Below, one piece after another: positions 1 through 64,000 of a stretch of DNA of 64,000 nt. The stretch's first letter is position 1. Every line of letters begins with the position of its first letter. A program made the position numbers and the translations under genes. The stretch comes from Siphonodentalium dalli (lineage: Eukaryota; Mollusca; Scaphopoda; Gadilida; Siphonodentaliidae). Location: NCBI GenBank assembly GCA_032622095.1, contig CP136062.1, positions 138,834,351 through 138,898,350 on the forward strand, written 5' to 3'. The notes under the pieces are model-generated. The model searched no databases and was not told the DNA's origin. It saw nothing but the letters and a program-made list of their open reading frames with translations.

Positions 1-636
1 CGGGACGTCAACTCCAGAACAACCCACTGCCACTTGAAGAAAGAGAAAAAGAAGGGACCGATAAAGAAGATAAAAAGAGACGCTGACAGACGGGCGAAAT
101 GGAAAAAGAAGGGGGTGACCGTTGAGCTGCCGGTCACCCCTCCCCGTGTGGTCCATTTGTCCAGTGTCACAGCCAGTAGGTTTGAGTTTTCTGAGAGACG
201 CCCAGACGACCCGACCTGCATGGAGACAGGCGACATTGCACCAGCTAGCAGGGACTCCGTTGATCAGCCGGAGGTCCCTGCTGTCGCCGTCGAGGCGAGC
301 GGAGACAGGGACGTGGACACCACCTCAGATGTTCCTGCCGCCAGCTTCGACGTGGAGTTGGACAGTCTACCACCTCGGACACCGGAATTCCATCTCATCC
401 CGGTGTCCCCCAGCTCCACGGGCAGCAACAACAACAGCGGTACCTCCACCACCTACAGTATGACTTCAGAAGAGAGAGACGCCCTCTGTGCCAAACTCGA
501 CAAAATGCATGCACAGGCGGATGCAGCACTGGCAATATGTGCAAAGACCCGCGATGACTACTCGTCACCAACGCCGTTTCCACATCCTTCATCAGGAAAA
601 AAGAATCCCGCCAAAAGAAGGAAAAAGAAACGATGA
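1..636 (+). CDS. 3' end of an unrecognised basic ORF, probably mobile-element derived
   Basis: Open reading frame continuous from base 1 to a TGA at 634-636 (about 211 residues visible), so its start is outside the window. It begins with a Lys/Arg-rich stretch (KKGPIKKIKRDADRRAKWKK), followed by an acidic Pro/Ser/Thr-rich region, an Asn/Ser/Thr linker, a short predicted helix (SEERDALCAKLDKMHAQADA) and a second basic tail (KKNPAKRRKKKR). It lies on the strand opposite to transglutaminase gene A, inside its intron 11. Base composition is clearly GC-richer than the flanks. I do not recognise a family; a nucleic-acid-binding protein of a retroelement is one possibility, a nested host gene another. 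Confidence 0.4.
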   Translation, partial: RDVNSRTTHCHLKKEKKKGPIKKIKRDADRRAKWKKKGVTVELPVTPPRVVHLSSVTASRFEFSERRPDDPTCMETGDIAPASRDSVDQPEVPAVAVEASGDRDVDTTSDVPAASFDVELDSLPPRTPEFHLIPVSPSSTGSNNNSGTSTTYSMTSEERDALCAKLDKMHAQADAALAICAKTRDDYSSPTPFPHPSSGKKNPAKRRKKKR

Positions 637-718
637 TCAAAATTTCTATTTAAAAAAATGCTTTTTTGTGTGGTTTTTTTGTGTTCTTAAAAAAGCTGCA
701 AAAAAATGAGGGGTGAAG

Positions 719-740
719 GAATAGACCTTTCGGTCTATTC
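719..740. repeat. Perfect 9-bp hairpin downstream of the basic ORF
   Basis: GAATAGACC and GGTCTATTC around a four-base loop, 82 bases after the stop of the ORF, followed by a CCCGGGGTTAGCCCCC stretch. It may belong to the 3' end of the same element. Confidence 0.4.
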
Positions 741-1303
741 GACCATCCCGGGGTTAGCCCCCCAAATCACATTCCCTACCTAGATGAAATCACGACTGTC
801 TGCGTGAAAATAAATCAAACATTTTTCATTGCATATTTAAGTTTTTTTGGCAGCCATTTGCAAAACTATATCTCTTTCCAAATAAACTACCCGGATTATA
901 AAATTATATAAATTATAAACAAAAATATCGTTGAATTTTTGTATGATCAGTTTGTCACAGTAGATACACATTCACAAAACGCGAGATTGTCGTCTACGAG
1001 GTATTCGGCAAAACGAAGCCTTGATTACATGTGTATGTGTGCTTAATTAGTCTAAATTTTAAAAAGCGCTATTATTCTATATGGTACATGCATTTATTAA
1101 ACATTAAAGTTTGTTCTTGTGTCAATATTTCATCTACAATTATTTAGAATCCTTATATGATTTATATATATAATGCCGTGTGTCCAAATATTGTAAACAC
1201 ATGGGCACCAATTGGCTCAAATCAATTGTACAACGAATGGTTATCGTCAGATTATACCAGGGAAAATATATTCCCTTGACAATAGTAGCTCACAAGCACT
1301 TAC
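741..1303. other. AT-rich intron sequence, nothing recognised
   Basis: Part of gene A intron 11. I see no exon, repeat or structured element here; in particular no transglutaminase barrel 1 exon. Confidence 0.5.
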
Positions 1304-1392
1304 AGGCTCCTTGTCCAGGTAGGTCTTTGGGATTATTTCGGAAGAGGTGAACTTGTAAGCATTTTCTACCGCTCTTCTTTCCTCCATCGTTC
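1304..1392 (-). CDS. Gene A exon 11: end of catalytic core
   Basis: Acceptor tttcag, donor GTAAGT. Two bases complete Gly, then [14 protein letters not shown] and a short hydrophilic tail ending YLDKEP, matching the family's EGSxEEREAxxxA segment that links core to barrel 1. It leaves in phase 0; the next exon is not visible in bases 1-1290 and should lie outside the window. Confidence 0.88.
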
Positions 1393-4300
1393 CTGAAATG
1401 GTAATATAAGAATGTCATTCTGAAAATAATATCAGGGGGGGGGGGGGGTAGTACAAAAATTGCAGGAACGTATACCGGGGTGGTGGGTGACCCAAGGGGC
1501 AAAAAACGCGTTTTTTACAACCTCATGCAATTTTTTTACTAAAGACCTTTTGTGCCCTTATTTGACATTTGTAACAGTTTAAAACATATTATAAGAATTT
1601 ATAACTGCAAAAACACCATATTTATGATACTGGGACCTCATATTGGGCCTTAGTGGATATGACAGTAAGCTATGGCATGAAGCCCAACTCATTGACAAAA
1701 CACTAAAAAACAAGCAGGATGTTTTTGTTTTAGTTGCGGAAAAAATTGCTTGTTGGTGGCTTTGACCACCCACCCACCCCGGAATTTATTTTCACCCCCC
1801 CCCCTGTCCCGATACCCTTCGGAAAGAAGCTTCGAGAAATGTAAAACTGAAATAAACTTGTTTTGATATAACTAAAGCCTAGATCATTGTGTGCATGGAA
1901 AAAGAATGAGCAACTGTCTCAAACAGTAATGTGACTATCAATGGCTAGAATATAACTGTCATCACACTGTTCATCAGTGCATCAAGCCAATCAGTGAAAC
2001 ATTTGCATGTCTATCAACTCATGATCGGTTACTCTCAAAATACCTAAAATATCCAAGTCTGGCATAGTGACTGTTTGTCATTTATTATAACAGAGGTTGC
2101 TCCAGTAGACTAACAAAAGTGTTAAGGCATGATGCTAGATAATGGGCTGGTTGACAGACAATAAACCCCTTCTATACAAAATACTTATTGACGAATAGTT
2201 CCCTCGGGAAATGTTAAGATAATAAGTTCATAAGTCGTTGAACTTATTATCTAAACATTTCCCACCACTGGATATGAATCATTCTGCTATTGTATTGTCT
2301 GTTTTTCTGTCTGTCGCCCTTAACACCCCTCCAAATTAATAATATACCATTCCAATATACACTATTATATACCCAAAATAAAGTTTAGTCAAAATTGTTG
2401 GGTTATCCAAAGTTGGATTATAGGTTAGGTCAATTTCCAGAAGTTGGGTTCAATTGTTGGGTTAGATTGTTGGGTTAGATTAATTTAGCTATTTATCACT
2501 GGTTTTCAGTTTCGCCCCTTGATTAAGATTTTCTGGATTTGAGCTCTCTTTTTTCAATTGTTTTGTTAAATTGTCTTCTCTTTATTGGTATCAAACTCAA
2601 ATAAATACACTGCGAAGGCATCTGTTATGTCAGAATTATGTAGTTGCAGTATTGCATGTGCTTTTTGTACACGTATTCTTTTCTAGGTTGTTAATTTATT
2701 CCCGAAAATGAAGTAATTATGTTACACCTCGTTTCGGACCAGGTTCGAAGTCTAGTTTAATTCAATATCGCTCCTATGTTCAGACGTTAACCCTTTCAGT
2801 GCCAGGGGCCGATCTCATCGGCCTTAATTTACGGTCTGTAAAATCGGCCCTAAATGTTTTTTTATAGATATTTTTGGGTTTAATTTGTTTTGGGTATGCT
2901 TAAGCATGCTAGAGCGAATTTAAAAACAAACTGGATAAAACCTTAGGGGCATGTTATAACTCAAAACTGTCACCAAGTATTCATAGTAATAATTTTGATG
3001 CCCATGAAAACTGTAAGATTCCCTGGCACTAAACCTACAAAATAAGTCTGTTAAAGAATATAAGAAAAAATATTAAAATTGTAAAACTTTTTAAAAAATA
3101 ATAACAAATGATGAAAAATTGTTTGGCCAATGCATACTCTTATATATGCGAGGCGACCTATGGTCGTCTCGCATATATAAGAGAATGCATTGGCACAGGG
3201 TATATGGGTTGATACAAAAAATCGGACTTGGCACTGAAAGTGTTAAGGTCCGAAATGAATCCATTGATTGGACTTTTTTGGGAATCCCAGATTATATGGT
3301 CAAAACTCATCCATTGAGATAAATTATAATTATATATTAACAAAGGTGTCTCTAACACCATGTTTAGTTACTTCAAACCCAATATTTGGTTAATTTAAAC
3401 CAACGTTTGGCTACAAAGTTCTGTTACCGTAACCCCATGTTTGTTACTTTTTTCTAACCCAACAAGTTTAGTTAACAGCTCTAACCCAACGTTTAGTCGG
3501 ATTTGGTTCACTGAACATCGGATTTGGTTCACTGAACATGGTTCACTGAACATCGGGTTAGAGTAACACTAACTTAGTTATATTCAACCGAATTTTGTTT
3601 AGCGTAACTGCCTGGGATAATCCATTTAGTATTGAACAGGGGTGAATTAATTGTAATAAGTAATCGTAATCAAAGTATTTGATTACACAATTTGGAGTAA
3701 TCACCTGTAATCAGTAATCAGTAATCATGATATTTTTTATTACAAGTAATCGGAATCGTAATCGATTATTTTCAAATGTACCTGTAATCATGATTACTGT
3801 TTATTAACTTTTTGATGTCCATGTGTACTAAAATGTCCATATGGATGGATATTGGATACTCATAGTCTCATACTGTAGTACTGTGGAGTGTGCACACATA
3901 CAAACAAAATATTAGAAAGTTAATACATGTTTTCTCCATGTGTTATAGTGGTACATTGTGTATATTCTGGCAGTGGACACAAATAACAACACACACTTGT
4001 CGAAGTGTTGAATACAGCATGCCTGGCAATAGACTTGTGATACAACACATCCATTCGAATGACAATGAAATGACCTCAGATGAATCAATAGGCTTGCCAA
4101 CTTCAATTAGGATTAAATCTTATTGTAACAATGTGTATAATCACACTGGTGCAATATAGAAAGGGTTAACCCTTTCATGACGGGAGCTGCGCTAGTGCAG
4201 CATTAAAGACATGTGCCATTGCATTCTCTTATATATGCTAGTCTCGCATGGGAACCTTTGCATGTTTTAGAGTATACTGGCTTACAATATTGTTAGGCCA

Positions 4301-7300
4301 ATGTATTCTCTTTTATAGGTGAGGCGCCATATGGGCGACTCGCATATATCAGTATATAAGAGAATGCATTGACACCAGGTTTTCGCAAAATTTCAGGAAG
4401 CTACAGTGGTGGAATGGTTAATCAAGAAGCCAACGATGTCAGACCAACCTCATAATCACATTTGTATGGGTTCATGTGCAATGTTCTTAGTTTAAAACAC
4501 AATTGACCAGTAAATGAATGAGTACATGCTCGGACAAAATTAGGTAACTTGCAAACAACTTTCAAATAACTTTCTAAGTAGAAAAAGAATCATAACGCTG
4601 CTGAAAATGGCCGCAAGTGTACAGGTTCCCATATACAGTGCTAAATATCTTTGTCAAGTTAAACTCTGATCGTAAAATAATTAAAGATGCACATATTGTT
4701 TGGAACTTTGATTCTGCGAACCTGAAATATTTATTAAACACCATCAACCACTTTAGCTGTTTTAATACGGGACATTTAAAGTTATTCTGAAGGAAACAAA
4801 ATATTCTATTGTTTGATATCACCATTATTGTAGCTAAAGAAAGCAAATTTTCGGTCAAAGATATGTGAAGGTAGAAATTAATATCAGTGCTGTTAAGTTG
4901 AACGGTGCCTAAAAAATATTGTCCCAACACAATATATGCCTTTAAATATTTCCGAAAGTCATGTCACTGGTAAGAAAGTAGGCCGCTCTTCCATGTCCTG
5001 GATCGAGAGCATGAGTGAGTGCGTGTAATATGTCTTTTCTCTTTTGTTATTCTGTGACCAGAAAATGTAGAATACGAGCTCGGACAATGTTGTGTCAACG
5101 ACGGGCGGACAGACTTGGCAGATATATTCCAGTACATTCCCACAACTTCGTTATACGGGGTATAATGAATATAAACATATAACATGGAACCCTGGATGCA
5201 GCTTTAACGGAAATGTAACACTATAATTATTAAAGCCCCTTTAGGTAAACAACGTAAATGACCATAATAGGTTATGATCAACGAGATAATGTTATGTTAT
5301 TCATATGGGGCTTATAATGTTTCGATATTTCCCACCAAGTATAATTGGGTTATGTCGCATACGTTGGGTGAGTTGAACACTATATATGTACGGCGAGTGT
5401 GTTAAACCCTACCTTCACTGTACTTGTACATGTGCATAACGTTGTCTTCGTCCAAATTTTTCACCATATAGACACTTGGTGACCCCACCATCGGATAGCC
5501 ATTCGGTTTCTTTGTGCTCATTCGCTTCCCAACGCTAAAAGTATATACAAGTGTATGTGTGACAACCAATCTCGGTTTTTTCAACTTTATTCATCAAATG
5601 AATTCCTAAAACAAGATGAGTCTGCTACTGGCAGTAAGTGTTGAGCCGCTTGTCGAATTAATTGATAATAATCGAGATAAATTTCACAAATATTGGCTTG
5701 AAAAATCAATTGAAGAAACACTTATTAAAAATCTTCGAATTGCACTAGTGGTAGAGTGACCTTGACCCCTGTATTCTTGTTTTACTTTCGCTTTAAAAAT
5801 TTACTACGATTCGCAGACACGTCTTGTTTTTGGAACTCGTTTTTAGTAGTAGAAGTAGTAGTAGTATTGTTTATTTGTATAATATGACATATGGTAACAA
5901 TACAATATTCAAAAGTATATTGTTCGTTTGATGAATAAAGTTGAACAAATTGGGCACACACACATCGGGTGAAATAAAAAAGGTATGGATGGCTCCGGAA
6001 TGACTTGCGGAACATAATGGGCATTTATAGGTAATGTCACCGCGTTTCAGTACACGTTGGCGAGAAATTATTGCTCGAAAATATTCATTTTAGAACTGGG
6101 TCAAAGGTCACTGAGCGCGGACAAGGACGATGACGATTTCTCCCGTAGATTCGGTAGTTTCCGATACGATATCTCGACTTCGCTTCGTTCCATTTGCCAA
6201 GTTTTTTGTCAAATGAAAGGGAATCTTATTGCCAATAAGGCACACTGGAGAATAATTTTGCTGAAATGATGAATTTATAGAATTTATTAGGGGTTTGATA
6301 GTTGGTGTGCATGGTCTTAGCCAAAATCGATCTTTTGAACCTTGCCACTGGTATATAGTCTACATTGGTATTTCAATATTTTCCCCAGGGATATTTTCCC
6401 CAGGGAACTGTGGCCCACCATTTTTTGTTTATGCTGTGAATTTCACAATCGTAGTCGTCTTTGATTTCCCACTCTATTTTATCAGCATTCACTTCAGCAA
6501 ATATGAATCCCGTGTCGTATGGAATGTTGGTGTCACCGTTCTTGATTGCCTTCAACGGGGATGGACCGCAGCACATCAAACCTATATAATGGGAATATAC
6601 GAATTAGTTATTATTGATATCTTGTTACACAAAAAGGAAGCACAGAAGTTTAAATACATCAGGCGGTTTGCGCTCCAAAATACACCTAATAATATTCGCT
6701 TTTCAATTTCCCGCCGGTATCGCAATATGTCGATATATATCCCAAATTACATTTTTACTAGCACTATGTGACCCGCCATATCAAATCCAGTCGTAAGTCG
6801 GGATGATTTTTTTACCCTGTGCCAATGCATTCTCTTATATATGCGAGTCGACCATAGGTCGCCTCGCATATATAAGAGAAGGCATTGGCCTAACAATTTT
6901 TTACAATTTTAATAATTTGTTCTTGTATTCTTTAACAATTTTTTAATTTCACCCATACAGAGCCCCAGACAAACATGAGCAGACGACACTCTTCTATATG
7001 CTTCTATATATGTGTGGGGGCTCCCTGCAGGGTAATGGATGTTTTTTTTATTTTATGTCCTAAAAATGGTAAGAAACATTTATTTTTTAAAAATGATAAA
7101 AAATTGTTAGGCCAATGCATTCTCTTATATATGCGAGGCGACCTATGGTCGACTCGCATATATAAGAGAATACATTAGCACAGGGTAAAACAAATCCCGA
7201 CTTACGACTGGATTTGATATGGCGGGTCACATATATGTCCCAACAAGACGCATTGAAGTCATACAGATATACACCTCCAAATACAATTACGAACTAAACA

Positions 7301-10300
7301 TTTTTATTCATCAGAATTTTGGAATCGGAAACGGACTATATCCGGAAAAGGATATATTGTGTTATCTTAACCTGAAACTATTAAAGTTTTCACGCGGTGC
7401 TTTCTCTCCATTTAATCATCAAAATTATGTACATAAACGCTTAAGAGCGACGACTGCTCTAGATTTTCTTCCCATGTGCTACATGTAGTACAGCTGCAAT
7501 TTTTCGAAACCACTGACTAAAAACATTGAACCGACACAATGGAAATCTCAATTTATCGAAAAAAAACAAACAAAAAAACACTTATATTCAGTGCTATATC
7601 GACGAATTTGTTCGAAAATCTTTCGCGTAGGTATATGTTTTGAGATACCTCTTACCGAATTATGTAAACATAATTTTGGTGTTCGAATAAGCCATGCCAG
7701 GTTAACCCGCGGCTTCATGCATAAGCCACAATGATCGGTCGTGATGACTATGATGAAGACGACAGGAGGCGGAAATTCTGTGCAGATGAATATTAAATTC
7801 ATTGGAAAATCACACTATACTGCATTCGAAAAAAATCGGCCGCTCTAAACAACTGACGTCAGTTTTTCAGTCGATTTTCAGTACCTATATTAGAGAAAAG
7901 GTACCCTGTTTACTGTTCCAGCAAAGAGGAACTGTGATTTATGTGAGGGTGTAAAATTTGTCGCCACAGCGCCACCTTAACCCCTCCATGAGGGGCATGA
8001 CGGGAGCCTGCTGGTGCAGCATTAATTATCGCGTGACAGTGCATTGAGTCTCACACAAGGAGTCTCGCATATATAAGAGCATGCACTGACTTACCAGGTC
8101 AAGGTAAATATTGTTATGGCAATGTATTCTCATATATATGCGAGGCTCTTTTTGTGAGACTCCAATATTTAAGAGAATGCATTGCCACAGGATGTTCGTA
8201 ATGTTTCAGGAAACTCCAGTCATGGAATGGTTAATTTTCATCACAGCCTTAGTTTTGGAACCAGGTGAGTCCTGATCGGATTATGCTATTATGCATTAGG
8301 TGTAACATGTGTTGCTATGGTGTTCCTATGGAGATGCAAGTACGTGGTGAGAAGAGTCAGATTATTTTTACTGCGTCTTACCTACGTACGGACAACGTAT
8401 ATCGAAACTTGTAAATAATAGTCGGGTGGTGAGAAAAAGCGGTCACAATGTGACCAGTGATACGATTGATTGGCTTCAATTAAATTAATAAATGTCCACG
8501 CAGGCAAATGTCTGCCCGATTATCGTTGGTCGCTCATTCGGTTATCAGAAGATTTGATTATCCCTCTTCCCTACACGTTGGACTTGAAACTTTTGAACAA
8601 TTGACCGTACGTGTAGGTGTAGGATAAATGTTCACGTGAGTCAGGTGACATCAGCTGTCAATGGGTCATTTCCACTTATGACTGATGGGACAAGCTAGAA
8701 AATTAGCTTTTTTGACCCCTTGTTATTTAAATTTGAGTGATGCTTCATATAATTATATATGTGTTTCTTGAAGAGTGTGAACCACGCTCTAACACTATTT
8801 ATTACTGCTTCAATGAGGAAGTATAACATGGACAAATAGTTTGATTGTTCGTCATGTGACTGATGGGACACTGTTCGGACACGAATTTTGAGTACCCTCA
8901 AGCAAAGGAGCACTACATACAACAAATAATGTTACACTCACGTCTCATTGACTCAATATATAACTATTGCATTTTCCTTCCCCCTAATGTGGTTTATGTT
9001 TCCATGACCATGCCCATTCAAAACCATGGAGTGGTAGTTGGCGTGACTGATGGGACATTATTTTCGTGACTGATGAGACACGTATCAACTTCTGCATGTT
9101 TTGTTGCAGTATTCTGGACAGGAAGTCATTTGCTGACTTTTAAACACCATAGTTTTGAATCTTGGCAACAATCACAATGAAAATTGAATTGAAACAGTCC
9201 TAATAATAAAATAATGTATTCAGAACTAATATGCTGGGATTTCCGTTTGTGTTTGGCTGGAGATAAGAACATGCTTTAATGTTGATTAGTATGTACATGT
9301 TGGGTTTATAGTTTAGAAGAAAAGTGGCGATAAATTGGTGCCGGTACATAGATAGTTAAGAGTCTGAGTAATATAAATATTTGAAGAAATTCTCACAATC
9401 TTTACGACTTTGCTGTTTGTTAGCATTTATATTGTTTTTATATTCCTTTTTGAAAAAAGGTCCTATTATGTAATCAGTATGTCCGCCCATCTGTCCATTG
9501 ACATTTTTTGGTTCCAATCGATAACTCTAGTTTGGATTATTTTATCTGAACCAAAGTTGGTATGTGTATTTCCCAGCTAAAAATACAGCCTATTATACAG
9601 GCCAAGATCGAATATGGGTTCCATCCAATTATTTTTACATGAGTTACGGCCCTTTTTCGATTTAGAATATGAAGGTCTGTTAACATTTTTGGTTTCCTAC
9701 CAATAACTCCAGTTTGGATTATTTGATCTGAACAACAAAAGTTGTTATGTGTATTTCCCAGCTAAAGATACAAGCCAAGTTCGAATATGAGTTCCATCCA
9801 ATTATTTATAAATGAGTTGCAGCCATATTTAGACTTAGATTTTGACCGCATTTTGACATTTAAATTATGGATATATTAGACATTTTTTGTAAGGTCAAAT
9901 TATTTATTTTATTTTGCAGTACAATTCAAAATGGTTAAAGGGTGTGTTTGCCACACCCTAGCGATGATCACGTTAAACAGAAATGTCCATGTCTAACAGT
10001 AAAATATCAGTTAGACAGCTTCACATGTAGCAAATGATTCTAGTTCCAAGACAGTCACTTAATAACACTTGATTATGATATGCAATACTTAAATGTTAAA
10101 CTGAATTCAATCTGATTATTCTCTATCAGTGTTGGTTTTTGTCATTGTTCACTATGGAATTATACAAGGATTATTTAATAATGACAAATTCAGACAGGAA
10201 ATATAAACTACCGGTACTCAATATGATACTGGCAGTCAATATTATGAAAAATAAAGTTTTGTTTTCGATGTATATAGGTGATTTCTGCATCAATTCAGGG

Positions 10301-13300
10301 CCATTTGAGTTTCGCTGTATCATGGAATCCTATGTATTTTGTGACTGATGGGACATTTTTGCGGGAGCCCATACATGAAAACATAAGATATTATGGCAAC
10401 TGTTGTTAGTGCAAACATGTTAAGACAAGTTGATAGGGATATGAAAACATGATTTGGTTGGGGAAGATGAAACAGTTTTTATGTACAATACTTTCATAAC
10501 ATAATTTGTGACTGATGGGACATAATTTTGGGCCAAAAACTAATCTTAGTCTTCTGACCATAAACTTTAGCGGTGGATCTCCAACTAATAACAGATCTGC
10601 AGAAAATCGACCCTCTTTTTTAAAATTCACATTGAAAATATTGTGGCATATGTAAGAATTACACTGAAAAAAAGAGTTTGACAATGAAAACAGTATGTAC
10701 TGTGACAATCGGAATTGTCATAACTCCAGATTGGAGTGAGCAATCCACAGAATATCAAAAGTTTCGGGAAATTGGGGATTCATTTTTCCAAATAAACAAT
10801 ATCACTGCATGAGTATTGAATTTTGTAAAATTGACCAAAATGGAAGTTTTAAATGGAATTGACCAATGGCAACACACGTTGCAAGTTACACATACGTGTG
10901 GCTGATTCCTACCTCCACTTCTTTCTTGTGGTGTGGCGTCGATTGCTTGCCAGCCATCATACCCTGTCAAGTCTGGTCTCGCCATCCAAACGTCATTCCA
11001 AACATGAAAGTTCCTGCAAAAATGTGACCCGCCATATCAAATCCAGTCGTAAGTCGGGATTTTTTTACCCTGTGCCAATGCATTCTCTTATATATGCGAG
11101 TCGACCATAGGTCGTCTCGCATATATAAGAGAATGCATTGACCTAACAGTTTTTTTTACAATTTTAATAATTTTTTCTCGTATTCTTTAACAATTTTATA
11201 ATTTCACCCATACAGAGCCCCAGACAAACATGAGCAGACGACACTCTTCTATATGCTTCTATATATGTGTGGGGCTCCCTGCAGGGTAATGGATGTTTTT
11301 TTTATTTTATGTCCTAAAAAATGTAAGAAACATTTATTTAAAAAAAATGATAAAAAATTGTTAGGCCAATGCATTCTCTTATATATGCGAGGCGACATAT
11401 GGTCGACTCGCATATATAAGAGAATGCATTGGCACAGGGTAAAAAAAATCCCAAATTACGACTGGATTTGATATGGCGGGTCACAAATGATATCGCGCTC
11501 GTTATGCGTGTTGATTTGATGTCACACGCGCTCCCAAGGGGGTGATATTGAAAAGTTTGATCGATCCTGATGCGCCTGATCTGGCATTATACCGACATTC
11601 TGTGATAACTGGTTGTCACTGAAACTCTAATCTACCATATAGATCTTTATTACCAGTTTATATCTGGAAACAGTCCGATCATGCGTCTCGGTATGTTCCA
11701 TGTTTTATTCACTCTAAATGCCATTGGGTACGATTTTAGCCCAACACCAGTGACCGAGTGTTCACATGGGAAGTTAAAATATGTTCAGTAAAATGTACCC
11801 AATATATAGTGATATTAGGTATAGAGTAAATCTGAAATCATTTGACCACGCCGTGTTGTTAAAACAAAGTAAAATGGCTGGCGATTTCGTTATCAACAAG
11901 TTGAAAGAATGGGGCTTGATGGACTAAAGGAGTCATTCGAAGTTATATAGATTCGTTACGCAACAATATATTAACATAATTTGTGTCACACACAAGGCTA
12001 GCTGTTCTTGATTTTGTTTGGTTTAGTTATCTGTCCGGCTACGCATAAGCGACCAAACGGGGAGTTTCGTGGGATAGTTGACATAAAGTGTATTAAAAGG
12101 GAATACATTTAACTATATAATTTAGTATAGACACAAAATGGTTGGAATCTGGTCGTTGACAATTGATTCAAATCGGTATATTGGCCAGATGAGTGTCATG
12201 GGATAGGTACCGCTGACTACTTAAATGGCCACTAATAATATAAATTTAATTAAATAATTAATCATATTCCCAAAACGGTCGGACCCTGGTCACTAGAAAT
12301 TGGTGAATTGACACGAGAGTATACCATCGGATAGGTGCCGTTGACTTTATGGGGGAACTTAAAGATTATTTTACCATAAATTATCAATAAAGAGCGTTCC
12401 ATATCAGATTAGCGATATGTAGAAAAATTGGTATACACGGGCCACCTGATCAGAATAATATAATGGAATATGTGCCTTTCATAGCATATATCCCTTAACG
12501 GGGGGTTAAATATTTTAAGATAGGCGATCAATGAATCATCTCAGAAGATATGTGGGGGGAATTTGCACGTGAACAGACGTACTGTTACACAAGGAATGTC
12601 GTGGGATAGATGTAATGCCGTTGACCTCAGATAACTTGAAGAAACTCTAATAATAAATAATAAAGAGCGTTTATTTTCAATTTAAAACACAGAAGTATGA
12701 CTTGAAGGGGCACTAATAATTAGTAATAAAGAGCTTTTATTTTCAACTTAAAAGACAGAAAAACTGCATTCGGAGAGTGCCATGCCATATGCGATGTATA
12801 CATCAAGTGACCAATAATTAATTTAAATGACTGGATGGGCACTGATAAGTTACTCATTCTTTACCCGAGCAAGTTATTTTTAGCCCAACGTTAGTGGTAA
12901 TAAATCCTCCAAAAGTAGTTGATTTGACTCAATAATTTAATAGTTATTCACCCAATGTTTGGTAAAGAAAAATTGGGTCGAGTAAAAACATTGACCAACA
13001 TTGGGTAAAATTGGCTCAAATTGGGTAACATATGCTCAGAGTCTAGCCGTATATGCGGAATTAATTACGCGGTAGACAAGTCACGGTTAATAATATCTTT
13101 ACGTATCATGAATGAATTTTCAAATAAATTATAGATGTCGACAGAGTGCATGCGTGATAACAAAACAGAAACAAAAAACAGACGGCATATCACTTACTGG
13201 CCAATGTTTCACGACAATATTTCCATCATAGAATAACAGTGATAGAGATTATGACCCTGTACGGTGTAAAGAAATGTCTTTGAGCACCTCACTTGTGACA

Positions 13301-16300
13301 TAAACTGAATGTCAGAATTATAGCCACATGACGGTTTGCGCTCCCAAATACACATTATAATATCCACTTTTGAATGTTCACGGTATATATACATATCGAA
13401 ACAGGTCGAGAAATACAAAAAATATATACATTTACTATCTTTCCATAGTCATAAAAAATACAGCTTCGAAAACGATGATAGGGTCCAAAATCAAAATAAA
13501 ATATTGTGAAATTAATTTTATAATATGAATCGTACGCGACACGTAGTGGGGCAACCACACATACTGTGCCTAAAATTAGCCTTTTATCGGCGACAAATAT
13601 AACGATAAGAGTAATTTAAGTAACATCATACAGTGGTCCCGGTGGAGATGATATGACAGGACTTGTGGATTGTGCAATCTTGGTAATCTTGTCTGGATTC
13701 TGGCCCGCAAATCCAACATTACGTAAATGACGTCAGAAACCGTGGCATGACGTCAATTGGTCTAAATGAAACCAATAGAATCACATGGGAATTAGTATAG
13801 CTAATTTCATGACCATCGCGATGGTCCATTTCCGAATCCGCGCTTTGGCAATATCCACACATTTGCTAACCGGAAGTCACGTGACAATTTCTCCAAACTC
13901 CACGGAGAACACCGACGGACACGCCGTACACGACGGAAGTAATATTTACGTTTCGCGCATGCGCTATAATCACTTTTGCGTACTTTATAAAAAATGACGC
14001 GAACAAAGTTTTTTCTCTAGCTGAATTCAAACTTAATTGGTTAGAACACGCATTTGAATCAGATTATCGGAGTTTAGGGAAATTGAATGTGGTGTTGAGA
14101 GGGAACGTTACATCCTTTCATATGAATTCAACGACTATTGCCTGGAAAAAACTGGTTAAAAACTCGATTTGAATCGAAGTTCGGGTGACACTGACGGTGA
14201 ATCGTAAGTGGTGAAGGTGATGTTGACATTCACATTGTTGTTTGTTCGCGGCAACACTCCGTTCTCAACGAGAGAATTTAGGAACATCGGAAATTAAACA
14301 ACACACACACATACTGATTATACGCCAGGAACATTCTCACAAGAAAACCACAACACAAGTGCTCTAATGTTGTCAACTGCAAGTGACTACTAGTATGGGG
14401 ACACAACAACAACAACAACAACAACAACAGCAACAACAACAACAGTGTGGATAGCAACAGAATGAAATGTAGTAGGCCTATTGTACCAACCACAGTGGAA
14501 TTGCACAGTACAATTAGGATTTTGGACTGAACTGGACTTAAGTCTAACTGGAGAACAGATTAAATTTCAATGGAATTATGAATTTATGGATGCACAACAC
14601 TCAACAGTTACTACCACTACTGGCACTAGTAAATTTAAAATAACTAATTTGAATTTTTTCAAGTATCATGTGGCATAAAATAAATAACCCTAATGTGGAA
14701 GGTGTATTCAAGTAATTTATTAATACATACCTGTAGCTCAAGGCTGTTACTAGTATTAGCGGCTTAGCCAAACATTTGACAATAAATCTAGTTCAGTCAT
14801 GAAGGCAGTGCCTACCCTTCTACAAAAATATGTGAAAGCTGTCATATTGACCTACAATAAATCCTACCAGAAGCTGAGGTTTATGGGAGGCCAAATTCAC
14901 ATTTAATAATTAAGCTTAAGCGCAATTCATGGTTGTATGTTACTAAACACCCCTGGTGAATAAATAGGTTTATCCATAACTTAACCTTAACTCCTATTGA
15001 CATATCACCTCTTGTTTTCATGGATTTGGATGGGTAGGGAGCTAGCCCAACTTCTTTATCAAAATGGCTGACTCGAAATAGTATCACCTTCTGATTTAGT
15101 TGGAGCGACTCGTGATAGCATTATATTATCTTCGGTATATATTAGTTGGGGCTACTCGCAATAGCATTACTTTCTGTATTAGTCAAGGCGACTTTGATTT
15201 TCTTCAATTTTCGAGTATACAGGCACACCGTATGAGGGAAGCAAGCCCTCTATGACACCACATTCACACTATATGACACCATGGAAATACTATAGATTTG
15301 TGCAAGAGATGCTGATTTAATACAAAAAACTAGAGCTCGAGGACTGAGACACCAAAGCTCCAGGAATGAGACACCAATATTTTGGGACAGCCCAGCATAA
15401 CTATATTCACCCTCTGGGGACCTCATTCTGATTAGGCATCATCTTCTGTGGAAAGTTTCTTTATTATCAAATTTGTATAGAAACTTCTTCACATAGATTC
15501 TATTTCTTTTTTAGTTTATAGTTTCTCTATATCCCCAAATTGGGAACTTCAATTTGAGTCTATGTCTCCCATAGCAGATGAGGCCATGTATAATGAGGTC
15601 CCCAGAGGGTGAATTTGGTTACAGGCACACTAAACCCAGGATTGTGTGTTAATATAATTTATTAGCCCCCCTCCCTTTAAGTCATCTGAGAACAAAGGCA
15701 CCTATCCCGTGATATTTCCCTAGTTAGTTGACCGATGTGTCAATTTTTCTTAATATCGTCTAAGCTAATAAGGAACGCGCTTCTAAGCTGATAAGGAATG
15801 CTCTGTATATTCATGTATGATCACATATTATAATATATTTTTATGTCCCCCCCTTTAGGTTCAACGAACCTTATCCAATGGTTATTCCCGGGTCAATTTA
15901 CCCCTGTATATGAATTTCCAGCGACCAGGGTCCGACCATTTTGGGTATATGATTAATTATTTAATTATAATTGTTTATTAGTGCCCATTTAAGTAATCTC
16001 AGATCAACGGCATCTATCCCATGATACTATTTGGGTCAATTTAACCCTGTGCATAAATTTTCAATGACCAGATTCAAACTCTTTTGTGTATATAATTACC
16101 GGTATTTTGTTAAATTATCAAAGGGTTCATTCCAATGGACTGAATGGAGTATTTACTGAAAATACACAAGTCATTCACATTATTTACCCAACATTCAGTC
16201 AGGTTTGGACACAAGTGAAACAGATATGTACAAAACTACAATACAGTATTGCTACTTAAATTTGCTATTATATTCCCAATAATGAGCCAATATATTGGTA

Positions 16301-19300
16301 TTTGGAATTTTTTTTTTTCTTTTATATTCCCAATAATGAGCCAATATCTTGGTATTTGGAATTTGTGTGGCAATTTCCACAATCCACTCTCTCGACTATG
16401 ACTGTGAGTGGGTGTGGGAGCGATTTTGAGCAGTTTAGTATATATCTTAACAAAAAATCTGGAGCGGGCCAACATATCGGGGTGGGGCAATGATAATCAA
16501 GGTATTTATTTTGCATGGTCGAACTACAGGGAAAGTAAAAAAAGATGTCAGGTGCAAAATGAAGATATTCTAATAGTAGTATTACTATACATCACAAAAG
16601 TGAACACAAACATTTGTATGGATCAATCTATCCTCTGATCAGATAGTTCATGCAGACGGTGCCAGTCACCCTACACCGTGGCTGTGAACTTGTGGTATAG
16701 ATGAGCATATCTGTCCACTACATGTAGACCTTTGACAATCACACACTATATGCATGTACCGTATGGTAATAGGTACCTATATATCCCCACACATCAACTA
16801 TGATTCAAAGTTGTAGGAGAACATCCAGAATTATTTAAAGCAGAGTCGGTCAAATATTTAGTTGTTCTGATGTGAAATTTTTCATGGCATGTCAATCGTC
16901 TGAAGAGTGAAGTCAACTTGATTAGTTTTTGCTCCGAATCTGTGTTAAATAAAGGATGTGATGCTGTCATAATCCACCACAAAGTTGGTACACGTTTGTG
17001 AAATTAAACCGAATAGTCAAATATGTGGCATATGTTGTTGTGTTGGTTAAAATCATCAAAATACACTTAACTTGAAGTTGCCGCAAGTTCATGTCATCTA
17101 TATGACCTTGTCAATCTACTCCAGTCTCCACACACACCTTTGTCTTGGAGTCCAGTTTAATGAATACAATCCACCAATCAGAACATAATTATGTCCAAAT
17201 CGCCAAAGCTGTATGCTTACTGTTTTGTGTCTGGCCTGAGTTGACTGATCAAATCACTTTCTGATCAAGTTCATTTTCAGTGTTTTTTTTCTGCAGTTGA
17301 TTTGACTTTTTTGAGATTGAGTTATGAGTATCACATTTGAGATTTTTACTCAATTTCGGGTTTTTTATTGAATTAAATGAGCAGTTTTCTAAAAACATGG
17401 AAATTTAACAGTTATTCGCACGAAAAAATAAATCGGCTGTTCATTCATTCGTGGAATGCACAAACATCGTCTATACATTCGAAAGAAACTGCATAAAACA
17501 CTTATTTAAACTCCGGAAACAATTTACTTTCGACATCGCTAAAAGCACCCGACCTTAAGAACGTACTAGCGCATGCGCAAAACTTAAAACCATTACTACC
17601 GTCGTATACGGCGTGTCCGTCAGTCTTCTCCAAAATCCAAACCCGCGATCTTTGAAAAATCACTGATTGATACAGAAAAAATAATATGACGCCATTCACC
17701 TGTGGCTAAAGTATAAGCAACCACATGCGCATATGCGGTGCGCTTGTCGTGGCTATTAAAGTGATGTGAAACGTAAATTGAACCTCACAATTGAGTTCCC
17801 TGCGTTATTCTGTGGGAAGAGTGAATAACATAACCCCGATACACGAAACCCCCCAACCAGAAGTCAGTTTGTGCATATACGGCCATGCAACTAACTGTTT
17901 ATGTGGGGACTAACTTTAGTACGGATCCGGATCCGGATACGGATTTGGCCGAAAAAGTGCTTTCTTACGGATCCAGTTGCGGGCTAACCTGTTAGTATAA
18001 TATATACACAGTGTGAACACGTTGTTAGTTGCCAATTAATTGTCGATATTTCAATTATAAAACATGAGATGTGAATGCAAAAATCAAGACATTATCTTGT
18101 TTGTTTTTTGTTGAATCTACTTTCGGTTATCGACATGCCGGCTATTGTTTTTTTGACTGTTCTGTCAGCCGTGCGTGCCAGCCGATCGTCGTTTTTCGAG
18201 CGGTTCCGATTTCTTCCGAATATCATTCCATGACCGCCACGCGAGGATTCGCGCCGAAAATGTGGTTGTATCTGAGATTTCTTACTCTGACCGCAGTTTT
18301 CAACAATTTAATACGGGGCGAATACCGCACCAATACTATGCCACCTTGGGGTTTTATTTCTAGTTTTTATGACCTTTCTTATGGTATATCGGACACAGTT
18401 CTGTCTGACATGAAATATATACCCACCGGGAGTGAAGCTACTGACTTTAAGTGCAATTCTGGAATCGGAAACGGAATAACGCGCGACTTCCGGAAAAGGT
18501 ATATTGTTTTATCTTAAAGGCACGTGAGGCCTTAGTTGTCGAAAATATTCATATTTGTTCCAATCACCGTAAACATAAAAACATTAAAACGCATACAGTT
18601 TCGTTCATATATATATACCATGACCATCGCGTAAACAGCATGTTAACATAAAGACCTAATATATTTTACCTAAGCAAGAGCCTGATTGTGTTACAGAAGA
18701 CAGCACAATGCTATTGGCTAATCACACACAAATGGCATAAACGCTCTTTATTAGTTCCATATCAGGAATTCACCCACAAAGAACGCTCTTTATGTTTACC
18801 ATCATAATATAAACAAACACCAGAAAAGTAACTTTTTATGCTTTTTTTTACATAACAATGGTCAAACATATGACAATAACATACTGTTTATGCGATATTT
18901 CTTATTTTTATACGGACAAAGTCTGTCTACATTTTGTTGTTCTTTCTGTTTGTGGCGGTTTTTGACGGGTGGAAATATTTTCACAGGATACCCACCGCCA
19001 AGACCAACCGTACCTTTAACACAGAACTATTTAAAAAGAAACGTCACACTGCTTTCTCTTCATTTTAATCACAAACATTATGTGGTACCATAGACGTTTC
19101 AGAGCAGCGACAGCTCTACATTTTCTTCCCATATATAGTATCAATTTTATATGACAGCGGAATAAATAATTGAACCGGACACAAACGAAACGATCTCTAA
19201 TTTATCGGAAAATATAAGAAACAAAACACGAATTTTGAGCGCTATATCGGAATTTTGAGCGCTATATCGGAATTTTGAGCGCTATTTTGAGCGCTATTTT

Positions 19301-22300
19301 GAGCGCTATATCGGAATTTTGAGCGCTATATATCGACGTATTAAATTTGTTGAGAAATCTTCCGCGTATTATGTTTTGAGATACATCTCACCAGATTATA
19401 TACACTTAATTTTAGGCTTCGAACAAGCTATGTATGTCTGATCAAATGGACGTGGGTTGTTTGAATCTTCTTGTAATATATACTTTTTCTGTGTGCTGGC
19501 CTATAGTCATAAGATGTTTTGATAATTCAAAATGCACATTAGATGTCAGGTTCATGGGAAAAAATCCAATATTTTATCGGTTTCCATGGAAGCAGCTGAA
19601 TATACTGGTCACAAAATTAACAAGACACAAAAATCCGGATTTAAAGTGTATGCATGGCGTGGGAAACTGATTGCAAAATATTAGTGTTTTGCAAGCCTGT
19701 GGGTCTTTATTTATTTCCAAAAGTTGTCGATTTTGTTTGTATATTTGCAATATCGTTTTCATGCAGACATGTATTTCTCATATGTCTGTATATTGGGCCG
19801 TTTATGCAGGTCTATTGAGAAATATTTTAAGTACACAATTAGAGCTATCACAATATGTAAAATTATCATTGTAACCAATGTAGTATCTAATAAATGTTCC
19901 AAATTTATCCCATTAGCAAAAGCGCCGAATTTTAACCCCCAAAATGGCAAACCAATCCACATTTGATACTTAGAATAGTTAGAACTTAGACATCGTGTGA
20001 AAATAATACCAAAACACAGTATCTTCACCATCGGTTTCAGTCTCTAGAATATAGTGTTAAATTTGTTTGTAAAGTGTTTTTCTCAAAATGTGCCCGCATT
20101 GTTTACACGCCGTGTCGATAGCAACGGCATCACTTTCAATTTTTACAGCTGGGTGCAGCATGATGCTGATATCTTCTACTTTCTTATGATACATGTATGT
20201 AATTTGTCCGTGTGTCCGAGAAAATTTTAACTCGAACATTTCTAGCCTAGACCGCCCCTAGGCCCCCCTATACTATATCAGAGGGAAGGCTTGTACGGCT
20301 GAATACACATCTTTCATACAAGCTGGGGAATAGATTGACAAAGAAAGCTCTTAACTGGTCCGCGCTGAAGAAAAGTTTAATCTCTATGACTATATGTCTT
20401 TCTCTGTAGACTTACTTAACCTATAAATGCACTTATCGACTTATCGTGATCGCCGGAGCCGAACCACGATTAACAAGAAGGAGAATGAACACAATAACAC
20501 ATAATTGTAGTTCTTCTTGATTATTCCGTGTCCTGTCGTCCATATCCAACTTAGTTGCTACATTAAAACTCGAGTTTACACTGGACCCGTGTACACTATT
20601 AAGGTGATATATATATTTGTTTTACTCTTCCAAGGGACTCTCTTATACAATAAAAAAACCTCTTGTGGGTGAAGTAAACATTGTGCTGGCTATATCTTAT
20701 CAATATCATATCGTGAATAAATATCTTATAAAACTACCACTGGCTTTATAGCTAACACCAATAACAAATCAGCGATTGTGGTACTAGTACTGTTGTATTG
20801 CAATGTAAAAATAAATAGCGGGTATTGAGTATAGTGCAGCTGTACCTCGAATGCATTGTGTCACACATAAAGCGAATTTGACATTACAGATTTTGCCACC
20901 ATGAAAGAACCAGTTGTACGTGTTCTGAGGATATGTTATCACGTTTTAATTTTGTGTCAGCTTATTAACAATTCCAATGATCGCATCTGATCAAGAACGT
21001 GCATTATTTTCTTAACCAAAACCGGTAGATAATAACTCACCAAATCGAGTCCTCGGACCTCTCTGGGAGTATTTCGTAATCTCCTGTTTTTGGATCTTTG
21101 TACCCTGTCGAATCGATTGTGAAGCTGCCATCTGTGTCATGGGCAGACGAATAGTTTGTGACGCTCCGACAAGGCAGACCGATAGCTCGGCACACTGAAA
21201 TATTTGAAACATAATGTCTGATAGTTACAGGATATACGATTTTCATTCTTTGAACACAATTAAAAAACAACAAAACCAAATAAAAGGCCGACCACAGTGT
21301 CCCCCGACAACGTGGCAAGTCGATGCCGCTTTGTTAAAGAACTAAAAAGATAATTTTTTCCGTCACCTATATACAATGTTGCACATCTCCAATATGTGGG
21401 TAACAATACTCCGAAGATTCAAATATCTACGATCAAAACTTAAGGAGGAGTTGATTACACCATGAAGGTACCCTCATACAGAAAAAACAATTCAAAGTCC
21501 AAAGGCCCATAACTCTGGGAAAAATCATTGGATCAAACTCAAATTCGAACTTGACCTGTATTTTGATATGAACGACCCACAAAAGAACAGAATTTCCAAT
21601 ATAAACAATCCAAACTTGAGTTATCATCCGGAAACCAAAGAAAAAACAAGAAAATTTAAATTTCTAAGTCGAAAAGCCCATAACTCTGAGAAAAATATTC
21701 GGATCAAACTCAAATTCTAACTTGACCTGTATTGTGATATCAATGACTCACAAAAAAACTGAAGTTACAATTGAACAGTCCAAACTTGAGTTATCATCCG
21801 GAAACCAAAGAACAAAGAAGTAAAATTAGAAAAAAGTCCATAATTCAAGGAAAAATCACCGGATCAAACTCATATCTTGATATGTCTGATCCACATAAAA
21901 ACAGTATTTGCAATTAAAGTATCCAAACTTGAGATATCATCCGGAAACCGAAAAAGTGAGAAATTTTCTAAGTAACAAAAAAGTTGAAAACAAAATGGAA
22001 ATAACTCCATAAAATCACATTGGATCAAACCCAGAGTTGCTGAGCATCTGTGTTCTTCGTTGAGACAACTACATACCAAGTTTCAATCAAATCGGGTGAT
22101 CATTACTGGAGTTATAACTCCGGACGCACGGACGCACGGACGAAGCTGATTACAATAGTCCCCCAAAAATATTTTTTTCGGGGGACAAATAGCACCGTTA
22201 ATATGATTGATATAACATGGACTTTATTTCAAGCATTTTACACTTTAATAAATATTATACCTATAAGTGCTATTAACTATCCCTACCACTGGTACTGTCG

Positions 22301-25300
22301 TATAGATACGTTAGAGTAATAGATGCACTGACTCAGTATGCGTGTTCATTACTTTATATGCGCTTAACTCAGTGAACGTGAACAAATTCTCATTTATTAT
22401 CAGAATACTGAGTCAGTGCATCCATTACTCTGACGTATCTATACGCCAGTACCAGTAGTCGTATATTGCATGTCACAAACGCAAAATTTTGCGGATAAAT
22501 ATAGGATCTACAACTCGTCCTTGGTTTATATGGGACTTTACAAAACGAGTCCAGTAAAGTAAGTCTGGATCGAGCCTTCGGCGATGTCCAGTCCTAATTT
22601 ACTAGACTCGTTTTGTGAATTCCGCAGTAAACTGATTAAGAGTTGTATATTATATGTATTACATGAACCAAAACCTCAATAAAATATACTTAAATCAACC
22701 AATGGGACGTGAAACTAACATCGGCTTCTATAATGGACTTTGCAAAAGCATTTGACAAAGTTCCTCACCGATGCCTCATCTACAAGTTAAATTATTACGG
22801 CATTAACTCTCAAGTCTGTGATTGGATCTCCAGTTTCCTACATGGTAGAACCCAATCTGTACTTCTCGAAGGACACTCTTCCTCTCATATTCAAGTGACC
22901 TCTGGGGTTCCTCGGGGCTCTGTCATTGGCCCTATACTCTTCCTGCTCTATATTAACGACTTCCACACTTATCTGAAATATAGCTCTCTAAAACTATTTG
23001 CTGATGACAGCATTATTTACCGTAGGATGTATGACCAGTCTGACACAGTTAAATTGCAACACAATCTCAATAATTCATCACGTTGGGATACGTAACTGAT
23101 ATGCTACAGACCCTAAATAGGCAATCACTACAAGAACGCCGCCAACAAACCCGGCTAACAGTCTTCCATAAAATTGTACACCACCAACTATCTATATACC
23201 CACCTGACATATTAAAATACAAAACTGTCCGTACCAGATACAACAAGAAAAATAAACTAACATTCCACACCATCAGAGCTAATAAAGATTCCTATTTCTA
23301 TTCATTCTATCCTCGTACCATAGCAGAATTTAACCTGTTACCACCCCCACAAGCATAATTGAAGACAACAAAACATTCAAGTCACAACACTCATCATCAT
23401 TGATGCAGTCCATAATGGCCAAAAGAAAACGTCGCAACAATACTGAGAAATAGACACTGACAGCTGTAAATAATTTTATTCTTTTAATATCATGAAACGA
23501 CCAAAACAATCATAAAAACAAAAAAATTTATAATATATCGACCACCAAAATTTAGGCGCTCAAAAATCAATGTTACCACCACCTCATCTTTCGACTCAAA
23601 CTAACACCATTGAGTCATACGCACATTGTCTTGAAATCTAAACTCTCCTCCAGGCGGCTCATAATTGTCAGTAAATGACAGCGAGCTGTCACACGAAGAT
23701 AAGGCCTGCGATGAAGTTTCACTTAAATATGCGTTGTTTGTCCGCGTAAAGATATAGTCCCAGACAAATAGACCCTTTGGCGTATTTAATGGCGTGAATT
23801 TAATGAAATAACTTTTCGAACTCTTCATTCATGAGAGTTGATTGGAAACATATTGGAACTCATAGTATTTTGAGACGTATGGTACGGAACGTAATCATAC
23901 GACAAACAGGAAGTTAAAGGCCACGTTTGCGCAACAATAATACATATTGGTACACCTGGCACTATACCCTGTAAAGCAACGAACGTTGCATATAACAATT
24001 TATAGAATGTGTTTATTGAATTGAATAATGGAAGGATCGTGTAATAAATAAATAAATAAAAAAATATATAAATATATATATAAATATATATATATAGCTA
24101 ACCGGTACCCGTTTACCAATACTTTTCCTGAGCCGAATACCCGGCACCAGATCGGTACTAATCTGATACCGAGAAACAAAAAATATTATATTTTATTGCA
24201 AATTGAGTTATGAAAAATAACCAATTTCAATTATGTCACCTTCAAGTTCTGGTATCTGATCAATACTGTGTAAAAAAAAGAACATCTGAATAACGGTGCC
24301 GTTCAGATGCCGGAAATTCGGCACTCAGCCGACACGTCCAAGAGTTTATACATATGAGCTGTGAACTTTAGCCAATTTATTGTAATAATTCCTCAATAGT
24401 ACATCAACATATTTTAACAATGATATTCGGTGCAATTTAATGATGCAAATTATCAAAACCGACCTTTGATAATTCAGCACACCGTGCCGTTATAGTGCCG
24501 TATGCAAGGCACCGATCCGGTGACAAAATCTCGGCGGCTGACCGGCATCGGATTTACGCTTGTGAAACACGTGTTTGTGGAATTTCAATAGACCATTCCC
24601 GAGTTACAATAAATTGAAAGCTCTCCTGTGTTGGACGTGAGAAACAGACATCACGTGACAGCAAGGTATGGTTAATTTTGTAAACAAATCGCTAGGGAAG
24701 ATGTCCATTAGCATATATGAAAATAATACCTGCAAAAATGCTGATTTAGTACAAATATACATTTATAAGGTTCCCACGAAAAAACCCACTTTACATTGAT
24801 TTTATTTATTATGGATTTGGATTTTGTGTGTGTGCACATTCGAGGACATAAATTCCCTGTCTGTCTTGAAAATAATCATATTGTCTATGGAGGCACATGT
24901 AGCCTATATGTTCCATTATATACATTCATCTTTATTATGCATCTATAAATTGTCATGAGTTATAATCATGAGTTTCTCTTGCAAATTATATACTAAAACT
25001 GACGTTCATAAAATACTTGATATCCTGAAATTCACCAATATACAGTACTCTTGAGAATCTGTTTACTCACTGACATGTCAACAACCAAAAAATATATATT
25101 CATTGTCGGCATTCGATTCGAACATATCCGCAAATGTCGCCTCAAAATAAATGTAAGCATATACTAAGTTACCTTTAAAGGCACGTGAGGCCTTAGTTGT
25201 CGAAAATATTAATATTTGTTCCAATCACCGTAAACAGAAAAACATTAAAACGCATACAGTTTCGTTCATATATACCATGACCATCGCGTAAACAGCATGT

Positions 25301-28300
25301 TAACATAAAGACCTAATATATTTTACCTAAGCAAGAGCCTGATTGTGTTACAGAAGACAGCACAGTGCTACTGGCTAATCACACACAAATGGCATAAACG
25401 CTCTTTATTAGTTCCATATCAGGAATTCACCAACAAAGAACGCTCTTTATGTTTACCATCATAATATAAACAAACACCAGAAAAGTAACTTTTTATGCTT
25501 TTGTTTACATAACAATGGTCAAACATATGACAATAACATACTGTTTATGCGATATTTCTTATTTTTATACGGACAAAGTCTGTCTACATTTTGATGTTCT
25601 TTCTGTTTGTGGCGGTTTTTGACGGCTGGAAATATTTTCACAGGATACCCACCGCCAAGGCCAACCGTACCTTTAAATCGATCGAAACAGGAAAAAACAC
25701 ATAAAGATAATAAACAATTCCGAAAAAAGTGACGGAAACATTCCGATCTCTAGATTCTGTTTGGGGCCCCCCGGTGGTCCAGTCGGTAGAGTGCCAGGTG
25801 TTTTACGCCGTCACAGGCCGTCCAGCGCTGACGAAGCTGGTTCGAACCCCGTCATAGGGAGGGTGACCGGAATCGTGTATCTGGGCAAGTTTGTCAATTG
25901 CTTTCCGGGGGTCGGTGGTTTCTACACGCAGTGGAACAATTTCCCGGTAAAATTAAGCCTCTGCGTGGTCGTTCCTCCACCCGTAAAATTGACAACGTCG
26001 TGTGTGGCCTAGCGACTAGAACGACGATAAACCCTAATAAACAACAAAAACAACAATCTAGATTCTGTTCGTATTCAATTCCTGATGCTAGCTATTTTTA
26101 TGAACATCCTTCGGAAAAATGATAGAATGAAAACATTTAATTGGTTTCAAGTCGTTATCCTTTTCTCCGTATGTTGATCATATGTAGGGCATGCATGGAG
26201 TTTGATTTGGTGTTTACACGTCATTGTATAGGCCATATAACACTCTCGAACAATTGATCCATTTATTCAGAATCACGGGATGCATGTGTCTAAATTACCT
26301 AAGGGGCGGAATTCACACATCGCGTCATTCACAGTTTATATTTTCCTGCAACAATGAATGACTATCGGACATCAAATAATAGTAATCCTTTTCCCATACC
26401 ATAACTGATTTGGTATAATATGGCCTTGGAATGTCTTCTCTGTATAATGTTATACGTCAGTTATATCACATGTTATCATACCCACACATACCGTGATAAA
26501 TGATCCGGGTGCAATGGAAGAAAACAATGAATGGCATCCATTGGATTTAGATATCAGTATATCCACAAAATTAAAGGCAGATGGGTCGATGTTATGCTTT
26601 TAATTACATCCTATTTATTAGTTATATATGTTTCATGTTGCATGCCTATATGCAAAGCGACGTTGATCGAAAAGAACCCCTATACCTTCCGGTGAGAAAA
26701 TAAGCTAATTAATAGCGCGCTCTATAGTGGCCCAACAGAAGGGAGGTAATAAAAGGCAGTAATTTATTGTAACCCGGGAATGGTCTATTTAGGAATCACC
26801 ATATATAGAAGTTGTGTAAACCACACTCACTCATCCTCCAAACTTCCAAGAAAATCCATTATCATAGGACTGTTTGGCAATTATGTTATCGTGATTGGTA
26901 TTGTTGTGAGTATTTATTGGTAATAAACTCATTTGGATAACTAAATCGGCTTTTGGTGATGATACGGGGACCATCGAATAGAATTAAGAATCTTTAAAAC
27001 ATTCAAAGAATTGGAATGAGTAACCGGCTGTAATGTTCCATATAGATAACAATACATCATATAGATGTTAATCTAATTGCGTGAGTGAACCGATAAATCA
27101 TTGGTGAACCGGAGCCTTTTTTTTCTCTCACAATTTTCAAATTTAATTATCTCCATGTTTCTTACAGTGTTTGTCGTCACAGAGGGTGAAACACAATCGA
27201 ATGTTGCTGCGTATATAAAACACTGTGTGTCCTGGTGACATATTTGTGAAAAAACGGCACATAAATGTCCAATGCTTTTGTATATGGATTAACACCTTGT
27301 AACAAATTGTAGCAATCTGGTGAAATTACGGTGTTATACTTGTGCTATTTTTATGATTTTCAAGGTTCATTCATTCCTTTACAAATAAATAATAAAAAGA
27401 ATACACATACACTCAGCTTTATTGGAATTTAAGAATTTACGAACGCATGTGTGTTTTCTTACCTCAAGTGAACTGGACTATACCGTCAGTGAACTGGGCG
27501 GGAAATCACAAGCGGGCCTATTCTCTAGGAGCAGTCCCCCAGTGTCTCGCCTCTCGTGAATTATTTAACTAATTCTCGGAACCAATTGATTACTCTCTAT
27601 ATTAACATGATCGGACGGCCGTGATAATTTCCCCTTATCTACTAACCAGTGGTGGTGAGAGCGGAGAAGACCCAGCATTGACCGTATCTAACCGGCTCTT
27701 TCGTGTTCTCATATTTTCGCAGTATGTTCTCACTACCACACCAGATCATTGGGCTACACCCTCCACTGTATTCGCCATCCCATCGCCCAGTTAAGATTCC
27801 TCCCTCATCACTAGAGTTGACCTGTAATATAAGTTTACGATAGCGCAGGTTTAGACATGGTTTATCTCTTCCTATATAACAAGTTCTAAATAGTATCCTT
27901 GGTATAAAACAATACACGTGACTGTCCGAAAACGCTTCTATCAATTAATATCGATGTTATTTCAAACTGTCTGGTATAATATACACACACTGAGCTTGGG
28001 ACATTTTACGGCTCGAGTTCTTTCAGATCGTAGCATGCGGGATAACTATAAAAAATATAGAAATAGTAACGAATAGTTTTTCAAATTGATTATCGCATTA
28101 TATAATAAAATATTTATATAAAATCAATATTAATTGATAGAAGCGTTTCCGGACAACTGTCTTTGTCATATGTCCATAATTGTTTACCCCGGATACTATA
28201 TAAAACGTATTTAAGAAGAGGTAGACCATCTTCAAGATTCACAATTTTCAGTGTTCTATTCAGGCCTAGTAATAGTCTCTTTTAACCCTTTACCCAACAA

Positions 28301-31300
28301 ACCGGCCAAAACCGGCCAAATAAAGCTTCAACAGCCTAAAATATCTTCGGTCTGTCTCAATAGAACCATACAAATATGGATATAATTGGCGCCGGCTCAT
28401 TGACCACATTGTGATGGTTACAGTTATGCCCTGTGCCAATGCATTCCCTTATATATGCGAGTGGACCATAGGTCGCCTCGCATATATAAGAGAATGCATT
28501 GGCCTAAAAAAATCTTTTTTTAAACACTTTTTACCATTTTTTCTTACATTCTTTAACAATTTTATAATTTTTAATGTGTTAAGCCAATGCATTCTCTTAT
28601 ATATGCGAGGCGACCTATGGTCGACTCGCATATATAAGAGAATGCATTGGCACAGGGCCGTTCTGTTGGGTAAAGGGCTAAAAGCCGACGAAAATGTTAC
28701 CTTATTTACGTCTCTGGATATCTAATTCATAATCAGTTACTGGATTGAATGGATTTCCCCCATTTCATTGGAGAGCGGCGAAGCATGCGCGTGATTTCAT
28801 TGGTTTATGGAATAACATATCACTTCACATATCAGAGGTCAATGTCTTGTTATTAATCCCCCCACGCATTGTCAAACTCAAACTATATACAGGTGATATA
28901 TATCCATAATTAATTTTCCTCATCGCAATATCAGCCAACGATATTATACATGACGGATTATTCTTTCGCATCTTGCTGTATTTATATCTATTTCTAAATA
29001 CTACGATTCTCACAAACATACATAACATAACGTTGGTCACAAATTCGATATATAGTGGTCACCTTTCAAAATGTAAGTAGTGGAGCGCCACAGTGATTTA
29101 TTATTGGCCCAGCTTTATTTCTAATCTGTATCGACGACTTGTCATGTCACCCGTTTCAGCTCTACAAAAATCCATGTATTTCATTTTTTGGCACAATAAT
29201 CCAAATCTACATTACATGATTACAGACAACCCAACTCGATGTATCACAAGACTGCGGGTACTTGTTCTCACCTGTACTACATGTGAGGACGATTTCATGT
29301 AAATGTTACTAATATTCAATATGACAGATACCCCCACAATTTTCTCCGTCAAAATCATTGAAGTTGTGCACACAAGGAAACTTTCATCACGTCATGCAGA
29401 TATTACTTGATAAATTCCAAAAGCTGGCGGATGTCTGGTAAGCTTTAATTGATGTGTCGTTTATTAGATCAAACCGTCCTAGAATCCGTGAATTGACCAA
29501 AGAATATACAAGGTAAATAAATACAAGGGCACATACATGCAGAGCTTGTTTTGTCATGTATGATGATAATTTTATGTTATAGTTCCGTTGTCATTGTTGA
29601 GGCGAACGTCATTTACACCGTGTGACGTCAGCGGAATGCGTATGCCACACGTGGGTCATACGCATGTGTAAATATGGCGCAGCAAGAACACTGAATTTAT
29701 AGGAAGCAGCGTATAATAAATGTGAAGAAAGCACTTACGGTTTCCGATATCGCTCTAGAAAGTCTTATTGGATCCGCCATACACCTGGTGATTTTTCCAT
29801 TGAAAGCTTTCCTTACTACATGCAGGCAAATATCCAGGATGTCTTCCTCGAACTGAAACGATAGAATCAACATCACATATTACACATGTAATTCATGCTG
29901 GTGCGATATGTTACTGCCATGTTTGATATATTTAAAGATGCACAATCCATATTAAAGCTCCTAAATTACTATTTCTTCGGCTTCGGGGTTAAAATGGGCA
30001 TTATCATCTTCATAATAAGCATCATCATCAGTAACACCGTCATCGTCGGCGCCGTCACAATCATCGTCATCATCACCACCATCGCCATCACCATTATAAT
30101 CAACATTATAATCAACATTATCATCTTCATAATAAGCATCATCATCAGTAACACCGTCATCGTCGGCGCCGTCATCATCATCGTCATCATCACCACCATC
30201 GCCATCACCATTATAATCAACATTATCATCATCATAATAAGCATCGTCATCAGTAAAACCGTCATCGTCGGCGCCGTCACCATCATCGTCATCATCACCA
30301 CCATCGCCATCACCATTATAATCAACATTATCATCATCATAATAAGCATCGTCATCAGTAACACCGTCATCGTCGGCGCCGTCATCATCATCGTCATCAT
30401 CACCACCATCGCCATCACCATTATAATCAACATTATCATCTTCATAATAAGCATCGTCATCAGTAACACCGTCATTGTCGGCGCCGTCACCATCATCGTC
30501 ATCATCACCACCATCGCCATCACCATTATAATCAACATTATCATCATCATAATAAGCATCGTCATCAGTAACACCGTCATCGTCGGCGCCGTCATCATCA
30601 TCTTCATCATCACCACCATCGCCATCACCATTATAATCAACATTATCATCATCATAATAAGCATCGTCATCAGTAACACCGTCATCGTCGGCGCCGTCAT
30701 CATCATCGTCATCATCACCACCATCGCCATCACCATTATAATCAACATTATCATCATCATAATAAGCATCATCATCAGTAACACCGTCATCGTCGGCGCC
30801 GTCACCATCATCGTCATCATCACCACCATCGCCATCACCATTATAATCAACATTATCATCATCATAATAAGCATCAATATCAGTAACACCGTCATCGTCG
30901 GCGTCGTCACCATCATCGTCATCATCACCACCATCGCCATCACCATTATAATCAACATTATCATCTTCATAATAAGCATCATCATCAGTAACACCGCCAT
31001 CGTCGGCGCCGTCACCATCATCGTCATCAGTAACACCGTCATCGTCGGCGCCGTCACCATCATCGTCATCATCACCACCATCGCCATCACCATTATAATC
31101 AACATTATAATCAACATTATCATCTTCATAATAAGCATCATCATCAGTAACACCGTCATCGTCGGCGCCGTCATCATCATCGTCATCATCACCACCATCG
31201 CCATCACCATTATAATCAACATTATCATCTTCATAATAAGCATCATCATCAGTAACACAGTCATCGTCGGCGCCGTCACCATCATCGTCATCATCACCAC

Positions 31301-34300
31301 CATCGCCATCACCATTATAATCAACATTATCATCTTCATAATAAGCATCATCATCAGTAACACCGTCATCGTCGGCGCCGTCACCATCATCGTCATCATC
31401 ACCACCATCGCCATCACCATTATAATCAACATTATCATCATCATAATAAGCATCGATATCAGTAACACCGTCATCGTCGTCATCACCACCATCGCCATCA
31501 CCATTATAATCAACATTATCATCTTCATAATAAGCATCAATATCAGTAACACCATCATCGTCATCATCACCACCATCGCCATCACCATTATAATCAACAT
31601 TATCATCATCATAATAAGCATCATCATCAGTAACACAGTCATCGTCGGCGCCGTCACCATCATCGTCATCATCACCACCATCGCCATCACCATTATAATC
31701 AACATTATCATCATCATAATAAGCATCATCATCAGTAACACCGTCATTGTCGGCGCCGTCATCATCATCGTCATCATCACCACCATCGCCATCACCATTA
31801 TAATCAACATTATCATCTTCATAATAAGCATCAATATCAGTAACACCGTCATCGTCGGCGCCGTCATCATCATCGTCATCAGTAACACCGTCATCGTCGG
31901 CGCCGTCACCATCATCGTCATCATCACCACCATCGCCATCACCATTATAATCAACATTATCATCATCATAATAAGCATCGTCATCAGTAACACCGTCATC
32001 GTCGGCGCCGTCACCATCATCGTCATCATCACCACCATCGCCATCACCATTATAATCAACATTATCATCATCATAATAAGCATCAGCATCAGTAACACCG
32101 TCATCGTCGGCGCCGTCACCATCATCGTCATCAGCACCACCATCGCCATCACCATTATAATCAACATTATCATCTTCATAATAAGCATCGTCATCAGTAA
32201 CACCGTCATCGTCGGCGCCGTCACCATCATCGTCATCATCACCACCATCGCCATCACCATTATAATCAACATTATCATCATCATAATAAGCATCATCATC
32301 AGTAACACTGGCATAGTCGTTATCACCATTATAATCGGAATTATCATCATATTAAGCATCGTCATCGGTAACACCGTCATCGTCGGCGTCGTCATCACCA
32401 CCACTGCCATTATAAGCAGCATTAGCGAGTTTGCGATACCCGTCCGACGGCACATAAAGCAGCACACAAAGCGATAGCGAATTGAAACGGGTAGATTTGT
32501 CTCATTGACCGGTAGCCTTTCACTACGATTTTCTCACTCAAATGTCCATGAATTCCATGAAATTCCAGTCATTTATGCGTTAACCTATTTATTGAAAGAT
32601 TTCACGGACAAATATTATTGATAAAGTTGTCATTTTAACCCAGGATTTGTGTTCAAATTCTCGAGGCGGCTTCTAGCGCTTAGATAAATACGGAAGGCCG
32701 ATTTTTTTCACTAACAACTTTGTTCACTGCATTAATGACAGGTTGTGATTAATATATTGAGTATATGGTGCTATAGACGCAGTCTCGGCCCATTGCAGGG
32801 ACATGGCTATAGATGGTCTGCGCGTTAGGAAGGGTGTCCACCTTCGAATTTCTAACTACACATCTCGAACCATATCAAATTCACAAGTTTGCGCGTAATT
32901 CCATTTGCACGCCCTCCCCTTGACTGGCATCAAGCTTTCCAATTGTTGGACATTTTGAGACCTGACAACCCCCCCTAAAGCTTGAACAATTTCCAACTGT
33001 TTCTGACAGCCATTTCAGTCCAAATTGTGTTACCAAAAATAGGGACAATGCAAATGTTGGTCTAAAAACTACAAATTCTCCACTGATAAATTGTTCGAAA
33101 ATCAAACTACGAAAACAATTTCAACCTATTGTTTGTGTGAAATTTCCAACAAATGTTGTGTCAGGTATATCAAATTTCCAAATGTTGAACATTTGACCAA
33201 AGTTGGGGGGGGGGTTGAGACACCCCTGTCGTCACTTCCCTGTCTCAACCCATTGTACAAGGACATAAATATATCGTGGATTTATCTATGCATTGCACAT
33301 TTGAATACAATTACCGTTTAGTTACCTTATCGTATGTAGGTGGGGACTGATTTCTCATTTAAATATACATTTACTATCTGAACGGACATGGCACATTTGA
33401 ACCAAAATGCTGCTGTATATTGTAGTGGGGGTAATATAGGTCGCCAAATACACGAAATACCTATACATACTCTACAAAATTTAAGCATAAGCAGAGCGAG
33501 TTTCAGCTGTTTTCTGTGTTTCACACAGAAGTGAAGCAAACGCTCTTTATTAAATCCGTATAAAAAACAGACTACATTTTGACACCTTTTTTGATACCAA
33601 GTTAAACATTTCAACCTACCTCCGGGTTTAGATCCCGACACCAGTCCCAATTCTTGGGATAAATATTCCCTTGCCCCGACGGGCCGACCCTTCGATCTGT
33701 TGAAAGAGTTCCAACAAAGGTTTACTTAAAGCTACTCAAACCGATCAGACGGTCCCCATATCATAAAGTCAGAACAAGAACATTTCTTCAAAATACGCTT
33801 TTGTTATCAGAATCGATTAATTACAACAAAATAATGCTAACTGCTGTCAACTATAGTATAACAATTTGGCCGCATTACCACTTGATTTTAGAGTTAAGCA
33901 TCTTCATCCGCAATTTTGTCCGAGACCGTCGGTTTGATGACTCTTTTCTGGGTCACATATAATTACACAATTCAAGAAATAACAAACTTCAAAAATCGAT
34001 ATCTGATCACTCTGCGCTTTTGATGTTGGGTTCCTCGATTCGAATCAAATATTTTGTTTTACCCCGAAGCCAAAAAAATAGTAACTTGGGAGCGTTAATT
34101 CGGATTATGCATCTTTAATATGACTAAATATTCCCCAACTAAAATAAGGGACAAATGCGGTATTATATCGAACTGAAAGTACAATATTAGACCCTTGGTC
34201 TAAAACAATACATTTTACACCGAATATTGGTTGGACATTTTAACTATATATAACGTAATTGTATATTTGAGCTATCATAATCTATTTTCTAAGTTTAAAC

Positions 34301-37300
34301 ATTCCAACTGATTTATTGTCAACACTCGATCGATCTATGACTTCTAGAATCCAATTGTTGAAAATGTTACCAATATGAGTGAAAGAAAAGCAACATCCTC
34401 TTCCAACTGCCACCTAGCTCGTCCTTGATGAAAGCAACTGATTATCATGGGGCTCATCTAATCTAAATACAAATTTCCAACAACCCATAACGCTAAGTAT
34501 AACATCGGCCAATAACGCGAATACAAATCTATATCATAATATCTTTTTTGTTGCTGTTGGCTCGCCATACATTACCAGTCAATGTGATGAATTCTACCGG
34601 TAAAACAGTTTGCGATTTCAAAACGTGTACCGGTACGGGTAGCTACCCGTACGCGTACCCGTACCCGTACCGGTTTGAAATCGCAAACTCGCTAGTATCA
34701 TCATCAAAATAAACACAATCATTCGTAACACCGCCAATGTCTGCGCCGTTATCATCATCGCCATCGTGACCATCGTTGCCACCATCGTTGTCAGCATCCA
34801 TCAGCGTGGTCATCATTGTCATCTTCGTCATCATCATCATCATCATCACAACCTCGCTGTTGTCGTCATGGTATTAGAATTAATTACCTGAGTTGGTGAT
34901 CATTGACCACATTAAATTTCATTTAACATTATAGAACATTGAGAGGAATACTACGAATGATCCCACAATTGGATAAATCTCCCTGGAGGAACACCAGTAT
35001 GGTATTATTATTGTAAGATATCCGATCTGATTCGACAAATTCCCAAGCCTATTTAAAGCTTACCATGCCGAAAATTAAAAAATACTTAAAATCAACAGCA
35101 ATCGTATTGTAACGGCATTGATATATTTCACACAATCAACCATAAGTAACACGTCGAACACTATCAGTTAAACTCGTTAAAGGCACGTGAGGCCTTAGTT
35201 GTCGAAAATATTCATATTTGTTCCAATCACCGTAAACAGAAAAACATTAAAACGCATACAGTTTCGTTCATATATACCATGACCATCGCGTAAACAGCAT
35301 GTTAACATAAAGACCTAATATATTTTACCTAAGCAAGAGCCTGATTGTGTTACAGAAGACAGCACAATGCTACTGGCTAATCACACACACATAGCATAAA
35401 CGCTCTTTATTAGTTCCATATCAGGAATTCACCAACAAAGAACGCTCTTTATGTTTACCATCATAATATAAACAAACACCAGAAAAGTAACTTTTTATGC
35501 TTTTGTTTACATAACAATGGTCAAACATATGACAATAACATACTGTTTATGCGATATTTCTTATTTTTATACGGACAAAGTCTGTCTACATTTTGATGTT
35601 CTTTCTGTTTGTGGCGGTTTTTGACGGGTGGAAATATTTTCACAGGATACCCACTGCCAAGGCCAACCGTACCTTTAACCCTTTCGTGACGAAGCTGCGC
35701 TGGTGCAGCAATAAAGGCCACGTGCCAGTGCATTCTCATGTATGCGACTCCCACATAAGGAGCCTCGCATTTATAAGAGAATGCATTGCTTAGAATATCA
35801 AGGTAAATATTGTTAGGCCAATGCAATCTCTTATATATGCGAGGCGCCCTATGGGAGAACACATTGGCACAGGGTTTTCGCATTTTGGGCGACGAAAGTT
35901 TCTACGCTTTTTAATGGGCATGTGGGTCCGATTTACATGTACTTAGTGTGTGGCACACATAATGTCCATATGGTGCTTTTACGGTGTCTTTAAACAACAA
36001 TACATCTCATGTCAGAGAATCTAGTTTTATATGATTTTTTATGCATCCATGTCATTATTTTTAAAGTTTCGGTATATATGTACACCAACCTGAGCAAAGT
36101 TCCAGGCTTTAGCCGATATTTGTTCACTGTTGCCTTGGAAGACGACTCCAGCATCATTTAGAACGTATTCATCAAGAAGTTTCTCTGGAGCCATGTACAC
36201 GCCATCATCTGCAATAATTGTAAAAAAAACGAAAGTGGTGATGAATTCCATTATCTCACGTATACTTCTCAACTTGGGGCATTGTTTTTCTTCCGTAAAA
36301 CACACTGTAGACGCACCCGAAAACACACTTTAACCCCTTCCATACTAATAGCTCCTCCCATTCAGCTATTGAAGTATACTTTGGAGCGGTCTATTATACA
36401 TCTGGAGAGGTGGTCAGGCATTATAACCAGACGACAGACAGTAGAAATTGAAGAAGGAATCCTACCCGTTGGTGGGAAATGTTAAGACAATAAGGTCAAC
36501 GAAACGATCTACATTTGTTGAACTTCTTATCTGAACATGTCCTAAGGGGTGACAACTCGCCAGTGAGTATTTAGTAAAGAAAGGGTTAACGGAGTACTGT
36601 ACACTAAATCCAGTCATTAATGGGACCATATCCTTTATACTCAACAATATAATATATGCGACAAATGAATGAATTTGAGCCATATGTGCTTAATTTACGA
36701 TACAAATAACATGGTAATTATAATTAAAATGAATAAATGGCTGGAGTCATAAATTCATTTTCATTATAATTACCATATTGCTTGCATCGTTCATAAAGCA
36801 CGCGAGTGTATTTTTGCACTAATCCATGGCTCCAATTCATTCATTTGTTGCATTTATTCTTTTGAGTGTAAAAGGAAATGGTCCCACAAATGGCCGGATT
36901 TAGTGTACAGTATCCCTTTAAGAAATGGATGTTGATTTGAACAAGTTCAACACATAAAATGTCACAACAACTAGCACAAACAATCATTGGAACGCAACAA
37001 AATCAACATCAATTCCTTACATTTACACTCATCTGACAGATTAAACGGACATGGCTTATTCGAAGCCCCAAAAGTTGTCTACGTAATTTGGAGGGACGGA
37101 TTCGATAGGTCGATAAATACACGAAATATTGATATACCGGCTTCATATGATTTTAAAAACACATGCCAAAGTCACCACCATTTTCCAACCGTGTTCAGTT
37201 TTTTGTCATGAAGTCAGACAAATGCTCTTTATTGCCATCATATCTGAAATAGCATAACACGGAACGCTCTTCTCTGTCCCATGTCGTGCAAATGCCTGTT

Positions 37301-40300
37301 GTTTTTTTTGGACCCAAGCACCGTGTTCATAGTTGCATTTTTTCATTACTTCAGTACGTCTTTTTGGGATTACGGAATACATATGAGTGTAAATACATGT
37401 TTAGACATATGCATGCACGAGTATACGTCGAGTACCTATAGCTGGCCATACATCTACTTTTAAAAAACTGAGAATTTCACTAAAACAATTTCCTGTAAAA
37501 TAACTTGGTGAAAAGAATGGAATTTAACACGTGACCACTCCAGTGGTAGTTGCAACTCATCTCGCGTGAATGGTGCTCTGACGTGTTTTACAATTGTGTA
37601 TACACTGAGGGCCACCGTGAACTAATATGCTTATATCACACGAAACCCCCATCATTATAACATTAAAAAACATTTCATATTTTCTTATCTCTCACTTGTT
37701 ATGAATAGACACGTGCTCAGGGATGTGGCTAGAGGGTCTCCGTTGGGGGGAGGTGTCCACCTTTGGAAATTCCAACTGCACCCCCCCCCCCTTGCCTTGA
37801 GTCAGAATCACACCAACACAACTTTTTGCATAATTCCATTTGCACCCCCCCCCCCTTGAGTCGGAATCACACCAACACAACTTTTTGCATAATTCTATTT
37901 GCACCCCCTTGTACCTCATGCTCAGGCATAATTTCCTATATATTCATAAGCCATGCTTCTATGTTCCCAGTATGAGAACATTAAGATATTTTAACCTGAA
38001 AATTGCCCAAAAAAAACAACTAGTGGTCTAATTCCAGACAAATGCACACAGCTACCGACAACATACCAGGAAACACAGCGCCGACCATGGTTGTTCGGCC
38101 CGGTGTGAGAAAATTTTGAAAACTATACAACAAAATCGCAAATTATAACATCTAGACTGGCCTCAACTGAAGCTTTCCTAGTGTTGGAAATTTCAAACCT
38201 CATGCTCCCCCTCAGGTTGGGAAATTCTTCAACTGATGACCATTTATGTCTACAAGTTTGACCAAATGTAGTAAAGTATTGTTTTGCTAAACTAATTAGC
38301 AGTTTTGTATTGGCCATGTGGATGGGGCAATGACACACCGGGCCGACCATGGTTCGGCCCTGTGTGCGAAATTTTTTTAATCTGAACAAGAAAATCGCTA
38401 AATCCTAACATCTAGACTAGCCTCAAGCCTTCCTACTGTTGGAAATTTCAAACCCTACACCCCACCCCCACTTAGGTTGGAAAATTTCCAACTGATGACA
38501 ATTCCAATGACAATGTTGACCAATTGTATGACAATATTGTTTTCTTAAATTAACTAGAAGTTTTGACTGGCCACGGGGGAGGGACCAGGACACAAGCTTT
38601 CCAAGTGTTGGAAATTTCCAACCTGTCACCCCCTAAGGTTGGAAAAGTTCCAACTGATGACCATTTCTGTCAAAATTTTTGACCAAAAATAGGAACATAT
38701 GCAAATATTGGTCGAAAAACAATAAATTCCCCCCAATAAATTGTTTTTACCTGAAATTAGGAATGTCCAACTATTGAAAATATAGCTCTCTGCTGGGGGT
38801 GAGACACCCCACACCCCCTCTAGCCACATCCCTGCACGTGCTACATATCACTTGGCAGCGCGCATTTTTTTTTTTATCGCGCCGCGTCTTTACATTGATC
38901 CAGGCAGATTAATACTTTTTCGAAAAGCCACACATGACACCAATACCAGAAAATGCAAAAATGAATGCTTTGTTCATTAAAGTTAAATCATTGTCCACCT
39001 TCGTTGCACTAACGAAAATAGACACAAAAATAAAGAGGCAAATTAGGGGACTATACTCTCCGTTGCCAGCCACAGAGCGCAGTACTGTAGTATACGGATG
39101 TGAAGCGTCTCAGTCAATGATGTAAATGTATGCAATTTGCAACTTGCAAATGTTTAATAATGCCTTGACATACGGTTTTAATAACAACCTATGGCATAAA
39201 ATATGATTAAAATAAAGTCATTCAACACCATTTGGAACGTCTGTGTCTCAGACGGTGCCCATAGAGAACTAGAACATTGCTAAAATAAGAGAAATATTTC
39301 CCCCGTATGATCGCTCCCAGAATGCAGCAGAATTCAAACTAACATATAGAGTTATTCCCCTTCCATTGAAAATATACTTCGAATTCAGTACACTCCGGGG
39401 GAAACTTAATAAAAGAAAACACGTCGGTACCTCAACAAAACCAACATGTTCACACTTTATTACACCGGATAAGTTGATAATACAATGGTGCGTAGCTCCC
39501 TGTTTCAAGTGGTATATAATAAGGCATATATTTTGCATTAATGTGATCTGGGGGTTCGAAAATTAAGTGCGCCTTTAAAATAGTTTCCAGATATGATAAC
39601 GCAATATTCGTTTTCCGGAAAGTCGCGCATTATTCCGTTTCCTATTCAAGAACTTCAATGAATACAAATGGCCTAAGAAGTGCTAGATCTGGTATGACGA
39701 ATCCGTCCTTTCTGAACCGCGGTTTACATGGGTGGAGTTGTACATAATCCCGTGCCTGTATGTAAGGTGAGAGTGGTGGCTTTGTATTATCATTCATTCT
39801 CTCACGACGGTTTTATAAGCATACGCGTATTCGTGTTAATTGGGGGCGTGCCAATAACCATTCTAACGACATGACTGTGGTCCGCCTGGTAATCGAATAG
39901 TTTGATTGTACGGTAATATCACCGAATCAGTTAGTTACTGAACGACAATAAACGCCCATTATATTCGGTGTTGTTGGACCGCCAATGTAGGGTTAAACAA
40001 TGCCGGTTTAAACTCGGAGGTTTAAACTGGAGACAACGAATGGCCATAATGTTTGTAGAAAATAAAATATTAATTGAACTGAAAGCACTGATATAAGTAG
40101 AATATGTGTTTAACCTACGTCAACAACTCACCGGTACACCATGGATTCAGTAGAATATATACGTCGTCCGGATGGTCGTATCTGAACAACTTATCTGGAG
40201 CATTTTTGATGTCAGTTCTAGTCAGTATGCCAAGATCCCAGGCTCCGATAATGCAGTTTGGTGGTGTATACACGTCGATGTCTATAGAATAATCATTATT

Positions 40301-43300
40301 TTTATCATTAATCTTCTTCAGGTGGGCGTACCAGTCTTTTCCATCATTCCTTGAGCCTCTATCTGATTCGTCCAACTTGATTTGAACTGCAGTCCCCTTC
40401 GTTGGCATCTGGTCCTGTTCTAGACCTTGAAAACAAATGTTAGTTAAACTACACACAATATTTTTCTTTCAGTCTTTCAATATTCTTGTGTGTAGAGGAT
40501 ATTGGGATGTCAAATTTTATGAAACGAATTTGATAAATTGATCAACAACGAGTCGTAGACAGTATTGCGCTCAGGGGCTGCAATACCAGAAAATAATATG
40601 ATCACCCCAACAGCCCATTAGTAGGAGGCTTTAAAGGTACTCAATCCGATCAGATGCTGCTAAATTACTATTTCTTTGGCTTCGGGGGTAAAAAGAATTT
40701 GATTCGAGTCGAGGAACCTACCCATCAAAGCTCAGATTGATCAGATATCGATTTTTGAAGTTTGTTATTTCAATTGTTTGTGGGCAAGAATACGAGATCA
40801 AACGGACTGTCTTGCAGGTAAAGATGGATAACTCTATAATCAAGTGATGATAATAACCACTTGATTTTAGAGTTATCCATCTTTATCTGCAAGATCGTCC
40901 GTTTTTGTTTTGGCAGCCATTTATTTTGCAGAACTATTTTTTTTTAGGAAAAATCACCACAAAGCTACATAATGTATGAAAAGATGAATCAGTATAGAAT
41001 GTTTTTGTTAGCCAGATTGTTGAAAACGCGGTTAAATAATATTTATGTTGTTTTATGTCGTTTTGGTCCTTCACACGATAACAAATAGTTCTGAAAATGG
41101 CTGCCAAAAAAAAAACTAAAATATGCAATGAAAAATTGATTTATAATCTCGAAGACAGTCATTATTTCAGATGGTAGACTGAGTGCATACCCTAGTCCGG
41201 TTCATAGTCTAGATAATGCAATGTGTGTTTTATACTATATTGTCAAATAAAGGCTTACAAAGTAGGAATATTTAACTCGTTTTCAATTATTTTCACCCTA
41301 GCCATGTCGTCCAAAAGCGGTAGACAATAAAGTGCGTCACAAAATATGAGCTTTTGCGATTGTGTTCGACGTATTTTCGACGAATGTGCCGTACGAATGA
41401 TGTTGACTTGAATTATTTTTCATTTTTGTTTTTGCACTGCAAGTTGACAATTAGGCAATTAGCCTTAGGCAATTTTGTCACATTTGATCATTGATATCAA
41501 ATCGGACAGGGCGTATTAAACAATCACATGGCTCTATTTGGCTAGCATCCAAGTAAGGGCAAATTGTAAGGAGGCAAAAAATAAATAACCATAATAATAT
41601 ACAGTATATACAGTGAGACCAAGACATGTGGTATGGGAATATCCGAGACAATGAAGAGAGAAATGTACAGTATGGGGAACAATTGTGTCTGGGTGCGCGC
41701 GCGTGTGAGGGTGGGTGGCTGAGGGTGGGTGGGTGAGGGTGTGTGGATATGCATATAACGACTGAGTCTTCATTTTGGGAACAAAACACAGTACCACATA
41801 GATGGGAACAAAACACAGTACCACAAAGATGATCCATTGCACATTCAGCTTGACCTTATATTAATATCATTTATTATACTGTTCAATACACAATGTACAA
41901 TTATATGTTATTATGTATGCATACTGTCCTTATAAGGATGTTTTTGCCAATTAAACTTATCTTATCTTATCTAAAAGGTAAATATTTCCATGAGATACTA
42001 ACAGCTGCAGTGACTTTATGTAATAGGGTGTTATGAGACTTCATTAACAACGTGACGTGCTTCAACGCATGCGTGTACATGCATGTCAGTTTATAAGGTC
42101 AGTGACCAGATATCTTTCTACAAATGTGCATGGACGTACCGTGATGATTTAACGGTACACAATACGATTCGATGGTCCCCATACATTCAGATTCCAATAA
42201 CAGCAACATTTCTTGAAATGCCACTTCAGTTATCAAAATCGATTAATTGGCAAAATATAATGTTCACCACTGTCAACTATAAAAATTGCCCAAAAATATG
42301 TAATATATTAACATTGTTTTCAACGCCATTTAGTATCGATGGTCGGCCGTCAAATATTCGAGGTGTGAAAAATAACAGATTTCAAAACTCGAAATCTGAT
42401 AAATCTGGGCTTTGGTGGGTGGGTGCTTCGACTCAAATCTAATACTTTTTACCCCCGGAGCCAAAGAAATAATAATTTGTGTGCGTTAAATCGGATTGTG
42501 TATCTTTAATTAGTAGAATACCTATCCTAAACAGCAACTTCATGTCGTGCGCTGCTTTGTCATATTTCCTGTCTGTGTAGATGGTTATTTTAAAACTCTG
42601 ACCACGACGAATCACAAGTTCTGGATCGAGTTGCTCGCCTGCGGCATTCTTGCGTTTTTTGGTGGCCTTGTACTTATTCGTGTGGTGGCGCTTTGTGTTC
42701 TTTTCAATGTGAAGGTCGATCGACTTAACATGCAACTCCTTCTCAATTTCTTCTGGTTTTGCATCAGGAGTTTCTGAAATTAACCGGATTAATATATCTC
42801 GAAATTCCGATGGCCCGTGTTCTACATCTGAAGTCAATGCAGAGGCGCAATTTTGGGATGCACCACCCATGGCTGAAATCCCAAATGTTCTCAATTTTTG
42901 ACTCCAGTTGGGTGCTCTTTAAGTTTTTTTTTATGTTTGTTTTTTTTTTAAATTTTTAATAAAAAATGTGATCAGACATGATAATAATTGCCGTGTGAGG
43001 TTTGTGTTATATAGATACAACGGTATACAAACTCTATTTGAAACACGCTGACTAAACAGATCCATGCACCAAAATACACGAAAAAACAATAGGTGTAACG
43101 TGGCCAAAATTAAAAACCGGAATGGATCGATAATTCACAGGTTGAAATCAAGTTAACATTGGGCTAAATTATGGTGCTGCGTGGTATAGAAAGAACATGA
43201 TGTGCCGGTTCTGTAACATACCGAAGCATTACATGCATATGCTGTCATATCGACTTGTCATTAATACGTTTTCGTACAATCCATATATTTCTATTTTTCA

Positions 43301-43641
43301 CCGAATGCTAATGTGTTGGTAATACGTAACAATGGAATGGGAAGATGCATTGCACATGTATACGTACTATCGCGTTCACGTTCCTCCGGCGGTTTCGGCT
43401 TGTCTTCCCGCCCTCGTTGTTTCCGTATAAACATGTCATCCCTCTCTTGACATCTTCTTTTTTGTCGTTGCGGCCCATATTTCAATAGTGAACTGAAACC
43501 GGACCTGCTGTACGTGATCTGATATCCTCTCGACATATATCCTGACATATATCCTCTCGACATATACCTGTCCAATCTCCGCGATCTTGAGCCATGTCGC
43601 GCCGTGTCCGGTCTATAAGCTGAGCTCAGGCGAGTGTACAT
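1304..43641 (-). CDS. Transglutaminase gene A, exons 1-11 (3' end outside window)
   Basis: Ca2+-dependent protein-glutamine gamma-glutamyltransferase, which cross-links proteins through glutamine-lysine isopeptide bonds. Spliced minus-strand CDS: 43641-43368, 42773-42522, 40425-40132, 36208-36090, 29852-29739, 27821-27647, 21194-21041, 11013-10913, 6581-6419, 5534-5413, 1392-1304. The exons sum to 1857 nt, exactly 619 codons, with every junction in phase. Visible domains: basic N-terminal extension (about 1-95), transglutaminase N domain (about 105-275), catalytic core (about 300-600). Triad: Cys400 in RYGQCWVF, His464 in NFHVW, Asp486 in QAIDATPQE; Trp378 matches the conserved core tryptophan of the family. 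The two C-terminal beta-barrels (roughly 200 residues) are missing and should lie beyond base 1. The long N-terminus recalls annulin or haemocyte-type and factor XIII-like enzymes, but orthology cannot be settled here. Confidence 0.95.
1433..1808. mobile_element. Miniature inverted-repeat element, G-run/C-run termini
   Basis: Left arm starts with a long G run and passes through CCGGGGTGGTGGGTG; the right arm mirrors it with CACCCACCCACCCCGG and a C run ending CCCCTGTCC. About 375 bp, AT-rich core, no ORF. Its left end lies about 39 bases from the exon 11 acceptor. Confidence 0.5.
2209..2265. repeat. Long hairpin, related copy at 36473-36540
   Basis: GGGAAATGTTAAGATAATAA pairs with its complement ending AACATTTCCC around a short loop. 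A diverged copy of the same stem lies within 36333-36585, so this is probably the core of a miniature element. Confidence 0.55.
2791..3242. mobile_element. TTAA-flanked miniature element with palindrome cassette
   Basis: Flanked by TTAA at 2787-2790 and 3243-3246. Termini CCCTTTCAGTGCCA and TTGGCACTGAAAGTG are inverted repeats with one or two mismatches. TTAA target and CCCTTT ends are typical of piggyBac-type non-autonomous elements. 452 bp, no ORF; holds one palindrome of the shared cassette (about 3123-3196). Confidence 0.7.
3650..3800. repeat. GTAATC/GATTAC-rich degenerate tract
   Basis: Repeated GTAATC, TAATCA and complementary GATTAC words over about 150 bp. Looks like a decayed short tandem or fold-back repeat. 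Confidence 0.5.
4170..4417. mobile_element. TTAA-flanked miniature element, CCCTTTCATGACGG family
   Basis: TTAA on both sides (4166-4169, 4418-4421). Starts CCCTTTCATGACGGGAGCTG and ends GGTGGAATGG, an imperfect inverted repeat. Contains degenerate left and fuller right copies of the CCAATGCATTCTC palindrome. Relatives at 7981-8230, 35679-35910 and 56116-56520. Confidence 0.65.
5413..5534 (-). CDS. Gene A exon 10: core
   Basis: Acceptor ttttag, donor GTAGGG. Encodes [20 protein letters not shown] and then MHMYKYSEG, corresponding to the family's VGxxISTK ... DITxxYKYPEG. It is about 16 residues longer than human TGM2 here, the extra Pro/Gly-rich stretch lying between the two motifs. Confidence 0.92.
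5535..6418 (-). other. Gene A intron 9
   Basis: 884 bp. Carries an (AGT)n-headed repeat at about 5846-5930; nothing else recognised. Confidence 0.6.
5846..5930 (-). repeat. Retroelement-like 3' tail with (ACT)n, copy 1
   Basis: AGTAGTAGTAGTATTGTTTA followed by a 45-bp AT-rich block ending GGTAACAATACAATATT. A related copy lies at 57017-57085. Read on the minus strand, both end in a (TACTAC)n tail, as some non-LTR elements do. Confidence 0.45.
6419..6581 (-). CDS. Gene A exon 9: core, calcium-binding side
   Basis: Acceptor atatag. Encodes [17 protein letters not shown], then the family block [13 protein letters not shown], ending HSINKK. The reading stays open past this point, but only the GTGGGC donor gives the phase required by exon 10, so I end it there; this donor is weak and is the least certain junction of the gene. 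Joining yields Cys at the split codon. Confidence 0.88.
6768..7230. mobile_element. Miniature element with GTGACCCGCC termini and palindrome cassette, copy 1
   Basis: Terminal inverted repeats of about 35 bp starting GTGACCCGCCATATCAAATC. Inside lie two palindromes (about 6815-6891 and 7109-7185), each a 30-bp stem built on CCAATGCATTCTCTTATATA, separated by an AT-rich spacer. 463 bp, no coding capacity. Target duplication not resolved. Confidence 0.8.
7310..7800. repeat. Older dispersed repeat, copy 1 (uninterrupted)
   Basis: Aligns by eye with 18450-18517 plus 19016-19430: shared landmarks GGAATCGGAAACGGA, TCCGGAAAAGG, TTTTCTTCCCAT, GCTATATCGACG and TATGTTTTGAGATAC. In copy 2 a 498-bp element interrupts it at TTAA, here intact at 7367-7370. 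A partial reverse copy lies near 39590-39650. Confidence 0.65.
7981..8230. mobile_element. TTAA-flanked miniature element, CCCTTTCATGACGG family, copy 2
   Basis: TTAA at 7977-7980 and 8231-8234. Shares the CATGACGGGAGC left part and the GGAATGG right end with 4170-4417, and is nearly the same length (250 bp). The internal palindromes are degenerate. The left end has an inserted or altered stretch (CCCCTCCATGAGGGG). Confidence 0.6.
8678..10522. repeat. Cluster of GTGACTGATGGGACA words
   Basis: The 15-mer occurs at 8678-8692 (first base differs), 8856-8870, 9043-9057, 9066-9080 (one mismatch), 10341-10355 and 10508-10522, all on the plus strand. The sequence between copies does not look repeated. 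Confidence 0.7.
9440..9890. repeat. Two-unit AT-rich tandem repeat
   Basis: Units of about 190 bp sharing TTTGGATTATTT, TATGTGTATTTCCCAGCTAAA and GTTCCATCCAATTATTT. Resembles the internal units of the CCCCCG-ended elements at 21298-22190 and 52700-53522 in organisation, not in sequence. Confidence 0.6.
10913..11013 (-). CDS. Gene A exon 8: catalytic histidine and aspartate
   Basis: Acceptor tttgcag, donor GTAGGA. The first base completes Trp461, then [15 protein letters not shown] and [14 protein letters not shown] carry His464 and Asp486 of the triad. Spacing from His to Asp is 22 residues, against 23 in TGM2. Its 3' splice site is only 9 bases from the end of a miniature inverted-repeat element (see findings). 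Confidence 0.96.
11024..11485. mobile_element. Miniature element with GTGACCCGCC termini and palindrome cassette, copy 2
   Basis: Nearly identical to 6768-7230 along its length. Terminal repeats GTGACCCGCC at 11024 and GGCGGGTCAC ending 11485; palindromes at about 11070-11142 and 11362-11438. AAAT borders both sides, a possible 4-bp target duplication. The left terminus abuts the exon 8 splice acceptor. Confidence 0.8.
12050..12400. repeat. Inverted repeat arm, partner at 15690-16100
   Basis: TTTAATTAAATAATTAATCA with the adjoining CGGACCCTGGTC block reappears reverse-complemented around 15900-15980 (GACCAGGGTCCG and TGATTAATTATTTAATTA). Arms are about 75-80% alike by eye. Contains an AATAAAGAGCGTT word. 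Confidence 0.5.
13870..13985. repeat. Inverted repeat arm, partner at 17560-17650
   Basis: GACGGACACGCCGTACACGACGG followed by GCGCATGCGC; the partner reads the same on the minus strand. In translation both arms read TDGHAV(H/Y)DGSN, yet no longer ORF supports a protein. Confidence 0.55.
14403..14445. repeat. (CAA)n microsatellite
   Basis: About 14 CAA triplets with one CAG interruption. Confidence 0.9.
15690..16100. repeat. Inverted repeat arm, partner at 12050-12400
   Basis: Reverse-complement of the 12.1-12.4 kb arm; the unit GGTCAATTTA-ACCCTG is itself repeated at about 15891 and 16034. Confidence 0.5.
17560..17650. repeat. Inverted repeat arm, partner at 13870-13985
   Basis: Plus strand carries GCGCATGCGC then CCGTCGTATACGGCGTGTCC, the reverse complement of the 13.9 kb arm with few changes. 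Confidence 0.55.
18518..19015. mobile_element. 498-bp TTAA-flanked miniature element, copy 1
   Basis: TTAA on both sides (18514-18517, 19016-19019). Ends AGGCACGTGAGGCC and an inverted match ending CCAACCGTACCT. No ORF. Near-identical copies at 25179-25672 and 35181-35674, diverged relatives near 46360-46860. Two CGCTCTTTATT-type words per copy. Confidence 0.85.
19225..19335. repeat. Short tandem repeat GAATTTTGAGCGCTATATCG
   Basis: Five to six full or shortened units of 20 bp. Confidence 0.8.
21041..21194 (-). CDS. Gene A exon 7: catalytic core
   Basis: Acceptor tttcag, donor GTGAGT. Encodes [20 protein letters not shown], the conserved block after the active site, then a Ser/Gly/Lys-rich loop about six residues longer than in human TGM2, ending at SEDSIW. 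The Trp461 codon is split TG|G into exon 8. Confidence 0.96.
21298..22190. mobile_element. CCCCCG-ended element with internal tandem repeats, copy 1
   Basis: Starts TGTCCCCCGA and ends TCGGGGGACA. Inside are three units of roughly 150 bp sharing CCAAACTTGAGTTATCATCC and GGATCAAACTCA, then GGACGCACGGACGCACGGAC just before the right end. No ORF. Architecture matches 52700-53522. Confidence 0.55.
22287..22457. mobile_element. Miniature inverted-repeat element, 50-bp arms
   Basis: Left arm TGGTACTGTCGTATAGATAC..., right arm its near-perfect complement ending GCCAGTACCA, with a 65-bp AT-rich centre. About 170 bp. Confidence 0.75.
22539..22616. repeat. Hairpin repeat ACAAAACGAGTCCAGTAAAG
   Basis: Arms of about 33 bp (22539-22572 and 22583-22616) around a short loop CGAGCCTTCGGCG. 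Confidence 0.75.
22709..23453 (+). pseudogene. Truncated non-LTR retrotransposon (LINE) reverse transcriptase
   Basis: Encodes reverse transcriptase motif A ([12 protein letters not shown]), motif B ([20 protein letters not shown]) and motif C ([14 protein letters not shown] box). After residue LNNSSRWDT (about 23090) roughly 150 residues typical of this family are missing and the frame changes; then [20 protein letters not shown] and [17 protein letters not shown], the usual C-terminal block of jockey/CR1-like elements. A last frameshift near 23356 leads to [15 protein letters not shown] and a TAG at 23451-23453. The 5' part, with endonuclease, is absent. Non-functional. Confidence 0.85.
25179..25672. 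mobile_element. 498-bp-type TTAA-flanked miniature element, copy 2
   Basis: 494 bp between TTAA 25175-25178 and 25673-25676; differs from copy 3 at only a few positions, so insertion was recent relative to most repeats here. Confidence 0.85.
25762..26056 (+). mobile_element. tRNA-derived SINE with 13-bp target-site duplication
   Basis: Internal RNA polymerase III promoter: A box TGGTCCAGTCGG (25775-25786) and B box GGTTCGAACC (25839-25848). The body continues into a tRNA-unrelated part and ends in a tail AAACCCTAATAAACAACAAA. Flanked by identical TCTAGATTCTGTT at 25749-25761 and 26057-26069, which marks a retroposition event. Confidence 0.9.
27647..27821 (-). CDS. Gene A exon 6: active-site cysteine
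   Basis: Acceptor ttacag, donor GTTAGT. Encodes residues 352-409 plus one base. It includes [15 protein letters not shown], the tryptophan in CSPMIWCGS (Trp378) that stabilises the thioester transition state in this family, and the nucleophile in [11 protein letters not shown] (Cys400). All hallmark residues are intact, so an active enzyme is expected. Confidence 0.97.
27850..28250. mobile_element. Inverted-repeat element, arms near TTGATAGAAGCGTTT
   Basis: 27850-27957 and 28125-28235 are reverse complements: TTGATAGAAGCGTTTCCGGA pairs with TCCGAAAACGCTTCTATCAA. A single arm also occurs at 59815-59935 in gene B. The left end is about 28 bases from the exon 6 acceptor. Confidence 0.6.
28286..28677. 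mobile_element. Miniature element with CCCTTTACCCAACA termini and palindrome cassette
   Basis: 14-bp perfect terminal inverted repeats (CCCTTTACCCAACA / TGTTGGGTAAAGGG), TTAA on the left (28282-28285) and a degenerate CTAA on the right. Contains both palindromes (about 28431-28504 and 28580-28657). 392 bp. Confidence 0.8.
29078..29140 (+). pseudogene. Scrap of LINE reverse transcriptase motif B
   Basis: Translates as [19 protein letters not shown], an evident relative of the SGVPQGSVLGPxLFLxYINDL box of non-LTR reverse transcriptases with an internal stop. No longer homology could be followed. Confidence 0.5.
29739..29852 (-). CDS. Gene A exon 5: start of catalytic core
   Basis: Found by homology and phase, not as a long ORF. 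Acceptor tttcag, donor GTAAGT. Exactly 38 codons (residues 314-351), opening with [17 protein letters not shown], matching the family pattern FEDGILDxCLxLLD, and ending RLSRAISET at the usual boundary before VN(C/S)xD. The minisatellite begins about 150 bases upstream of its acceptor in transcript orientation. Confidence 0.9.
29940..29995 (-). repeat. Truncated end of the TTAAAG-ended repeat
   Basis: AAAGATGCACAATCC then TTACTATTTCTTCGGCTTCG, reverse complement of the right end of 33725-34120. The minisatellite begins directly after it, so it interrupts or grew from this element. Confidence 0.6.
30001..32425. repeat. 105-bp minisatellite, about 23 units
   Basis: Unit includes AGTAACACCGTCATCGTCGG, ATCACCACCATCGCCATCAC, CATTATAATCAAC and CATCATAATAAGCATC. 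Most units are intact at 105 bp; a few have deletions or a 12-bp duplication, all multiples of three. Because of that, one frame on each strand stays open across the array (plus strand Ile/Val-rich, minus strand Met-rich), which I read as a consequence of ATC/TCA triplet composition, not coding. Identity between units is very high, so homogenisation or expansion is recent. Confidence 0.95.
32780..33240. mobile_element. Relative of the GGAAATT inverted-repeat element
   Basis: Begins CAGGGACATGGCTATAGATG and GGGTGTCCACC, ends TTGAGACACCCCTGTCG, the same arrangement as 37709-38841 but shorter and more diverged. Confidence 0.5.
33340..33610. repeat. Dispersed repeat, partner at 37000-37300
   Basis: Shared words GAACGGACATGGC, AGGTCG-AAATACACGAAATA and GCTCTTTATT in the same order in both. 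Confidence 0.45.
33725..34120. mobile_element. TTAAAG-ended miniature element
   Basis: Ends TTAAAGCTACTCAAACCGAT and the complement of TTAAAGATGCATAATCCGAA. Related fragments at 42150-42510 (nearly complete), 40634-40770 and 40795-40905, and the end at 29940-29995. Inner landmarks ATCAGAATCGATTAATT and CCCCGAAGCCAAA. No ORF. Confidence 0.65.
34609..34692. repeat. 80-base stem-loop with GGTACGGGTA core
   Basis: GTTTGCGATTTCAAAACG at the left pairs with CGGTTTGAAATCGCAAAC at the right; between them TACCGGTACGGGTAGC and ACCCGTACCCGTACCGG continue the pairing. Directly abuts the lone minisatellite-like unit. Confidence 0.75.
34693..34860. repeat. Lone diverged minisatellite unit
   Basis: TCATCATCAAAATAAACACA then CGTAACACCGCCAATGTCTG and CGCCGTTATCATCATCGCC follow the order of one 105-bp unit from 30001-32425. 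It ends in degenerate ATC triplets. The flank AATCGCAAACTCGCT recurs, inverted, at the right border of the main array (32425-32440). Confidence 0.65.
35181..35674. mobile_element. 498-bp-type TTAA-flanked miniature element, copy 3
   Basis: Between TTAA 35177-35180 and 35675-35678; 494 bp, almost identical to copy 2. Its right TTAA also serves as the left flank of the next element. Confidence 0.85.
35679..35910. mobile_element. TTAA-flanked miniature element, CCCTTTCATGACGG family, copy 3
   Basis: Starts CCCTTTCGTGACGAAGCTGC immediately after the shared TTAA; contains degenerate palindromes. Right border tentative at TTAA 35911-35914. Confidence 0.55.
36090..36208 (-). CDS. Gene A exon 4: N-domain to core linker
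   Basis: Acceptor ttgcag, donor GTTGGT. Encodes DDGVYM followed by the conserved [14 protein letters not shown] segment and ends at KAWNFAQ. The exon break after the Gln of the WNFxQ motif matches the position known in vertebrate transglutaminase genes. Leaves in phase 0. Confidence 0.95.
36333..36585. mobile_element. TTAA-flanked miniature element with AAATGTTAAGA hairpin
   Basis: TTAA at 36329-36332 and 36586-36589; ends CCCCTTCC and GAAAGGG. Carries the hairpin related to 2209-2265. Confidence 0.6.
36590..36917. mobile_element. TTAA-flanked element with 100-bp inverted arms
   Basis: TTAA at 36586-36589 and 36918-36921. Left arm CGGAGTACTGTACACTAAAT and right arm its complement ending GTACAGTATCCCT; arms extend through AACAAATGAATGAATT to a central palindrome (36702-36778, TGGTAATTATAATTAAAATG). 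Confidence 0.8.
37000..37300. repeat. Dispersed repeat, partner at 33340-33610
   Basis: AACGGACATGGCTTATTCGA and GGTCGATAAATACACGAAAT followed by TGCTCTTTATT, collinear with the partner. Confidence 0.45.
37709..38841. mobile_element. 1.1 kb inverted-repeat element rich in GGAAATTTCCAAC
   Basis: CACGTGCTCAGGGATGTGGC at the left and its complement GCCACATCCCTGCACGTG at the right, then GGTGTCCACC / GGTGAGACACC inside. The body repeats TTGGAAATTTC and GTTGGAAAATTTCCAACTG several times; a 58-bp tandem (TCGGAATCACACCAACACAA) lies at 37799-37905. No ORF. Related pieces at 32780-33240, 50150-50500 and 53690-54030. Confidence 0.7.
40132..40425 (-). CDS. Gene A exon 3: transglutaminase N domain
   Basis: Acceptor tttcaag, donor GTGAGT. 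Encodes about residues 176-273 and contains the family motifs [14 protein letters not shown] and [13 protein letters not shown], the latter closing the beta-sandwich before the core. Phase 1 at both ends. Confidence 0.95.
40795..40905. repeat. Palindrome AAAGATGGATAACTCTATAA
   Basis: Arms of about 45 bp (AAACGGACTGTCTTGCAGGTAA... and its complement) around a 10-base centre. The same half-site occurs once at 33880-33930 inside the TTAAAG-ended element, so this is probably a fold-back of that family. Confidence 0.7.
41699..41755 (+). repeat. G-rich tract GGGTGGGT, possible G-quadruplex
   Basis: GCGCGCGTGTGAGGGTGGGT followed by GAGGGTGGGTGGGTGAGGG: more than four G-triplets in close spacing on the plus strand, opposite to gene A transcription. 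Confidence 0.7.
41885..41970 (+). repeat. Retroelement-like 3' end with (CTTAT)n tail
   Basis: GTACAATTATATGTTATTATG to AATTAAACTTATCTTATCTT: AT-rich leader ending in a short tandem tail. No coding part seen. Confidence 0.35.
42150..42510. mobile_element. TTAAAG-ended repeat, second copy
   Basis: Collinear with 33725-34120: CGATGGTCCCCATA, CAACATTTCTTGAAAT, CAAAATCGATTAATTGGC, ACTGTCAACTATA, then CCCCCGGAGCCAAAGAAAT and the complement of TTAAAGATACACAATCCGAT at its right end. Confidence 0.65.
42522..42773 (-). CDS. Gene A exon 2: start of transglutaminase N domain
   Basis: Acceptor atttcag, donor GTATTC. A Lys/Arg-rich linker leads into the typical first strands of the transglutaminase beta-sandwich ([14 protein letters not shown], then KLLFRIG). 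That RRGQxF block is a family hallmark. Enters with two bases completing Lys92 and leaves with one base, G, completing Gly176 with exon 3. Confidence 0.92.
42774..43367 (-). other. Gene A intron 1
   Basis: 594 bp, AT-rich, nothing recognised beyond the splice sites. Confidence 0.7.
43368..43641 (-). CDS. Gene A exon 1: start codon and basic N-terminal extension
   Basis: ATG at 43641-43639; an in-frame TAA lies seven codons upstream, which supports this start if no 5' intron intervenes (a possible acceptor, cccacag, sits just before CGAGATG). It encodes 91 residues plus one base, rich in Arg, Tyr, Ser and Lys, with a short internal repeat ([15 protein letters not shown]) and a charged end ([11 protein letters not shown]). 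No signal peptide is seen, as expected for a cytosolic or non-classically released transglutaminase. Donor GTACGT. The leftover A joins exon 2 to make Lys92. The segment has no recognisable domain. Confidence 0.75.
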
Positions 43642-44079
43642 CTCGCTGTGGGATAGATTTTAAAAGTCTCTCGTCAAAAGACAGTGCAAGATAGCGATTT
43701 ATTAACTGTTTTACATGTACTTCCCTAAACCTAACTCGTACACGAGATGTTACCTTTGAATATTGTACACGAAGCCAAAATCAGTGTCCGCGCCAGCCAA
43801 AAAATTCTTTGGCCATTTCAAAATTTGTTAGGCTATTTTGTTTTCAGAAATTTTGGAAAATTGAAAACCGAAATATAGGACTGTTGAAAATCGAAAGTAT
43901 AGGAAGGCACAAGAAGGAGAGTAATATATACCTGTAAAGTAGTATCGAATACATAAATGGCCGTACTCACTGTATGATATCGAAATGATTGTGATGAAAT
44001 AAGACACACGCAGAAAAGAAGAATATGTTCGCTGTAATCTGTGCCGAAAAGCTTACCCCTTTCTCACATTTGAAGCGTC

Positions 44080-44220
44080 ATGTTACATGTATATGTATTC
44101 AACAGAATGCACTGCGTATATGCGCATATGAGGTTACATCTTTTTTTAACAGAAAGCACTGCGTATATATGTGCATGTGAGGTTACATTTATATTGAACG
44201 GAAAGCACCGCGTAAAGCTT
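44080..44220. repeat. 60-bp imperfect tandem repeat
   Basis: Two and a half units sharing GCACTGCGTATAT, TGAGGTTACAT and AACAGAAAGCAC. Confidence 0.65.
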
Positions 44221-46082
44221 TATGTGTATATGGTTTTGAGCAAATTAACTATATCATGCCACGAATCTCTACTCTAGCTACGCCCGTAGGGATCATACTC
44301 CACCAGTACAAAACCTGGGAACTATTTGATGTTCTGATCCGTTCTGACACGGTATTTTGTAACACGGAACAAACAAGGCAGGGAATATATTTCTTTGTGA
44401 ATACTTGTTCTCAATTATCAACTAAACAGTAGCGGGTGGTCCCAGCTCGATATTGCATGTGTTTGTGACTTTTGTGAGCCGATACCGCAATAAACATTGA
44501 ATTAATTACCCGGGATAAATTCCATGATAGTAATCGACGACATGCAAAATCACTCACAGTCACTTAAATTGTGCAATTTCGAGTCGGGACCTTCACCTAC
44601 AGTGAGATACATTATTAAGGAACATATATTGACTGAGATATATATTACCTGCACTGAATTTTCAATGTTAATAAACTTTCCTGTCACAACATCAACAAGT
44701 TCTCAAGTTTGAACTGGCGGAATGATATATACGGGAGTAGCTAGAGTAGAAATTCATGGGACGATATAAACACAAATCGTGCTGGCGCTGGCACTTAACC
44801 AAGTTTCCTTCCCATTCACCGGTCAGTTACTTTGGTAACTATTTTGACTGATATCACTATCATGTGTCATGCATATGTTGACGGCGACAGAAACTTTCTC
44901 TTCTCCAATAAACGCCAAAAGCATTCGGTTATCGACACCTCATGGGTTAGTGTCTACATGTACAAAGTCCCCTCCCAAAACGAAATGTGGGCATTTGCCA
45001 AAATAAACAGAGCATGCAGTGGCAGCCACCTACATGTATTATTGTTTATTTCGTGCTGTGATCGCGTCCAGAAGCCGTTGCCATGCAGGAGGATGCATAT
45101 TGGGCGGACTTTTGTTTACTCTAATGTTAAACTTATACATGAAATAACGTACTCACCAATGCCAGAAAATAGCGCCAGTTATATACTATAAGAAGGTCCT
45201 ATTTAACGTGACATGCGCCAGTCAGTGCCAACAGGACATTCATGCGCTACTAATCCACCCGTTCATGTTCTCTTGGGTTTATATGTTAGTGACAGTATAT
45301 ACAACCGGCATAGACTCGTAATTCTAGTTATAGCCTGGAGGCATATTGATCAGATCTTTTCAGTGGCATTGGGCACTACAATAGAATATATGTGCAGCAG
45401 CGCATAGTGGAGCACTCGGTGTTGTTTTGTTTACCTTCGATACGCCACTGCATGCGCATGCAATCAATGTAATGTTTGTGTTTACGTCTGGCGGAGCCAG
45501 GTGTCTGCTAGTGTAGCGGTCGCGTTGTAAATATAGAAGGCCTATCACTTCTCTGTACGGATATCTGGATCTCTTGGTCACATTCGTTAGACGCTTTGTC
45601 TGATCACCTAAGTTAAGCGATATCGACCTCGCCTTAGTCCTTGGATGGGTACAGAGGTACCCGGAACAAATTGACCCCACTCCCAAAAGTATACAAGAAA
45701 ACCAATGTCAGAAATGGTAACGCGCTCAAGATCATATATTATATACACATGTTTGTAATTACAGAATATAACATATATTGGTTTTGCGAATGACAACTCA
45801 GAAATCCGTTAAAATAACAATAACAACCAGCACCTACTTAACGAACCGGCGGCCGACTCCGACCACAACCCCCAGTGGGCTGCAGAACGAAACATGTCTA
45901 TAAAAGTTTAAATATAAGACTTACAAATTATCTTTTTCATTTCTTTTATTTGTAATTGGCATAGCTTATCACAAACCAAAAATCAACATTATTCACATAA
46001 TGTTAACGACAATAAACGAAATTGAAATTCCCAACTACACCTTTTACCGGACTCGGCCTCCGGTCGCAGTTCGACTTTTAAT

Positions 46083-46252
46083 CCTCCCCTCCCCTCCCCC
46101 TCCCATCCCCTCCCCTCCCCTCTCCTATCCTCTTCTCTCCTCTCCTCTCCTCTCCTCTCCTCTCCTCTCCTCTCCTCTCCTCTCCCTCTCCCTCTCTTCT
46201 CTCTTTCTCTCTCTCTCTCGCCCTCGCTCTCGCTCTCGCTCTCTCTCTCTTT
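46083..46252. repeat. 170-bp polypyrimidine tract (TCTCC)n/(CT)n
   Basis: Nearly pure C and T with three purine interruptions before a CTCGCTCTCG end; pentamer TCTCC repeats dominate. Such tracts can form triplex DNA. Confidence 0.9.
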
Positions 46253-47192
46253 CGTGCTATTCACACTATAGTACACATCACGTGCACAGATGCCGGTGCG
46301 ATGCATATTTATATGTATGATGCCATATCCGGATCTAAACAAAAGCCAGGTCCTGTAACGTTTTTTTATTTTGTTTACATAAGGAAAACATTTGACAATC
46401 ACATACTGTTTATGCCATATTTCTGATTGGTATAAGAACAAAATATGTCTATATTTTACTATTCTTTCTGTTTATGGCGGTTTTTGACGGAGGTGAATAT
46501 TTTAACAGCATACCCACCGTGTGTGGTCCATTCTCAGCAAATCGGTGCATTTTTAGATCCGGATATGGTAAACATAAAGACCGTTATTTGTTACTGTTTT
46601 CCTGATATGGAAATAATAAAGAGCGTTTATATCATTTGTGTGTGATTAACCAATATAATTGCGCTGTGTTATGTAAACAGAAGCAAAACTTCTGTAACAC
46701 GAGCAGGCTCTTGTTTACGTACATCATCGTACGTCTTGACGATAATATACTATTTACGCGCTGATTATGTTTGGCATATGAACAAAACTATATTTTAATA
46801 TTCCTTCTGTTGATGGCGATTTGAACAAATATGAATACGAACGCCGCCTGTGCCTTTAACTTCAATCGTACGTCCCCCCGAAAACCATTATTGGTTAGCA
46901 AGCAACATATTTTGCTTTGCAGACATTACAGAGCAGCCAATATATCCCATTCGTATTTACCAGTAAGGGCGACTCAAAAATTTCACGGAAATGTGAAGAT
47001 CTCTACACATCGCGATAATCAAGGGGATATTTTCAAAGAATCACGTGTATCGCACACGATTCACCATAACCTCATTAATTATCATACTAGCCAACATTTA
47101 CCCACAAATTTGGATCTTCGGTGTCCTATATAAACTCGCCTCGTTATTACCACACAGTGAGATATCTTGGTTAAAAAAATATATTTTAGCCG

Positions 47193-47738
47193 GTAACGTA
47201 TGCTACAGTAACATAGGTTATAGTAACATATGTAGCAGAGGCTAACACCAGTTACATACTGTTTTAGAACGAAATTTTGATAGTTTTCCGATCAGATAGA
47301 AGGCAGCCATCTATAACAAATAACTAATCTCACTCGACCTCTGTGATATATTCAAAACATATGGTAACGTATGTTACAGGCTTAAAACAAACCATCAGAT
47401 TTGGCGACATTCAGACGTTCCAGTGCATCGTCGATTATGTATTTCGAGAAACTCATTTGTCGTTCGTATAAAGTCGATGGACAGCTAACATTTAGTTCGT
47501 TTTATGTATGTTATAAACCAAATAGTGTTCGTGTGGAATCATTTCTATATTCGGTAACGTATGTTACACGGATCTTGCGACAGCTGCTTCCGGTGCTATA
47601 TTTGTCTTGGTCATGATCGCAAATGGTGTTAATGATGTGCTACGAAGACAACAAACACTCGCCCATGTCGTCCGACATTATACCTTTTGTGAGCGATTCT
47701 TCGTAGAATATTGTCTCGGCGACAGTAACGTATGTTAC
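47193..47738. repeat. Four spaced copies of GTAACGTATGTTAC
   Basis: Copies at 47193-47206 (one mismatch), 47364-47377, 47554-47567 and 47725-47738; a partial GTAACATATGTAG sits at 47222. Spacing 171, 190 and 171. Intervening sequences do not look repeated. Lies 3.5-4.1 kb upstream of the gene A start. Confidence 0.75.
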
Positions 47739-49299
47739 ATTTGCGCATACATAGGAGCAGCTCCCGGCACAAATAATCTATAACCTGTTTAAGTGTGTAG
47801 TGTTCCAGTTGCGCGGGGATAAGGTCTTCCCGCGCATGACATTTTTATATCTCTGTCGTCGGGTTTCTAACGGAAAACTACCGGCGACACGCATGCACGG
47901 TTTTGCTGAGAATGGACCAATGTACAATGTGCAAAAAATATGAAAGTCTCTTAAAAACATAGATAAACTTTTATATATTCCTTATTGGTAGTTCTCCAAT
48001 AACTGAATTATTTGGAACAATTGTGTTTATGTAAACACAACTGTTACAGTGATTTGTCAACAAACATTGCTAATCGCGCAGTAATTTCAAATATTTCAGT
48101 CTGAATATGATTTTAAGATTATTTTGTTCAATGCTTTGACCATTTCCGATGTTTGGTGATGTGAAATATAGGTATGAGTGCGCTAAACAATTTGCCAAAT
48201 GTGGCATGACTTATCAGGAATTTGAAAAAGGTCCCTTATCTAAACCTCTCTTGTGTACATCCGATTGACAAGTTAAATTAAATCAACTACATATTAATGT
48301 GTAGGCCCCAAGTACGAATTTATATACGTAAGCTGCCCAGCACATTGGTTATAACTTCACCAACCACCATGGCAAACTACAGCTACTTTACCATAAAACA
48401 ATGGATTTATCATAATTTAACATATTATGGCCTGATAAACACCATGGGCGTCTTTAAACACTCAAAGCATTTTCAATGTATTTTAACATACTACACTGAT
48501 ATTGTATTATCGATGTCGCAAGTAAATGAGTAGGCCTGGATAGCAAAGGGACACTTCTGCTCTAGCTGGGGTAGTGACCATGGACGCGTGAAATGATTCT
48601 CATTATGTCACCCCCCCCCCCTTTATTGTGTAGTTCAATATATTTAAAATTTTAAATGACAATATAACACCCCAAACTAAAATTAAATAAAGATTTTGGG
48701 TAAGTTTAGGCAGAATTCTGAAACAAAGTGATGTCCCAACTAAGGTTGTTCTCCCTTTACCAGATAGGCTCGTATTCAGTTATGCACTCTTCACAGGCGT
48801 TTGGTATCATTACCGCCACATTTATCATCACAAACATGTGGTTATAAACAATATTAAGCAAGTTGTGCTTATATGTATGTGTATAGGAGGACCATTATGA
48901 GTCAATTCCCATTCAACATAGACTAATATACTTTACATTAATTCCGAAAATCATTCAATATTCATACATTTTGAAATATTAGAAGAATGATATGCGCTAA
49001 AATTTGGAACACATATTGTATGCGAATCTAACAGCCATGAAAACCTATTAGAACTGACAGTTTTTTTTCGTTGCAATTATTCCCTCATCAGAAACCAGAC
49101 ACGTCCATTCTATCGGGTCATAAACTTTAATAGACAAATATTCAGAAACATTTGTATTCTCGAGAACCATCACTTGACCGATGCTTTGTAATTGTCTAAT
49201 TAATTAACCTTAAAAACTGCATCTCGTTGGGCTGCGACCCCACCCACCCATCCGGATATTGTATCTTGGACAAATTCATATAAGGCAAGTAACGTGGTA

Positions 49300-49475
49300 A
49301 AATAAATTAGGGTATGCATTTTTGTTGCCAGCAACATGATACAAACACTGCCGTCATTACATTGTCACGCAGTCACCCACGAAACATGGTAAAACAAATT
49401 GGAGTTTGCTTGTTTGTTTCCAGCAACATGATACAAACACCACCGTCATTACATTGGCACACTGGAAAGCGGCAG
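49300..49475. repeat. 115-bp tandem duplication
   Basis: CCAGCAACATGATACAAACA and CGTCATTACATTG recur after about 110 bp with few changes. Confidence 0.75.
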
Positions 49476-51717
49476 TCACACGAAGTTACCCGAAGTGAGT
49501 ATTTTTCTTCCTGCTAATAATAAATGTAAACAATGACTGCCACAAGGCACAAGGAATCGGGGAGCTAAATGTGATCCAGAGTCGGGGAGCGAGTACACCG
49601 TGAAGGTAACTTAAGAATGACCTTCACCTGATACATGTGACACGTTATTAAAGGATGACATCGTGTTTATGTGATTTGTACATCATATCTAAATAATTTA
49701 AACTGGTGAATTAATGGGGGAATGTATTGTTGTGAGTGGGAAATTGATTTAACTAGCTGTAAATTTGGCTGTGGGATAGCCCTGTCGTACACTTGGGAAT
49801 TTATTAAAAAAAAGTAAACACATGACCTATGATTTTTCTTGCATTTTCGTGATCAACTGATGTCAATCTAGGTGGGTAAGCACCACTGAAATAGCCTGTA
49901 GGCTTCAATTAAGTGAATTCGGTCGAAACGTTAACACTGTCGCCTATGGGAAACCATTTAGGTCAGTGATTCCACAAGACGTATCCAATTTACATCTTTT
50001 CCTTGCTTGGCAGAACATTTTATTATCAGGACACTGAATTCTGCTACATCGTTTGTTTGTTTTATGTTATACTGTCCTATTAATAATATATGATATTATT
50101 CTGTGATATTCAATAGTATAAATCGTGAGTGAACGGGTTTTGTATTTAGACGGTCCCCGTTGGGTGTCCACCTAAACATTTCTTAATGCAACCCGCCCCC
50201 CTTTCCTGAACTTCTATTTGCACCCCCCGTAAGGTTGGATTTTCATCGAGTTTACATCGGGTTCTTCATCTGCTGGAAACGGCAACCCCCTTAAGGTTGG
50301 ATTTGTTATAACTGGTGGCTATTTCAGTTCATAAATCTGATGGAAACTACTTAAATTGTATAAATATGCGGCTTTTTGTCTGAAAACCAAATTTTGTACA
50401 CTTATTACTAAACAATTTGATCAAAGCTTAGTCTGAAATTCCCATCTGAGGCAATGTCCAGATGTTTAAAATATTGACCAACGTATGGGGGCATGTCACA
50501 TTAGTGAATGAGTGGATGATTTACCCGACTAAGAGAACAGAACAAATGAGCTTCGGGTGTAGCCCGGTTTGTTTGTGCATAGAGAATGAAGGACAATAAT
50601 TTTTGTTTCTTGCGAAGTTTTGTATCATCATTTTCATTACAAATTGTTCGCTAAATTGATAGACTGGTCCATGGTCAACGGTTTGACAGCGAGTGCTGTG
50701 AGAAACACCCTCGCCTGAACAAAAACAAATCATGTCTGTTGACAACTACACGTAGCGGTTTCGTTATATGTGAATATTACTTTGCCAACTATATATATAT
50801 GACCAGCTATACGCATCATCAGGTCGCGTTAATCACAATTATCTCAGTACAAAACAACCAGTTTTGCAATCACCGTGCGTAATATAATTAATCCCTTGTA
50901 TGCGAGACGCCCATAGATATTCGTGCCAGTAACACTAATTTTGCCCAAAAACTTAATACATTCTTCTGCAGAATAGCGCAGCCAATTTAAATTAGGGTGC
51001 AAATACGAAGGTTGTTCACACGTTTTTGGAACCAGACATGCACACAGAGACCTCATGAATATTCGGTTAGCTACATGTTATTAAACGACAGCATTCACGT
51101 GTGTGTGATCAATGCATTACGTTGTCATTAATTCGCAGGTTTGAATGAGCAAATTTTAATGCTGATATGAATGTTCAATTAATTTCAATTAAAATCCATT
51201 CATATTAATCATAATAGATGAGTACACAATGTTTCGAAAATTTTATGGATTCATATTTCAGATGATAGATTCGTAGTCTAACGGCTCAGTCTCAGATACA
51301 CACGAAAACTCACCAGAAGTGCTACGCATATTTACTGCACAGAATATCCGACGTTAGTGACATATTGATCCGCGACTTTGGCATACGTCTGGACCGACAG
51401 TGGTCGCACCATATTGATAATGGCACGGAATTTTAAAACTATGTTCAAGCTATGCTTCCTTGACATAATCACCAATATCGCGATAAATTTCCGACAGCCT
51501 TAGAAGGCAATGGGTTATACTAGAGAGAAAAAACAAAATAGTATTGAAATAATTCGCTTAAAATTGGTAAATCGTTTGATCTGGGAGAGCCGACTGACAT
51601 CGGGTGGGTAAATATTCCTGATTCGTGTGGTACGTTTTACGATTAGAAACACAGATATTCACATATCCGCATGGTCCGTTTTTGGTGATACCTTCCGATT
51701 TGGTTATTCCGGGTCCA

Positions 51718-51738
51718 CGGGGGGGGGGGGGGGGGGGT
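51718..51738 (+). repeat. Homopolymer G run
   Basis: About 19 consecutive G; length is likely unreliable in sequencing. Confidence 0.85.
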
Positions 51739-52410
51739 GAGCTTGGTCGCTGACATCACCCAGAGGAACCTCCCATATCAATTACGTCTACAGCAACACA
51801 CATTCGGTTCGACTCAGATAACTGTGGTCATAAATAAGAACTCTTGTCTATATTTGTATACGTTGTATTGTATTGTATCTCAGACTCAAAGAATGACCAG
51901 TTATCTGAAATGAATGAAATAACCCCTTGTTAATGGAACATTTTGTGATAATCCTCTAAAAAGTAACACATTTCGTGATATTTTCGAAAACGGTTGCCAT
52001 TGTCACCGATCAACCTTGTGTCACGTCCACCCAAATTGTGTATAAAACATACAACCTGCTTACTGGAATGGCCATATAACCAGTTCTCAACACGAGAATC
52101 CTGCTGGTGTCTGTTGTGGGGCCAGTATTATAAAGAGCGTCGATCGTTAACATGTTCTTTACAAGATAAACATAAACAGCGTTTATCTCACGTATTTGAG
52201 CAAAAATGGGGAAAAAACTTGACAATTACTTTATTGAAGTATATACCCCTTTAGATCGATATATTGTGTAGTTATCGACCATATACACGTATCTTATATC
52301 GCCTTACAAATTACGGAGACATAAGTCGGAGGTTCAAACGAGCCATACCCATTTAAAGTCAATTGTGCATGCGTCAGACACAAGTGACGTGAATGTCATA
52401 ATACATCCTA

Positions 52411-52592
52411 GTTATCGCTGTGGTGAACTGATCTGGGTTAAGTATCACGTCGAGTTGAAGAGGTCTCTCCAACGAGACCAGTTCTGATTAAAATCACACT
52501 CAAACGCTCGGCGGAGTGCTTGTGTGTGATTTTAATCAGTATACTGAAACTCGACGTGATACGTCGCCCAGATCAATTCACTGCAGGGATAA
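52411..52592. mobile_element. Miniature inverted-repeat element, 45-bp termini
   Basis: GTTATCGCTGTGGTGAACTG at the left, complement CAATTCACTGCAGGGATAAC at the right; the arms continue through TATCACGTCGAG and, nearer the centre, CTGATTAAAATCACAC. About 182 bp. Confidence 0.8.
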
Positions 52593-52699
52593 CAGGTTTA
52601 TTATATGACATGCTTTTTATTTAAAAAGCTCAATTAATTATGAAAAAAAACCACATGTAGGCCACTGGGGTATAACAAGAACAAGCAGTCGCAGACGGC

Positions 52700-53522
52700 G
52701 GTATCCCCCGCCGAAATGTGCAGTTGTGGAAGTTCATTCTCAATAATGTTTGCGTTCTCAGTATGTGCTAAACAAGAGGTGGGATTTTGTCAAAAATCCT
52801 GGCTTGCGAACTCATTTTAGGTACTGGTCATGGGAATGAATATACCAATTAACAAAGTCCAATAACTCTGCTGAAAATATCCGGCAGGACCTGGTTTGCG
52901 AACTCGTTCTAGATTCTGGTCATGTGATCGTCCATTTGCACACAAACAAATAAACAAAGTCCAATAACTCTACTGAAAATATCCGACCGGACCTGGTTTG
53001 CGAACTCGTTCTAGAGTCTGGTCATGTGAACTCATATACCAAAAATCTTTGAAATCCGTTGATATTTGTGGGAAATGAGCCCTGTGACGTCGTCCATTTG
53101 CACACAAAAAAATAAACAAAGTCCAATAAGTCCGTTTAAAATATCCGGCCGGGCCTGGTTTGCGAACTCGTTCTAGATACTGGTCAAGTGATCTCATATA
53201 CCAAATATCTTTTAAATCCGTTGAGATTTGTGGAAATGAGCCCTGTGACGTCGTCTATTTCCTATTTGGTAAATTCGACAAAAATAATAAACAAAGTCCA
53301 ATAACTCCGGTAAAAATATCCGGCCGGACCTGGCTTGCGAACTCATCCTAGTATAGGTAATGGTCAGGTGAACTCATATACCACAAATCTTTGAAATCCG
53401 TTGACATTTGTTCAAGTTATGACTCTTACAAATTCGGGACGGACGGATGGACAGACGGACGGGCGGCCAGACGGACGGAACCCATTCCTATATCCCCCGC
53501 AAATTTTCAATTTGGCGGGGGA
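52700..53522. mobile_element. CCCCCG-ended element with internal tandem repeats, copy 2
   Basis: Begins TATCCCCCGCC and ends GGCGGGGGATA. Inside, four to five units carry CAAAGTCCAATAACTC, AATATCCGG and GGTTTGCGAACTCGTTCTAG; then GGACGGACGGATGGACAGAC next to the right end. No ORF. Confidence 0.65.
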
Positions 53523-53689
53523 TAATAAACAAGGAACTATTTTACGGACATGCGCAATATGCAAGATATAGAAGGGTGGTATGGTATCGGATCAAACTGT
53601 AGCTGATCCGATGGTCGGGAATTGATCGCTTTACTATTGTGGTATTGGGTGGGGGTGAAAAACGATAGTCATATAATAAATTAATTTCC

Positions 53690-54030
53690 ACGCATAGACG
53701 TGGCGACATGGGGGTGTCTCACCCCAGCACTTGGGAAACAGTTGTAAAATGTCATGCTTGAGATATCAACATCTTCTATTTGAACAAGTGTTCAGTTTAT
53801 AATTTGTTACTTGTTACTTGTATATAAAAAGTAGCATACTGCTCTACTTTTGATAATTTTTTAGATTGAGTTGGCCATCAGTTGGTTAACCTTATGGTTA
53901 TCAGTTGACAGTTGGAAATCTTGAGATAGTCGTTGGAAAATTACAACCCAATTGTTAGTGTGCACATGGAATTTCCCCTAATTGGAAATTAGGGTGTGTT
54001 CAATGGGATGCAGTTAGACATTCCAAGTTG
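53690..54030. repeat. Fragment of the GGAAATT element family
   Basis: GACATGGGGGTGTCTCACCCC and later TTGGAAATC and CAGTTGGAAATCTTG; diverged relative of 37709-38841. Confidence 0.4.
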
Positions 54031-54639
54031 GACCCCCAGACCTTCTAACCGCGTCCTTGTGTGAATCCACACATTCTCAGTGGAGTGAGTTTGATTTATT
54101 CTGAGTCTGCTCCCCCTCAGACACTGTACTAACTCATTCAGTCTCTGAGTGACACCGGATGAATGGCGTTAGCTCTTCATATTTGAACACCCTGGGGATC
54201 ATTGTCGGCACTATGCATATACCATATTCACCACCGCAACAACTACTGACGAACCCCTCCTAAAGTATAAAACCTGTCATCGCAAAGGGCCAAAATGAAT
54301 TTCAGTAAAGAAAAGACCACATGCACGCACAGCAAATCCCCTAACATTTCTATTGTATGCACACCTCGCATGCCTTCAATTTAATGTTGGTACATATTAC
54401 ATTTACCCCCCCCCCCCACTCACCCCCTTTTGCACTAATCAAATGATGAGCCCTCCCCTACTCCGTTATAACCATCTGGGTATAACCTCCCCATAATTTT
54501 TAGTTACACTTTCAATTATAAATTGACAGAGTTAAATGAAATAATTTTATACCAATATTTTTAAACCCAATTTAGAATATAGTCCATACCATTTTTAACC
54601 ATGCAATACAAACCTCAACTGACAAATTGGCCGCAGTGG

Positions 54640-54955
54640 AATTATTTCAACACTCTCGTATCGCCGGGAGCTTCCTAAGGATCACAATGGAAATAAGTCC
54701 CTTTTGGGACTTTTTGTGTCATCCTTGAGCCCTCAGCATTTATCTTCCTATTTTCGATTAGTCTGCCCACCTACTCTCCTCTCTAACATCACTAGCGTTA
54801 CAGCCTCTCATAAGACAACACAAATACCTTCTCATTCACATTTTCAGCTCTGTTAACTTTATTTATCACTTTTATCAAATGTATGTATTTGTAATTATTT
54901 ATTGTAAAATGCTGATAGAATTTATCAAAATAAAAATCAATCAAATCAATCATCT
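54640..54955 (+). repeat. Probable LINE 3' end with (AATC)n tail
   Basis: GGAAATAAGTCCCTTTTGGG followed by ACTTTTTGTGTCATCC, then an AT-rich stretch ending AAATCAATCAAATCAATC. The leader resembles 3' UTRs of non-LTR elements; no coding part present. Confidence 0.45.
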
Positions 54956-55397
54956 GAATGCTCTAATGTCATACTATGACAATATGAGTGAATAAATATG
55001 TATCTGTATGTATACCGTTGTATATAATTAGTTTACAAGTGCAGTTGAAAACGTTATAACAAAATAACAATCACATGGTTGATCGTTCGTCTATGCCTGG
55101 TGTGGTAAACGCAAAGAGCGTTATCTCACTTCTGTGCGAAGAATTGAAAACAGTAGGAGAATTGCTATAAACCTTAGCAAGTTTTTTCAAAATATCACAT
55201 AAAGCCTGTACATATCGATAGCTCGTGCATTCCCATCGTACATTATCCACCTGTCAAATTAAGTGGAGTCGTAGAAATGAACCAGACGTTCAAAACTTCA
55301 AATGAATCATGTTAATGTAATTGTTTTTAAGTCGGGTTACACGAGGATAGGATAATTGTCGTACGATGAAGGTCTGCCGTTTGTCTTAATATGGCAG

Positions 55398-55403
55398 TTT
55401 ATT
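55398..55403 (-). promoter_or_regulatory. Polyadenylation signal of gene B
   Basis: AATAAA on the minus strand (tttatt on plus), 169 bases past the gene B stop codon, the first such hexamer after the stop and at a normal 3' UTR distance. The cleavage site is not defined. Confidence 0.6.
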
Positions 55404-55571
55404 TTAAAACAATAAATGATGCATTAACTAATCAGTAACTTAATCCGAAACTGGCGTTGAACAACAGGGATTCATGTGGGATGAGTATTTTAGTCTCGGA
55501 ATAAAAGCGATATTGCACCATCGTAAAGATGTAGCACCATCAACAATGTCCATCTGACGTCACTCGACGCC

Positions 55572-55713
55572 TTATTTCGTAACTGTCATGCTAGCAAATC
55601 CCGATAATTGTGGAAGTTCATCACAGTCCATGCTCACTACGATTTGTTTCTTTCCAAACGTTTTAGGTCTGAAGCTGAATTTCTGTGTCCATGAAACCTC
55701 TGCACCGATATCG
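55572..55713 (-). CDS. Gene B final exon with stop codon
   Basis: Acceptor ttccgcag; C completes Ser. Encodes WTQKFSFRPKTFGKKQIVVS and ends GFASMTVTK followed by TAA (55574-55572). It matches the closing strands of barrel 2 (FxPxxxGxxxLxxxxxSxxLxxxxG). 46 residues plus stop. Confidence 0.9.
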
Positions 55714-58700
55714 CTGCGGAAGAAAATAATATACTCAAAATGGCATCAGAACAAACGGGGAAACAATTGTTTCAAAATAACATTAATATAACGATGTAAT
55801 CAGGGTTCCGAGTCAATGTTTCCCAATATATTTCGCTTTTTATTCAGATACTACCATATCAAATAACACAAAAGAACTTCAGTTTTAAAGATAAACTACA
55901 CATGCACCATGTGATCGGGTGCGATATGTTGGTATCAATTGTGAGTTGAAAACACAGCAAATGTCAAGTTGGCTAACCAAAGTTCATTTTTCGTAAATGT
56001 GGGTACCCAACACACCAAAATGTGGCGATAATTACCCATTCGTCTGTACTAAATACGTGTTCCAGCATTCTCATGAATCCATAAGTTTGATGATTTATCT
56101 TCAATTCAGATTTAACCCTTTCATGATGGGAGCTGCGCTGGCGCAATATTAAAGACCGGGTTCCAATGCATTCTCTTATATGGCCTAACAATTTTTTATT
56201 AATTTTTCTTATATTTTTATAATATTTTTCTTACATTCTGTAACAATTTTATCATTTTTTCTTGCATTCTTTTTAACAATTTTTGATAATTTTTTATCAA
56301 TATTTCTAACATTCTTTAACATTTTTTTTATCATTAGTTTCATTTTTTCTTGCATTCTTTAACAATTAAATATATAATATACAATTTACTTAGGCCAATG
56401 CACTCTCTTATATATGCGAGGCGACCTATGGTCGACTCGCATAAAAGAGAATGCATTGGCCAATTTGGCACAGGGTTTTCGCAAACATTCAGGAAGCTTT
56501 CTGAAAAAATGTCCATTGACCATCAATGTTGAAATTACAACCTCTGTGTCACATTGATACAACATGTATATATAACGTGTCTGTTGCGTGGTTCTATTCG
56601 CGTACCTGAGCTGCATCTCCTGCACGTCACTCGGTCCGTCGACAATAACAGAGCATTTCGTCAGGGGAACAGACAACGGATTTATGAAGCTGACTTCGAT
56701 GTCTACAGTTTCTCCAATACGGCAATCGGCTGGGAGCTGACAAATATACAGAACTAATATAGAAACATCAGCAAGCACAGTGTTTAAAGAGGATATAGTG
56801 CCAGGAAGCCGATACAAATGGAAAGTTAAGGCATCAAAGTCTAGGTCTTATTCAAGATTGCCTATCTCTTCCTTGACCACAATTACAGCAACAATATTTG
56901 TTATAAGACCTGATTTCGCAACATATCCTCGTGCAAAAAAATTCAAATTGGACTTAGATGTTCACAGGTTCATATTGGACTTATTTGATTCTGAAATATG
57001 CTTCCATGGTGGACTTAGTAGTAGTAGTAGTGTTTATTTGTACAATATTTATAGAAATATGGTAACAATACAATATTATATGATATATTGTATTATACTT
57101 ATACCCATGATCTCTTTGACTGGCTTGAGGCACAGTAGAAACACAATATAAAGAGCGTACATCTGGTAAGTTGTGAGTTGGTTTATTCGTGTTATTTTCA
57201 GAATCCCAAAATGAACTTATAATAAGTTAATATAACATTTGACAAGTACAACAATACTGTAACGCTTCCAGTAACGAGGAGAAGTGTGCTCCTATATGTG
57301 TTCCTATGTATTGCAGCATAAACACACTTTTACTCCGATTGAAAAGTTGTAACAGCATATAATTCATAATAGCATAAAAAACTTCATTAAAATGCCAATG
57401 AAATGTATCAAGCTAAAATGACTCTCATTTCTGTCCGTTATGGATTCAAAATGCCGCGATTCTAAGCCTATTGTGAACCAAAAACAAATAATATTATTAA
57501 TCCATAACGTTAATCTTCACGAGAACAGGCTGGAGTTCAAGAATACACATACATTTTCCCGAAGATTATGTAGATTGTTCATCTATAAAGGCATATAAAG
57601 TAGTTTATTCCTCCAATATATTTGAAGCTAAACGGTATTCTGCCTTGTACTGATGAAGAATACTAACCAGATAGAGTTCTCCCTCTTGCTATGCTCGGAA
57701 TGTGCCTTTAGGTTAAAGTGGAATAATTATCTCCCATATACCTCAGTGTCAACATATAATGGCATGCAGCCCTGACTATCCACGAATTGTGATAATTGAG
57801 TACATGATCACCAGTATTGGCATCTGCACAAAGTTTCTGCATGAAAAAATCATATAGGCGGGCATGGAATATACCTTTAAATTTGGGATTTATAATCTAG
57901 AGTCAGAATTGCATGAAAAAAATATTGACATTTTTTACCTCACACCAAAAATATTCAATCTAGGAAACACGTGCTTTACAATGTTCCAATGTTTTGTTTG
58001 GAGTCTGAAATTTAAAGAGGAGTGATTGCATATATTTTATATGTTTAAATATCGAAACTACTATTAACCCTTTGAACCCGACTGGCCGCAAAAGCGGCCA
58101 GCCAGAAAACTTTCATACACCCGACTGGCCGCAAAAGCGGCCAGCAGCGTTCAGTGACATCATAAACCTATGTAGCATGTGTATACATGTTATAACCATT
58201 GGTATATCCACTTATATATATGTAAATGATCCCAAGGAACTTCAGCAGTGCCATGGGTGCTTGTGTATGAGTTTGTTGCCGACTAGTTGGGGTAGAAAAA
58301 CATGCGCATGCGCACAGTGCAGAATTCAACAAACGTACATTATTTGAAGCGATTCGGGTAAAGCTCTACATTGTTGCGCGGTTCGCAGGATTGTAGAAAG
58401 ACACCATTTCGATCACTCTTTTTGGTTTAAATTAGTATTGCATACACAATCAGTATTCTGTCATATGTGAGGAAGGCGCACGCAGTTTCTTATTTGAGTC
58501 GATTTGTTTCGCGCATGCGCATAGGATAAAATGATAAATGTATGGATTTTTGTGAAATGATACAATCACATCAAGGATCTCCATAATACATAAATTTTCG
58601 TTATACAGCCGCACGTTTTGACATTGCACCAGAGTAGTACTGTGGAAATGGGTTGCATGGTCACAATATTATCTAGTTCGATCTACTTGCGGGTGCACAT

Positions 58701-61700
58701 TACAAACACGTGGTCAAATCGTGCATTATTGAGCAATTATGTAAAGTTTAAGACCCGTGGCACCATTTGAACATGACCATCACCGTGCCATATAGGCGAT
58801 GTCTAAAACGTGACGTAATGCCATTGAATGCACAGGGAATTGGTGTCATTCGATCACTTGGGCTATATGCTTAGCAATCATTGATACCGTTAAATACAAA
58901 CTACATGTAGGTTCAATCTTCTGACCTGATGTATCTCCAGTTTCACAATAGGGTATTGACTGCATAGAAAATGACGTTTCTTAGCGCGGAATTATACGAC
59001 GCTATAAGCTATAATTGCATTATACTTTCAGTTCCGGATAGTTGCTTAGAAACTGTTACCAGGGAGTGATCGTGTGGCAAAGTATACCGTTCTAAAAAAA
59101 ATACACAGTGGCCCATGGGAACATACCTGTAAAATTTCAGACCTGTAGCACCATTTGAACATAACCATCAGCATGTGCATTCCAAGAATGTCTAAATTGG
59201 GGCATAATACAATTGGACTCACATGGCAATAGTGTCATTCGATCATTTGGGGTATTTGCTTAGCAACGGTTGCTACCCTTAAATACAAGTTAGGATCAGA
59301 CTAATGGCCAGATATATCTCAATTTTCACAATAGGGTGTTGACTGTATCAAAAACGCCATTTCCTTGGGCTGAATTACGACCGTAAAAGCTATAATTGTA
59401 TTTTACTTTCAATATCGGGTAGAAGCCTAGCAACCGTTACCAGGGAGTGACCGCGTGGCAATGTAACCAGATCGTAAAATAATCAGTGGTCCATGGGGAA
59501 CATACATCTAAAGTTTCAGAAAAGTGACACCACTTGAACATAAACAACACCATACATCTAAACACTGGCCACAATATAAAAGATACCACTGGGAGCCCAG
59601 GGTCAGGGTGTCGATCGTTGTGGGGAGCCAGGGTTCAAAGGGTTAACCAACCAGAGCCCAGAATTTGTTTAATTCTCTCCTGCATCTTGGTCCAAAATCC
59701 GTTGGAGAGCGCTACCAATCGAATTACTTCACTGTAACCTAAAGTTTCTGTGCTAAAATAGCCTGTAAAACTGTCCCGAAAGGTTGCATGTATTATACCA
59801 AAAAACTGGAAGTAAAATCAGTATTAATTGATAGAAGTGTTTCCTGGCGGGTGTCTTAGATTCATATTTATTAGTTTATACCCGGAGACTTTATAGAACG
59901 TGTCAGGAAGAGATATACCATCTGTGCGATATAGAATAACATCGTGACACACATCTAGCTTCTTATGTGACTAAGACACCAGCATTTGTTCTTGGATGGG
60001 TAACATATTACTTGTAAAATTTGAGAATCGTTGAGAATCAGCATTTGGGGAATAATTGCCTACTATACTGTCAGGTCCGATCAAATCCACATATATCGTG
60101 GGCTGGTCAACCCCGAGCTACATGCATATATCTTACTTATTTCGCATGACATATGCACGGAACATTATATACATATGCATAGCATATTGCCACCAACATC
60201 AGAATATACATGTATCTCCCGAAGATGGCTACAATAAGCATCTAATTACTGCCAAATCAGCTTTCTCATTGATTCACAATTTATATGTATTGTTAACTAG
60301 ATTGTACTCATGAGACATAAATTTAATCACGTGATTTCGAGTTGATGAGTATCACACACTCAAGATGGCCGAGGCGATATAAAACGCGACCAGACGCGAG
60401 GAAAAAACGTAAAACACTAAGATATGACATATTATTTTGACAGCTAATACGAGCAGATGCCATACTATTTTTCTGATACCTCATTTATGTCGAAATTGTT
60501 ATTTGGTTGCACAAACATTCTGACCAAAGTTGTCAGTCGAAGGATTCTCCTAGATGTATGGACTTGTGTATTCCACGCACCTGTGACTGGCAACTTTGGT
60601 CATAATGGTATAGAAAACCACTAAATATTTCCGATCAAATAAGGTATCAACTTGTTTCGAAAATAAACTAGCATATGCTCGTAACAGTCAAACTGCTGTC
60701 TTGTGCCAGTTCCTCCTATATTATGTTTGCACATATTGAATGCGTGGTACTCACCAACATCGAAACCACATGATTCCCCACAGTGTATAGGACAGGACTG
60801 AACAAACAATTTCTCCGTCGGAACCTTAACAAAAAACAAATACCTTGACGTCAAGATCTGGGGTTAGCAACTGGACGTTTGCTTGTTGTTTTGTTATCTC
60901 GTTCGTTTCTGTGTTGACTGTCGATACGTGTATCCTGACTGCAGCCTGTTCGTCGGTATGAGCCAGGTAACTTCCCGAAGACACGTGGAATTCCCATGAT
61001 TCAGCTGGCGACAATAAAATATCAAATTGTCAGTATGGCTCATGTTAAGTGTCTTTACCAGCGTGAACGCCTATCTTGTATTCCACAATTTTCAAATAAA
61101 GTCCTACCTCCAGCATTTCCATGCACCAGGCAATTAACCGATTCAACACAGATAAGAAATATATATTAGCATAGATAACTGATTTAGTAATTCCCTTGTA
61201 ATTTGTCGTCTCATGTTCGATAAAGGTGTGGTTTCGAGCCATATAACGTGAGTCAAATAGTGTGAAAGTATACATGTAGAATACAGGCAATGTCCTAGTC
61301 TTCGAACGTACATTCAATTGTGATTCACGAAGTATAGGACCACAATTTCCCTTCAACAAATGTGCCAGTATGGCTGAACTGTGTTTGTGGGAATAGCGTT
61401 TTGTTTATGTACCATCGGCGAGGAACCTGATTTTTAAGCGCACTCGATGCTATTTTATTCACAAGATTTGCTTAATAATTTAAATTGTGTGTCACCATTT
61501 AATCGACTCATTACCTAAACGGCGCTGGTTTTCGACTCAAACAAAATAGTGGTCATATGAGACCGAGGCCGTGTTGAAGAGACGCAATGCATTCGAATTG
61601 GGTTCATGCGAAATAACATGACGCTCTGCATGTAAAACAACTAGCATCAGAAAATACATGAACAAATAACATGACAGTCTGCATGTAAAACTACTAGCAT

Positions 61701-62830
61701 CAGAAAATACATGAACAAATAACATGACAGTCTGCATGTAAAACTACTAGCATCAGAAAATACATGAACAAATAACATGACAGTCTGCATGTAAAACTAC
61801 TACAGCATCAGAAAATACACGAACAGATATACTGACTTTGCTCATATTTTCATTTAACTCCCCAATAATGAGATTTCGCATATCGAAACCATTATTATGT
61901 AAACAGTGGAATCATACCGATAAATGTACAGTTAGTCTAATAATATACCAAAGTTTATTAAAAACTTGACGGTAAGCAACGGAAAAGGCCAAAGCATTAA
62001 AATATATTCTGAAAATATTTGAATTTACTACATGGTTAGCGATGTTTGTTGACACATCACTGTAACAGTTTTGTTTAAAGAACAATGGCTTCAACACGCG
62101 AAATTTCGTTATTGGAGATCGATCAAGAATGAATATAGGAACTCAGTTTATCTATTTCTCCTTATGCTTCTTAGTGGTAATGTTTTAAGACTTTTATATC
62201 TTCACATATTTATCAAGCAGCCTGTTCTCATGAACCAGCATATTATCTGCTTACAACATAACTTATTTTATGTAGATAAATCTGCTTAGAATCGCCTCAT
62301 TTTTAGTCGATAATATGCTGAAAATGAGACCATATTTAGGTGATTCTAAGCATATTGTGTGTGGACAATGAGACAATTAAGCCAACTCACGACTTTTTAG
62401 GTGTACGTTCTTTAACAGGTGTGTTCCGCCCGCGCCGCATAAAACAAAATAACGGGTAAGAGTCCATTATCTGCTTATTTCAGAATCAAAAATAAATTTA
62501 TGTACCTTTTTCACATTATAGGTCGATTATGTGCGTATTTCCGGGAGGATATGTTGCATCAAGTGCAAGTGCATTGGGTCCCTGTAAGAAACATCACCAG
62601 ATGTAAAGATATACACACGTGTACGTACCACGGCGCTTTCTGAGCTTGATGGGGTCATATCGCTGCTTCCCGATCAATCCCAATGTTCTTCCTGTATATG
62701 ACACAGCCTCTACCATGACGGTCAAGATCACCGTAACTGCTCTCAGACCGACATTCTTGGCAGAGAATTTTACGACGAAGTCCGATCCTATCGTGACGTT
62801 TTTTATCGGTACAATATCAAATTCTATATC
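55572..62830 (-). CDS. Transglutaminase gene B, last four exons (5' part outside window)
   Basis: Spliced minus-strand CDS: 62830-62629, 61004-60844, 56736-56606, 55713-55572, in all 636 nt, 211 residues and a stop, all in phase. It is the C-terminal part of a second transglutaminase: beta-barrel 1 (first two exons) and beta-barrel 2 (last two). These barrels pack on the core and control active-site access in known family members; they carry no catalytic residues. The first visible exon begins in phase 0, exactly the phase in which gene A exon 11 ends, so the two genes share exon layout. The catalytic core must lie beyond base 64000. The stop lies about 11.9 kb upstream of the gene A start, head to tail. 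Confidence 0.93.
55714..56605 (-). other. Gene B last intron
   Basis: 892 bp, mostly the TTAA palindrome element 56116-56520. Confidence 0.75.
56116..56520. mobile_element. TTAA-type miniature element, CCCTTTCATGACGG family, copy 4
   Basis: TTAA at 56112-56115 then CCCTTTCATGATGGGAGCTG. Between the left half-palindrome (56163-56180) and the full palindrome (56394-56460) lies an expanded TTTTTCTTGCATTCTTTAAC-type spacer of several units. Right end not clear. Confidence 0.6.
56606..56736 (-). CDS. Gene B exon: first half of beta-barrel 2
   Basis: Acceptor ttgtcag, donor GTACGC. Encodes LPADCRIGETVDIEVSFINP, then LSVPLTKCSVIVDGPS, matching the family's VGxxxxVxVSFxNPLxVPLxxCxFxVEG. Ends with two bases of a Ser codon. 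Confidence 0.94.
57017..57085 (-). repeat. Retroelement-like 3' tail with (ACT)n, copy 2
   Basis: TAGTAGTAGTAGTAGTGTTTA followed by the same AT-rich block as 5846-5930, ending GGTAACAATACAATATT. Confidence 0.45.
58068..59642. mobile_element. 1.6 kb TTAA-flanked element with GC hairpins and internal tandem repeats
   Basis: TTAA at 58064-58067 and 59643-59646; perfect 12-bp termini CCCTTTGAACCC / GGGTTCAAAGGG, piggyBac-like. Two identical hairpins CTGGCCGCAAAAGCGGCCAG at 58082-58101 and 58125-58144. From about 58741 to 59560 a unit of about 385 bp repeats twice plus a partial third (GCACCATTTGAACAT at 58759, 59148 and 59526). No ORF, so non-autonomous. Confidence 0.8.
59815..59935. repeat. Single arm of the TTGATAGAAGCG repeat
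   Basis: ATTAATTGATAGAAGTGTTTCC and GGAAGAGATATACCATCT are collinear with 28125-28235. Confidence 0.6.
60844..61004 (-). CDS. Gene B exon: second half of beta-barrel 1
   Basis: Acceptor cgccag, donor GTATTT. Encodes AESWEFHVSSGSYLAHTDEQ, then TPDLDVK, matching the family's TPDLxIKV end of barrel 1. Enters with two bases completing Ala and leaves in phase 0. Confidence 0.92.
61005..62628 (-). other. Gene B intron within barrel 1
   Basis: 1.6 kb; only the 53-bp tandem array is recognised. Confidence 0.7.
61611..61825. repeat. 53-bp tandem repeat, four units
   Basis: Units start at 61611, 61664, 61717 and 61770 with AAATAACATGACAGTCTGCA, then CTAGCATCAGAAAATACATG. Middle units identical. Confidence 0.9.
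62629..62830 (-). CDS. Gene B exon: first half of beta-barrel 1
   Basis: Acceptor ctccag, donor GTACGT. Encodes DIEFDIVPIKNVTIGSDFVV, matching the opening of barrel 1 (DVxFxL ... VxIGxDFxV), then VSYTGRTLGLIGKQ, matching the SVxYTGxxxxxxKK strand. 67 codons plus one base. Confidence 0.93.
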
Positions 62831-64000
62831 CTGGAGTTTATAAATAAGAAAATGCATGCTAATAATGGGCATATACATGTAGACGTGCGATGTACGCATG
62901 CAATTGGATAAAATTTCGGAACGACGTATTGGTTCTCCCCAACCCATGCATAAGGTAGACATTTTGAACAGTGGTATTCCCTAATCTGAAACACGGATTC
63001 AGGACAAGCATGGGCCATGCTATGAACACTGTTTCCCACATAACTTCATAAATTGTGGTTCTTATTTCGAAAATATTTCGAAATCATAGTGTCCCCCGTG
63101 CAAAGTCAGGTACTAAATTGTGTAGATGAATTTGAGAAGCATCAGTTTGCACTGACATCTTAGATCAGACGGCTGGACCTATATAGACATATGAGAACTA
63201 TACATGTACATGTAGTAAGAGGGTGTCATCCTTACGGTACGCGTGATTATGGTGATTTTAAAATGATGTGAAACACTCCGATGAGATGTTCCGAGCGGAA
63301 TAACGAATACTCATGGCAAAATAACTTATGTTCATTATTTTTATATCAGAAACAGCGTCATTGTTATCAACGAATTTCACGCAGCGATCACTGATGGCGC
63401 AATAACTGTCGTGATGTGTATACCCAATAATGCGTCATACATTTGTGTGCAGTTCAGTCATTGTATTCTATGAAATGTTATAGTCGATGTGATTGTAATT
63501 TCGATAATCTTAGTTCATTGTGACATTCTTCCAACGGGAACAGTGTTTTGATACTAACTGATTGGTTTTATTCAAGGAAATAAGTTCACAATATGTATAT
63601 AAATGGCATGCGCAGGACTCGTACAGGTACCCGGGATTCATAGGCACAATTTAACTGGTATTCGGGATTCAATAAAAGGTTTGTTACATTGATTTGGTAT
63701 CATCAAATTATTCACTGATTGAGGTGCGAATGTTTCAACACCTCTCTAGTAAGTAGTATTGATGATTCAGGTGGTGTAATGAATAATCAAAGTCTATGAT
63801 TTCTACTCAAAAGCAGTAAAGTTTGGTGGTCCAATTCTTGCCTGTGCAGAAATGCAATCATTGTTGTTGCTCTGCCATGGTCAAGCACCACTGATTCGCA
63901 GAAACACGCATGCAGGTGCGTTACATTGGCGGCATATAACTACTCCAATTTAAAGGGTCATAAGGCATTCGCGTTTGGTAAATGTGAAAATTGAAAATGT
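62831..64000 (-). other. Gene B intron upstream of barrel 1, to the window edge
   Basis: No transglutaminase core exon found; the equivalent of gene A exon 11 must be further upstream. Otherwise unremarkable AT-rich sequence. Confidence 0.6.

Follow-up and report, generated by a model that had tools for sequence, protein, structure and literature searches.

Introduction

Where the interiors of MITEs come from is an open question, and it is raised directly by a 64 kb window (the whole stretch of DNA analysed here) in which a pair of palindromes recurs inside short elements whose ends differ from one another. An interior that is near-identical between elements with unrelated ends, and that stops at sharp and repeated edges, would make it possible to ask whether MITE families are assembled by exchange of parts, and whether their break points are determined by palindromes. 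The first-pass annotation of this DNA had offered two answers, namely that the palindrome pair moves independently into miniature elements, or that it is a conserved functional part acquired by unrelated families. The sharing of a core between MITE families is real and well delimited, and its most interesting part is the presence of the core in an element, D, that is not of the piggyBac type. We favour an explanation, to which we assign a probability of roughly 0.6, in which the common core would be an internal module copied from MITE to MITE and not inherited together with the ends. All counts given below refer to the 64 kb window, and all statements on earlier work to published papers.

Elements and core architecture

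Eight elements carry the core (Table 1): A and C, each present as one copy, two copies of D, and four copies of family B (CCCTTTCATGACGG), a family that the first-pass annotation had listed in part and three of whose members hold an older, partly decayed version. The core-bearing elements span 230-470 bp and are too short to code for a transposase; each family would be mobilised in trans by a transposase of its own that recognises the outer ends.

Table 1. Elements, core arms and comparison element, with their positions in the window.
Feature	Position	Strand	Description
Element A	2787..3246	.	TTAA target duplication, TTAA on both sides; ends CCCTTTCAGTGCC / CACTTTCAGTGCC; subterminal palindrome at bp 17-33
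Core right arm of A	3120-3200		the only arm in A, which also has part of the spacer
Element B1	4166..4421	.	TTAA on both sides; left end CCCTTTCATGACGGGA followed by a palindrome (bp 17-32); core of the older version at about 4211-4378
Element D1	6767..7231	.	ends TGTGACCCGCC, in TIRs of about 47 bp; flanks TA/TA (or AT, with ends one base shorter); full core 6815-7185
Core left arm of D1	6815..6895	+	CCCTGTG and palindrome; 32 scored pairs, one inner-stem mismatch kept, 3-nt loop
Core right arm of D1	7105..7185	-	inverted copy of the D1 left arm
Element B2	7977..8234	.	TTAA on both sides; older core at about 8034-8191; altered left end
Element D2	11023..11485	.	second D copy; flanks AA/AA (or AAAT/AAAT, with ends one base shorter); full core 11068-11439
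Element C	28282..28681	.	TTAA left, CTAA right; ends CCCTTTACCCAACA; full core 28429-28657, beginning some 21 bp inside the right tip
Core left arm of C	28429..28507	+	
Core right arm of C	28577..28657	-	32 of 32 scored pairs intact
Element B3	35675..35905	.	TTAA at the left end alone; right end worn and its position approximate; older core at about 35720-35872
Element B4	56112..56515	.	B-type left end, where alone TTAA is present; right end worn and its position approximate
Core of B4	56157-56460		left arm truncated to 56157-56181, then a long AT-rich spacer and a right arm of the young type (56390-56460)
Element E	58064..59646	.	1.6 kb; TTAA/CCCTTTGAACCC, with TTAA on both sides; without core; comparison element; palindrome at bp 15-34 and a second copy of it 43 bp inward

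The unit of the core is a pair of palindromes of about 70 bp, laid out as CCCTGTG, palindrome, AT-rich spacer, inverted palindrome and CACAGGG. An exact-string search of the 64 kb window recovered the strings named by the first-pass annotation, with the same palindrome pair in elements with different ends, and located the complete pairs of D1, D2 and C within a few bases of where it had placed them. As it had also described, the pair is itself an inverted repeat of palindromic arms: paired core arms measure 80-109 nt and are 93-96% complementary, and in the arms of A, C and D between 30 and 32 of 32 scored pairs are standing, closed by a 3-nt loop. The palindromes had been taken for termini and are instead internal to the elements, and the element reported at 2791 does contain the core, in the form of a right arm alone.

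An arm profile search of the window detected 15 core arms in the eight elements (all with E <= 0.0072), every one inside an identified element; the next different place, at 50893 with E 0.035, was taken as chance. Modelling of secondary structure, from which D1_R, D2_R and B3_R were left out, gave -29.8 to -36.3 kcal/mol and z -11.7 to -15.6 for the five folded arms among the seven of A, C and D. Among the folded arms of B, z was -10.3 for B4_R and -0.4 to -4.9 for the five others. In an alignment of 14 arms, made without the fragment B4_L of 20-odd bases, one position of the inner stem is unpaired in all 14, as T-C in 11, T-T in two and A-C in one. Because this one mismatch is common to every aligned arm, all copies of the core probably descend from a single, slightly imperfect palindrome.

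In A, C and D the outer edges of the core are sharp. On the right, the edge is CACAGGG in A, C, D1, D2, B3 and B4, at one and the same base, and it lies within about a base of this in B1 (CACCAGG) and B2 (CACAGGA); on the left, CCCTGTG marks the edge in C, D1 and D2 and is absent from the left core edge of B1, B3 and B4. The core and the D end had no match in viral and prokaryote collections, which is what animal DNA would lead one to expect, Rfam gave no match at gathering thresholds, and no tRNA was found. The window is probably animal genomic sequence, as Pfam recognised in it the N-terminal domain of a transglutaminase (minus strand, 42439-42918, E 4.9e-14) and part of a reverse transcriptase (22694-23095).

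Element ends and superfamily

The 10-mer TTAACCCTTT, in which TTAA is followed by CCCTTT, occurs nine times in the window, whereas 200 sequences simulated to keep the dinucleotide steps gave a mean of 0.245 and a largest count of 2, and CCCTTT follows TTAA more often than any other hexamer does; three of the nine tips are those of B copies. Because three of the four kinds of end start with CCCTTT directly after TTAA, the sequence makes it most likely that A, B and C belong to one superfamily of piggyBac-type MITEs, each with ends of its own. Tips that depart from this form are the right ends of A (CACTTT) and of B1 and B2 (CCATTC), and the left end of B2 (CCCCTC). For piggyBac elements, CCCTT is described as the most conserved tip and CTAA as a recorded variant target (PMC10813416). 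Element D has neither TTAA nor CCCTTT and ends in TGTGACC...GGTCACA; it would be best explained as a fold-back MITE outside the TTAA/CCCTTT class, an assignment that forms part of the reading favoured here and shares the probability given to it as a whole. Of the four different ends and unrelated families claimed by the first-pass annotation, D is indeed distinct, and A, B and C are kinds of end within one class.

Subterminal palindromes allow a further comparison with piggyBac. The left end of piggyBac has, at bp 17-33, a palindrome to which a CRD dimer binds, and a palindrome is likewise present within the 63-bp right end (PMC7351741). Scored at bp 17-33, complementary pairs out of 8 number 7 in A, 7 in B1, 6 in E and 5 in the minus-strand end G (36589), and 2 in C, 2 at the right end of E and 1 in the minus-strand end H (4169); their sum of 30 has a p of 0.001 on resampling of random window positions. 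The other B copies score 3 (B2), 3 (B3) and 5 (B4), and the five right ends tested only 2-3 each. With the start left free at bp 14-19, a perfect stem of at least 4 bp is found in seven of the nine TTAACCCTTT tips versus 15% of random positions. At the left, A, B1 and E thus resemble piggyBac in their ends, and C does so only loosely.

Core identity versus flanking sequence

For the arms of A, C and D, identity between families is 91.4-97.5%, which is close to the 95.1-97.5% found within D, whereas over the adjacent 40 bp outside the core it is 33-53% between the same families, at the background set by a shuffled mean of 48.5%. The claim that the core has passed between elements with different ends is thus borne out by these three families. 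The same comparison bears on a reading in which all the elements belong to a single superfamily that inherited the core while its ends slowly drifted apart, the outcome that the first-pass annotation had named as fatal to its proposal. TTAA and CCCTTT are common to A, B and C, as such a history would have it, but flanks at background beside cores of 91-98% identity, together with an element D that possesses neither motif, make gradual divergence very improbable.

If instead the core were a conserved functional part, its palindromes would be bound by dimers of the transposase zinc-finger domain (CRD) or would enhance transposition, and families that captured it would spread better. Palindromes are indeed bound by piggyBac CRD dimers (PMC7351741) and by piggyBat (PMC11707139), and a role for the core of the coral CMITEs was a matter of speculation for the authors who described them (PMC2872659). 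Counted from the right tip, the core palindrome starts at about bp 45 in B1 and B2, at about 49 in A and at about 27 in C. It is, however, far longer than the 17-19 bp CRD site, and the left ends of A, B1 and E already possess palindromes of their own that are different.

Conservation within family D likewise argues against function. Between D1 and D2, 6 of 162 arm positions differ and 12 of 299 in the rest when gaps are left out (Fisher p = 1), so that the arms show no significant extra conservation. When the seven gap positions, all of which lie outside the arms, are counted, the figures become 6 of 162 versus 19 of 306 (p = 0.29), a difference between two copies that leans toward arm conservation and is not significant. 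Broken or G-T pairs number 4-10 of 15-32 scored in the arms of B1-B3, as against 2 in B4_R and 0-2 in the arms of A, C and D, and it is in the older B copies that the palindromes have decayed.

Covariation within the palindrome is weak, and related sequences can exceed shuffles of this kind without any structure. Paired cells reach 90.8% versus 87.5% in shuffled data and the covariation score 0.105 versus 0.068, neither being equalled in 500 shuffles; cells changed on both sides number 10 versus 4.4, a level reached in 1 of 500 shuffles, and two neighbouring inner pairs hold 8 of them. These three measures lean toward function, but the count is mixed: pairs changed on both sides number 4 versus 2.8 in shuffled data (128 of 500 as high), and further pair types are matched by 197 of 500 shuffles. 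We hold the functional reading to be doubtful; selection acting solely on rare active copies is nonetheless conceivable. Altogether the pattern looks like decay after insertion combined with recent exchange of the core, rather than ancient retention.

Family B is informative in this respect. The ends of B4 are 77-86% (left) and 72-81% (right) identical to those of B1-B3, and its right arm, with gaps left out, shares 96.2% of positions with the arms of C and D used for comparison and 80.5-92.6% with those of B1-B3. The right arms of B1 (87-91%) and B3 (92%) are also close to the C and D arms, and mostly less so to other old-type B arms (81-86%), as expected if C and D stay nearer the ancestor. 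The B4 arm may thus be no more than a B arm that has decayed less. The long AT-rich spacer of B4 matches the spacers of the D elements and is a better sign of exchange than the arm.

Proposed exchange or insertion of the core

The route by which a module would be copied is likely to involve a break inside one MITE that is repaired using another MITE as template, with the palindromes themselves perhaps causing the breaks or a switch of template. That conversion following a double-strand break may copy the interior of a MITE from an ectopic site has been suggested as a possibility (PMC3212995). Because the core is present in four of four B copies, three of them with older versions, the B lineage is the likely donor. 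Within the 64 kb window, no donor, empty site or intermediate was seen. What speaks against exchange is the right core edge, which is nearly constant across four families; random repair tracts should end at scattered places, and a discrete unit therefore keeps some claim to attention.

Such a unit could be a mobile element in its own right, with ends CCCTGTGCC, that inserted into pre-existing MITEs, for instance at the central TA of a tiny palindromic ancestor of D. The near-constant right edges are the best point in its favour; in addition, D1 and D2 have TA at either edge of their core, and the coordinates suggest that D minus its core would be a palindrome of about 95 bp running from TIR to TIR. 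Against nested insertion, all eight copies of the core in the window lie in outer elements and none is free-standing. The outer parts of the elements cover only 1.7% of the remaining window, so that four independent random insertions into them would be improbable. Target duplications at the core edges, looked for in C and D, are lacking in C (no flank duplication of 2-10 bp) and amount to TA alone in D, where the TA is also part of an inverted repeat, TTTA/TAAA. Nested insertion is in our judgement unlikely, and both proposals of the first-pass annotation, independent movement and a conserved function, emerge weakened.

A more speculative variant, to which we give lower odds than to either of those two, would make the core a parasite of MITEs: a discrete double-hairpin module that copies itself into MITEs of different superfamilies (the piggyBac type and the D type), rides whichever transposase is active and needs no ends of its own. 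Exchange of an internal module by repair remains our preferred explanation. For classification, the sharing of a core calls for caution, as MITE families grouped by the similarity of their interiors can mix elements that are moved by different transposases.

Comparison with known systems

Fold-back, or palindromic, MITEs form a recognised class, and D is like them in that D1 folds into one long hairpin over most of its length and D2 has the same inverted arms, but unlike them in that each D arm holds a further complete palindrome. Single-strand transposons recognised by hairpins, such as the IS200/IS605-like elements, and Helitrons were also considered, and were set aside because the elements described here have TIRs and, for the most part, TTAA duplications. 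MITE-like elements of palindromic form are mentioned in PMC3212995.

With piggyBac (PMC7351741), the TTAA-flanked elements share the target, and A, B1 and E have a palindrome at a similar position, bp 17-33 in A, 17-32 in B1 and 15-34 in E; in fixed register the left ends of C, B2 and B3 and the five right ends tested do not score. Likenesses extend to piggyBat as reported in PMC11707139: B1 has ACGGGA at bp 11-16, where piggyBat has GCGGGA, and the spacing of 43 bp at which the palindrome of E is repeated compares with piggyBat motifs placed every 44 bp.

The closest parallel is provided by the CMITE families of Acropora corals, described in 2010 as piggyBac-type MITEs with TTAA duplications and different, mostly CCCTTT, ends around a common internal region that is more conserved than the ends (PMC2872659). 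The same report describes one element with the internal type of another family, and elements built by insertion, and its authors called the origin of the core a mystery. Here too, families with different ends have one common and more conserved core, in A, C and D, with older cores in B. The CMITEs, as they are described there, are about 100 bp long with a core of 75 bases, whereas in the window a variable AT-rich spacer separates the two long palindromes of the core, which are inverted relative to each other, and the core is found also in D, which is not a TTAA element. The 60 bases of CMITE core printed in that report matched the window over 10 bases at best (E 2.4). The printed core contains a palindrome of 16 bp with a 5-bp stem.

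In searches of titles and the starts of abstracts, covering mostly non-subscription literature and not Repbase, no recognisable description of a double-hairpin core was found, and the papers that matched six sequence strings searched in the literature were unrelated by title. The sharing of a core among piggyBac MITE families closely resembles what is known from corals, as far as the coral report describes it; what is new is the core itself, a pair of long hairpins in inverted orientation, and the fact that an element without TTAA also carries it.

Other repeats and coding features of the window

At positions 4160-4175, which read AAAGGG-TTAA-CCCTTT, two TTAA-type ends abut, as if one element had inserted precisely at the edge of another. 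A further TTAA element, with tips CCCCTT and CCCTTT, probably occupies 36330-36589, and a relative of it with 69% identity lies at 2164-2360. Element E, the comparison element, carries the palindrome CTGGCCGCAAAAGCGGCCAG twice in its left end, at a spacing of 43 bp, and holds in its interior a direct repeat of approximately 430 bp whose copies are 75% identical.

Features of the window
Feature	Position	Length	Strand
Tandem array, 105-bp unit and multiples	29999-32319	2.3 kb	
Transglutaminase N-terminal domain	42439-42918		minus
Interspersed repeat, separate family	18691-18802, 25348-25459, 35350-35461, 46565-46676	~112 bp	
Element E, TTAA/CCCTTTGAACCC type, without the core (paired inverted palindromes)	58064-59646	1.6 kb	

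Within the interspersed family, the copies beginning at 18691, 25348 and 35350 are 84-86% identical to the copy at 46565, which is oriented opposite to them. One plus-strand and two minus-strand frames run without interruption throughout the tandem array. A weak match to the transglutaminase C-terminal domain, under the cut-off (E 0.083), is found at 56386-56847, in an open frame that extends into the core-bearing element B4.
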